Below, piece by piece: positions 1-64,000 of a stretch of 64,000 nt of DNA. This stretch comes from Lumbricus rubellus (taxonomy: Eukaryota > Annelida > Clitellata > Crassiclitellata > Lumbricidae). Made by a program: the position numbers and the translations under genes. Location: assembly GCA_945859605.1 (NCBI GenBank), contig OX243825.1, positions 4,379,291 through 4,443,290 on the forward strand. Reading direction: 5' to 3'. Each line of letters opens with the position of its first letter. Within the stretch, counting starts at the first letter, position 1. The notes under the pieces were generated by a model. The model was given only the letters and a program-made list of their open reading frames with translations, ran no database searches and was not told where the DNA came from.

Positions 1-32
1 GCCGGATTGGCCCCCCCTGGATCCGCCCCTGG
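1..32. repeat. End of a hAT-like element cut by the window edge
   Basis: The first bases end in GGATCCGCCCCTGG, the same terminus seen at 15100-15114 in a complete hAT-like MITE of this window. Only one end is visible, so the element cannot be delimited. Confidence 0.45.
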
Positions 33-274
33 TGACACCCATAATATAGGGCGAATAGAACTACCTATGGCGATGTCCTGAATATAATTTATCATACACC
101 TTAAAATTCTCATAATAGTAATATTAACACTTCTAAAGCGCTATTTGAAAGCCATGCGCGGGGCTGATGGGCACCAGCTTATTTACGAGCGCTGCGTTGA
201 GTAAAAAGGTTGTCCGTAAGAGTAGCCCAAATGAGGTCGGAGAACGTGTCTAGATCTAAAAGCCACCTACCAGA

Positions 275-435
275 GCTTTTTTTTATTTCACGTGCAGTTG
301 TAGGCCATACACAAAATGTGCAGTTCTAATTGGATCTGTGCAGTTGCAGAAGCACTTCTGTATAGTAGGCTACAGCTAAAACTAGCAAAAAGGCAATTGT
401 CTTCCGATTTGAAGTAACTTACTAAAAGTAACTTA
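275..435. repeat. Partial copy of a small hAT-like MITE family
   Basis: The stretch with CACGTGCAGTTGTAGGCC, AAATGTGCAGTT and the following A-rich part matches the complete elements at 13966-14174 and 18303-18483. The far end is missing here, so this is a decayed copy. Confidence 0.55.
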
Positions 436-739
436 CCAAAGTCTGACCTGCACCTCGACGTGGTGGGGGGGGGGGGCGAACAGCCAAGTAGGGGAGCGCT
501 TGGTGAGGCTATGCCATCAGGGGAGAAGGCCTCGGCCGAAGAACCTCCTAGGGCGTCACGCGAGGTGGACAGGCTCACCAAGAACCCTGAAAACGGCTGG
601 CCAACGCAGGCGGCAGGTGCTGGAAGGACACCTAAGGGCGGAAGAGGTCCAGAAGGATCCAACGGCCTCCTTACCCTACCAGGAGAGGAATGGTCACCGC
701 CTGGCAAAAAGACCAAGAAACTTTTAAATGATGACGAAA

Positions 740-960
740 CCTAAGTGTACCAGCTGCAGCCCTGCACGGCAACGTGGAGGGAGGGAGAAGCAGAGGGCGC
801 CAGAGAAAAACTTGAATGGACAACATAAGAGAAGATCTGAAAGAAAGGAACATGGATATGAGGAATGCCATGGATATCATCAAGGACAGGACAGGGTGGA
901 GACGCCATGTAAAGGCCTCATCGTCGGCGCGGCCGGACGGAGGAGAGCAATGATGACTAT
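740..960 (+). pseudogene. LINE reverse transcriptase C-terminal remnant
   Basis: Read across small frame changes, the plus strand gives RGRQRKTWMDNIREDLKER followed by a DRTGWRRHV-like stretch. From memory this is the usual C-terminal tail of many LINE polymerase proteins. It is short and broken, and no rest of an element is visible. The 440-740 stretch before it is G-rich and open on the plus strand, but I do not recognise it. Confidence 0.5.
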
Positions 961-1479
961 GGAGGATAGGAACGGATAGAAGGAATTGTGCATCCTTCTC
1001 CGATATTGGTATCATAAATTCATCCCGAGTAACTGTCAGAGTGGCAGCTAGGCGACGCCTGGCGTTTAGGTAGAGAATTGGAAGGTGAATTATAAATTAA
1101 TTAAAATTGACCATATGTTGTGCGTGTCACATCATAAATAAAGGCTGCCAATCCCTGCTGTCAACGCTCCTGTTTACACCTATTCATTATAATAGACCTA
1201 CGCTCAATATTATAGTACGACACTTCGGCTTAATAAATCCTTCACCTTCCCTACCCAAGGACGTGGCCCTGGCTATGTCTAAAAGCTTAGCCTATATAAG
1301 GTGAAGCGAGTTTGTCAGCATGTATGCGTCTACTTCGAAATTTCCAAGATTTCGTTCTGCCGCTCATCGAGGAAACTGAAGATTCGGGCAAGAAAATTAA
1401 GGTACAGTAAGCTGCACAATGTATTGTTTTTGAACACAGATGTAGGCGTTCCTAATTTGCAATGTAGCAATAGGCTAGC

Positions 1480-1762
1480 CTAGTTAGCTACACCGGTAAG
1501 CGAGAGCGGCATACGTATGTTGGTTGCAACGGACTGCAGTTCAAGCCACAGGCTTGGAATTGACATTCAGAGATTTAGGCATCTCGGGCTAGCACGTGTG
1601 GGACGCAGTGGTGCAAGCTGCTGCGGAGCGACCTTGGGCAAGTTGCTTACCCATCATTGTCTATGAGGAAGGCAACGGGAAACCACCTCACTTATCTCAT
1701 CCCCATGGCGTAAAGCCAATGAACCTGCATACGGGCAGAGCACCATCATCATTATCATCACT
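1480..1762 (+). repeat. tRNA-derived SINE, copy 1
   Basis: It starts with an A-box-like stretch (CACCGGTAAGCGAGAGCGGC) and a B-box-like GGACTGCAGTTCAAGCC. A body containing GCGACCTTGGGCAAGTTGCT follows, and the copy ends in CAT repeats. The same unit recurs at 22452-22733 (plus) and 59083-59402 (minus). Confidence 0.65.
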
Positions 1763-1984
1763 AGGAGGCTAGGATCGAGCCAGCTACGGGATGGTAGCCG
1801 GATAAACATTTTGTGTGTCCTCTTTTTCATCTCATCACCTGAGCACTTTGGTAACCCTATATAAACAAATTTATGTAGGCATGTATGTATCATTGCATGT
1901 ATATTTCGGGGCATGGTCATTATACGACCGGACAAAACCCCTTGACACCCCCCCTATAAATGGTAATCCTCCAAATGGCAGTCC

Positions 1985-2400
1985 TAACTAAATTCGACAT
2001 ATATTTGTTGGTCGTACACAAGTTCAATTGATGCGCAGACTTCTTGCTAAATAGTCTGTTTGATACCAATTATTTTTACCTAAATGGAACCTGAAAAAGA
2101 TGAACATTTTCTTGCTAATATTATATTATACTGGATTGATGAAAAATAATTGTTATTTCAATGGAAGTTTGATTGCTGAAACAAATGTTGCTATTTGAAT
2201 AGAGCATAGACTGAGTAAACGAATTTTTTAATAATGGAAGCTAGATTGATAAAAAAATTATTGTTATCTAAATAGAAGCTGGATAAATGAAATGCGTGTT
2301 ATCAAACAAACAAAAAACCTTCTTCGTGCAAAAATAACCTATTTCTGCAGTTAAGTGATAATATCAATAAACTACAGAAATAGGCTATTTGCAAGGGGAA
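1985..2400. repeat. Degenerate minisatellite and a short hairpin
   Basis: Loosely repeated units around GAAGCTGGATTGATGAAA with A/T-rich spacers run to about 2300. Similar units fill the middle of the MITE at 31621-32179. At about 2328-2392, two arms around CCTATTTCTGCAGTT pair imperfectly as a hairpin. No gene is seen. Confidence 0.4.
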
Positions 2401-2509
2401 GATTTTTTGTCCGGGTCTTTCGTGTCTTAGACTAAATGGGGACGGGTTGTGCAGCTTTTTGAGGGGGTGGGTTGTCCGGGCATTTGTCCAGGAGTTGATG
2501 TCCTAAACT

Positions 2510-2625
2510 TGTATATTTCTACATGTCTGCATGTATATTTGTATGTATATTTGTATGTGTGTATGTATGTTTGTATGCATACATATTGGTATGCAACTAT
2601 GCATGTTTATATATATATCTATATA
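2510..2625. repeat. TGTATG/TATA simple repeat
   Basis: Short GTATGTAT-type units merge into an AT run directly before the MITE at 2626. Open frames here are rich in Cys, Tyr and Val only because of the repeat. Confidence 0.6.
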
Positions 2626-2869
2626 CACTGTGTCCCAATAAATCCAATGTTAAGAACCGAGAAAGTTGTGTTCGGTACTTAACATATGAATTCTCTGATG
2701 CAAATGACGTAATTGTGACGTCAATATTCATGCCAGAAACTTCATATTTGAATCAGTGTAAGATAATTATCTCAGGATAAAAACAGTTTTCAAAATTTTG
2801 AAAATCGATTAAGATTTACCTGTTTTATTCACTTTATAAAAAGGGGCCTCGATTTATTGGGACACAGTG
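2626..2869. mobile_element. Tc1/mariner-like MITE, 244 bp
   Basis: CACTGTGTCCCAATAAAT at the left end is matched by ATTTATTGGGACACAGTG at the right end, and a TA dinucleotide flanks each side. No transposase is inside, so it is non-autonomous. The TA target and the CACTGTG-type terminus fit the Tc1/mariner group. Confidence 0.75.
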
Positions 2870-3523
2870 TATATGCATATGTTTTATGTATATCTTATAA
2901 TGTATATTTGAATATACTATAGGTTTGAATATATTTGTATGCATAATTGCAGATTTCTATGCATGTTTGTAGGCATAATTGCAGATTTGTATATATATAT
3001 ATATATATTTGTATTCATTGTTTGTACGTACGATTGTATTCATGTAAGTAGCCTATTTATGTTTGTGTGTGTTTATATGAATGATTGAATGTATGTGTAT
3101 GAGATTTACTTTACTTGAGATTTTCTGCTGTCACCTAATGCATAGGATAAATTCCGTTGCATCTAATTTCAAATGTCTTGTCCTGTTTTTGTATATATTT
3201 CCATTATTCACCCACGTATAGTATAGCATTTGATTTTAATATCTTCACTTTGGTGTGAACACTACTCTACCTGCCCCTCCAAATGTTACTGAAGCGTGTC
3301 AATGTTTCTGCCACTCTTCCTTTTATTTTTAATCATCTCCTTATAGTAGTCATTGTTCTATATAATTTCTTATACAAACAAAGTCTCCATAAGTTACATT
3401 GAGATGATGTTCTCTTGCACTTTAAATATCTGTTATTTGGTTTATTTCCGCTTTTTTTGAATGTGAATAATTTCCACATTATCCTCAGTATTTATTTCAC
3501 TTGTGCATAAATCAATCAAAGGG

Positions 3524-3605
3524 TGGCGGCACTGTAGTCTAGTGGCGAGCTTGTCTGACTGTCGAGCGATAGGTTTGAAGTTAAAATCTCTGAAAGGGAG
3601 AGTAT
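3524..3605 (+). repeat. tRNA-like SINE head, fragment
   Basis: TAGTCTAGTGGCGAGCTTG resembles a polymerase III A box, and GATAGGTTTGAAGTTAAAATC a degenerate B box about 30 bases on. No body is recognised. Between 2870 and 3523 and from 3606 to 3835 I see only AT-rich sequence and a pyrimidine run at 3690-3760. Confidence 0.35.
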
Positions 3606-3835
3606 TTGCCACCCACCACATATGGCGAGGCTAAAAAAATTAAGTCACTAACAATGTATACCAATGTCTGCGTAACAGCTAGCTTAAGGTACTCTCTCTT
3701 CCTCCCTTCTTCTGCTCCTCCTTCTCCTGCACCTCCTCCTCTTCTTCCTCTTCTTCTTCTTAATGAAACCTGCTATTTACCAAATATAATAAAGACTGAA
3801 TCACAACACTGTAGCACTGTATCACTTTCATCTAG

Positions 3836-11252
<7,417 letters not shown>

Positions 11253-11390
11253 TTGTAGGATATTTGGAAAAAGAAATTTGCCTTTCAGTTTGCATTTGAA
11301 AATCTGTAATTGAAAATGATCGGTAGTTGTAAACTTAGACATAAGCCACATGACTTTGACAGCATTAAACTTTTAGTATGGATGGCGTTT

Positions 11391-11396
11391 AATAAA
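11391..11396 (+). terminator. Polyadenylation signal of the OTU-recombinase gene
   Basis: AATAAA lies about 140 bases after the stop codon at 11250-11252. It is the first clear signal downstream. Confidence 0.5.
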
Positions 11397-11399
11397 AAA

Positions 11400-12385
11400 T
11401 TGCATTGCATTGGTTTTTGCTTTACGATACTTGACACGTGTATTTTACTTTGCAACGGTGTTTAATCAAAATTGCATTTCCAAGGTTTTTGCATTAGGAT
11501 GTTCGGTAGCCTACTTGTATTCTACTTTCCATTTCTGATTTCAAACGAGTCAAATGACAATTATGTAGCATTGCACTTTGAGCATGATGGATGGTGTTTC
11601 ATAAAAATTGCATTGCATTAAATTTTTAAATTACACTACTTGGCACTAGCATTTACATTGTAAGTTTGCATTTCAATAAAGTAAAATGACTGACATAGCA
11701 TTGAACTTCTCAGCATGTATGGTGTTTCATGAAATTGCATTGAATTAAGTTTTTTAGTTACGATACCTGGCATTTGCATTCAACTTTGCATTTTTATTGC
11801 ATTAGGTTTTTAAGTGATGATCATATTAAGTTTTTCAATTATTATACTTGGCACTTTCTTTCAACTTTGCATTTGAATTGAGTAAAATTGCATTAAGTTT
11901 TTCAGATACGATAATTGGCACTTTCATTCAACTTTGCATTTGAATTGAGTAAAATTGCATTGCATTAAGTTTTTCAGTTACTATGCATGGCACTTGCTTT
12001 CAAGATGCATTTGAATTGAGTGAAATTGCATTGATTCAAGTTTTTCAGTTATGATACCTGGCACTTGCATTCAACTTTGCATTTGTATTGCATTAAGTGT
12101 CTCAGTTATGATGCATGGCACTTGCAATCAACTTTGCACTTGTATAGCATTAATTTTTAAGCAAAACCACTTGCATTCAACTTTGCATTTGTATTGCATT
12201 AAGTTTTTCAGTTACGATACATGGTACTAGCATTTAACTTGGCAACTGAATTGAGTAAAATTGCATTGCATTAAGCTTTTCAATTATGATAACTGGCAAT
12301 TGCATTCAACTTTGCATTTGCATTGCAGTAATTTTTCATTTATGATAACTAGCAGTTGCATTCAAGTTTGCATTTGTATTGCATT
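11400..12385. repeat. Degenerate minisatellite rich in TTGCATT and TTAAGTTTTTCAGTTA
   Basis: Imperfect units of roughly 60-75 bp recur: TTGCATTAAGTTTTTCAGTTA, then a GGCACTTGCATTCAACTTTGC-like segment, then AATTGAGTAAAATTG. No coding potential is seen. Confidence 0.8.
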
Positions 12386-12986
12386 AAGAGTCCGTACGGA
12401 TTTTGGGGAAATATGAGCACCAGAGATTAGACGTTTCTAAAGGAGTAACTGACAAAGTCACTTCTGTTTTGCCTGTTGCAAAGGGGTTTGCTGACAACGT
12501 TTTGATAAGTGACTTTCCTGTCGCCGAAATTATTACTGATTCTGTTGTGCAAAACCATTCAGTTCCTTGTGAAGTTGCGCTCAATGTTGCCTGTGAGACT
12601 GCTGCATTACCAGCTGAAATTCATCAAAATGCAGTAGCATCTTCAGGGGTGCCTCCAAATTTCACAACAATACTTTCCTCTTTCAAAGAGTACATGTCTA
12701 GCATTGAGGCTGGCAGGAAGGCAAGGCCTGAAATGTATGTCCTGGGTGCGAGGCAAGTAATGGAGTCTGTTGGTATGGAATTTGCCAGACTCACAAGATT
12801 GAACGTGAGAAAAAATTATTATGAACCTCTTCAGGATAAAATTAAATCAAAACACGGCTTCAAATTCAGTATCAAAATTGTAAGAAATAAGCTCAAATTT
12901 TTGGAATACTTTTGTAATTATTTGACAAGCGATTACTGTGCGGAATGGGTTTTAGAGAGTTGGGTCAATGAGATCAAGAAACTGCG
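12386..12986 (+). pseudogene. Partial duplicate of recombinase exon 3
   Basis: These 601 bases match 9475-10075 with only two differences that I can see (one Pro to Ser, one Thr to Ile). The copy starts abruptly after the minisatellite and is cut by the N gap. It could be a real recent duplication, or an assembly duplication or alternative haplotype next to the gap. Confidence 0.85.
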
Positions 12987-13186
12987 NNNNNNNNNNNNNN
13001 NNNNNNNNNNNNNNNNNNNNNNNNNNNNNNNNNNNNNNNNNNNNNNNNNNNNNNNNNNNNNNNNNNNNNNNNNNNNNNNNNNNNNNNNNNNNNNNNNNNN
13101 NNNNNNNNNNNNNNNNNNNNNNNNNNNNNNNNNNNNNNNNNNNNNNNNNNNNNNNNNNNNNNNNNNNNNNNNNNNNNNNNNNNNNN
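12987..13186. other. Assembly gap of 200 Ns
   Basis: Exactly 200 undetermined bases are present, a common placeholder for a gap of unknown length. From 13187 to 13965 the sequence is AT-rich with no recognisable gene. Confidence 0.99.
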
Positions 13187-13965
13187 TTACTGGCGTGTAG
13201 GCCTACCCGTTTACCCTGCCTTTTACAAGCGTAGGCAATTATACCCTGGTTTTCGCGAGGTGAGTAATGAGTGCACGATGCCGTTTTTCCCCGGTGAGTA
13301 TACGCTGTATAATCCGCGTATACTCTCGTGTACAGCCCTGCCTTGCGCTTATCTCTATCTAGGCTTATTACTAGGCCTATGTATGCTTTACGTTTTGCAT
13401 TGGCTTCGTATAAGTGGTTTCCTATAACTGCGTGCATATTAAAAATAATAGAACCTGATAACTGGCATGATGGACAGAAGAACATGTAAAGGAACCATTA
13501 AACTTCTTAGTAGTGTCCACAAATTTCGGAAATGATGTAGCGTAGGCCTATAACAGTGCTCATTTGGATATTGAACTGAGCGCCGCTTGGAAGTTTGTTT
13601 GTATATGTGTAAGCCTATGTGCACTTGTTATAGCGATGGTCTATTATTCATTAACGTTGGTATTATGAAGAATTTATTGAAGATACTAAAAAGTGTTAAC
13701 TAAACCAAAAACTAAAACGTGTCATTAATAGAACGAAGGCAAATAAGAACAGACCACATTGAGCAATATGATAATTTTTAACAATAAAATTATGTTTAAA
13801 AGAGCACCCGTTGCTCAACAGCCTATTATGAATCGTTGAATGTAAGTACGCTATGCCTAGTGCGTTCATCTGACTAACAGGCTGTCACAATATGAGACAC
13901 CAACTTGGTCATCTTTTAATATAAAAACCAAACATGTTTTTGCAGACCGAATAAATGCTTCACAG

Positions 13966-14174
13966 TAGGGCTTTTAACGTGCAGTTGTAGGCCTACACAA
14001 AATGTGCAGTTGTAAATGGATTTTTGCAGCTGTAAAAGCACTCCTGTACAGTTAAAAACTAACAAAAAGATCATTGTCCTCCGATTGGAAGTAATTTACT
14101 ATCGAGGATGGACAAGGAAAGAATGGTTGTGCACACAATGTGCAGTTCTAAAAATTCCTTAATAAACAGCCCTG
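13966..14174. mobile_element. hAT-like MITE, 209 bp
   Basis: The ends TAGGGCTTTT and (reverse complement) CAGGGCTGTTT form an imperfect inverted repeat. The 8-bp duplication CTTCACAG flanks it at 13958-13965 and 14175-14182, as expected for hAT transposition. Confidence 0.8.
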
Positions 14175-14275
14175 CTTCACAGCAAGTTGCAGACACAATA
14201 AATTGGGGTGGCAATTATAGGCCTACGCTTACGCAGGAATTAATAAACATTTTGAATTAGGCTATGTTATTGATA

Positions 14276-14281
14276 TTTATT
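14276..14281 (-). terminator. Polyadenylation signal of receptor gene A
   Basis: The minus strand reads AATAAA about 60 bases beyond the stop codon of the last exon of gene A. Confidence 0.5.
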
Positions 14282-14339
14282 GTGCACTAAAGGTGCGAAG
14301 TCTAAAATTAATATCGTTTGTAGTAGACTTCAACGCAGA

Positions 14340-14453
14340 CTAAGGCATTGACTTTTTCTTTGGCTTGGATTTCTGTCTTTCTTCAAGCGCCTCATATTCG
14401 TTGGCGTCTCTGTCTTCTCCCAAACTTGCGTAGGCTGCCTCGTGATCGAGAAC
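14340..14453 (-). CDS. Gene A exon 9: tail cassette T3 with stop
   Basis: The acceptor CTAG is followed by 37 residues beginning VLDHEAAYASLGEDRD, with a second motif NEYEALEE, then a basic KPKKKSMP end and TAG. Phase is 0. It is the terminal ITAM-like exon and aligns with the single tail exons of B and C. Confidence 0.85.
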   Translation of the reverse strand, partial: VLDHEAAYASLGEDRDANEYEALEERQKSKPKKKSMP

Positions 14454-17400
14454 CTAGAACAAAATGCAAAATATTTTTATGGTTCATCCTAGATTCACAC
14501 AATAAAGGCAGAAAATCATGCCACTAGGCTACTTTTTCTTTTTGCAGTCTAAATATCGTAGGCCTACGTGTTACATTGTGGATCATGGTCTTCACCTTTT
14601 CACTGACTTTCGATTTCTGTTTTTGTTCGAGCGACTCATATTCGCTGACGTCTCTGTCTTCTCCCAAACTTGCGTAGGCTGACTCCTGATCGAGAACCTA
14701 GAACATTATGCAGAATATTTGAATGGTTCAGCCCAGTGGCGGATCCAGAACTGTTCCAAGGGGGGGGGCAAAATCTTAGATCTTGAAATGGCACAGGGGG
14801 AAAAAATTTTGAGGCTGAGAAAAAAAGGACTTTTCATTCGCCAAAAAGTTGATGACCTTTTATTTAGTCATTGGTCTTTCGCTGAGGGAAAAAGTACTTT
14901 TTCATCTACCAAAAAGTTGATGACCCTTTTTTTAGTTCTCCACTTGAAAACCGAATGGGGGCCACGTCCCATACAATTTTCCGAATAGGGGGGGGGGCAA
15001 TATGTCACTACACCCATATTCGTATTGCTAATTTCAGACCAAATGGGGGGGGCACGCTCCAAGGCAGTTTTAAATGGGGATCCATGGCCGGATTTTCCCC
15101 TGGATCCGCCCCTGGTTCAGCCTCGATTTACACAAAAAATATAAGGCAGAAAATCATGTTACTAATTTTTGGTTATGCGCTCTAAATATCGCATGTGTAG
15201 ATTATAACCTTCACTTTTTCTCTGGCTTCTGTTTTCTGTCCTTGCTCGAGCGACGCATATTCGCTGATTTCTCTGTCTTCTCCTAGGCCTGCGTAGGTTG
15301 ATTCCTGTTCTCCAACCTATAGCAACCAGCATATTTAGCATTTAGATCTGCCTTGATTTGCGCAAATTAATTTTTTTATAATCAAGTTATGTCGCATATT
15401 TCTACATACATGTAATTATGCACACATTATGTACACCGGAGGCAAACAGAGAATTGAAGAATTAAAAGAGCAGCTCGTCTGAAGTGGAAGAAGCGCATTG
15501 TGCATGGAACACATTTTCTTAGCTTAGAAAGAGGGCGAGTGGCCTACCCTGGCCTTTCCTCTCGCTCAAACTTCGATCTTCGAAATTGCAATTTGTAGCA
15601 AGTGAACTCATTGTATAGGCCCTATGCGTCGGGCGCAGGTTGGACCAAGATCTAGAAACAAATAATGCTCTAGAGGGGCCTTTGACCCCTGGCATCACGT
15701 TTAATAATCCTTAGACGGAAACTCAAAACACGCATAAACAGACCGCGACCGGTTACAGTGTGTATTAAATTTTATGCAATGTAAACAACTCACAAGAACG
15801 CAAACTACAGAAGACATTCACGTAAATCATAACTACTAACCGTCTTAGACTATTAAGAGGCGCTCTCAGCCTAGTGGCCCGAGGAATCAAATAAACTGAT
15901 TAATTTTGCGCAGAAACTAGGCTATAATAGCGTAATGATTCCGCTAGCTCTGAGAGTTTTGTCGACGATCATGGGCGTTTTACGGTTTATCGCGCCAGAC
16001 ATAACGCCGCCCTAGAGTTATAATGCTTATCATAGCTTTTGGCGAAACCGAGAAAAACGACTTTAAAGTCTGGTCACTGTTTTAGGCCAAAAATTCTTAA
16101 TTTCATTGTTTTGCAGTATAATTCTATCATTTTTAGATTCCTGCCAGTGACTTGTTTTGTAAAAGATATATTTTGTTGAACAAAAGTAAAAAATATAGAA
16201 AAATTTAAGAAAATGCAAAAATATATGTTACAGCAAAACGTTTCGATCAGACATAGTAAATTTAACCACGTAAAGTAATACACGAAGTATTTATTCTAAT
16301 CGCGTCTTCAGTATTATATTGCTCTATCATACACTGCGAGTATGCTTTTCCTCTAACTCAGCGTAATAGTTTCGCCTATGATGATGATAGAGCATTTATA
16401 CCCTGACATTTTTTATTCAGTGAAACTTTGCTCTGTCATAGTCAAAAGCAGCCTTGTGATTGGCTGCCGACGAGTAATGATAGAGCATTATAACCCTAAG
16501 AAAGTCTAGATTGGAAACAGTTTCGCAAGATAGAGCATTTAAATACTGACTTATAACTAAGAAACGACCGCTTCAATCATCTAGCTCTTTTGTCTAATGA
16601 TAGAGCAAATGCTACACTGAAGAAATTGATGCCAAACTCGATTTTTTCAAAAATTCATGATAGAGCATTATAACTCTCAGGCGGCGATAAGCCTGGCTTG
16701 ATATTATAATATATAGTTTATATACATATAAATGCATAAATATACATAATATTTACATGTTATAGTCAAACAGTGTATTTTCTAAAGACCCTAATCGATA
16801 GCGAATCAACTAATTAGCCTACTTACTGGTGGAGCTCCTGCCCTATGATTAGACCGATCCACAGCTGAGTGTTTGAGAGACGACGGACTCATCTCATGAT
16901 CATCATGCCGGACAACGCCATCTACCAAACAGAAAACTATGCCTTCATTATCTCTTATGGCAATCCTATTACGTATTGCTTCGAGGTTCCTTTGAAATAT
17001 TTACATGTCATTAAGCTTCTGTAGCCTACATTATATACAATATTAATTATTATTTAGACGTGAAAGTTAAAGGGCCTGTTCAACGTCTAGTCTACTTAGA
17101 ACCGCTTCCGGTTCAACCATGGCTAAACAGGACAGTATATTATGTATTATCCTATATAGGTAGCCTACTAGAATATTTATTTTCCGAAATTAAGATAATA
17201 TACATGTAAAGTATGAAATTTTTTATATTAATAAAGGAATAAAATATGAAATTCCAAATATGCAGCAACTGAATCTTCAAATAGGCTATACGAAATCCAG
17301 AACCTGCTTTGCAGATCTACACCGTGAGGCATAAAAAAGGAAGCCCCTAAACAATTCGTTACTATTTTAACAATTTTCAAACAATGTCAATAAAATTCAG

Positions 17401-20400
17401 GAAAATTATAGCTAAGTAGCAAGAAATGTAAAAAAATAAAAGTTTTTACAATTTACTGTCCGCCTTTAGTTTCTACGCATGCGCGAAGTCGCTTGCGCCA
17501 TTCACGCGCCGCCGAGTCAATAATTCGCAGGTTAAGATCGTTCCAAGCTTGCATCATTCGCTTACGAAGATCATCAACATCACGGACCTTTATTTTGTAC
17601 ACCATTTCCTGCATGCACCCCTATATTTTATAATTGACAGGATTCAGGTCTGTGCTGTTAGGGGGCCGTAATGTAGGAATTGTGAAGTCAGGAGTTGCAT
17701 TCGTCAGAACTGCAACCGTTTCTCGCAACTCTGTGTGCTGGAAACCATCTTGCAGGGAAAGGTAAAATTCAGAGAGGTCTCTAATTTCAGGTATGCCTTC
17801 CATGAATAAAACGTCTCTGTATGCCTAGTATTGGTCTTTGATTTTTACTCCCGGTTCAACAAAGTGAATTGACGTGCGCCCCCAGAAAAGAAACATCGAC
17901 CGACACCATCAGAGATTTGCTAAACGTCTGACGTGTGCGTAAAAGGCGGTCGGCTGCAATATCTCTCTTTAGATTTCCAACTGCTACATTTTGAGTATTG
18001 CTACGAGAAGCAACTGTGAATAATTTTTCGTCCGTGAACCAGATGAACAGTGGCGGCGCTACGGGAGGTCGCGGCAGGTCATTTGACCTGCCTATTTTGC
18101 TCACGACCTGCCTAATGACCTGCCTAAAAAAATTTGGATTTTTTAATGTATCTTACATTCTTTTATTTAAGAGTTTTAGCTTAAATGAAAAATCATCATT
18201 AATGTTTTCCTCGCCCAAAAGATCACTAGTGTTGTGGTGCAATTATTATATCCAACTGACTTTTACGCCTGATCTTATCTAGTAGGTAAATAGGCCTAGA
18301 GGCAGGGCTGTTTTAAAGGAATTTTTAGAACTGCACAACTCCATCTTTCCTTTCCCATTCTTCATTGTAAATTACTTCCAATCGGAGAACTATGACCCTT
18401 TTTGCTAGTTTTAACTGTACAGAAGTGCTTCTATACGACTGCACATTTTGTGTAGCCTACAACTGCACGTTAAAAAAGCCATGCCTAGAGGTCTAAGCCT
18501 ATGGGATATGAGGTTTATTGGAAACCTATAATTACGGTATATGAATCAAACAGAAAGGATAAGAATAGGAAGGGAGTCTCAGAGGAAGAAAAATCGAGAC
18601 AGATGATGCTTGGATGGATGATGACTGACGGATACAACGAACGGAAGAGAAAACACAGCGAAGAGAAGAATGGCGTCATTGGAAGTTGAAACCAGTACTG
18701 CCGAGGGGTAGAGAACTTAAAGAATAGAAGAGGGTCTATGTGCACTTCAAATTCAATCATCAATTTCTTCGACCTGCCAAATAGTTCTCATGACCCCGAT
18801 GCGACCTGCCGAAATTTTAGAGCTGGCGCCGCCACTGCAGATGAATTGCACTAGGCAGGCTGGGTAGCGACGCAACAAAAGGCGACTGCAAGCTTGAAAC
18901 GATCTTGAACAGCGAATTATTGACTCGGCGGTGCGTGAGTGGCGCAAGCGACTTCGCGCATGCGTAGAAGCTAAAGGCGGAGAGTAAATTTTAAAAACTT
19001 TAATTTTTTTACATTGCTTGCTACTTAGCTATAATTTTCCTAAATTTCATTGACATTGTTTGACAATTGTTGAAATAATAACGACTTGCTTAGGGGCTTC
19101 CTTTTTTATGCCTCACGGTGTATATTCCGCATGGCAATGCCGTTATGCAATAAGGCATCGGTATGCCGGATTTATAGCCTATCTCACTCCTCTGCTTCAG
19201 TAGAATGTTTGTGTTTGACCCCATGCAGGTCTATTACCAGTAGCTGAACATAGATGAAGCTTCAGGTACTTATGTCGGACCAAAATGGTGTGGACGCGAA
19301 AGGATGGCAACAATAAATCAGATTCCAACAACAATTCCAAATCCGATGCCAACTCCAGTGTGAATTCGATATCACCAGCCATAAATTATGGTTGTATGAG
19401 AATTTATACAATATTGAAAGTGTTATAACGACTCGAATTTATTCCAAACAACTGTAATAATGTAAATGGAAAGTAACCTTTGTCTCCTGAACGGCGCCAC
19501 TTGTAGCAAGGACAGCATGGAACGAAACAGCAGATGACAATGATGAGAAGAAGGATGACAGTGCTAACACCAACACCAACCGCAGTAGGTAAGGAGGAAA
19601 GAGAATTCCTTGGCGTGGTGCTTACATCTGTAAAACTACCAAGTGTTATCTTCTGACACAGCATACAACAGAAAGGAAATCAAGCATGCGATATTATTGC
19701 TTATCTTCAATACAAAACGATGTGAAAAATCTCTTCTTACTTCTCAAACCCAATGATACTTTAATTCGGCTGATTTGGACCCACGTCAAGTGCTGCACCC
19801 CTCCAATATGGAAACTGGTTGTTATCCGCCCCTATCTCATACGGCACCGAACCTTTAGGCCTACGATCGTTGAGTAGCTGTACGCCACCTGGAATGGGTT
19901 CTCATTTGAGCTGCAGTTACTCCCACGGAGTTTTTATACCTATGTTAAAGACGTGGCTTGAAACTAACAGCTCCCTCTTAATTGAATCAGTCTTACATTC
20001 CTCGGGGCAGCTGCGGGCGCCTAACAGGCTGCCAAGATGTGTGTTCAAGAAGATTATGAAATTTGTTGCATCATTTTTCAATGTTCCTTACAGCGATTTG
20101 TCAGTGTGCTTGTCAACAAACATGAATGTCATAAAAAGCATATTGACATTTACACACTCGCGTTGGTTTATGGTAAGAAAATATTTTTTAACAGAATAAT
20201 ACGATAAATAATAGCCTACCTTGAAAATGAACAGAATCGAAACTCGTATAGAACACCGTGGCATCAACAGTAGTTAGAGTACTTTCAGTACCTTAAGTTA
20301 ATAAAAGACAGAATCCCATAGCAAATCACTTAAAATTTCTACCTCTAACCTACAGCCCAATGTAACAATAACATTCCAACTGAAATAATTATATTATTCA

Positions 20401-23400
20401 CTAACTCTCCCAGTACCTTGACTTACCAAATGTTACCACACCCGACGTTACCTAACTTTCCCCTACCCTAGCTTATTTTCCATCGCATTGTCTCAAACTA
20501 TAATATTGTTCCTAGGTGTGGCATTCTCTAGAGAACGTTGTATCTAGGTACGATATGCTCTACACGTAGAGTACAAAAGTACATCGTGCCTAGGTAATGT
20601 TAACTCTGAAGCGCGTAAAGAGCATAACAGTAACATTAATAAAATCTGCAACAATTGCAATTTTTATCGTGCAATGTACACAGTCATGTACCGCTACAGA
20701 AGCAACACATTGTGCGAACTACGATGATGCTGATAATCATGTAAGTCATTCAAATTGCAATAATTAGGCTATATCTCTGTGGTTGGAGTGGTAGACTATG
20801 GCATTCGCACAACTAGCTAAAAGAAACTGAAGTAAGCAGAAACTGAAAACCAGAGGCTTAACTATACCTGTGTTGTTAACTTGGAACTCGATTGAAGTTG
20901 CATTGTGGTTCTTGTTCCTCACGACATTCATTGCAAGACATCTGTACTTCTTGGAAGAAACATCAGCCATAGTAAATTGATTGCCATTCTGATTCTGAAT
21001 ATCCATCCAAAAGCCATTGTCTGCGTTTTCCTGCCATTTGAAATTTGGTGATGGATTTCCCTTTGCTGCACAGGTGATGATGGTTCCAGGAGGATAATTA
21101 GAATACAATGGTGACAAAGCAACATCCCTAACTGAATCTGAAACAGATGTTTTGATAAGGTTGTAATTAAAGGGAAAATTTATTTGGCGCGAAATCTAAG
21201 AGACTAAGATCGTTCTCATCTAAATACGCGAAACCACAATATTACAGTCTGATCTGTAGGCACTTGTGGAGCAGATACAGATAGTCTAATCTGAGGAGTC
21301 TGAAGTCTCGGACCTTGCAATTTATCCCAAAAGGATGAATCGACCACAGCATCACTTCCATGTTAAACAGTGAATTTGCAGGTTTGTGAAAGAACCAGTC
21401 ACCTTGCGCAAGATCTATCATGAGCGAGACGATAGTGCGATTTAGGTGGAAAATACAATGCACACACTTATGAACTCATTCTGATCCATTTTAAACTGTG
21501 ACCTAACATGAATTTTGCTACATCAGTCAGAATGTGAATAGTTCAGCAATTACAGTGAATATCTGTATAATACAAGGAAATGAACATTCCCACTGCATTT
21601 TAAGACAATGAAGCAATAATTACTTACAGAGGACTTTGATGGCAGATGTCGCACAGTTGGCATTTGAAACGTTGTTTGTAGCCAACCCTGCAATAATTAT
21701 TCGTTCTCTATAGTAATTGCCATCATACATTTCCAAGGCAAACGAAGTTTCACAAGTGAATGATGGAACCTCCGGATTGGAAGCCACAACAGAGTAAGAA
21801 AGACTTATGGTGTTTCCAACTTTTACAGCATCCGGATCATCTGCCACTCCTTTCCAGTTCATCGATGCATTATTCGTTCCAAGGTATGTCACTTCACATT
21901 TCAACTGCACTCCATCTCCTTCAGCAGTGTTATCCACAGACGTATTAATCGTACACTTGGGCTGTGTCTCTACAATGACAAGTCATGATAAATTGAATTA
22001 AAATCTCAAGACGCCCTAATTGAACTCTTTTGTAATCATGAATCCCAGCTCGTACGGTTTTAGGAAACCTAAATTTCATAATGCTGTGCTTGTAGCACGT
22101 AGACTATAAGTAATTAAGTATAATAGATCTAAGTAGACCTACTCTTATAAGGGCACCATGCGGTCACATTCAACGGAGAGTAAATCTGTTCTTTGAATGA
22201 TTTAGTCGCGTATTCCAGCTATTCAATTCTTTAAACAGCCGTTGTAATGACTATTAGGAATAATGGTCTCAAAAGATGAATAGGCTGCGGTTCAAACCCC
22301 GGGTTGGGAGTTGACATTCAGAGACTTAGATATCTCGGGTTAGCACGTGTGAGACGTATTCCAGCTATTCAATTCTTTAAACAGCCGTTGTAATGACTAT
22401 TAGGAATAATGGTCTCAAAAGATGAATAGGCCTGTAATACTGGAAGATTAACATTACCTAATTAGCAACAACGGGAAGCGAGAGCGGCAACGTCTCATGG
22501 TTACAATGGACTGCGGTTCAAACCCCGGGTTGGGAGTTGACATTCAGAGATTTAGATATATCGGGCTAGCACGTGTGAGACGCAGGGGCGCACGCTGCTG
22601 CGGAGCGACCTTGGGCAAGTTTCTTACCCATCATTGTCTGTGGGGAAGGCAACGGGAAACCATCTCACTCATCTCATCCCCAGGTGGCGCAAGCCATAGA
22701 CCTGCCTTCGGGCAGAGAACCATCATCATCACAGACAAATAAGCATTCGTACATCCATTCATGCATGCATTGACACCTAGGCTACATATATACATACAGT
22801 CATGCCAACATAGGTACAAATATATTTGCATGCAAATAAACAATTACACAATACACATTATTATTTAGACTCATTTGAAATATGAAATAAGTTTACATAA
22901 ATTATTATTCACAAATGAACATTAGGCCTATTATAGACTATAATAGTCCATGTATGCAGAGGCATAAACTTAAGCATGAAAATGAACCTACATACATGTA
23001 GAAGCATGCATACTGCATAGGCTAATACATGGAAATTAATTATAAGACCGGTTGAACAGAAAATTTTGAATTTTTTAAATACTCAAAACGGTTACCACAG
23101 ACTCATTTGAAATAACAAACGACTTACCTAGTATAATGAGATAGGCAGCTTTTATAACTTGATTCGAATTCATAATAGCTGAGCACATGAATCGTCCGGC
23201 GTCTGTCAGTTGAACGTTTCTAATAACCAAATCACATCCAGATGAATTGTCGACGCTGTATCGAGCTTTATCAACGACAGTGACGTTCAGCATTGTTCTT
23301 GGTCCTTTGAAGATAGTAATCGGACTTGCACCTGGTATATATTTCTGCCAGTCAGTTCCGCTACAGTTTCTAGATGGAGATGAGCATTTCAAGGTAACAG

Positions 23401-25073
23401 TTGAACCAACAACGCTCAACGTGTTCACTGGTCCTTCCAATTGACTTTCTTGTGCACCTAAAGGTAAGAGATGAGTCAGATATTGTGGCATAATGTGAAA
23501 TAAAATATGTTTCAATGCCAAGTTTGTGATGAAACATATGGATATGATATGCTACATGTAGATTTCGACTGAAATTTGACTGGTCTTTCCAAGGCCGCAG
23601 GTGGGGGTGTTTTGGGTGTTTGAACAGTACACCCCAACAATGTCGGGAAAACACCCCCTAAATAAAATCCTGGCTACGGCCTTTGGGTCTATCGCTTCTC
23701 TCAACTGGTATTAAATTGACTGTTTGCTAATAATCCACTTCTGAGGTGGTTACACTGGTCTATGCATTAGTGGAGGTGGCAAGATGACCCAAGGTTCGCC
23801 TAGCTCCTCTGCAATCTGTACTCAATGCTGCCGCTAGGCTCATTGCCCGCCTTCCTCGATTCTCCCACATTTCTTCATTCATGACTGAAAAACTTCACTG
23901 GCTTCCATTCTCGACCCGTATACAATTTAAGGTCCTAATTTTGGTCATCAAGTCTCAAATGGGTCTTGCTCCGAAGTATCTGTGTGATCAGATACTTCGG
24001 CCCCCCTTTCTGCCACTTCGCTGCGTCCTCTTAGGTCCTCTGATCGGCTTGACCTCTTTGTCCCGCGAGTCAGGACCGCCATGGCGCAATCCAGATCATT
24101 TGCCTGCATTGGAATGGGCTTCCCCCATCAGTTCGCTCTGCCATCCTCTCTGGTAGTGTATTCTTATCTTTCTCTCGTCTAAAAACTTGCCTTTTTTCTC
24201 GGAGATGAACGCACTGGGAGCGCTTCTGAAAGGCTCTTGCTGCAAGAAGCGCTTTATAATTATTGTCAGATAAGATAGGATAAGATAATTGTACTTGTAA
24301 AATACATGTAGCCTACAAATTTCTAAATTGGAACTGTAATGCATAGTGCGGGACACCAGTTTGATTAACTGCAGCGTCGCATCAAATATGATTAAGCTTA
24401 TTATTTGACTTTTTGTCATAATTATAGACAAAATAGGGAAGGTAACGATTAATTACAATAGTAGAATTTTAGAATAGATAAGTTGATGAATGAGTTTCTA
24501 AGTATGATATTGATTTAAATTGGCCTATATCAGATTTTATATGTACACGTAGGCTATAGCCTAACTGTTTAGTTAAAATTAAAATAATAATTGTGTCAAA
24601 ACTTCAACTTGAGCTCCGTGAAGCAGCAACTGAAATCATATAAGATAAGAAAAGAATATTCTTTAATATACCAATATTGCTACCTGCATTTTGGTGTACA
24701 ATGTTGTACATACATGTACATGGTATAATAAACAAACGTAGGCCTAGATAATTTAAAACTTTGCGAATAGGCCTAATATTCTCACAGCCGCCAACTGGTA
24801 AACCCTCAAGTCGGACATGTTTCTAAGCTATCGACTACCATCACCTCTTCCCACTCAATGCACCAGCAGGAAGACACAAGTCTTTATACATTAACGGAAG
24901 GTGTGGAGCAAACTCGCAACTTTCTAGGCCTGTCCTTTGAATCCTTTTCACATATTTTCGTACTACGGTTTGTCAGATTGTTTCCGGTAAAAAAACAGTG
25001 AACGAATGATCGATACCGTAATGTACTTGCCTGCAACAGTAATGAGGATGGCAATAACAAGGAAATCCATCAT
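14340..25073 (-). CDS. Receptor gene A: three Ig domains, TM and three ITAM-like cassettes
   Basis: Nine exons join in frame into 515 residues: signal peptide (1-14), Ig1 (15-124), Ig2 (125-238), Ig3 (239-328), transmembrane exon (329-378), linker (379-410) and three tail cassettes (411-444, 445-478, 479-515). Each cassette fits D/E-x-x-Y-x-x-L-x8-Y-x-x-L, with tyrosines at 418/430, 452/464 and 486/498. In vertebrates, paired tyrosines of this kind are phosphorylated by Src kinases and bind Syk/ZAP-70 SH2 domains. I infer a cell-surface activating receptor; the ligand is unknown. Ig1 has the DAGRFMC pattern of V-type folds. The Ig exons are phase 1-1. It differs from B and C in its transmembrane exon and in its tail number. 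Confidence 0.8.
14596..14697 (-). CDS. Gene A exon 8: tail cassette T2
   Basis: The exon is 102 nt and phase 0-0, with acceptor CTAG and donor AAAAG|GTGAAG. It encodes VLDQESAYASLGEDRD and SEYESLEQ. Skipping or including it keeps the frame, so the ITAM number could vary by splicing. Confidence 0.75.
14734..15114. mobile_element. hAT-like MITE, 381 bp, between tail exons T1 and T2
   Basis: CAGTGGCGGATCCAG at the left and CTGGATCCGCCCCTG at the right form an inverted terminal repeat. The 8-bp duplication GTTCAGCC flanks it at 14726-14733 and 15115-15122. G-rich runs and a repeated AAAAAGTTGATGACC lie inside. Confidence 0.85.
15215..15316 (-). CDS. Gene A exon 7: tail cassette T1
   Basis: The exon is 102 nt and phase 0-0, with acceptor CTATAG and donor GAAAAA|GTGAAG. 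It encodes VGEQESTYAGLGEDRE and SEYASLEQ. The intron sequences after T1 and T2 resemble each other (around AAGGCAGAAAATCATG on the plus strand), so the cassettes arose by tandem duplication with their introns. Confidence 0.75.
16005..16690. repeat. Cluster of TGATAGAGCA motifs with inverted ends
   Basis: TGATAGAGCA, often followed by TTATAACCCT, recurs in direct or inverted orientation at about 16320, 16384, 16430, 16476, 16528, 16597 and 16660. The outer parts, CCTAGAGTTATAATGC near 16012 and GCATTATAACTCTCAGG near 16666, are inverted. The element type is unknown. The rest of 15320-16826 is intron without recognised features. Confidence 0.65.
16827..16921 (-). CDS. Gene A exon 6: cytoplasmic linker
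   Basis: It encodes 32 residues beginning DGVVRHDDHEMSPSS and ending AGAPP, phase 1 to 0, between GGTAG and CCA|GTAAGT. The HEMS block is conserved in B and C. Confidence 0.8.
18048..18837. mobile_element. hAT-like element nested in the mariner copy
   Basis: CAGTGGCGGCGCTAC at the left and GGCGCCGCCACTG at the right are inverted. CAGATGAA is duplicated at 18040-18047 and 18838-18845. Its insertion splits the mariner transposase frame. Confidence 0.85.
18303..18483. mobile_element. Small hAT-like MITE nested in the hAT-like element
   Basis: It belongs to the same family as 13966-14174, in the opposite orientation. It is flanked by CCTAGAGG at 18295-18302 and 18484-18491. It is the innermost of three nested insertions. 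Confidence 0.8.
19238..19390 (-). pseudogene. Relic of the B/C-type transmembrane exon in gene A
   Basis: On the minus strand GGAGTTGGCATCGGATTTGG, TTTATTGTTGCCATCCTT and AAGTACCTGAAGCTTCAT align with the gene B transmembrane exon (29989-30159). An in-frame stop, a deletion in the hydrophobic part and the altered donor GTAATA make it unusable. Gene A uses the exon at 19478-19627 instead. Confidence 0.75.
19478..19627 (-). CDS. Gene A exon 5: transmembrane segment
   Basis: It encodes 50 residues, DVSTTPRNS..., then a hydrophobic run (VGVGVSTVILLLIIVICCFV) and a Cys-rich juxtamembrane CCPCYKWRR. It is phase 1-1. The donor AAAG|GTTACT is weak, so the exon end is less sure than the others. The STT start is shared with gene B, but the membrane span is different in sequence. 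Confidence 0.65.
19680..20860. other. Intron between Ig3 and TM exons of gene A
   Basis: No gene is recognised. From about 20220 to 20860 the intron aligns by eye with gene B intron 30840-31620 (shared CAACAGTAGTTAGAGTAC and GCAACACATTGTGCG), showing that A and B are close relatives. Short CTAGGTACGAT-like repeats lie at 20510-20600. Confidence 0.5.
20868..21137 (-). CDS. Gene A exon 4: Ig domain 3
   Basis: The exon is 270 nt, phase 1-1. It has TIITCAAKGNPSPNFKWQ (Cys and Trp of the core) and SSKKYRCLAMNVV (second Cys, Y-x-C pattern). It resembles I-set or C2-type domains. The donor is ACACAG|GTATAG. Confidence 0.85.
21628..21969 (-). CDS. Gene A exon 3: Ig domain 2
   Basis: The exon is 342 nt, phase 1-1. 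It begins ETQPKC, with QLKCEVTY, MNWKG, PSFTCETSF and NANC. The outer Cys pair (PKC and NANC) is present in all three genes and probably makes an additional disulfide. Confidence 0.85.
22212..22430. repeat. Tandem duplication of intron and SINE piece
   Basis: About 74 bases starting TATTCCAGCTATTCAATTC appear at 22212 and again at 22357. The first copy is followed by a SINE fragment (GGTTCAAACCCCGGGTTGGG) at about 22292-22356. Confidence 0.8.
22452..22733 (+). repeat. tRNA-derived SINE, copy 2
   Basis: It shows the same order as the copy at 1480-1762: GGGAAGCGAGAGCGGC, GGTTCAAACCCC, GCGACCTTGGGCAAG, GGCAACGGGAAACC and a CATCATCATC end. Confidence 0.75.
23128..23457 (-). CDS. Gene A exon 2: Ig domain 1
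   Basis: The exon is 330 nt, phase 1-1. It reads GAQESQLEGP, VTLKCSSPSRNCSGTDWQK, SVDNSSGCDLVIRNVQ and TDAGRFMCSA. The D-x-G-x-[FY]-x-C pattern is that of V-type Ig folds. Four cysteines are conserved in A, B and C. Confidence 0.9.
23740..24262 (+). pseudogene. LINE reverse transcriptase C-terminal fragment in gene A intron 1
   Basis: The plus strand reads LQSVLNAAARLIARLPRFSH, LHWLPFSTRIQFKVLIL and GLAPKYLCD, then loses frame. It is a 5'-truncated LINE copy, antisense to gene A. Confidence 0.75.
25031..25073 (-). CDS. Gene A exon 1: signal peptide with GC donor
   Basis: ATG ATG opens MMDFLVIAILITVA, a short hydrophobic signal peptide. The exon ends GCAG|GCAAGT, a GC-type donor conserved in B and C, in phase 1 with the Ig1 acceptor. 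Confidence 0.8.
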
Positions 25074-25310
25074 CAAGGAGTTAATATAACTTCGTGTAGC
25101 GTATACAACAACTGACCGTAAGTTAGTCAAAGGTTATTTAGATACCCTGCTGCTTAACAACACCGAGCAACAATCCTCATCGTTGACTAAAATTGTCTGG
25201 TCTTCTGACGGTCTTCAGTTTTACGTATGTACTCTATGCTAATAGACCTATATCCTGTATATGCGTAAACATTCAGCTTACACGACATCATACTCCTAGG
25301 ATACAGCAGT

Positions 25311-25340
25311 TTTCATTCGTTTCAGTAAAGCATCCGCATA
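25311..25340 (-). promoter_or_regulatory. Conserved upstream block of gene A (proximal)
   Basis: The plus strand reads CATTCGTTTCAGTAAAGCAT about 243 bases upstream of the ATG. Related blocks sit at similar distances in B (54735-54761) and C (63281-63306). Confidence 0.5.
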
Positions 25341-25490
25341 ACATTTCAATATGCACTGAATTCTGTGACTGCTATTGAGATTATAGCCCTGCGTAGCTGC
25401 TGGCCTTTTATTATCTGAGTCACTGCATTGTAAATATTAACTAGCCTATATTATTGTATATATACTAGTAAGGCCCACCAACTAAAATTT

Positions 25491-25500
25491 ACTTCCTCGT
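25491..25500 (-). promoter_or_regulatory. ETS/PU.1-like GAGGAAGT word upstream of gene A
   Basis: In gene sense the site reads ACGAGGAAGT, 418 bases before the ATG. The same word lies 445 (B) and 428 (C) bases upstream. It matches the ETS-family core GGAA and the PU.1 preference GAGGAAGT. Function is inferred. Confidence 0.45.
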
Positions 25501-26770
25501 TTCAGGATGAGAATGATGATTAAATCTACGGCCTACATAGATTGGCCGATGTTATGAAAATGAAACAATCATAATAATACGCTAGTGTGGTTGCTTGTAG
25601 CCTACAGTTCCTCTGAGCATTGTCATTAAAAGTAGACTGGTTGGCTGACTGAAGAGATCTGTAACCTGAAAGTTTGCATTCAGTATTAGCCTACATGTAG
25701 CCTAAACCTTCGTGAGGAATCTTTGGTGGCGGTAGTCCTGATATAGTGATATTGCATAGGAAAACAACCAGTATCGGACGGTTTTGAATTTGTTTTTGAT
25801 GGATAGACCCTAGTGAAACGCTGTAAATGCTGAAATTGACCAAGGGAAGACAGATGGGAGAAACAGAAAGACATAGCTGTAGAATGTGGATAGAGGTCAC
25901 GTGGATATAGGCCCTATAAAAATGTATGTTATGTTTTTAGTTGTATAGGCCTACTGTGATTATAGAAGATTGCATAATTATTTCGATTTTTGTATGAATG
26001 TACACGCTATGTTCTGTTCTCAAAATAATGTTCCCGCAGTGCGTTTGCAGGTGGTTTAATAAAGCACAATGCTTACTTACTTACTTATTAGGTCTAATTA
26101 TTATCCGCTGCGGCATAAATTCAGACATCACGATTATAGCAAACATAATCGGAGAATGATGTTAGTGAACCATTCATTCGTTTCAAACTCTTACTGACCT
26201 CTTACAGCGACTATAACTTTATCTGAATGTGCTGTGCAGAGAATGATTATTAGGTTTTGAGACAATAATACTGTAGCTAATAAAATGTGAGATCTGAACT
26301 TACCTTCTTGCATATTTTTCGCCGGTTGAGTTCGGATTCTAGACAGGCCTATAGCCTACGCGACGAGCTTTCATTCATTTCAGCTGGACTAATATACGCA
26401 CATACATTTTTTAAACAGACTGCGTAGTGCATGATAGGCCTACTTGTGTATAACTGGCCGATGTATTCAGTAAATAATTACAATTAATCACAGCTCCTCT
26501 GACAGTTAATCAGTCTAAATACACAATTATGGTTTTACGAATGAAAATAAAAAGATAATACATTGAGAAATATAATAGACCATTTTACATAAAAAGGCCC
26601 ATTTCATACACTTGGTTACTATCGAGTACCGATCTAACAAGAAATGACATTGTACTTAATAACTAATTAGGCATATTGAGCCTTTCGTTTAATGTAAATG
26701 TTTCCGTAAACCTTATCAATGCTTCGAAAGTTGCAGACGAAATTTGGTGTTGAAATACCCTCGCTCAAGG
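25501..26770. other. Intergenic stretch between genes A and B
   Basis: AT-rich sequence with no recognised gene or element. It holds the distal upstream region of gene A and the region beyond the end of gene B. Confidence 0.5.
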
Positions 26771-26776
26771 TTTATT
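26771..26776 (-). terminator. Polyadenylation signal of gene B
   Basis: AATAAA on the minus strand, about 85 bases beyond the gene B stop codon. Confidence 0.5.
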
Positions 26777-26859
26777 AAACCATTGGAGCGATACCTTTGA
26801 TATTTCTTTGAGTACTGTAAAAGTGCAAAGTCTGAATATTGCCTGTGTTGCAACAATGA

Positions 26860-26973
26860 CTAAGGCCTTGACTTCGTCTTCGGCTTGACTTTCTGTCTTT
26901 GTTCGAGCGACGCGTATTCGTTATCGTCTCTGTCTTCTCCCAAACTTGCGTACGTTGAATCTTTCTCACAAAC
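26860..26973 (-). CDS. Gene B exon 7: ITAM-like tail with stop
   Basis: The exon has 38 codons, phase 0, starting VCEKDSTYASLGEDRD, then NEYASLEQRQK and a basic end before TAG. The acceptor is TATAG. Confidence 0.85.
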   Translation of the reverse strand, partial: VCEKDSTYASLGEDRDDNEYASLEQRQKVKPKTKSRP

Positions 26974-29900
26974 CTATAATAACGAGCAGATAACTGCCTT
27001 GATTTGCTCAAAATTAATAACAAGAGGTCCAACCTAGAAGCATATTATTTTGACAAATTCTTGCAGTGTAAGCTTAGGCCCTACTGTCTATTGAGAGGCT
27101 ATCTAAGTCTGGAAACTCAGAAAAATCAGAGAATTATTTGTGCTGCAGGCCTAACTACCGATCCAGTTAGCTATGAGAGTCTTGGCAACTTACAGTGCTG
27201 GGCTTGAAAAATAGACCTGGGAGTGACTTTGGTCAGCTAATCTGACCCCACTTGACCCTAAAGTGACTTGAGGTCGACTTGAAGTCGACTTCTTGGAATT
27301 AAAACGACTTGACCCGACTTGGCAGAAAACCAACCGACTTCCGACTTGAAGTCGACTTCTGACATGGTAATAGCCCTTAGCAATTGTAATTGTAATCGAA
27401 CATTTATATAGCGCCACTTCAAGAGAACTCCTCAGAGGCGCTCCCGACCTGACACCAAACCATAATCAAAGAGAATGGTTTTCAAACGCTTGCAGAAAAG
27501 GGGCAAAGAAAGACAAAGAAGTTCATTACGGAGACTAATAGGTAACTTATTCCAGAAAGACGGACCGACCATAGCAAAACTTCTATGCAGCACTGTGGAA
27601 GATCGAGCCCTAGGAACAACCAGGTCACCATGCGTTGCAGAGCGAAGGAATCTACGGCCTGGAATGGATAGCACAGGCACACAAAGTTCCATAAGATAGA
27701 TCGGAGCTTGGCCTGCTAGGCAATTACGCATGAGCATTAGAATCTTAAACTCAATACGTTTTTGCATAGGCAACCAGTGCAGTTCCTCCCGTATAAAACT
27801 TGATATATGCCCAAACTTTGGAATGCCACCAATCAGACGAGCTGCAGCATTAAGGACAGATTGTAACTTATTAATGCGTGAAAGAGTTAAGCCCGCATAA
27901 ATGGCACTGCCATAGTCAACTCTCGTGCATATAAATGCATGCATCAGAGTAGTGACAGCTTTAGTTGTAAGAGAGCGACGCACCGAGCGAATCTGACGAA
28001 GATGGTAGAAACAAGTACGACATACATTTCTCACGTGATCAGAAAGGGTCTACATACGGCTACCAATGCAAGAAGGCAAGCCAATTTTGCATGGGAAACA
28101 TTATTTTCGAATAGGCCTACCAATGAGTAATGAGGCATCAACACTCATTAATGATGCATGAATTTGTTAAAGTTTTATCAAGCCCATTGCAGGCTGTTTG
28201 TGTTTCAGTTTGAATAGTTTTGTGATGCTTTGCACCATCTAGTAGCCTAGACAATGCGATTGCAAATTATTATTAGGCCTATGAATTTTAGCTTGCCCAA
28301 TGTCTGTGATTATTCAGATTACACTCATTATTTTTTAATATTATTAATATTGAATAAATTTGTAAAGCGAGCAAGCACGAAGATAAAATTGGAGACCGCA
28401 GACTGATTGCACTGAAGGACGTGTTATAGAGGCTAATGCTAATTAATATTGTAAGTTAGTTGTCATAATAAATTGATCGGCCACTAACATCATTTCGCAA
28501 CTTAGCAAATAACATTGCAAGCGCATCATCCTGCAGTAGGATACTATTGGTAGGCCTACTCACTGACAGCAAAGTCTTTCATTGTCCAACTAGCCCGTAT
28601 AAATAGCTTTCCCATCTGCAGACAAGTTATTGCAGATGCAGGTTACCGGTAGGCCTACCAAAGTAGCGTCAAACAGTCGATTTATTATAGGCCTTGTAGA
28701 TCCAGCTTTCTTTGCCCCGAATTCACTTAGGCCTAGGCCTACCACTCAGTCTAGGCTATAGAAGACAACTGATTAGCTCATTAGCATGTTCATATGTCTT
28801 CATAAGTACACGTGCTAATTATTATTTTAGTAACATTTTGTTTCATCATTTTAATTAAGCGCATGCCTATAGGCCCTACACGTGACGTTTAGAATAGAAT
28901 AACAAATTATAATGAATAGATCGTCAGACGGCAGTCTGCACGATAGCCTACCGTAAAATAATCAGTAGCCTATTATAGGCTAAGTAGGCCTATCTGCTTA
29001 GCAAAGGCCTCACTCATTCTGCTCAACACACTATGAAAGCTGATTAAATGTTGTTCTGGTCTCACGATCATTGGTTTGAAGTGACAAATTTAACTACTTT
29101 GTGCCTCAAGTCGGTTCAAGTCGACTTGCAGTAAAAACAACTTGAAGTGACTTCTCTTTACACAATTCGACTTGGGGTCAGTTGCGGTGAGCAGAAACGA
29201 CCCGACCCGACTTGGGATGACCAAGTCGACTGGGGTCGACTTATTGGGGTCGACTCCCAGGTCTATTGAAAAATATAATGTTTGTTACGCAATACAAAGT
29301 TTGAGAGTCAAATAGCATCTTCTATTGTAGGCTAATCGACAGCGAATCCACTAAGGACTTACTAATGCAGTCCCTGTTCTTGGAGTAGACCTATCCACAG
29401 CTGCAGAGCTCATCTCATGACCATGATGCCGGACCACGCCATCTATCCAATAGAAAACAATGGCTTCATTATATAACAAGCGTATAAGGTGGTTCAGAAG
29501 ACCAATGTGTAATAAGCCTATCTCTATTAGCTCACTCTTACACTGAACTTGCACTGAAGAATTTCTGCCATAATGTTTCTTTCTATTATTTTCTGAAGTA
29601 ATCTATTCAGACGTCTCGACCTTTCATTTGGCTGATGTAGATTTCAAGTTAAGCAATATGACCTGGTGGTCGCCTTGCACGACTGCCAACAGTTAAATTC
29701 GACTCATGTAATTGCTTGCTATCATCCGCTTATAACCTACTATGATTTGTACTCACACTGCGTTGTTTATGCCCTAGGTTTGAAATTAAAATAACACTAT
29801 ATTTTGTCATTATTATTGTTGTTAATATTCAGCACTTTAGTCTCGATAGAGCAAATAATATCCAAAATCACATATTTTTAGATTGTGATTTCGATATACA

Positions 29901-32900
29901 TGTATGAAATAGACTGCGACTTTATAATTATCTCACTCTTGTGTTTTTGTAGAAAATACGTGTCTTTTACTTTGTAGATATATCTTACCAGCAGCTGGAT
30001 TTGGATGGAGCTCCAGGTATTTGTTTCTGACCAACATTGCAAAGGCAATTAATGCCAAAAGGATGGCAACAATAAATCCGATCCCAATACCGAGGCCAAC
30101 TCCAGCGTTAAATCCAAGTTGATTTTCCGAGGAACTGATCATTGTAGTAGAAAAGTCGTCTTTGGATTCGAGAAACATACAGTAGACAATTTGTGACTTG
30201 ATGACAATTTTAAAGGCAATGTGTTAAGATCTTTCTACTAGTGAATGGTAGGCTATTATTATTATTGTAAGTAAGAAGACGTGGCTCGACCTATATGACA
30301 TGCACGCGTGATCGAAGAAACGGTTGAGATACCATGCATCTGCCTCAGATCCTCAATTGTCACCCGACAAGCATTCCATTCCAAGCTGAAGAGTTAGGCT
30401 TAGGGCCTACCTCCTTTTAAGAATTCCTGCACTAAGTCATCCAACAATTCCACGATTTCTCGACCTCAACAAAACCCAAGCAAATAAGCGGTTCTGCGAT
30501 CTCTCTCTTGCCTCTCTGACAAATGCATTCGGATCTATTATGGGCACCGACTTTTGACACGACTCATATCATAGCTCTACATGTATATTAGAAGTCATAA
30601 GAGTGTTGCTGGAAGGCATTAAAGATTATTCCAATTTTCGTAGTCTATGACCTTGTATTGGAAGTGACTGTTCTTTGCGTTAAGCAGCGGACACCAAACG
30701 TGCCTTGCTGATCAAGACCTATTATAGATAAAACATCGCTGGCTAGGTTTCACTTCACTGCTGTGACCTCATTGTTGGTTTATCAATTATGATAACAAAA
30801 TATTACTTGAATGAATAGTAGGCTAATTTATTTAAGACATTATACCTTACCTTCAACACGAACATAACGGGAACTCGAAAGGAACATCGCGGCTTCAACA
30901 GTAGTTAGAGTACCTTAATAAAAGGCAAAATCCCAGAGCTAATTAAATATAAATGTCTATCCCTAACCTACAGCTACCACAACTACCACAACACTTCCAA
31001 AAATATTCGCCAACTCACCCAGCACCTTAACTTCTTCCTAGCCCTATCTTAACCTGCATTACTTTATCTCAACCTGTATGTTATGTTATGCCTACTAGGT
31101 GCGATACACTTTAGATTACGCTGAGCCTAGGTACGATGTAGCCTACTCTAGAGCACGTTGAGTCTAGATAAGATGTAAGCTTACTATATAGCACATTGTG
31201 ACATTAGGTAAGATGTACAGTACACTAAACACTAAAGTTTCTTTACTTGACTGTCAGATGGAGCATAGGAAATTGGCAGGAATTTGGGTGGAATATTGGA
31301 GTGGGTAAGAGACACAGAACTTCCAGAAAAAATGTTAAAACTATTCAACATGTCATCAAATCTAGACCCAGGTATACTGGAATTGCATATTGCACACAAA
31401 CAGAGAAGTGAGTATCAAAGAGTAAGCTTATCACAGTAGCAAAAATAAAGTCTGCAACAATGACAATTCCACTGTATCCTGATACAGCCATGCAACGCTA
31501 CAAGAGCAACACATTGTGCGCATAATGGTGTTGCAGAAATCATTGAAATCGGAATTATAATTATCCTTGTGGATGGAGTGGTAGACTATGGATTCCCCAC
31601 AACTGTCTAAAAGAAACGGGCATACCTGGGAACGGCGGTCCCAAATTAAGACATTAAGTAAATCAACATGATGTGTCGTAATAGTGCGGTGTATTGGATG
31701 GGCGCATAGAAACGGTTTCTTTTGCACTCCACACTTATAAAGCGACCAGCTGATCCACCGAAATAGAAGCCGCAACAATGAAAAAGCAATTGAGAAATGG
31801 AAGCTGGATGAAGACCTTTTACAAGTGAAATGAAGGTGAATTGATGAAAAAACGCAAGTGAAATATAAGCTGGATGAAGGTATTCTTAGATCTGAATTAG
31901 AAGCTGGATTGATGAATTGAACGGTTGAGAAAAAGAACCTGGATGATGGACATAATAAGTGGAAGATGAAATAGAAACTAGATTGACGAAAATTAAGCTT
32001 GAGAAATGGAAGTTGGATTGTTGATTTCAGTGATGTATTTCAGCATGCATCCAGCTCCAATTTAAGCTGGAATGCCGTTTATCCAGCTTCTATTTCACCA
32101 CACATCATGAGCCTTCTCAGGAGATAGCCTATCGATTTCTGTAATTTTATAATTTGGGACCGCCGTTCCCAGGTATGCTAAGAAACGGAAAGAATCGTGG
32201 AAAAACAAAAGGCAGACTTACCGCCATAGAGCCGTCACCAGAACACCCAGACATCATCACATCACCCCATCCTCAAGTCTCTTCACTGGTTGAAAATCCC
32301 AGAGCGAATCCACTTCAAAGTTCTCTCATTAACCTACAACTCTTTATAATCCTCTCAGCCCAGATATCTTTGCGAACTGTTCACCATCCAGCCAACCCGT
32401 TCTACCCGATCATCCGCCTGCCTTACTCTCTCTCTCGACCGCCGGTCACAAGTCATCTCAAGTTTTCCAACCGAGCCAAATCAAACACAGCACCACGCCT
32501 TTGGAATGACCTGCCTGTTGAATTCAGATCTTTATCAGTTCCTCCACCATCATTACGAATCACCCACCATCATCACCTTCCTCACGCTCCGCTAACAATC
32601 ACTCCTCGGGCTTTTCATTCGAAACGTAAGACACTTCTCTTCAAGAACTCTTACCCTGTCTCATCTGATCCTGTACCCTCCAATTCTCGGCCCAGACGAC
32701 ACCCGCCTTAGTAGCTGTTCCGCCCCTCTGATCCTGTGGTAACTCGACCCGGACCACCTCGGACTACTCTAACGGACAACCCTTTTGACTCAACGCAGCG
32801 CTCGTGAATAAGCTGGTGCCCCGCGCTTGGCTTTCAAGTAGCGCTTTAGAAATTTTGAGTTTACGATTACGATTACGATTACCTGTGTTGTTAACTTGGA

Positions 32901-35900
32901 ACTCGGTTGAATGTGCATTGTAGCTTATGCCTCTCACGACATTCATTGCAACACATCTGTACCGTTTGGAAGAAACATCGGTCACAGCAAATATACTGCA
33001 ATATTGATTCGGAATATCCATCCAAAGTCCATTGGTTTCCTTTTCTTGCCATTTGAAAGTTGGTGATGGATGCCCCTTTGCCACGCAGGTAATGACGGTA
33101 CCATGAGGATAATTGGAAAGCGACGGCAACAAGGTAACATTCCTAACTGAATCTAAAACAGATTTATAGAAAATGGTCGTAATCGTGATTTAAATTTATT
33201 TAGAACGACTTCAACAGAAACTGATCAAGGCCCCTAATCTAAACACTGGAAATTACTATGCTACTGGCTGATCTGCAAGCACTTGTGGAACAGAGGCAGC
33301 TAGTTTGAAGAGCTTGATTTCGCAGACTGCTATATGTAACTTAGCCTATCCAGATTGACCCACCATAATATGGTGGGTCAATCGAATATTATTATCACTT
33401 CTGAGGCAGACTGTGAAATAACATGTCGGCGCAACATTATAGAGACTGACCTCTAATTTTACCATTGCAGCCTTGTTTGTGCGACCTTATTATCAAAATG
33501 CAGATAATTATACAAGGTGGGTCAAAAAAAGACACCCCCTAAGGTTTTTGCCAATATCTTGGCCAGAAGTAAGAATTTCGAAATTAAATTTTGCAGGCTT
33601 AAAGACTATTTACACATGATGGCCAGATTTCATACATTTTTTAACCGCCCTTTAATACATCTACTGCCAAAAGTAAAATGATGTTGAGTCCAGCAGAAAT
33701 CTTAGAATTAGTTTCCTGCATTACACAAAATAAATCTACTCTGCAATCATAATCCACTAGAAATAAGACCATCCGCTGACTAGGCCTATTAATATTGTTA
33801 GTTTGGAAACAATAAACGCATTCACCGGCTCATTGTGATAAATGCAGAGAGTATGAAAAAAACTTCTCTGAAAGATTTCTGCGGAACATTTGTTGAAAAT
33901 TAACAGAAACGAACTTTTTCTCACTAGATTTCAATGTTATGGTATATTAAATACTTACAGAAGACTTTTGTGACAGGTGTTGAACAAATAGCATTTGGAA
34001 TTTTGTTTGTAGCCAAACCTTCAATTGGTTTTCCATTTTCAACCGTTTCAAATGCAAACGAAGCTTCACAAATGAACGATGGAACCTCAGGTGCAGAAGC
34101 CAGAAGATAGAAAGACCGACTGACAGTGTTCCCATTGTACTCAGCATCCAGAACATTAAATTTTGTCACTCCCTTCCAGATCATCGATGCTTTGTCTGTT
34201 CCATTGTATGCCACATCACATTTCAACTGCACTCCATCTCTGTCAACTATGCTATTATGAGACCCATGTAGTTTGCATTCAGGCTGAGTCTCTACAATCG
34301 CATCAAATTATTAAATAATTAAAATATCAGAGTCCATTCATAAAATTCCGACAATCATGAATCAAACAGCGAGGTTTGAAGAAATTTTTGATTTAGCAAT
34401 TTTGTACTCGCAATGGACTAAATGCTCAGTTGCAGCTCTCTTCAGATATTTGAGAGGCAGACTGCATCTACTGAGCCTGAAAAAAGTAGCCTAATCTTTA
34501 TAAATGACTCGGATGCTTAGTCAAGCCAATTTATAGTTAGGCTAACAGCAAGATAATGTAGTGGCAAGCTGTCAGCTGAAATTTTGAGGACTCTATTCTT
34601 CCCGGCAGAAATTTGTTTGAATTTCTGCTCCACCGGCCCCCGGTAACTAACTCAGCTGTCGGTGGGTTAGTGGGAAGCTGAGAAGGCGACGGTGAGAAGT
34701 GAGAACTGGCTGCATAACGTCGACGAATAAAATGCGAAGAAATCTGTGAAAACCCCAAAGTAGGAGGTTAAAAAATGTGTTAATTTTCATGGAGGGCAAT
34801 TGAACCCTTTTCACCTATGTGCGGGCACACATGCACCACCTATTACAGAAAATGAGAATTGTCGACGTGGTTTTATCAATTTCGAAGAAAGGGAATATCC
34901 GGTATTACATTATTAATAACCGCAGTTTTCCGTTATCGCGTCCAAGGATCATGCCTAAATTAGCCTATGATTTGCATTCACGGTTTTAGTTCTTCATTGT
35001 CATTATCACATTTCAGTCATACATAAGCTAAGTCAGTAAGTCTGAATATGAGATGAACAGTCTTTGTAAGCAGAATTGTGGGTAACGGATTTGACCTCTG
35101 CACAGTAACCATCTCAATGGACGATCAATTTCTTCCTTTCGCCTAACCAGGGAACCACTATAGCCACTCTGCTAACATTCCCCGACATGACTTTTGACTT
35201 TGAGATCGGTGTAGTAATACAGCATACATAAATCAATCAGAATTTATATAGCGCCGCTTCAAGGTACCTACTCAGAGGCGCTCCCGGCCGAGATCAAGCG
35301 AAAAAACAGTCTTCAACTCAGTTTGTGAAATTGAGAACAGTTTGGGAGGTGTCGCGAAGTATAGGGAAGTCCATTCCAGGTTGGTGGACCAACCATGTAA
35401 ATAGAACGAATGTCTTTGCATAATTGCATTGTCGCAGAGCGAGTGAACGGAGCCCATGAGTCACCAATGACTCACCATGAACAGTAGAGCGCAGTGCGCG
35501 GCGGCCTATGCAAGTGACATGATCTGACATGAAGTGGTTCTAAGATTTGAGCGACATCAGAATGTGCGTGTACACGTCTCTGTAGTGCTCAACCTTTTCA
35601 CACAAAGTAAATTTTAGATTTCAGTAACATACTGCTTGAGCTTGCTGAAAGCAACATCATAAATCATTTTTTTCATGCAATTGTGCCATTAGACCACACG
35701 TACAGAAAGACAAACATTCGTACATATAAATCCATTGACGCATAGGCTACATGCACATGGGCGGAGTTTGTCAGGGGCTGGGGGCTAAGCTCACTCCCAG
35801 GAAGGCCCAAAGTCAGATATTGCACCACTAAAATGGTTATTTTTCCGGATCAAATCAAATCAAATCAGTTTATTTATTGAACACACACAAAAACAATCAA

Positions 35901-38900
35901 GGTAGTTAACAGTGGAATTGAACTTATTTAGTGGTTATCAAGGGGATACCCAGAAGGGATGGAAATCCCGCTAATTGGGCCACCTTGTAATACTTGAAAT
36001 GCAAAACATAATAGGACATGACAGCCGGTTTATACGATTCAGGAATAGAAATATAATCAGGACAGAAACTTATTAATAGAAGATAGATGACACAATTTAA
36101 CTAACGCTTAACTAACACTTAACTAACAAATAACTAACACACCCAATTCAACACAATAATTCAAGCAGTTTGATTGATTATATAACAACGAAGGCGTTTT
36201 TTGAAGATATGAAGACCATGTAATTGACTTATAGCTGGGGGGATACTGCTCCAAATATTAGCACCAGTAGGCTATATCTGATCGAAAATAAACGAGTGTT
36301 AGTATGAGCAAATGGTTGTCTATACAAATTTGAACTTCTTGTGGAATAGGAATGAAAATCAGAGGCACGGAAGAACATTTGTCTATAGGGCCTACGCTAC
36401 TGGTAACAAGTTGTGCTCATATCGATACATAAATTCACCTATCCGAACCGTCCTAATTTGTTCAATTTTTAGTAACTTAAATTCCAGAAATAGCTGATGA
36501 GTATGAGAATTGTATGGAACATTAGCCACATAACGAATAACACGTTTCTGTATAATTGTTAGCCTTTGTAAATTAGATTTATAAGTTGAAGCCCATATTA
36601 TATTGCAGTATAGGTAAGATATGGGTAGATGAGTGTATAATAAAGGGTTAGCCTAACATGGGGAGGCAGCAAGAAGGAAGCTCGTTTTATAATACCGATA
36701 TTCTTGGCAATTTTAGAAGAGATAGCTTTAATATGATCTTTCCAAGACAAATGCTGGTCTAACACAACACCTAAGAATTCAGTTGATGTTACTTGTTTAA
36801 TGGGATGGCCATTGGCCATCAATGTACAAGTTATTTTCATTGGTGAAAGGGATTTTTCTATGGGACCTAAATAGAATGTAATTAGTTTTATCAAGGTTTA
36901 ATGATAGTTTGTTGGAACGAAACCAATTAGCAATCTGAGAAAGTTGGCCATTCACTATTTGATAAAGGCTGGTAAGGGAGCTGTGGGAATAAAATACATT
37001 AGTGTCATCTGCAAAAAGGATGAAATACATAAGTTAGGATGCGTAAGGAAGGTCATTAATGAAAAGAAGAAATAATTAAGGTCCAAGGTTCGATCCTTGT
37101 GGAACGCCAAACAGAACAGAACGCATCATTGAATAGGCACCATTGCAGTAAACAACTTGTGAGCGATTTTCAAGGTAACTAGAAAACCATTTATGTTGGA
37201 CTCCTCTTATACCATAATTATTCAGTTTTTTAAGTAAAATATCATGGCTCACCGTGTCAAAAGCCTTGGCCAAGTCAAAGAAAACTCCAAGGGAAAATTC
37301 ATTATTTTCAATTGCTTCCGATATTTTGTCCTGAATAATTAGTAGCCTAAAGGCAAAGAGGGGGAGCGACCAGCCTGGAATCCATGTTGAGATTGATATA
37401 GGCCTATCAATAAGAGTCGCAGAATGATCAGTTATTCTGGTAGGTCTAGTTATGATGGGCAGGAAGTGGTGAGCTAACAAGCAATTAAAAAATTAGTAGT
37501 TTGCTTGTGTATATTTACTTTATTTTGAGGAAAATGTTCAGAGAGTAGGGCTTCAACTTCATCAGTGAATTTATCAAACTCTTGGCCCGGTGGTCTGTAT
37601 ATTATCCCAACCAGTATGGAACCAGTTTTCGTAGAAATTCTTAATAACAGACCCTCATAAGTACTTGCATTAGTGCATTTAACATTTTGAACTATCGAGA
37701 ATGAAAGTTAATTTTTAATATAAAAAAATCCTACACCACCCCCATAGCCCTGCTCTCTTGGTCGGTGCACAAATTGATACCCAGGTAATTTAATAAGGTC
37801 CTCAGAAGTTTTATCAATCCAGGTTTCAGAAAGTGCAAGAATGGAAACAGGTAAAATATCAAGTAAAGCACTAATTTCAGCTAACTTAGATAATAAACTA
37901 CGACAGTTAATGTGTACAATTGATAAAGAGGAAGTAGAAAGCAATGCAAATTTAGAGCTCAAAGAATGAGGAGAGAGATACACATTGTCGCAAATAGCAT
38001 TAGAAAAACAATTAAGATCGGGGTCCGTATCGACATTATTAATCAAGGTTCGGTTTTCAGATTCCTCTGTTAATACCTCAAGTCTAAGGTTGGTTGCATT
38101 ATAATTGAGCAGAGGTTGGAGGGATTGTCAGATCATGAGTGTGCATCATGATATCTTCGGTATAGCAAAGGGGCAGTTCATTACTAATGCATTGGGAACA
38201 GATCCACATATTCGTCACATCAAAACTACAGCACTGAGTATGGAATGCATTACCACACATTGAGCAAGAAGTATAATTAACTGAAATTGGAATTGGGTGT
38301 GTACACAAACTACATAGCAGCACTGGCAGCCTGAGAGGGCAGCCCGGGCTGAAAGCTCAAGTAGGCAGGTGCACAATCAATAGTCTAGAGATATAAATCA
38401 GTTATAGTCGTTTAGAAAAAGACTATGTTGTCACATAAGTAAAGAACACAATAATGAAAGAAATCAATAATAGCAACAATCAAATTCAAACATAATAACG
38501 GGTAAATAACTAAGTTAAAATCATGGAGCAACATAATGACGGGTAAATTAACTAAATTATAATTATGAGGCAAAGTTCTGAGACATGAGAACTGAGACAG
38601 GAAAAAGTTTTGCAAACAACAGATTACCCATGAAACTATAGTAAATTTTTAAGCATAAGGTGTAATCGAACAGTACCGATACATCCTTGCACATCATGCT
38701 TCATAAAGCAGCTAGTCCAAAGGCAGGAGGTCGTCAAGCTGCTGTAAGGAGATGATCTTAGTCGGCTTCTCGTTGGGTGAGTCTGATAGCTTTAGTAGAA
38801 CAGTCGCTCCGGAGGTCCATGTAGAGTAGATTTTCTTGTCCTTCAGAAGTCGTCGAGCTCTTGCGAAGATGACAGAGTTTGATCGAGTCAAGTGCTCGTT

Positions 38901-41900
38901 GATGTAGATGGATGAAGACTTGGAGCTGGAAGAGTGCCAGAGGATCTTGCGAGCAGCGAAGACTGTATCCCGCACGCGTCTTCCTACGAATCCAATGATC
39001 AGGGGCCGAGGTGCTCCCTTGTTCTTGTTGGGTATACGATGAGCAAAAGAAATATCGATCTCGGTCACCGGTACTTGCAGACGAGTGGTGAAGAACTCCA
39101 ATGCATCCCGGATGGCCGCCTGGTGATACTGTGTGAAAGTTGGCTTGGAAGTTGATTCGGAAGTAGATGCAGGTGAAGACTGTGGCAGACCATGAATAAC
39201 CAGATTGCTCAGGCGAGATGACTTCTCGGATTCTTCAAGCTGTGATTTCAGTAGCGAGTTTTGAGTTTCAAGGGTAAACCCCTCAAGCAAGTCCAGACTC
39301 GAAAATGTAATGGTTTTATGAGATTTCGAGCTTATGACAAAAAGGTTTTCGGGCCGCTCGATCTGGACTAAGTCGCCGCCCCAACCAAAGCCCAAGTTTG
39401 AAACCCCTCCCCATGAACGGAAAGCAAACTCCGTCCATGTACACATTGTACAGGGTGGCTGAAAAAATGTACCACCGGATAAAATGCGATATCTTCGCAA
39501 CCAATTGAAATTTTTCTGCGAAAATTTCCCATTTTGCAGGGGAATGAATTTCCAACAATCCCTAAAAGTTTCACTTGAAAAATTTCATTTTTGCAAAAGT
39601 TACAGCTGTTTAAACTTTGAATTGAATTTCGTTTTTTCAAATTTCCGCGCAAAAATTAAAGTCAATTGTAGATTTTCAGGTCAAATGATATCACTTTTTA
39701 CTACGGCCTCAGAAATCCGTTTTACATTTCATAGTAAAGAATGAAAGAAGTGTCCATCCCTGCTCTAACATGAGCTCGAATTCTTTTTGTGAAGCTTAGT
39801 ATGGCCTTGTTGATCGAGTCCTGCGGCAATTGAACCCACATTAGCAGCAAGACCTCTTTCAGCTAGCCAATGTTCTCCAACTTGGGATGAAATGACTTGC
39901 AGGGTTCCAACAGAGCTCCCAGACGTGATAAGCAAGAGGGCTAAGGTCTGGCGAGGTTGTTAGTCACCTTTGCAAAATAAATTTACTGCAGTTGATGTCA
40001 AAAATAAGGTAGCGTCATCATAATCAGCCTTGCCGTGCGAGCAAGCAGGCGCACGTGCGTCCTGCTGGAAAATCAAACCAGATGTTAGAGCAAAACCTAC
40101 CTGGTCTTCAATTAGTCTGGGTAAGAGAGTTCAGCGATGAGTTTGACATTTTAGCCCACTGAATTGGATTAAATGCAGTCTTTCAACCGTAACACACACC
40201 AGCATACATGTAGCTGATGCTGAAACCATGATGTGCTTTGCAAACTTAACCCTTTCGAATACAACGCGAATTTTCTGAACATGGCGTTTTCCCCCGTCAG
40301 ATCAAATGACAACTTCCTGCCTCTCTTTCAACATCTGACCTCCGTTACGTAAACACGTTTGCAGATAGCCTTCACTGTGCTCAGGATCCACTTATCACTG
40401 GGTCTTTTGCTACGACCACGCGACGTCCCAGTCTCTGTTCACGTAACTGCGAGTTCCCATTTTATCATCTGCAGAAACTTTGTCCATGCCGTCGAGTAAC
40501 GGATTCACAAACTGAGACCTTAATATAAAAATATGACCAAACACTAAGTGCTTACATCATAAACAGCTTCCTTACAGCTCTTATTAAAGTTATATGACAT
40601 CATCATCAATTTCTGTGTTGTAATTTGCCAAAATATTACATTTAGCCTATTGAAACACGATTCTCCGGATGTTTGAAAAAACGGAATTGAAAGTTTAAAC
40701 AGCTGTAACTTTTGCAAAAATAAAAAGTTTCAAGTGAAACTTTCAGGGATTGTTGGAAATTCATTCCCCTACAAATTGGAAAATTTTCGCAGAAATATGT
40801 CCATCGGTTGCGAAGTTATCGCATTTTATCCGGTGGAAAATTTTTTTGAGCCACCCTGTATAATTATGCAGTCATACCAAGCATGCGCACAGATTTATTG
40901 TCTGCATAAAACGCAACATAATGTAGTATGCACGCACACATGTAGCTCATGGGCTTACATAATAATTCACAAATAAACACATTCATTTACGCACATGTGC
41001 ATGAACACTTGTATAGGCCCTATGTATATTGATACATATTCATACTCATATTCATACAAAAACCTAGGCTTCCCTACCTAGATGAAGAGGCCAACACATG
41101 CACATGTAACGTTAATTAAAATCAAATACCATTTATTAAGTCAACAACCGTTGCACATTGATCAAGACAAAACAAAACAGAATAATAGCATTAACATTAA
41201 TGATTAACATAACAGAAAGAATAAACAGCGTATCATAAGAATAAACAGTACATTATAAAGCAAAGGATCGCATACGGTTGAGCACTTAAAGGGGAACCCC
41301 AAAGGGACAAGTCCCGCTATCAGAGGAACCCCAGTATCAATCATTGGTGGAATGGCAGGTCAGACATTGTAAACAGATTCAATACATATAGCTTAACTAA
41401 TTATCTCAGTGCAAACATATGGGTACTGCTAGTCAGTTAAGAAATAAAAAGAAAAACAAGCTTGAGATTTCCAAACTGAAGTGATCATATTAGCAAACAA
41501 AGGTCAGAACAGCTGTGGCAAAAGGGAAACACTGTATGATACTCTGCAGGTCAGATCATGCACCAGAATACTTTAAAAGAAAGATCTCAGGTTAATACAG
41601 TTCAATGATCATTCTTCAGGTAGATATAACTTAAGAGCTCTCTTAAACCTGCTCAAAGTTGGAAGGGAGGTTATATCTAGTGGTAAGGAGTTCCATGTGA
41701 TTGGGCCCTGGCATTTAATGGAAAATAGCTTCGGATTGATTCTAGCAAAATCAGGTCGGTAATCAGCTGCTTGTCTAGTGTAATGTTGATGCACAGAGGA
41801 CGCCAATTTAAAATAATTATTAAAACAAGGTGGTAACAAATTATTGTGGTACCGATACATAAAGAGGCCAATTTGGAGCCTATTGATGCCCAATATAGTT

Positions 41901-44900
41901 AATATACGGTTAATTTTGAAGGTGTCCTTGGTACTAAGTCTCCAATGTATATGGTAGACTGTTCTTATGGCCAATTTCTGAAGTACAACCAAGCATTGGA
42001 GAGTTTGAGAATAGTTAACACCCCAAGAGATATTACAGTATGAAAAATACGGATAGACAAGCGTATAATAGAGGTTAGTGAGGATATTCGAAGGCAAGTT
42101 ATGGCGTATTCTTCGTAGTATACCTATGTTCTTAGCTACTTTTTTGGCAATCTGTGAAATATGTTCTTTCCAATTCAAATGAGAATCAATAATAGTGCCT
42201 AAAAACTTGGTTGAGGTCACCTGGTTAATGGATATACCATCAATGGCAATATGTAAATTATCCGGTGGGGGTGTTTTACGCATAGCATAGAAAACAATAT
42301 AGTTAGTTTTAGTCAGATTAAGGGACAGCTTGTTAGTTCTAAACCAGAGTGATATTAGTTGGAGTTCACTGTTAGCCCTGCAAAATAGATCCGTGATAGA
42401 TTTATCGTTAAGGAAGGCATTAGTGTCATCAGCAAATAACACTAGTTTGAATAAAGAAGATATATTAGACAAATCATTTACATAAAGCAAGAACAAAAGG
42501 GGACCAAGAATAGAACCCTGGGGAACACCACAGGTTATATTACTAGAATAGGAAGAAGAATCGTTAAAATATACAAACTGAGTTCTATTCTTTAGATAAT
42601 CAGAAAACCATTCATTGGCTACTCCTCTTATTCCATAACCTTTCAGTTTTTTAAGTAGAATACTGTGATCTACCGTATCAAAGGCAAAATTATTATTATA
42701 GGACTTTGTTGAACAGAAAAGTTGGCACTGTTTCAAATAATAAGAATTATTACAACAGAGTCAATTGAAATAACAAATAACCTACCTAATATAATGAGAT
42801 AAGCAGTTTTTGTCAATTGACTTGATGACATAATGGCTGAGCAAATGAATCTTCCGGCGTCAGTCAGTTGAACATTTCTAATAATCAAATCACATCCGGA
42901 TGAATTGTCGACACTGTAGCGATCTCTATCAACCGTGTCAAGTATCCTTGAAGTCTTGAAAATAGTCATCACGTTTCCACCAGCCATATTATACTTCTGC
43001 CAGTCAATTCCGTAACAGTTTCTAGATGGAGATGAACATTTCAAAGCAACAGTTGAGCCAACAATGCTCAATGTGTTGTCAGGTCCTTCCAATTGACTTT
43101 CTTGTGCACCTAGAAGAAAGTGAAAGAAGTTTAGATTGTGAGTGTTTGGAAATTGTCTCAACGTACTAACGTGAGAGTAAGCTTATCTATAGGCGGTCTA
43201 ATATGCGTGGGCTGTATCACCAGGAGTTGAACTGAAACTTATATGGATTTGATCTGCCAGATTTTCACTGGAAGTAGTTTGGTCCATCGCTCAATATGTA
43301 AGTAATCGATTATCTGCTGATTACTTGCTTTTCGGCGAAGAAATCGCAATCGCTGAATCCTATTTCTAAGCTGACCAAAGGTCGCGGCGGGTCTTAATTG
43401 GCATGGCGATTTACTCTTGACCTACCTTATGACATGCTGGAAAACCTCATTTACTGTAGGCCTAACAGTTTAAAACCGTGCCTAGAATCTAACATCTTAA
43501 CCTCACGCAGCTGCCGTAGTGTGTCTCAGCGTACAGCCTCAGAATTCTCCGCGTAGCCGCTGACTCATCGGCTATGGTCTGACCGCCTGCATGTTATAAT
43601 TATTCTAGTCTGTTACTTGTGCGCCTAGCTTCGAATTCAACGAAAGCAGGTCGATTTGCTTTACACCCCTGGGGATAATATGAGTGCGTTGGTTTCCCGT
43701 TGCCTTCCTCACAGCCAATTGTGGGTGAGCAACTTGTTCAAGGTCGCTACGTAGTGGCTTAACCTGCGACCCTTCGGTCACAAGGCGACGAACTTACCGC
43801 TTCACCACCGCGTCCCACTTTCTTTGGTTAAAAAAGACAAATTTTAGAGCTGTTTTAATGCTCTTGATACCCATATTGTTTTGTTTCAATTGTTAATTAA
43901 TTAACTGACCCTTATAGGGTAACCGGGGGGTAAAAAATAACCCCCAGTCTACTTTTTTTCGTATACTTTTTTGAATGAAAGAAAATAGACTTTTGCTTTT
44001 GTGACTTTCCTAAATATGTTTTTTCTTCACAATGTCGTTTTCAGCTGTGCCACATTGCGTTGCCACCTAGCGGCAGACTAGTGTGGAAAGTAAGGTTTCA
44101 TATTCCAGTACTTGATAAATCATTTTTACACGATGTAGATGTAAGCACAAGGTTCTTTGAATACACAGGTTGGCCCGCTGGCTTAGACAGCTGGCTCATT
44201 AACTCGGCGTGGGGTGTTTCTGACGTCACATACCTAGTCGATTCGACTCATGTATAACCTACATGCAGTTCATTCACTGTATCTGCCCAAGATCAATCCA
44301 CACATGTATTCAGTGTAACTGATGTATTTACAACAAATAAATAGAGATACCTAGTAACTGTGCAATCGCCAGTTGAAAAAAATGCTTACTGTCTAGGAAA
44401 GGTTTATCATTTCATCAATAATTTTCTAAAGATGACGGATTATTCTAACTCTGGATATCAATGTGCTGCCGGAAAGATACATTTAATGCAAAGACGGCGC
44501 GCATATGTTCTGAGCATTTCGAAGCTGAACAGTTTCACACAGATTTAAGAAGCAAAAGACGTTGCCAGAAGCCAGTAAGATTAGACATTTAGCCAAGTAG
44601 TCGAACATTTCTCTTCCCGGACATAATAAATTATCACCCCGGACATTTACCCCGCCCCGGACGTCCCCCCCCCCGAGGTAGGACATTCCCCGTATATAGA
44701 CAAAGTCTATCAAAATATAAATAAATAAATAAATACATACATACATACATACATACATACATACATACATACATACATACATACATACATACATACATAC
44801 ATACATACATACATACATACATACATACATACATACATACATACATACATACATACATACATACATACATACATACATACATACATACATACATACATAC

Positions 44901-45028
44901 ATACATACATACATACATACATACATACATACATACATACATACATACATACATACATACATACATACATACAGACGTGCGCATATGTAGGCTATGTATG
45001 TTTGTGTGTATGTATGTATGCATGTATG

Positions 45029-45059
<31 letters not shown>

Positions 45060-48000
45060 TGTATGAATGTATGTGTGTGTATGTATGTATGTATGTATGT
45101 ATGTATGTATGTATGTATGTATGTATGTATGTATGTATGTATGTATGTATGTATGTATGTATATGTATGTATGCATGTATGTATGTATGTATGTATGTAT
45201 GTATGTATGTATGTATGTATGTATGTATGTATGTATGTATGTATGTATGTATGTATGTATGTATGTATGTATGTATGTATGTATGTATGTATGTATGTAT
45301 GTATGTATGTATGTATGTATGTATGTATGTCTGGGGGAATGTCCGGCTACCCGGCTGCAACTGTCATTCATGTGTACATCTTGTTAGTGCCATTCGATTA
45401 ATCATTTCTGATGCTAGGATTTGTTAGTGTCATTTAAGGCTGCTCTTAATGTCGTTCACATCTAAAATTATATTTACAATGAACGATAGCCGTGGGCAAC
45501 TTCTGACTTACTGAATTAATGTAGGCTAATTAGATATTGGATCCGGAGTTTAATGGCGGCTTAATTATGACAACAAAGGACGTATTTGGCATACAACAGC
45601 AGATTTAAATTCCTACTGATGTTACTAAATGTACGCTATCAAGGTTCTTCGAATACATTTGGTATGCTATAGTTTCAACAGACATGTCAGATGCCATGCA
45701 GCACTGGTCGATTAGGCATGTGACGTCACGGCGCCCCACTCCGATTCACGCATATTCATAACCCCCTCAGCGGCGCGACCTGTGTGTGAATAGATCTTGA
45801 AGTAAGCATTGTAGTTGATAGAACTGAATTGTTGGAGATATGTGGTTCTTGTATTTTTGCACATGAATTAGTCATTCTTTGCTGTATGATTCCTTTTTCA
45901 GGTTGCATTATATTAGTGTAGTTTACGTACTTTTGCATAAAGCTATCGAAAGAAATAGGTGATTACAACGCCACAAAAGGCGCGGTGGGCTCATTCGACC
46001 TGAAAACAAAGGGATATACTTGCAGTTGCAGGACCAGAAGATGGCCTCTTCTATTTTTTGGTTGATGCAGCAGCGCTCAACGCGTAGGGAATGTGGGGGC
46101 AAGTGTGGCATAAAGTCATAAAATGCTGAATAAAACATGTAATATTAAACATATCAAGATGAAATTTGTTTTGTAGTGTAGGTAGATCATCGGTGCATCC
46201 ATAGAATTGCTTAGATTGCTAATGGACACGATTTGTTTAATCAAAATCTAGCTTGGGGCGGAGGCACCCAAAAGGCCACTCTTGCCCCACCATGTGGGGC
46301 ATGAATATCATGCCACTCTTACCTCTAGTTGGGGACAAGACTGGCATACCCTTCGTACCCCCAGAGACAGTAACATACGCTACGTATTCAACAATTTTGC
46401 TGTACACCAATAAGCAGGAATTTATGTCTTGAATATTAAATGAAACAATTGCACACAGCAATGCATAATGTGATGAGAAGATACCTTTCATGAAATCTCT
46501 CAAGTATCGGTTTTGCTAAGCAATCTAAAGAATTGACACTCTGTATTAAGCTTGAATCACCAAAATTACAACAAAGCAAAATATTTCTGATATCTAAACA
46601 AAAGTCTTAGTCAGTAAACAACAAAGACAAAAGCATGCACACAAGAAATAAGTCTAGTGTGATTTTTAATTTTCTGCGTTTTAAATGCATTTTTGTATTT
46701 CTCGGCTTCCATTGTCATTCCATTTTCGGTACCTGCCATCGCAGAAGGTATTCCCCTCTTTGCTCCATCTTATGCACGTTTTCCTCTATAGACTTGCTTT
46801 GCACGCACTTGCCTTCATGCAGCATTGCTAAATATTATTTTGCTCTTTCTGTTACGCTTGCCAGCAGCAGTAGGCAGAAGAACCTGGCGATGGATTTTTT
46901 GAACAAGAGAACTAGACGTCAAGCCTTTAGGCTACATGAAACAACTTTATTGCTAAACACTGCTCTACTTGCCTGAATTTCTTCACAGGTGATGATAAGC
47001 TGAGTATAAGTGGCATCTCTTTCTGAATTTATTCGCAGATGAGCAATCATTGAGCATAGAGGCTGAGAGTCAGTGACATCACTGTTCTGAATATCCTCAT
47101 AGGGGAAGATGGGCTAAGCTGCTATCATGTTTACTTTTCTTGGAAGGACAAGAAAGGAACAGTTTTGTCTCTTTCTCTCTCGTCACTTAGGCTATCTCAA
47201 TTTCGTCACAGAAAAATATGTGCAGTTGATACTCTTATATTACTTTTTTCAAAGGCAGGTGCTACCTTAATATTCATATCACTATCTTGTGTGTTTGCCT
47301 TTTCAGTTGTTAGTGCTCGCTGGTTCCTCAAGACAGCACACTGGTTGAGCGCGAAGCTTTGGTTTTCCTGGGTGGTTTGAGCTTTGCATTAATTCTTTGA
47401 ATTCTGGTGATGTTCCAAGTTTTCTTTTCATCATAAGCCTTTACAACCTTTTCACCTTCGTGTCCTGTTTTAAAGTTGCTACTGTATATGAGCTATTGGT
47501 GCTGCCTTTCCTCATGTTGTCTTCTCAACCAAAGTCCGTGACTTGCTCTGGACCAGGTCCAAGAGCTCAATTGTGCTTCACACAATCACTGCGCGTTTGT
47601 TATTATCAACTGCGTCAACTTCGCACTGTTGCTCGCTCGTTTAATCCTATTGTTATTGAAGGCCGCCGCATGCAACACGCACATCAAAGAGAAGCGCCGC
47701 TAATGCAATAGACAGGCAGACCGGCAACCGATAAGACACACACAGACACCGCCACGGACAAACAGACACACACACACACACAGGCAAAGGGACACTAAGT
47801 CACCGTCTATGCGAGTGGCGGAGCTACAAGGAAACTGCCAGCCGCACGGCCAAGCGCTGTTCATTCGCGGTGGGCGGGGCTATAGAAAGACGGACAGCCG
47901 CCAGACCTAGCGTAGGGGGAAAATGCAGGCCGGCAGCAAGCGGGCGGGTTCAAATCGTTACACAGCCCACAGGGGGAAAAAAGGGCATCAACTTACTCAG

Positions 48001-51000
48001 GAGCGAAACCCCATTTTCGTTACACCCTCCTCCCAGCACGATACAAAAATGCCCTCATTTTTTAACGAGCAAGCACTAATTACTAGAGTCCATAGCAAAT
48101 TCTACCAGTCTCTAAGACAAAGCTAAAAGTTCATATCAGTTCAAAACTAAGACAACGCTAAAAGTTCATATCGGTGCAAGGCTAAGACACACTAAAAGTC
48201 TTTACCAGTTCAAGCTTAGGCAAACAACTAAAGAAAACGCACACGGCGACGCACAACGTAACCGGCTCTAGCATGTCCTCTACAATTTCTAAAAGAAACG
48301 GGGTCGTTTCTCGACCATTTACAAGTGAAAATCGCAAGCAATTCTAACCTAACAACTGACGGAAATGACCATCGACAGTCTTTGCTCAATAACACAAATA
48401 TGCACAAATTTATGCAATCGTAAACATTCGCATGATTTCTTTTCATAACGCATTTTCCTTTTCTTCTCATAACAACAGTATTCATAACAACAGAACAGCA
48501 GTAAAGTATGCCCACCTGACATTGACTACGTTCCTACACACTGTCAAATCAGGACATACAGCCTTCACATCACATTCAGCAAATCAGAATTGATAACGGG
48601 CAGGTCGGCGCACTGTCCGCTTCGGGCGTGGTTTCGCCCGGTCAAAGTTACAAATCGTTCGAGGACGCATTTATCGCTCTCCACCAGAAGAGCGGCTTGC
48701 CTTCCTCCGTCGGTCGCCTCGGCGGCGGCAGCGGGCGTTGTCGCCTCCCGTTCTTCGCACCAGTCGAGAGGTCGGAGGATCGCTCCGCCCCTTTCTCAGA
48801 CAGGCGGTGAAGGCGTTGACGCACACTCCGCCTCATTCTCTCAGATGGCTGCTGGCGGTCCCTCCCCACGGACCTTGGACCCACGTACGCAGCCACTGAC
48901 TCTACCCAGGGCATTCGCTCTAAAAGGCGCCTAGGAGGGGGGCAAGGATTACCTCTACACGCATGGCTACCCCGAACTAGCTTTAACAATTTCATTGGCT
49001 GCCGATAAACCATATAGAACCCACGGGCACTATCGTCCTTTCGGGCCAGCACCCCACTAGAGACACACTCATTAACGGCTGACTTAACTAGTTCCTCAGT
49101 TAACGTCCTATCCCGTCCACTATCGATCAGGGTCCTATGATGCATGGAATTACGTCCTAACGGCTGTCTAACAGGGTACGTCACGGCCGTCTAGAGTCTG
49201 TCCATGGACGCGGACGTCCTGTCCAAGTCTCGGTCAGTCACAGAAAACACGTCTCTGTACTCAAGCAACAGTCTATCTAAACGCTCCCGAATCTCGTGTC
49301 TTCTGGCACATCTGCCATTAACATTAACATGTCTCCGGACAGAGACTCGCTACCAGGTTCAATTAGTCCATCCCCTAAACACTGGTCCGGAGTTAATCTT
49401 ACGGGGTCATCGCTTAGGTTAACTACCCCTACCTTAGCCTCAACGGCAACGCGGGCCAGCTGGTCTTCAGTCATCCCGACAGACGCTATAGTGGTCAAAT
49501 CCCTACACAAAGTCTTAATCGGGACTGCGCTCTACGACTTAGGAGGCACTACAACCTCCTCAGCAAGCATAACCCTGTGGCACCACATGGACCCGTTACC
49601 TCTTACAAGGGGAATACGCCTACGTCCTAAAAACAGGGCACCATTCCTAAAGCCTAGCCTGCAGCGGTGCTCTCCGAGCCAGTCCATACCCAAAATGGGC
49701 TCAGTAATTTGGTCGGATACCACAAATCTCGTGGAGACCCCGAAACCATCCCGTACCTTAAGGGGCAAACGGACCTCCCCAAGGACATTATTGCTAGTGA
49801 AATTTGCAGTAATCAGAAATCGAGAACAAGATTGCAGTGCTAACCCTTGGACGGTCGTGGCTGGGATCAGCGTGACTTCCGATCCAGTGACGATCAAGCA
49901 CATCTGCTGTCGTCCGTTGATTGTTCCTCTGATGTAGATCGCGTTGCTGCTCGCGCGGTTTGGCAATCTGGAACGCGTCGTATGGTTCATGGCCACCGGG
50001 TTTGATGGCTCTTCCGTCCCAGTCGTCTCGGCGTCGTTCCGGCGGTCGAAAGGGCGTCGTGGCTGGCGGCATTCACGAGCGATGTGACCGGCTCGTTTGC
50101 AGTTGTAGCAGGTCACACCCCGTCTCGAGCGGTCCTGGTCGTTGGCCCCGCTGTTTCCGGGGCGAACGTTCCGCCCTGAATCGTCGTCGGTAGGAGCTCG
50201 GCCTCGCAGCTCCTGGAACTGTTGGTCGATCCGTCTCTCCATCTCCTTCTGCCAGCGTCGCTGATCGTCACGCTGCGTCTCATGGAACCGGTCAAGCGTA
50301 GACTGGATCTGGGTACTCACGTCAGTCTCTTGAGTACCCCTGACACGGTTGGAAGGCCCTCTGCGGTCGTCGGAGTCGTTCGTCCGCTGGTAGGCGTCCA
50401 GACGAAGCGCCGTCCGGTAGGCCTCGTCCAAGTTCTTTGGTTCACGTTCACGTACCTTGAGCGAAAGATCTCTATCGCGCAAGGCCTCCAGGAAAGCGTC
50501 CTTCGCGATGATTTCCGTGGTCTCGTTGGAAGGTACCGGGTACGCTAACACGACAAGGCGACGGATGTCGTGTAGCAGGTCGCTCAAAGTCTCCTCGGAA
50601 CGCTGGCGTCGATAGTACAGCTGAACGCGGAAACTTTCTGCCTGGCCCTCCGTTCCGTACCTCTCGCGAAGTCGTTCGACGAGCTCCTCGTAGCCAACGT
50701 CTCTCCTGGCGCCGAAGTCCCAAAGCAGCTGCGTAGCGGCTTTCTCCAGGCTGCATCGAAGGTAGTAGACCCGGTCAGCGGCCGTCCACTGGTTGTGACG
50801 GGCGCAGACTTCAAACTGCACCAGGAACGATTCCAGAGATCCCGTCCCATCAAAATTTCCCGGTTTCATCGGAGGCGGTCGTTTCCACGGCAGGCCTCCG
50901 GCAGTCTCCAGCACCTTCAGCGAGGTCTCCTGTTCGTCAGATCTGTCCCGGAAGCTCGTCCTCATCGGCCTCCGTTCATCGGTGCGAAGCTCCTCGATCA

Positions 51001-54000
51001 GTCGTCTCCGGTCCGTTCGGTCCTCTACCATCGCACTCTCGTCGGCGAGCGGTGTAGACACGCTCGTCCGCAAGGCGGCGTATCCTCCAGCGGCGCAGGC
51101 GCCTGTGACTTCATCGTCTTCTTCCATCGTCGGTCGAATGGCTGCTGTCGATCAGCGGAAACTGCAAACCCCACTTCTGGTACCAGTGTCGCGGAAAAAT
51201 AGGTCCCGTCGTAGACCCCACTATTCTCTCCGTGCCCGTTGAGCTAATCGTCAGGATGACCGTCCAGCGATCAGCGGGAGTAGGGTCTCTCCAAATACGT
51301 CACGAGTGTCGTTTCAGGGGGGTGGAAACGCGAGTCCGCCTCCGTCGTCTTTCGGAGGTCCCGCAGTTGCTCTAATCGACTTGCCACACTCCAGAAACCA
51401 ACGACGATGTTGAAAGAACACAGTTTATTCACTTAGAACTTCATTCGCCAATTCTCGCTCTAACTCTGACTGACTCTCTCGATGGCTCCCTCTCAATGAC
51501 TAACTACTGCTTAACTACGACTTGTATTTATACCTTTCAAGGGTTCTTATCGGACCCCACCGCCCCGTACATCAAAGGGGAGCCGCTCATAGAAGGTGCC
51601 GTGCACAAAGAGAAAGCCGCCTCGTGCACAAAAGGCAAGCCGCACATAGAAGATACCGTGCACTAAGAGAAACACCGCCAATGCAATATACCGTGCACAA
51701 AGGAAGAGCCGCCTCTTACAAACGTGTGCAGAAGGGAAGGCCGCCGCATGCAACACGCACATCAAAGAGAAGCGCCGCTAATGCAATAGACAGGCAGACC
51801 GGCAACCGATAAGACACACACAGACACCGCCACGGACAAACAGACACACACACACACAGGCAAAGGGACACTAAGTCACCGTCTATGCGAGTGGCGGAGC
51901 TACAAGGAAACTGCCAGCCGCACGGCCAAGCGCTGCTCATTCGCGGTGGGCGGGGCTATAGAAAGACGGACAGCCGCCAGACCTAGCGTAGGGGGAAAAT
52001 GCAAGAGGCCGGCAGCAAGCGGGCGGGTTCAAATCGTTACACAGCCCACAGGAGAAAAAAGGGCATCAACTTACTCAGGAGCGAAACCCCATTTTCACTA
52101 CAATAGGATCTCTACCCTAATCTGGCGCTACCTGCTAGGCCTTGCTCCTTCCTATAGGCTATAGCTATACCTTTGTGAGCTCCGTAACCCTATTCACAGT
52201 GCTCGTCACTTCCGCTCCATCGTTCGACTGAAAAGTCTGTTCTCAGTCTTTGCTCGTGGCTTACTTCCACTATATATATATGCAGAACCATGCTTTCACG
52301 GTGTAAGGACCGTCAACCTGGAATGGCCTTCCTCTGACATTCTGCTCCCTTTATAAAGGTCATTCTCAGGCTTTCCTCTCACATCTTCAGACAGTTTTAT
52401 TTTGCCGCGCTGAAGTTGGGAGCGCCTCTGAGTAGTCTCCTTGAAGAGGTATTATACAAATGCATTTAATGAATGAGTATCTTGTTGAAGTTTCTTAACT
52501 TCTTGTTTGTCTGATCGTTCTGTGTCATTGGCCAATTCTTACCTAACGTTTGCTACCTTCTTCACTTATCCTGCACTGGTCTAGCAGATCTCCAAGTCAC
52601 AGACATGACTGTCCCGACGCTTTATTGAAACGTCAATAGGCCTATAGGCATGCACAAAGCCAGAATTATAATGGCGTAGGCAATAGCTTGAAATTCCATG
52701 CTATATCATTGCCTAGAATTTCGAAAAATCTCCACTAGCCACCATTTTCACTTTCGTCAGTGTGAGTTTTCGCTGAGTTTTACGCTTTTAAATATATAAC
52801 CTTGAACCACGTAGTACATTATGTACAACGCCAATTAATAGAATAGATCTAATACACGTAGGCCTAGGCTATAGGCTACCTGTGGGCAAAACTGGCATAC
52901 CGCTGGGGCAAAAGTGTCAGTAATGGGGCAATAGTGGCACGTAAAACGGGGGTAAGAGTGGCATACAATGCTACTTTTGCCCCGATTTGGGTGCCCATAA
53001 TTACGACGATCTATCAGCACTATTGCGTGGCCTAATTTCTGAAAGCTTATAGAATTGAAAAGAACACACATCCCAGCATAACACAAAATAAAACTTTAAC
53101 AAGTGCGATCTTAATACTGAAAGTGAGCAACATATTTGTTATACTCACGAGAGTTGCAAATAACGCGAAAAATGGAAAAAATGATATAAAATTTTTACCA
53201 TTTAACTTTTGGAAACTTTTGTCTTATGAAAACGTAACACTTAATGATAGTCTATGTTCGCACTAGGTAAAGGTTTCAGAAAATAAGTAGCCTACATACT
53301 TCGAAAGTGGGGATGCCACTCTTACCCTACCCTGCCACTTTTGCACCACTTATCACTATGTCATAATTATAGAAGTTGCAGAATCCAACATATCGAGATC
53401 ACGCACATTCAGTTTCAGTAGGCCTACGTTTGGACAAGCGCCGTGTGTTCCTGCTGGAAGTTGGTCATGAGTTAATCAGACCGCTTATAATCACGAGTCA
53501 TCATTTTAATTCTAGATTTGTTACTCATTACGTTGAATAATATCCTTGTCTATCAAATAAATTAAGCATGACCGACATTGGTTAAACATTTCCCTAGATT
53601 TGACGAAAATAAATTGGGGTAATTTTTTACCCCCCGGTTACCAACAACTGTAAACAAAAAAGGGTTACCCTATAAAGGTTAATTAAATTTGATCACATTT
53701 CCCTTTATATTTTGAGCTAAAATAAAACAATTGTAACGTATGTAGGCCTACAACAGAGTCGTAATGTATTGTTACGTAACTTACGCTTATTACTAAACTA
53801 AGATAAGCTATGGTACTAGAAACGTGTATACAAGATCTAACATTGTTAAGCTATCCTCTCTGCAGCGTCTGACTACCGAATGCAAAACTTGTTGCGTAAT
53901 TTTGTCAATATGTTGCAAGATCTTCTTTATGGTGGTTTTAGTGTGAGGAGCCACATATTTATAATCGGCATGATTGAAATAGTCCCCTGCGCCGCTGCCA

Positions 54001-54478
54001 TCCTCCGCCGCCTTCACCCACAAAACCTACAAGTCGGTGTCCGTCGCCAAGCTATCGACTGCTGTCACCTTTCTCCAATTAGGAGTAAGCTGCATCAACA
54101 ATAGGAGATGAGCAAAGTCATTTGCAAGGCCCGTGTCTGAGAGTGCAGCATTGTTTGTAGAGATGTCCAAGAATATTGCTACATTCACTTTGATGTTATG
54201 CATTGGGAGGATAGCTTTGCGTTGATTGGATTTTTTATTATAGGTATTTGAAAAGTCATTGCGAATTGGACTACATGTATGATTACGAATAATTTCAAAC
54301 TAATTTGCGCGACCTCATTCCAGTCTGAGAATGTCCTTTGAACCCACATAATCTGCAGACTGCACGTTACATATGGAGGCTAATGCTGTGTTTTGGCCAA
54401 AAGTGAATGAATGATTATGATGATGACTGTACTTGCCTGTAAATGTAAGGAGGATGGCTATAACGAAAAGTTCCATCA
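26860..54478 (-). CDS. Receptor gene B: three Ig domains, TM and one ITAM-like tail
   Basis: Seven exons (1335 nt) join in frame into 444 residues: signal peptide (1-14), Ig1 (15-122), Ig2 (123-233), Ig3 (234-323), transmembrane exon (324-380), linker (381-407) and tail (408-444) with tyrosines 415 and 427 in D-x-x-Y-x-x-L-x8-Y-x-x-L. It is the same architecture as C and, apart from the tail number, as A. The gene covers 27.6 kb because its introns have taken in at least two LINEs, a Tc1/mariner element, an LTR element inside a larger DNA element, MITEs and microsatellites. The Ig3 donor has been altered by a LINE insertion. All reading frames are intact, so the gene is probably functional, though expression could be affected. 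Confidence 0.75.
27212..29265. mobile_element. hAT-like element, about 2.05 kb, in gene B intron
   Basis: TAGACCTGGGAGT at the left is inverted at the right end (ACTCCCAGGTCTA). TTGAAAAA is duplicated at 27204-27211 and 29266-29273. Subterminal regions (27225-27360 and 29105-29255) are full of GTCGACTT and ACTTGAAGTCG words. No transposase is recognised. Confidence 0.8.
27382..28034 (-). pseudogene. LINE reverse transcriptase C-terminal fragment nested in the hAT-like element
   Basis: The minus strand reads CRTCFYHLRQIRSVRRSL, TRVDYGSAIYAGL, LQSVLNAAARLIGGIPKF, LHWLPMQKRIEFKILML and WNKLPISLRN. Its 3' end has a TACAATTACAATT-like tail at about 27382. It is 5'-truncated; the catalytic core is absent. 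Confidence 0.85.
29363..29442 (-). CDS. Gene B exon 6: cytoplasmic linker
   Basis: It encodes 27 residues from DGVVRHHGHEMSSAA to RTGTAL, phase 1 to 0, with donor TTA|GTAAGT. It is five residues shorter than in A and C. Confidence 0.8.
29989..30159 (-). CDS. Gene B exon 5: transmembrane segment
   Basis: It encodes 57 residues, DDFSTTMISSS..., with a glycine-rich start (GVGLGIGIG) and a long hydrophobic run ending in LVRNKYLELHPNPAA. The donor is GCTG|GTAAGA. The acceptor (CCAAAG) has a poor pyrimidine tract, so the start is less sure. Confidence 0.7.
30190..31610. other. Gene B intron between Ig3 and TM exons
   Basis: It holds no recognised gene. Parts align with gene A intron 20220-20860. 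CTAGGTACGATGTA-type short repeats lie at 31090-31220. Confidence 0.5.
31621..32179. mobile_element. MITE, 559 bp, in gene B intron
   Basis: CATACCTGGGAACGGCGGTC begins a perfect inverted repeat of about 29 bp at both ends. AAGAAACGG is duplicated at 31612-31620 and 32180-32188. Gene A has the empty site near 20816. The middle holds GAAGCTGGATGAAG repeats like those at 1985-2300. Confidence 0.85.
32223..32878 (+). mobile_element. 5'-truncated LINE inserted at the gene B Ig3 splice donor
   Basis: The plus strand encodes broken polymerase C-terminal sequence (HWLKIPERIHFKVLSLTYN-like; PRLWNDLPVEFRS) and ends in an ACGATT repeat. TTACC is duplicated at 32218-32222 and 32879-32883. The insertion lies four bases inside the intron after Ig3. 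Confidence 0.8.
32883..33152 (-). CDS. Gene B exon 4: Ig domain 3
   Basis: The exon is 270 nt, phase 1-1. It reads TVITCVAKGHPSPTFKWQE and SSKRYRCVAMNVV. The donor is now ACAG|GTAATC; before the LINE insertion it was probably GTAAGT, as the displaced sequence at 32213-32222 shows. Confidence 0.8.
33959..34291 (-). CDS. Gene B exon 3: Ig domain 2
   Basis: The exon is 333 nt, phase 1-1. It has ETQPEC, VQLKCDVAYNG, MIWKGV, PSFICEASF and NAICS. The acceptor is GATTGTAG and the donor TTCT|GTAAGT. The intron on its low side (33153-33958) holds a short hairpin at 33355-33385 and otherwise nothing recognised. Confidence 0.85.
35240..35540 (-). pseudogene. Short LINE 3' fragment
   Basis: It shares its 3' region (TTTATATAGCGCC, CTCAGAGGCGCTCCCG) with the LINE at 27382-28034. 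Only broken polymerase tail remains. The 34310-35239 stretch before it has no recognised feature. Confidence 0.65.
35847..39340 (-). mobile_element. LINE with ORF1 and broken ORF2 in gene B intron
   Basis: On the minus strand there is an ORF1-like frame (38712 to about 39340: LVIHGLPQSS, ISFAHRIPNKNKGAPRP, SIYINEHLT). Next come a Cys-rich PHD-like stretch (38099-38323) and an endonuclease start (37708-38046: LSIVHINCRSLLSK, ALSETWID). The polymerase follows with AFDTVSHDILL, GVPQGSNLGP (37076-37480) and FADDTNVF (36797-37030). Frameshifts separate the parts, so it is dead. The 3' end carries ATCAA repeats (35850). Confidence 0.85.
39451..40858. mobile_element. Tc1/mariner-like element, 1.4 kb, next to the LINE
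   Basis: CAGGGTGGCTGAAAAAATG at the left and its inverted partner at the right extend as terminal repeats of about 190 bp, flanked by TA. The interior has broken transposase-like sequence only. Confidence 0.85.
41110..42690 (-). mobile_element. 5'-truncated LINE with intact polymerase C-terminal half
   Basis: From the 42690 end, one frame reads AFDTVDHSILLKKLKGYG, GVPQGSILGPLLFLLYVND, FADDTNAFLND (catalytic Asp pair) and HIHWRLSTKD, and ends LKLYLPEE at 41609. About 500 bases of 3' sequence follow. It is related to the LINE at 35847-39340. Its 5' end lies within 100 bases of the gene B Ig1 exon, and fingers, thumb and endonuclease parts are missing. Confidence 0.85.
42786..43109 (-). CDS. 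Gene B exon 2: Ig domain 1
   Basis: The exon is 324 nt, phase 1-1. It reads GAQESQLEGPDNTLSIVGS, KCSSPSRNCYGIDWQKY and TDAGRFICSAI. The acceptor is TTCTAG and the donor TTAG|GTAGGT. It is two codons shorter than in A and C, between the WQKY and RYSVD blocks. Confidence 0.9.
43665..43815 (-). repeat. Second type of tRNA-derived SINE
   Basis: On the minus strand the A-box-like GGTGGTGAAGCGGTAAGTTC and B-box-like GGGTCGCAGGTTAAGCC are followed by GCGACCTTGAACAAGTTGCT and GGCAACGGGAAACC. The head differs from the SINE at 1480-1762, but the central part is shared. Confidence 0.65.
44733..45330. repeat. Facing (TACA)n and (TGTA)n microsatellites
   Basis: About 240 bases of ACAT repeats (to 44972) are followed after 25 bases by about 330 bases of TGTA repeats. 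The two runs are reverse complements and could fold into one long hairpin. All MYVC- and IHTY-rich frames here are artefacts. Confidence 0.95.
45340..47655. other. Interior of the large element, no recognised gene
   Basis: Only short open frames exist. The one feature is the GGGGCGGAGGCACCCAAAAG stretch at 46255, which is inverted near 52990. Confidence 0.45.
47657..48024 (-). repeat. Truncated 3' LTR
   Basis: It matches 51735-52102 closely (for example GGCCGCCGCATGCAACACGC). The portion corresponding to 51187-51734 is absent. Confidence 0.85.
48648..49531 (-). pseudogene. Pol remnant of the LTR retrotransposon
   Basis: After one in-frame stop at 49532-49534 the frame continues (SDDPVRLTPDQCLGDGLI) and then shifts to LLLEYRDVFSV. 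A further frame has PVRQPLGRNSMHHRTLID and RGFYMVYRQ. These match the stretch before and at the start of a gypsy-type reverse transcriptase. The rest is unrelated or scrambled. Confidence 0.65.
49532..51127 (-). CDS. Gag and protease-like frame of the LTR retrotransposon
   Basis: The frame of 531 codons opens MEEDDEVTGACAAG. It has a capsid-type region (PPPMKPGNFDGTGSLESFL, LRERYGTEGQAESFR), a CCHC zinc knuckle (CYNCKRAGHIARECRQ, about residue 340) and an aspartic-protease-like part near the end (ILGMDWLGEH). The active-site triplet reads VTG instead of the usual DTG or DSG, so protease activity is probably lost. It ends in a stop that interrupts the protease-pol connection. GC content is clearly higher than the surroundings, as expected for an inserted element. 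Confidence 0.8.
   Translation of the reverse strand: MEEDDEVTGACAAGGYAALRTSVSTPLADESAMVEDRTDRRRLIEELRTDERRPMRTSFRDRSDEQETSLKVLETAGGLPWKRPPPMKPGNFDGTGSLESFLVQFEVCARHNQWTAADRVYYLRCSLEKAATQLLWDFGARRDVGYEELVERLRERYGTEGQAESFRVQLYYRRQRSEETLSDLLHDIRRLVVLAYPVPSNETTEIIAKDAFLEALRDRDLSLKVREREPKNLDEAYRTALRLDAYQRTNDSDDRRGPSNRVRGTQETDVSTQIQSTLDRFHETQRDDQRRWQKEMERRIDQQFQELRGRAPTDDDSGRNVRPGNSGANDQDRSRRGVTCYNCKRAGHIARECRQPRRPFDRRNDAETTGTEEPSNPVAMNHTTRSRLPNRASSNAIYIRGTINGRQQMCLIVTGSEVTLIPATTVQGLALQSCSRFLITANFTSNNVLGEVRLPLKVRDGFGVSTRFVVSDQITEPILGMDWLGEHRCRLGFRNGALFLGRRRIPLVRGNGSMWCHRVMLAEEVVVPPKS
51187..52102 (-). repeat. 5' LTR
   Basis: About 916 bp long, with TG at its start and CA at its end (next to the PBS-like sequence). 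It contains degenerate internal repeats around GCCGTGCACAAAGAGAAAGC at 51590-51735 and a CACACA run. Confidence 0.7.
52110..54430. other. Right end of the large element and the start of gene B intron 1
   Basis: A broken LINE-like 3' piece may lie at about 52290-52450 (TTGGGAGCGCCTCTGAGTAG on the plus strand). The GGGGCAAAAGTGTCAG region at 52880-53000 belongs to the inverted pair described for the large element. No gene is seen. Confidence 0.4.
54436..54478 (-). CDS. Gene B exon 1: signal peptide with GC donor
   Basis: It encodes MMELFVIAILLTFT and ends ACAG|GCAAGT, phase 1. It is separated from Ig1 by 11.3 kb of intron filled with repeats. Confidence 0.75.
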
Positions 54479-54734
54479 TCTGAGAATTCGAATTAATATG
54501 ACTTCCCGTAGCATACAACACTGACAACTAGTTAGTCAAAAGTAATTTAACGCACCAAACTACTTAGGAAAGTCGAGCAATAAAATCATAAGTTGACTCC
54601 AAATTAATCGTATTTTGACGGTATTCAGTTTCATGTGTTTAAGCTTACTCAATAACCTAGGCTTACAGATGTTCACAGGTTCAGTTTCCACGACATCAAA
54701 ATCATAGCGTACTACGAGTCTACGAGTAGGCCTA

Positions 54735-54761
54735 TCATTCGTTTTAGTAAAGCACCCGCAT
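54735..54761 (-). promoter_or_regulatory. Conserved upstream block of gene B (proximal)
   Basis: CATTCGTTTTAGTAAAGCAC on the plus strand, about 258 bases before the ATG, equivalent to the gene A block. Confidence 0.5.
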
Positions 54762-54920
54762 GATTTTGGCAATCTGTAAGCTTACTGAATCCGGTTGTAA
54801 CCATAGAAGTACAATTATTAGCCTCTGGCCTTATAGCCTCTGATTTAGGGCAATCAGTATTTACATGGTTACGTCATCAATCAATAAATATGTCAATGTG
54901 GTTTGTCTAGAAACTCAACT

Positions 54921-54930
54921 CTACTTCCTC
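54921..54930 (-). promoter_or_regulatory. ETS/PU.1-like GAGGAAGT word upstream of gene B
   Basis: In gene sense GAGGAAGTAG, 445 bases before the ATG, within similar flanking sequence to A and C. Confidence 0.45.
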
Positions 54931-54959
54931 ATCTCGGGATGAAATTCATGATAAAGCTA

Positions 54960-55008
54960 CCGAATAAATAGGGCTGCCAGCAGCCTGCTGGCAGCCCTAT
55001 TTATTCGG
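54960..55008. repeat. Perfect 49-nt palindrome
   Basis: Arms of 24 bases starting CCGAATAAATAGGGCTGCCA are exactly inverted around a single C. It could form a very stable hairpin or cruciform. Confidence 0.9.
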
Positions 55009-55449
55009 TCTGGCAGCAGCCAACTTCTGATTTGCCATTCCGGGACGCCCGCAGCCACTCGATAAGCTATGCCATTAACATAATTGTTTGTCCTCTATTA
55101 AATTGTGTGCACTGTGCACGTCATCGTATGTTGCGTCGGCCTAATGTAGGCTATATACAATAATACAGGCTACTGCAAATGGTCACAAATGCATGTACGC
55201 TAATTGCATTTAAACCATCAAATGAAAAGGACCCATATTTGAAATGCTAATCAACTTGTAGAAGAGAGCTTCTCTGAATAAATTTCCTGGTAGGCCTAAC
55301 CAGGTTCATGGGCCCGACACAGAGGAAATTCATGCCTGCCACTATGCAATGCATGCATCCGGCTTTAAGAGGAAATCTATTCGGTGTAAGATGAGAGAAT
55401 AGAACATATAATTTGTTTAAACATGTCGATCTAATTCTGCGTAGCCTAT

Positions 55450-55643
55450 GGGTTGAAGTCTTCAAAACTTCTCAAACCACAGGCACTCATGTCCGCTATA
55501 TATCAACACAAGTTTGTGCTCAGACAATTGCTATTGTCAATCATAACTACGTGTACTTATCGATGAAAACTCCGAAAAGCTCAGGAAACAAAGATAACGA
55601 ACTGAGTGTTTGTGGTCTGTGAAGTTTTGAAGACTTCAATCCA
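55450..55643. mobile_element. Small fold-back MITE
   Basis: TTGAAGTCTTCAAAACTTC begins an imperfect inverted repeat of about 40 bp at both ends, with about 110 bases between the arms. No coding capacity. No clear target duplication was identified. Confidence 0.7.
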
Positions 55644-55779
55644 GCACTGTCCAACATAGGATTCCGATTTTGAACCAACAACGTCAGTAATAAGAAGAAT
55701 GATAGGGTTAAAACTTTTGTCATGCTAGGTCACATTTATTCATCATCATGGGCTCTAGACCCTCATTACTACTTACATG

Positions 55780-56190
55780 ACTGATATCCTGTGCTGGCTT
55801 CCTGTTGCATCTCGTATCCAATTCAAAGGGCTTACTGCATTTAGTCTCAAGAACTCACAAGGGACAAGAACAAGGTACAAGAACTGAATATTGCTATGAC
55901 ATGATGCGCAAACCCTTCTTCGCAGCCTCTTCGTGCCCTCTCTGGTCTTCGGATCGAGAATGATTTCCTAATCCATCGGGCAACGACTACCATGGCCCAA
56001 CACCACGCCTTTGCCATTGTGGGCCCTTCTATGTGGAAGGACCTCTGTTCCTCTATCCTTAATAAGATCATCCTTGAGTGTCATCCTCATCCTTTCGGTG
56101 CTTGACGACTTGCGTAGGCCTATTTCCTCGGAGTTGTCAATCCGTCAGTTTGTACGGAAAGAGGCGCTTTAAAAATTCTCGTTTAAGCTT
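55780..56190 (+). pseudogene. LINE polymerase C-terminal fragment between B and C
   Basis: The plus strand gives ILCWLPVASRIQFKGLTAF, a GPSMWKDL-like part and a 3' end with GAAAGAGGCGCTTT. It is frameshifted and truncated. Confidence 0.65.
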
Positions 56191-56491
56191 ACTAACGATA
56201 CGAATAGGGAAGTCAATAAATAACGATAACAATAGTATTGTTAGCATGGCCTAATACGAGTCATTAGCAAAGCTAGAACGATCGAAATAAAGTTAAAGCG
56301 ATATAACCTTCTTCAGTTTCATATGAGAACATACATTGCATACATGTACATTTAGATATTACAGAGTTTTGAATAAATATTCTCTGTAATTTTTAACTGA
56401 ACTTATTTTCGAATGTACTAGGCTAATTTTGTACTTCAAGTTCGTTCAAAAAAAGACGCAGTTGGCATAGAGCCAATACAATTTTGGGGCA

Positions 56492-56497
56492 TTTATT
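56492..56497 (-). terminator. Polyadenylation signal of gene C
   Basis: AATAAA on the minus strand about 195 bases beyond the stop codon of gene C. Confidence 0.4.
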
Positions 56498-56690
56498 TAA
56501 ATGTATTATTTATAATGTCAAACAAAATACAGTAAAAATAGATCACCTTCTTTCCATAAAAGGACGTTACAGACGGAAATTGGGGCAGAATTATCACTCG
56601 CGAGATAATTAGGCTAATTAAGCATTTGCTATCATGTCAGTTAGCACTTCTTTGTACAGCATAGAGTCTCAAGTGCGTTACATATTCTGA

Positions 56691-56804
56691 CTAAGGCCTC
56701 GACATTTTCGTTGGCTTGACTTTCTGTCTTTGTTCAAGCGACGCATATTCATTCGCATCTCGATCTTCCCCTAAACTCGCATAGGCTGACTCTTCTTCCC
56801 CAGG
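56691..56804 (-). CDS. Gene C exon 7: ITAM-like tail with stop
   Basis: The exon has 38 codons after acceptor ATTACAG, starting PGEEESAYASLGEDRD, then NEYASLEQRQK and KPTKMSRP before TAG. Confidence 0.85.
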   Translation of the reverse strand, partial: PGEEESAYASLGEDRDANEYASLEQRQKVKPTKMSRP

Positions 56805-57573
56805 CTGTAATATAAAGCAGATATATCTCAAGATCAGCCTTAAATTGTGCAACTAAGCAAACAAAAATCTAACTGAGATGCATTTTCGGACGTAAGTCAG
56901 AGCTAGACGAAGAATGAAAGAACTGGAAGAAACAGAGCATCCCAATAAGCTGGTTTGAGATGCAGGATGGGCATGAAATGCAGGCGATCTAATTTTCCTA
57001 GCTTTGGCATAATTATGAAGGTGGCCAGTTTTCTCCCTGATCGCCTCATCTTTCTACTGACCCGCACCTTGCCACCAGTGGTGATTCTACTTTAGAGAGT
57101 TGGTTAAGAGAAGGTTGGTGTGAACCGTGAGAGGCGCTCCAGAAATTTTCAAAACAACATAACACGATAAAATGGCCCCGTTATTTCGAAATACTGCATT
57201 CACTATTCAATGCATTTTAAGAACTGGCCTCTTGATTGAAAAAATGGACTCTGAGGCAAAACACTTATCAAGAGCAATAAATTAAGGGCACAGTTCTAAT
57301 TTTAGTTTACTTCCTGGTTAGCACGAACGCTTTCCTTACGAATGGCAAAAATTATGTATTGGGTAGTTAAACTTTAGCTGCAGAGACCCATATTAACTAC
57401 TTTTCATGTTGCTGATGATGTTGTAGCTGTCGTTATTACTCTCCATATTATAAATATAATTATTGCTACCACCACCACCACCACCACCACCACCCACTCC
57501 ACCACCACCACCCACTCCACCACCACCACCACCACCACCACCACCCCCACCACCACCACCACCACCACCACCC

Positions 57574-57606
<33 letters not shown>

Positions 57607-57626
57607 TCATCACCAGCACCATCTCG

Positions 57627-57662
<36 letters not shown>

Positions 57663-59100
57663 ACAACATCATCATCATCATCATCATTATCAGCAGCATC
57701 AGCATCAACAACAACATCATCATCATAATCAGAGGGCAAAAAAAATCGAGTTAGGGACAGCATTGTGTGATTCTATTCAGCAATAAATCAGCTAAGATCT
57801 CACCAATGGAGCTCCTGTCCTAGGAATCGACCGATTCATAGCAGATAGTTGATGAGAAGAAGAACTCATCTCATGATCCGGATGCTGAACAATGTCAGCT
57901 ATCAAAGAGGAAACGATATGAATGCAAAAACTATGTGGCTGTAGAAACTATAAAATTATGACTGAAAATGATCCACAACTTGTCACCCGTGGCGCTCTTC
58001 TATTGCGCCATGTTTTGAGTCTCTGTCGAGAAACCTACACCGTATGCTTTTGCACGTTCATTAAAATATGCCTTTTATTTAGGCCTACTATAATTGTTTA
58101 TGCTAAGACTATGAATGTATAGAATACAAGATAAAAGAAACAAATATTAGTCATAGGCCTATACCGTATCCAGCGCGTTGGTCTTATTATACTAATATAC
58201 AACAGCATATTTAGCAGATCATTAATCTGTTACAGTAGCCCATCGAAGAATGATGTGTGAGATAGACATGCGATTAGACTCTATATATATATCCCGAGAT
58301 CAGTCATTAAGACTGTGTAGATCTCTTACCTAGTGACTTATCAGCTGGTCTTGGATGAAACTCCAAGTATCTGCATCTGACTAAGATGGCAACGGCAACG
58401 ATCGCTAATAGGATGGTGACGAGAATTCCAATTCCAAAGCCAATGTAACATTTTGAGGCAGCTTGCCCAGTCGAAGCCAAGTTATCATTGAATTCTAAAT
58501 CATAAATAGCATTTATACGTTCTTGTAGTTTTCCCAACATATTTTAATAAGTAAGTAAATTGCAAAGAACCAGCATCTGTCTCGAATTCAGAAATTCCTA
58601 CCATTGTGCAACCGATCCTCCATCTTTCAAACATTCTTCTCTTCAACGAAATTCTATCTGGTCTCTGAGATTTCTAGTGGATATCAATCCTTGACAAGAA
58701 GAACTCAACGTTCGCAAATACGTTATTACTCATCAGAGTCATCACTCAAGTTTAGAGTAGCGCTTTACAACAGTACTGGTGACTATAATTATGACTGCGA
58801 ATACTGTCGCTTCTGTACATGATTAATAAGCTTATATAATATTATTACTGATGAAGCATAATTGGTTAAAATTTGTTAAAAGCTGCTGCAGTTCAATGTT
58901 TTGTAGGCCCGAATAGATGGCAGCTAAATTTAGGAGGTGGGTATGAATCTTGCAGCATGTTCCGCATACCACACGCATCCTTCACTTCATCGTGCTCATT
59001 TTTCATAATTTGACTTTTGGTTTCGCTGACTAAATAATTGTTCTTGACTTGGCTTTCTGATGGCTTCTGGCTGATGACGTCTTGTACCTTGATGATGATG

Positions 59101-59162
<62 letters not shown>

Positions 59163-61970
59163 AGTTCTCTGCCCGTAGGCAGGTTCTATGGCTTTTGCCA
59201 CCCGGGGATGATGGGTAAGCAACTTGTCCAAGGCCGCTCCGCAGCAGCTTGCGCCCCTGCGTCCCACACGTGCTAGCCGTAGCCTAGCCCGAGATATCTA
59301 AATCTCTGAATGTCAACTCCCAGCCCGGGGCTTGAACCGCAGTCCATTGTAACCTACAGACGTATGCCGCTCTCGCTTACCGGTCTAGCTAACTAGGCTA
59401 GTTCTTGTACCTTACGATAGCCGAATTATTGAAGTCGTTATGTTGGATTGCAATGTATTTACAAATATATAAACTTTGTGAACTACGACCATGCAATGTA
59501 AGTCTCGAGCGCCTATGAGTAGTTTCCTTATAAATTTCAGAATGAATGTAAGTGACAAATTGCTGCATTTGTGAATTTGATTTTATTGACTACTGGCTGA
59601 CACACAGTTTTGAGTGTCACCAAGATTGCAGAATCTTTTTTATGTTGCATTAAATTGAAATGCGCAAGTCCTAAAGTACCTGCGTATGATGTATGAGGTT
59701 CAAATGAATTGCGCACAAATCTCAAGTCTCACAATTCGCCCAACCTGCAGAAGGCCAATTCGCTGAGGCAGATAGTCTATTGTATCTTTGAGACCACAGT
59801 GTAAATTGGAACATCATAATTATGATCATATTGGTGTAACATTGTTCCAGTAGGTCTCCGTGTTCGAATGAGACAACTACTGCGAAATTCAAACACTCTA
59901 CATGTACCTTCGTTCAGAATTGAAATCTGGTGAATATGTAGGCCTACCGATAAGAGAAAACAAGGAAATGGGGCCAACCTGTGCTATTAATTTGGATCTC
60001 ATGCGAAGTTTCGTTGTAGCTTCTACGTCTGACATTATTCATTGCAACACATCTGTACCGCTCGGAAGAATGATAAGGTGTAGTAAATTGACTGCCATTC
60101 TTATTCTGAATATCCGTCCAAGCGCAATTTCTGTTTTCCTTTTCCTGCCATTTAAAAGTGGGCGATAGGTGTCCTTTTGCCGCGCAGGTAACGATGGTTC
60201 CAGGAGGATAATTAGAAAGCGATGGTGACAAGGTGACATCTCTGACTGAATCTTAAACAAATTTTTAGACAAGAATCGTAACCCGATTTAAATTTTATAT
60301 AGATACTCATCAAGATACTCCTAATCTGAACGTTCAAAGCAGCATATGTTGATTATGCAAGTCACGTGAAACAGAGGCAGAGAAAATCAAAGGATCTTGA
60401 TGTGGCACGCGGCTAAAATACACGTAACCTGTTCTGGAAAGACTACAGCAGCACTTCTATGTTAAGCCTAGCTATAATAGGCCTATTGCAAAAACAGAAA
60501 TCGAAGTAGGGTCTAGGAAAACCATAGTTTAATTTAGCTCTTTTTAAAATATAGCGCAAATGGTAGGTCCTAACTATAGAACTACTCTGAGGGCTATTGA
60601 TAATCCGAAAGAAAGAAGACCTGCTGACGAAATGCTTGTGAGCTGGGGAAACAATAAGCTCAACGATCAGCTTGCTCTGATTAATAAGTGATAAAATAAG
60701 TTCTTCATAAATATGTGTGTTGAACATCTGCTGAAAATAAAGATAAATTAAACATCTCACTAGATTTTAACATTTTGAAAAGAAATACTTACAGAGGACT
60801 GTGATGGAAGATGTTGAACATTTGGCATTTTGAATTTTGTTTGAAGCCATGCCTACAATTGGCGCTCCCCCACTTTCTGTTTCAAATGCAAACGAAGTTT
60901 CACAAGTGAATGATGGAACCTCAGGGGCAGAAGCTTCAACAGAGTAAGACCGACTGATAGTGTTCTCAGTTTTCACAGCAGCCGGAGCATCTGTCACTCC
61001 TTTCCAAACCATCGATACATTATTCGTTCCATTGTATGTAACTTCACATTTCAACTGCACTCCATCTCCTTCGACCGTGTCATACATAGAAACATTTAAT
61101 GTACATTTGGGCTGAGTGTCTGCAATCACACATCATAATATTATGAAATAAATAAAATATCCAGACATTCTTGTAAAAAACAACCGCAATCATGAATCCC
61201 AACAGCCAGGTTTCAGAAGATGTTTTTATTTCTTCATTAAATGATAATTTTTTTAGAAATACAAGAAACTGAGTGAATATAATTTATTGCAGAGGCAAAT
61301 GTTCTCAACTGGGCTTGAAAACGTATCTAGAAGCTCTTACAAATGACTTAGATTCTTGGTTATACGAATTTGTGGTTAATAATTAGATACTGTGTTGGTC
61401 AGCAGATGCCATTAATTGTTTTTAGAGAAACGACTAGTCTCATGATAAAGTCTTACTGGCGCAATTGAAGAATTTCGTTAGCGGGGAAATAAATGACGTA
61501 TTTTGTGCAATTTTTTTAACAGTTACGACGTAGCTTAATAACCTTGCCGCAGAGTGTGATATAATAAACATAATCTCTTGAAAGGTGACATCTGTGCACA
61601 GCAATGATTGCTTAACATTTTGGTGTAAATTAATAGATCTATATGATATCATTGAAATTGGACCTTTGCCATGCTAACAAAGTTTGGGAACGTTTTTATG
61701 GGCCACCCGGTATATATATATTATATAATATTATTTATTATATATAATATTATATATTATAATATTATAGTATTATTATATATTATAAGACCGAGGAAGC
61801 GTTGGATGGATGATGTCTGTCACTGGACCGGACTATCACCTGTGGACTGTGCCAGACGGGCGAAGGACAGAGAGGGATGGAGGAAGCTACTGTCTTTGCC
61901 TCTGGTCTCCGACCCTCAGGAATGAGGATGGACGGCATCATCATCATCATCATCATTGTCGTCGTCGTCG

Positions 61971-62011
<41 letters not shown>

Positions 62012-63029
62012 GTCGTCTTCATCATCATCATCATCATCTTCATCATCATCATACATATTTATATATAATTATATATAGGCTATATACATGTACGTACCTG
62101 CACCGTACAGAAATATGCATACACCTATACATCCATATACGCCTTCGAATGTTTATCATGACACTTAAGCTCTCCAAAAATATTGGAATTGTTTGAAAAA
62201 AATCACTTCCTCAGAAAACTATTGGAAAAGCAAATTACTTACCTAATATGATAAGATAAGCAGTTTTTGTATGTTGACTTGATGAAATAATAGCTGAACA
62301 GATGAATCGTCCGGCGTCTGTCAGTTGAACGTTTCTAATAATCAAATCACATCCTGATGAATTGTCGACACTGTATCGATTTCTGTCAGTGACATTGGTG
62401 TTCAGAAATGTTCTTGGTCCTTTGAAAAAAATAATCGGAGATTTTCCATGTATATATTTCTGCCAATCAGTTCCGTTACAGCTTTTAGACGGAGACGAAC
62501 ATTTCAATGTGACAGTTGAACCAACAAAACTCAATGTGTTCTCGGGTCCCCTCAACTGACTTGCCTGTGGACCTAAAAGCAAGCGAAAATAACTCAGATG
62601 CCGAGTGCTGAGTATTATAATAGTATAGCTTGAAAGCACAAATGCTAATAATATTTTAGACAAGATTACGCTAACACAGGTAAAAATGATTTGCAGGATT
62701 TCGAGTGGAAATAGACTGAACAAATGAATCGTCCGGCGTTATGGCATTTTCGCACTTAAGAAGAAATTGACCATTTGACCTATCATTACAAACTAGGCCT
62801 ATTTCATTGTAAAATAGAAGATCTTCTAAAAGAGTGCTTTCGGTCCCTTCCGCATTTACTCTTTGTGTAGGCTATCTGAGACATATTATTTGTACACTGC
62901 ATGTTAAAGCAATACACAAAATTAAAGCACAGTAGGCCTATCAAATAACGAACAACTGAGTGATGATAGGCCTACGGTAGCCTACTTGCCTGTGAGAGTA
63001 AGGACGATGGCAATAAGGAGAAGTTCCAT
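56691..63029 (-). CDS. Receptor gene C: three Ig domains, TM and one ITAM-like tail
   Basis: Seven exons (1344 nt) join in frame into 447 residues: signal peptide (1-13), Ig1 (14-123), Ig2 (124-232), Ig3 (233-323), transmembrane exon (324-378), linker (379-410) and tail (411-447) with tyrosines 418 and 430 in E-x-x-Y-x-x-L-x8-Y-x-x-L. At 6.3 kb it is the most compact of the three and probably the nearest to the ancestral layout. It lies head to tail with B. The architecture predicts a single-pass surface receptor that signals through its own tail. No ligand can be read from the sequence. Confidence 0.8.
57468..57730. repeat. (CCA)n and (TCA)n microsatellite
   Basis: Runs of CCA with some CCC are followed by TCA/CAT runs and CAACAA. 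The poly-Pro, poly-Val and poly-Asp frames are artefacts. It lies in the intron between tail and linker of gene C. Confidence 0.95.
57804..57898 (-). CDS. Gene C exon 6: cytoplasmic linker
   Basis: It encodes 32 residues from ADIVQHPDHEMSSSS to RTGAPL, phase 1 to 0, with acceptor TGATAG and donor TTG|GTGAGA. Confidence 0.8.
58330..58494 (-). CDS. Gene C exon 5: transmembrane segment
   Basis: It encodes 55 residues, EFNDNLASTGQ..., with YIGFGIGILVTILLAIVAVA and LVRCRYLEFHPRPAD. It is closely related to the gene B exon. Acceptor GATTTAG, donor CTAG|GTAAGA, phase 1-1. Confidence 0.85.
59083..59402 (-). repeat. tRNA-derived SINE, copy 3
   Basis: It is the reverse orientation of the family at 1480-1762: the ATG/GAT microsatellite end is at 59092-59162 and the head (ACCGGTAAGCGAGAGCGGC) near 59385. 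It lies in the gene C intron between Ig3 and TM. Confidence 0.8.
59979..60251 (-). CDS. Gene C exon 4: Ig domain 3
   Basis: The exon is 273 nt, phase 1-1. It reads TIVTCAAKGHLSPTFKWQE and SSERYRCVAMNNV. The donor GCACAG|GTTGGC is weak but at the equivalent position to A and B. Confidence 0.8.
60793..61119 (-). CDS. Gene C exon 3: Ig domain 2
   Basis: The exon is 327 nt, phase 1-1. It has DTQPKCTLN, VQLKCEVTYNG, MVWKGV, PSFTCETSF and NAKC. The acceptor is GATTGCAG and the donor CTCT|GTAAGT. Confidence 0.85.
61717..62050. repeat. AT palindrome, LINE tail remnant and (CAT)n microsatellite
   Basis: TATATAATATT-type inverted AT runs lie at 61717-61787. They are followed by a LINE C-terminal remnant on the plus strand (RPRKRWMDDV...KDREGWRKL) to about 61930 and CAT/CGT repeats to 62050. 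All lie in the gene C intron between Ig1 and Ig2. Confidence 0.75.
62243..62572 (-). CDS. Gene C exon 2: Ig domain 1
   Basis: The exon is 330 nt, phase 1-1. It reads GPQASQLRGPENTLSFVGS, KCSSPSKSCNGTDWQKY and TDAGRFICSAI. The acceptor is CTTTTAG and the donor TTAG|GTAAGT. Confidence 0.9.
62990..63029 (-). CDS. Gene C exon 1: signal peptide with GC donor
   Basis: It encodes MELLLIAIVLTLT and ends ACAG|GCAAGT, phase 1, as in A and B. Confidence 0.8.
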
Positions 63030-63280
63030 CCTCGGGGAAGTAATGTGACTTCTCACTTCTCACTCCCGAACCGTAATTTGATGACTAAGTTATGCTGGAC
63101 AAAAGCTATTAACACATTCTGCTCTTTAGCACGTGGTCTTCCAGCAAACTGTTAGCTCCAATTCTGTGTTTATTTGGCGAAATTGAGTTTACTGCACTCA
63201 ATTCATAGTCTATAGCCTATGTCCACATATCGATATTCAAATTGCAATGCAGTTATTATTCTAGATGCATAATAATTTAT

Positions 63281-63306
63281 TACTCGTTTCAGGAAGTCAT
63301 CCGCGT
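63281..63306 (-). promoter_or_regulatory. Conserved upstream block of gene C (proximal)
   Basis: TACTCGTTTCAGGAAGTCAT on the plus strand, about 253 bases before the ATG. It is a diverged equivalent of the A and B blocks. Confidence 0.4.
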
Positions 63307-63456
63307 AACTACGGCAAACTCATTGTATCCGGTTCTCCTTGTGGTGTTTCTTGCCCGCTGGCCGTGCATAGTCTATCTATCATGCAGGCCTGTATGCACA
63401 TAGTCTATACAATTATGCAAATAAGGCACGATAGCAGGGTCTAAAAATTTAATTCT

Positions 63457-63466
63457 GCTTCCTCGT
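63457..63466 (-). promoter_or_regulatory. ETS-like GAGGAAGC word upstream of gene C
   Basis: In gene sense ACGAGGAAGC, 428 bases before the ATG, equivalent to the sites of A and B. Confidence 0.4.
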
Positions 63467-63619
63467 CTACAGTAGGACCTGAATGGTAACTAAAATAAAT
63501 AGTGGACTGGTGTGACAGTATACAAGCTAGGTTGGTCAACAAAATTGTATAATTATCTCTTCGGTGTTTTCCCAATATCTTGACCAAAGTATTAATTACA
63601 CTGGACAACAAATTTTAAC

Positions 63620-64000
63620 TTTTTTCTTGCTTCCGAAAAATCTTTGACCGTTTTTTAATGGAATTTGACGTGCTGAACACGATGGTGTGCTCAGAATTGT
63701 TGTATCACGTAAGGTTTGTGAGAAAAACAATATGCAAGATTTTAACTTATATGCTCATAATTATATGGCATATATTTTACAATATACTATAAATTAATTT
63801 TTTTACTTCCGAAAAATCTTTGACTGTTTTCTATAGAATATGACGTGCTGAACACGATGGTGTGCTCAGAATTGTTGTATCACGTAAGGTTTTTGAGAAA
63901 AACAATATGCAAGATTTGAATTTAAATGCTCATAGGGCCTAGGCTATATTGTATAATTATATTTACAATATAACTATTAATTAATTTTTTTTACTTCCGA
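63620..64000. repeat. Satellite-like tandem repeat, continuing past the window
   Basis: TTCCGAAAAATCTTTGAC starts at 63631 and 63807, and again (cut off) at 63995, a period of about 176-188 bp. Each full unit contains GACGTGCTGAACACGATGG and TGTATCACGTAAGGTTT. Confidence 0.85.

Follow-up and report, generated by a model that had tools for sequence, protein, structure and literature searches.

Three tandem Ig-receptor genes, each with predicted single-chain ITAM signaling and together with a variable number of ITAM exons

The spacing D/E-x-x-Y-x-x-L-x8-Y-x-x-L is that of vertebrate ITAMs, and the vertebrate single-chain receptors FcgammaRIIA and CEACAM3 signal through an ITAM without an adaptor chain; a hemITAM has one tyrosine. 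The hagfish molecules NICIR and APAR carry ITAMs and have fewer than three Ig-type domains, and the domains of the Hydractinia Alr proteins have been described as unusual. The Ig receptor family of the Botryllus fuhc locus is one that we take to be FcoR. Vertebrate CEACAMs with ITAMs form a clustered family in which, according to an excerpt of PMC2110893, the transmembrane (TM) and cytoplasmic exons were exchanged together and a phase-0 intron typically splits the first YxxL. NICIR and APAR are named in an excerpt of PMC5071834 as Ig-type molecules of jawless vertebrates. Among invertebrates, Alr of Hydractinia comprises clustered genes of the Ig superfamily (IgSF) for single-pass membrane proteins with ITAM/ITIM-type motifs (excerpts of PMC12065747 and PMC11067881), and the Botryllus histocompatibility locus encodes Ig-superfamily receptors with canonical ITIM and hemITAM (excerpt of PMC12065747). 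The review PMC11999971, in the sections used here, gives the oyster CgIgIT2/"BCR-like" receptor extracellular Ig domains, a TM segment and an ITAM; since its own reference list titles CgIgIT2 inhibitory, the ITAM statement may mix two proteins. An earlier note on the present DNA held such clusters to be little described outside vertebrates, a view at odds with the same sections of PMC11999971 and PMC12065747, which report ITAM, ITIM or hemITAM motifs for Ig receptors from Hydractinia, Botryllus and Crassostrea. The general kind is already known from invertebrates; the present cluster and its variable number of ITAMs look new.

We analyzed a window of 64,000 nucleotides (the whole stretch of DNA). 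On its minus strand, three complete head-to-tail gene models share one succession of exons: first that of the signal peptide, then those of three Ig-type domains (D1 to D3), the TM exon and two kinds of cytoplasmic exon. Gene A (63029-56691, minus strand) encodes 447 amino acids (aa), gene B (54479-26860, minus strand) 444 aa and gene C (25073-14340, minus strand) 517 aa, and the outer coordinates 14340..63029 proposed earlier coincide exactly with the outer ends of C and A. Splice sites were picked by hand, guided by homology and phase. The assembled frames were open throughout, with zero internal stops and consistent intron phases (1-1 for Ig and TM exons, 1-0 for the first tail exon and 0-0 or 0-stop for ITAM exons), which confirms the earlier note's claim of three genes with the same exon order and intact frames. 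The features are as follows.

62990..63029, minus strand: gene A signal-peptide exon, GC donor (gene model)
62243..62572, minus strand: gene A Ig domain 1 (V-set), phase 1-1 (Pfam V-set 1.5e-7; gene model)
60793..61119, minus strand: gene A Ig-like domain 2, phase 1-1 (gene model; weak Pfam match below cut-off)
59979..60251, minus strand: gene A Ig domain 3, phase 1-1 (gene model)
58330..58494, minus strand: gene A transmembrane exon, phase 1-1 (gene model)
57804..57898, minus strand: gene A cytoplasmic exon 1, phase 1-0 (gene model; homologous in A, B and C)
56691..56804, minus strand: gene A ITAM exon, phase 0 to stop (strict motif; gene model; dN/dS)
54437..54479, minus strand: gene B signal-peptide exon, GC donor (homologous to C counterpart; gene model)
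42786..43109, minus strand: gene B Ig domain 1 (gene model)
33959..34291, minus strand: gene B Ig-like domain 2 (gene model)
32883..33152, minus strand: gene B Ig domain 3 (Pfam Ig_3 1.7e-6, slightly under curated cut-off; gene model)
29989..30159, minus strand: gene B transmembrane exon (gene model)
29363..29442, minus strand: gene B cytoplasmic exon 1 (gene model)
26860..26973, minus strand: gene B ITAM exon, phase 0 to stop (strict motif; gene model; dN/dS)
25031..25073, minus strand: gene C signal-peptide exon, GC donor (gene model)
23128..23457, minus strand: gene C Ig domain 1 (gene model)
21628..21969, minus strand: gene C Ig-like domain 2 (gene model)
20868..21137, minus strand: gene C Ig domain 3 (gene model)
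19478..19627, minus strand: gene C transmembrane exon as modelled (gene model; no match to A/B TM exons in translated comparison)
19205..19360, minus strand: gene C decayed copy of A/B-type transmembrane exon, unused in the model (translated comparison)
16827..16921, minus strand: gene C cytoplasmic exon 1 (gene model)
15209..15316, minus strand: gene C ITAM exon a, phase 0-0 (strict motif; gene model)
14596..14697, minus strand: gene C ITAM exon b, phase 0-0 (strict motif; gene model)
14340..14453, minus strand: gene C ITAM exon c, phase 0 to stop (strict motif; gene model)

Acceptors of the modelled exons were AG (20/20) and donors GT (17/20), counts that arise partly by construction because the sites were hand-chosen; independent support comes from the recurrence of identical sites across the three diverged copies. 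The remaining three donors, all at the signal-peptide exons, were GC (AG/GCAAGT). A GT donor a few bases downstream of this exon was rejected because it gives the wrong phase for D1, and the GC donor, which fits all three genes, was adopted. With its signal-peptide exon placed at 54479-54437, gene B is therefore 27.6 kb long and has a Ty3-type element inside its first intron. AATAAA lies 194, 84 and 59 bases past the stops of A, B and C, respectively (distances given without a chance control). Within the window, tblastn (E 0.01) found no further copies of the modelled exons outside the models; the decayed TM copy of gene C had come up in the separate translated comparison but did not reappear here. 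Neither tRNA (ARAGORN, bacterial code) nor Rfam matches occurred.

Across six frames of the whole window, the strict form D/E-x-x-Y-x-x-L-x8-Y-x-x-L had exactly five matches, all five in tail exons, compared with a mean of 0.03 and a maximum of 1 in 60 first-order Markov resamplings of the window. Loosening the spacing to 6-12 gave six matches against a resampling mean of 0.77 and a maximum of 4; because this looser spacing alone is unconvincing, the argument rests on the strict x8 form together with homology, and for the strict form chance is rejected (5 observed, 0.03 expected). These counts bear out the five canonically spaced tail cassettes noticed earlier. All five also match D/E-x-x-Y-x-x-L/I-x6-8-Y-x-x-L/I, each with x8. 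A and B have one ITAM exon each and C has three, and every cassette (5/5) holds the whole ITAM within a single exon. The genes share with CEACAM3-type receptors a clustered arrangement and the union of Ig domains, a TM segment and an ITAM within a single chain, but the split of the first YxxL typical of the CEACAMs is absent, which points to a separate origin. FcoR of Botryllus also comprises Ig-superfamily receptors with tyrosine motifs, encoded at an invertebrate histocompatibility locus; its hemITAM has one tyrosine, whereas A, B and C have two at x8.

Three protein searches yielded only two relatives, P0001 and P0002, among the candidates scored; scoring was confined in each search to the 7994 or 7995 candidates with the most words in common, and little can be read into the absence of other relatives. 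P0001 is an uninterrupted open frame of 448 aa on a 1749-base contig and joins three homologous Ig-type domains, a TM segment and a YxxL-x9-YxxL tail in one frame. The tyrosine motif is cytoplasmic and part of the Ig-TM chain itself, by gene model in A, B and C and by open frame in P0001. P0001 thereby answers, indirectly and for the family, the earlier note's refuting condition of tail exons left unjoined to Ig/TM exons; in A, B and C themselves the junction is predicted. The tyrosine pair of P0001 is spaced x9 and has no acid at -3, and P0002 has a related ectodomain with a tail that lacks YxxL and any ITAM; an ITAM is therefore not universal in the family. Viral contigs scanned with P0001 gave no relative. 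Homology, gene models, motif count and constraint support the tandem family as first proposed, in which a single chain unites Ig domains, TM and ITAM.

We consider it probable that the locus encodes a tandem family of single-chain type I membrane receptors, each with its own ITAM and predicted to be activating and immune-type. Each chain would comprise a signal peptide, a V-set Ig domain, two further Ig-type domains, a TM segment and a tail. Ligand binding through the Ig domains would cluster the receptors, a Src-family kinase would phosphorylate both tyrosines in YxxL-x8-YxxL, and a Syk-family kinase would dock by its paired SH2 domains and start activating signaling without an adaptor chain; the ligand, the docking, the sign of the signal and the cell type are predicted here, beside the observed gene anatomy, motif, constraint and joined Ig-TM-tail relative. 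Adaptor-coupled activating receptors are recognized by a charged residue inside the TM. None of the five proteins A, B, C, P0001 and P0002 has a charged residue in its TM core of 21 residues, so that A, B and C lack this mark of adaptor coupling, as expected if a charged adaptor is not needed.

The Ig assignment was upheld by profile for D1 of gene A (Pfam V-set, 32 bits; curated cut-off, 26) and fell below cut-offs for D2 of gene A (15.7 bits, weak) and, slightly, for D3 of gene B (Ig_3, 28.8 bits; cut-off, 30). P0001 passed V-set as well (28.7 bits; cut-off, 26), and three of its stretches matched Ig_3. The AlphaFold model of D2 was poor (pLDDT 48). The P0001 model (mean pLDDT 58), made from alignment A3 with D2 rows cut to their first 75-77 residues and two end residues dropped from D3 rows, was good for D3 and TM only, and its PDB matches had low TM-scores and were left unused. 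The oyster receptor has five Ig domains, compared with three in A, B and C. Between the three pairs among A, B and C, dN/dS over D1-D3 was 0.42-0.48, silent sites carrying most of the differences; it was below 1 in every domain and highest in D2 (0.54-0.82). For the ITAM exon, dN/dS was 0.07-0.67 in 7 of 10 cassette pairs, dS being saturated in the other three; constraint was uneven (0.07 for A-B, 0.27-0.67 for the other six), and pooling all ten pairs gave a pS of 0.55 and a pN of 0.20.

A rather unlikely alternative is that these are homophilic adhesion or allorecognition receptors resembling Hydractinia Alr, whose tails report self contact rather than pathogen binding. Compared by description only, Alr shares with A, B and C the clustered IgSF genes, the single pass and the ITAM/ITIM-type motifs, whereas the Cys, Trp and DAGRFxC typical of a V-set are present in D1 of the window, unlike the Alr domains, which are described as unusual. 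Clustered Ig receptors with such motifs are reported from the Hydractinia and Botryllus allorecognition loci (excerpts of PMC12065747 and PMC11067881), and adhesion molecules (Robo, NCAM2, contactins and CEA) make up much of the top of the PDB match list; however, these matches are generic for Ig domains and also include pIgR and antibody chains, and a dN/dS below 1 in every domain, even in D2, speaks against this reading. It is a proposal about the ligand, and the explanation of the tail preferred here could hold alongside it.

Less likely still, the YxxL tyrosines could form ITIMs or inhibitory ITAMs; they would then bring in SH2 phosphatases, and the receptors would be an inhibitory or paired set. 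Six of the ten cassette YxxL motifs, each with S at -2, also fit the ITIM consensus (S/I/V/L at -2) as quoted in an excerpt of PMC5071834; the ITAM-less ectodomain of P0002 recalls paired receptor families, and oyster CgIgIT2 is titled inhibitory in the reference list of PMC11999971. Against this, all five cassettes keep both the exact x8 distance within the YxxL pair and the acid at -3, and cassette C-c fits the ITIM at neither tyrosine. Of the earlier label "activating immune-type receptors," the ITAM in the same chain stands; an activating sign is predicted, and 6/10 motifs also fit the ITIM consensus.

A jawless-vertebrate source for the DNA, with genes related to hagfish NICIR and APAR, is very unlikely; compared by description only, NICIR and APAR are IgSF molecules too, but with fewer Ig-type domains than the three found here. 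Even less credible is a role of YxxL as endocytic sorting signals (YxxPhi) only: YxxL fits the AP2 consensus, but one motif suffices for sorting, whereas five exons here keep a pair at fixed spacing and P0001 comes close to it. We give almost no credence to decaying pseudogenes, for despite the dead TM exon within C all three modelled frames are open and dN is well below dS.

That exon of gene C, the A/B-type TM exon at 19205-19360, was read by eye as broken by an in-frame stop and a frame shift, and the upstream segment 19627-19478 was therefore modelled instead. Since neither A nor B yielded a homologue of this segment, no other exon of C is as uncertain. Under the activating-receptor reading, gene C would have gained two extra ITAM-exon copies, giving up to three ITAMs in one tail and presumably a stronger or splice-tunable signal. 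All three could enter one tail because the extra copies are phase 0-0, and need not all be used given the weak donors of the TM exon (AAG/GTTACT) and ITAM exon a (AAG/GTTATA). We suggest tentatively, with more doubt than confidence, that a lineage-specific cluster tunes signal strength by phase-0 copying of whole ITAM exons (possibly with alternative splicing), TM-exon swaps and, judged from P0002, ITAM-less partners; such a cluster would parallel the paired receptor clusters of vertebrates but have evolved independently. Single-chain, two-tyrosine ITAMs at vertebrate spacing, in an exon layout unlike the one described for vertebrate CEACAMs, would be a natural replicate of the origin of immune signaling motifs. 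Gene C set against A and B allows the effect of ITAM number on signal strength to be tested directly in a receptor other than the T-cell receptor, and the ITAM-less relative makes it worthwhile to look for paired activation and inhibition in one more lineage, beyond Hydractinia and Botryllus. ITAM exon a of gene C also has a second in-phase donor two codons earlier.

We recovered exons by translated comparison of minus-strand open stretches among the three immunoglobulin (Ig) receptor gene regions, independently of the earlier note's models. The comparison gave three homologous minus-strand genes, arranged A, B, C, that share signal-peptide, D1, D2 and D3 (the Ig-type domains), first cytoplasmic and ITAM exons; a transmembrane (TM) exon matched between A and B only. 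The assembled products (447, 444 and 517 residues for A, B and C) contained no internal stop, and phase was kept at every exon junction. Splice sites were picked by hand using homology and phase, so the counts of AG acceptors (20/20 modelled sites) and GT donors (17/20) are partly by construction. All three signal-peptide exons had a GC donor in the context AG/GCAAGT:

62990-63029, minus strand, signal-peptide exon of A
54437-54479, minus strand, signal-peptide exon of B
25031-25073, minus strand, signal-peptide exon of C

An AATAAA lay 194 (A), 84 (B) and 59 (C) bases downstream of the stops, distances given without a chance control. The window is probably animal DNA, to judge from its spliced Ig genes, its microsatellites and its LINE and Ty3-type elements.

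The strict motif D/E-x-x-Y-x-x-L-x8-Y-x-x-L occurred five times in six frames of the window, each time inside a tail exon, versus a mean of 0.03 in 60 first-order Markov resamplings. The earlier observation of three homologous ITAM-tailed genes was confirmed and extended. Among the paralogues, divergence was greater at silent sites than in amino acids (D1-D3, three gene pairs, dS 0.45-0.52 versus dN 0.20-0.22). The A-B ITAM exon gave a dN/dS of 0.07 (dS 1.9, dN 0.14) and the other six computable pairs of ITAM copies 0.27-0.67; 3 of the 10 pairs were saturated, and the pooled values were pS 0.55 and pN 0.20. D2 was the fastest-evolving Ig domain (dN/dS 0.54, 0.63 and 0.82), a rate that may reflect either a ligand site or weaker constraint; no dN/dS above 1 was found in D1-D3 across the three gene pairs.

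In all five copies, the whole ITAM lies within a single exon that starts in phase 0, seven codons ahead of the first tyrosine. Dog CEACAM ITAM exons, by contrast, typically have the first YxxL split by a phase-0 intron, according to a passage of PMC2110893, which also describes evolutionary exchange of exons among these genes. Because copies a and b of gene C end at phase-0 donors and the last copy, c, holds the stop, C could encode one, two or three ITAMs in frame. We infer a tandem exon duplication for b and c, since they are the closest of the computable pairs (dS 0.24) and the ~30 intron bases ahead of each acceptor are, by eye, nearly identical. A search of open-licence literature, with queries not aimed at exon duplication, found no multiplication of whole-ITAM exons in an invertebrate Ig gene, a weak negative. 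The A/B-type TM exon is lost in C, where its remnant (19205-19360) is frame-shifted and carries a stop codon in frame; C was modelled with a different TM segment, upstream of this dead copy.

Protein searches (space of 5.77 billion; 7994 or 7995 candidates scored in each) recovered two relatives among the scored candidates. P0001 (448 aa) is encoded on a contig of 1749 bases and is 34% identical to C across 70% of C (E 3.9e-55); it has the domain order of A, B and C and the tail YASL-x9-YESL. Its reading frame is unbroken where A, B and C carry introns, so it most likely derives from spliced mRNA, the alternative being an intronless gene copy. P0002 (395 aa) is 48% identical to P0001 and 35% to the C ectodomain, and its tail of ~34 residues is without YxxL. 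No charged residue was found in the TM cores of the five proteins. All five have an extra invariant cysteine pair in D1 (C45 and C88 in A) beyond the B-F cysteines, perhaps a second disulphide.

Most likely, A, B and C would act as single-chain activating receptors, each signalling to a Syk-family kinase by way of the ITAM in its own tail. Such a partner is plausible, because Syk/Zap70 homologues with ITAM-binding SH2 domains are reported, in a passage of PMC5978004, from invertebrates that also have CARD-CC/Bcl10; part of PMC10253181 also mentions invertebrate Syk homologues. Two observations speak against simple activation: 6 of the 10 cassette tyrosines also fit an ITIM, and P0002 is a family member without the ITAM motif. 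The mechanism proposed earlier is sound as the likely one.

The earlier view that such receptors are little described outside vertebrates overstated their novelty, since the kind is already reported, in passages of the sources cited, for Botryllus (an Ig receptor family with canonical ITIM and hemITAM), Hydractinia (like motifs on Alr candidates; PMC12065747 for both animals) and oyster (CgIgIT2, five Ig domains and an ITAM; PMC11999971). A title in the reference list of PMC11999971 calls CgIgIT2 inhibitory, in contrast to that paper's ITAM statement. Excerpts elsewhere describe Alr genes as clustered (PMC11067881) and name hagfish NICIR and APAR (PMC5071834). No account of the A/B/C family itself was found in open-licence literature, a weak negative.

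The window also holds the following elements:

47658-52096, Ty3-type LTR element in gene B intron 1, with a gag-like ORF on the minus strand
6452-11252, plus-strand ORF with repetitive N-terminal region and OTU-like protease domain, then ORF with weak tyrosine-recombinase match (below cut-off)
41609-42760, reverse-transcriptase/LINE-like fragment, Pfam-confirmed
36598-38127, 27432-28049 and 5059-5859, reverse-transcriptase or LINE-like fragments, by eye only

Gene B's length is partly explained by the fragments at 41609-42760, 36598-38127 and 27432-28049, which sit in its introns. The Ty3-type insertion, judged fairly young, has LTR-like copies (47658-48018 and 51736-52096) that are 97.8% alike; its gag-like ORF has a zinc knuckle above cut-off and a protease match just below. 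The stretch at 6452-11252 is perhaps a Crypton-like element. Positions 9467-10075 are repeated at 12378-12986 (99.3%), the second copy lying directly before a 200-base run of N.
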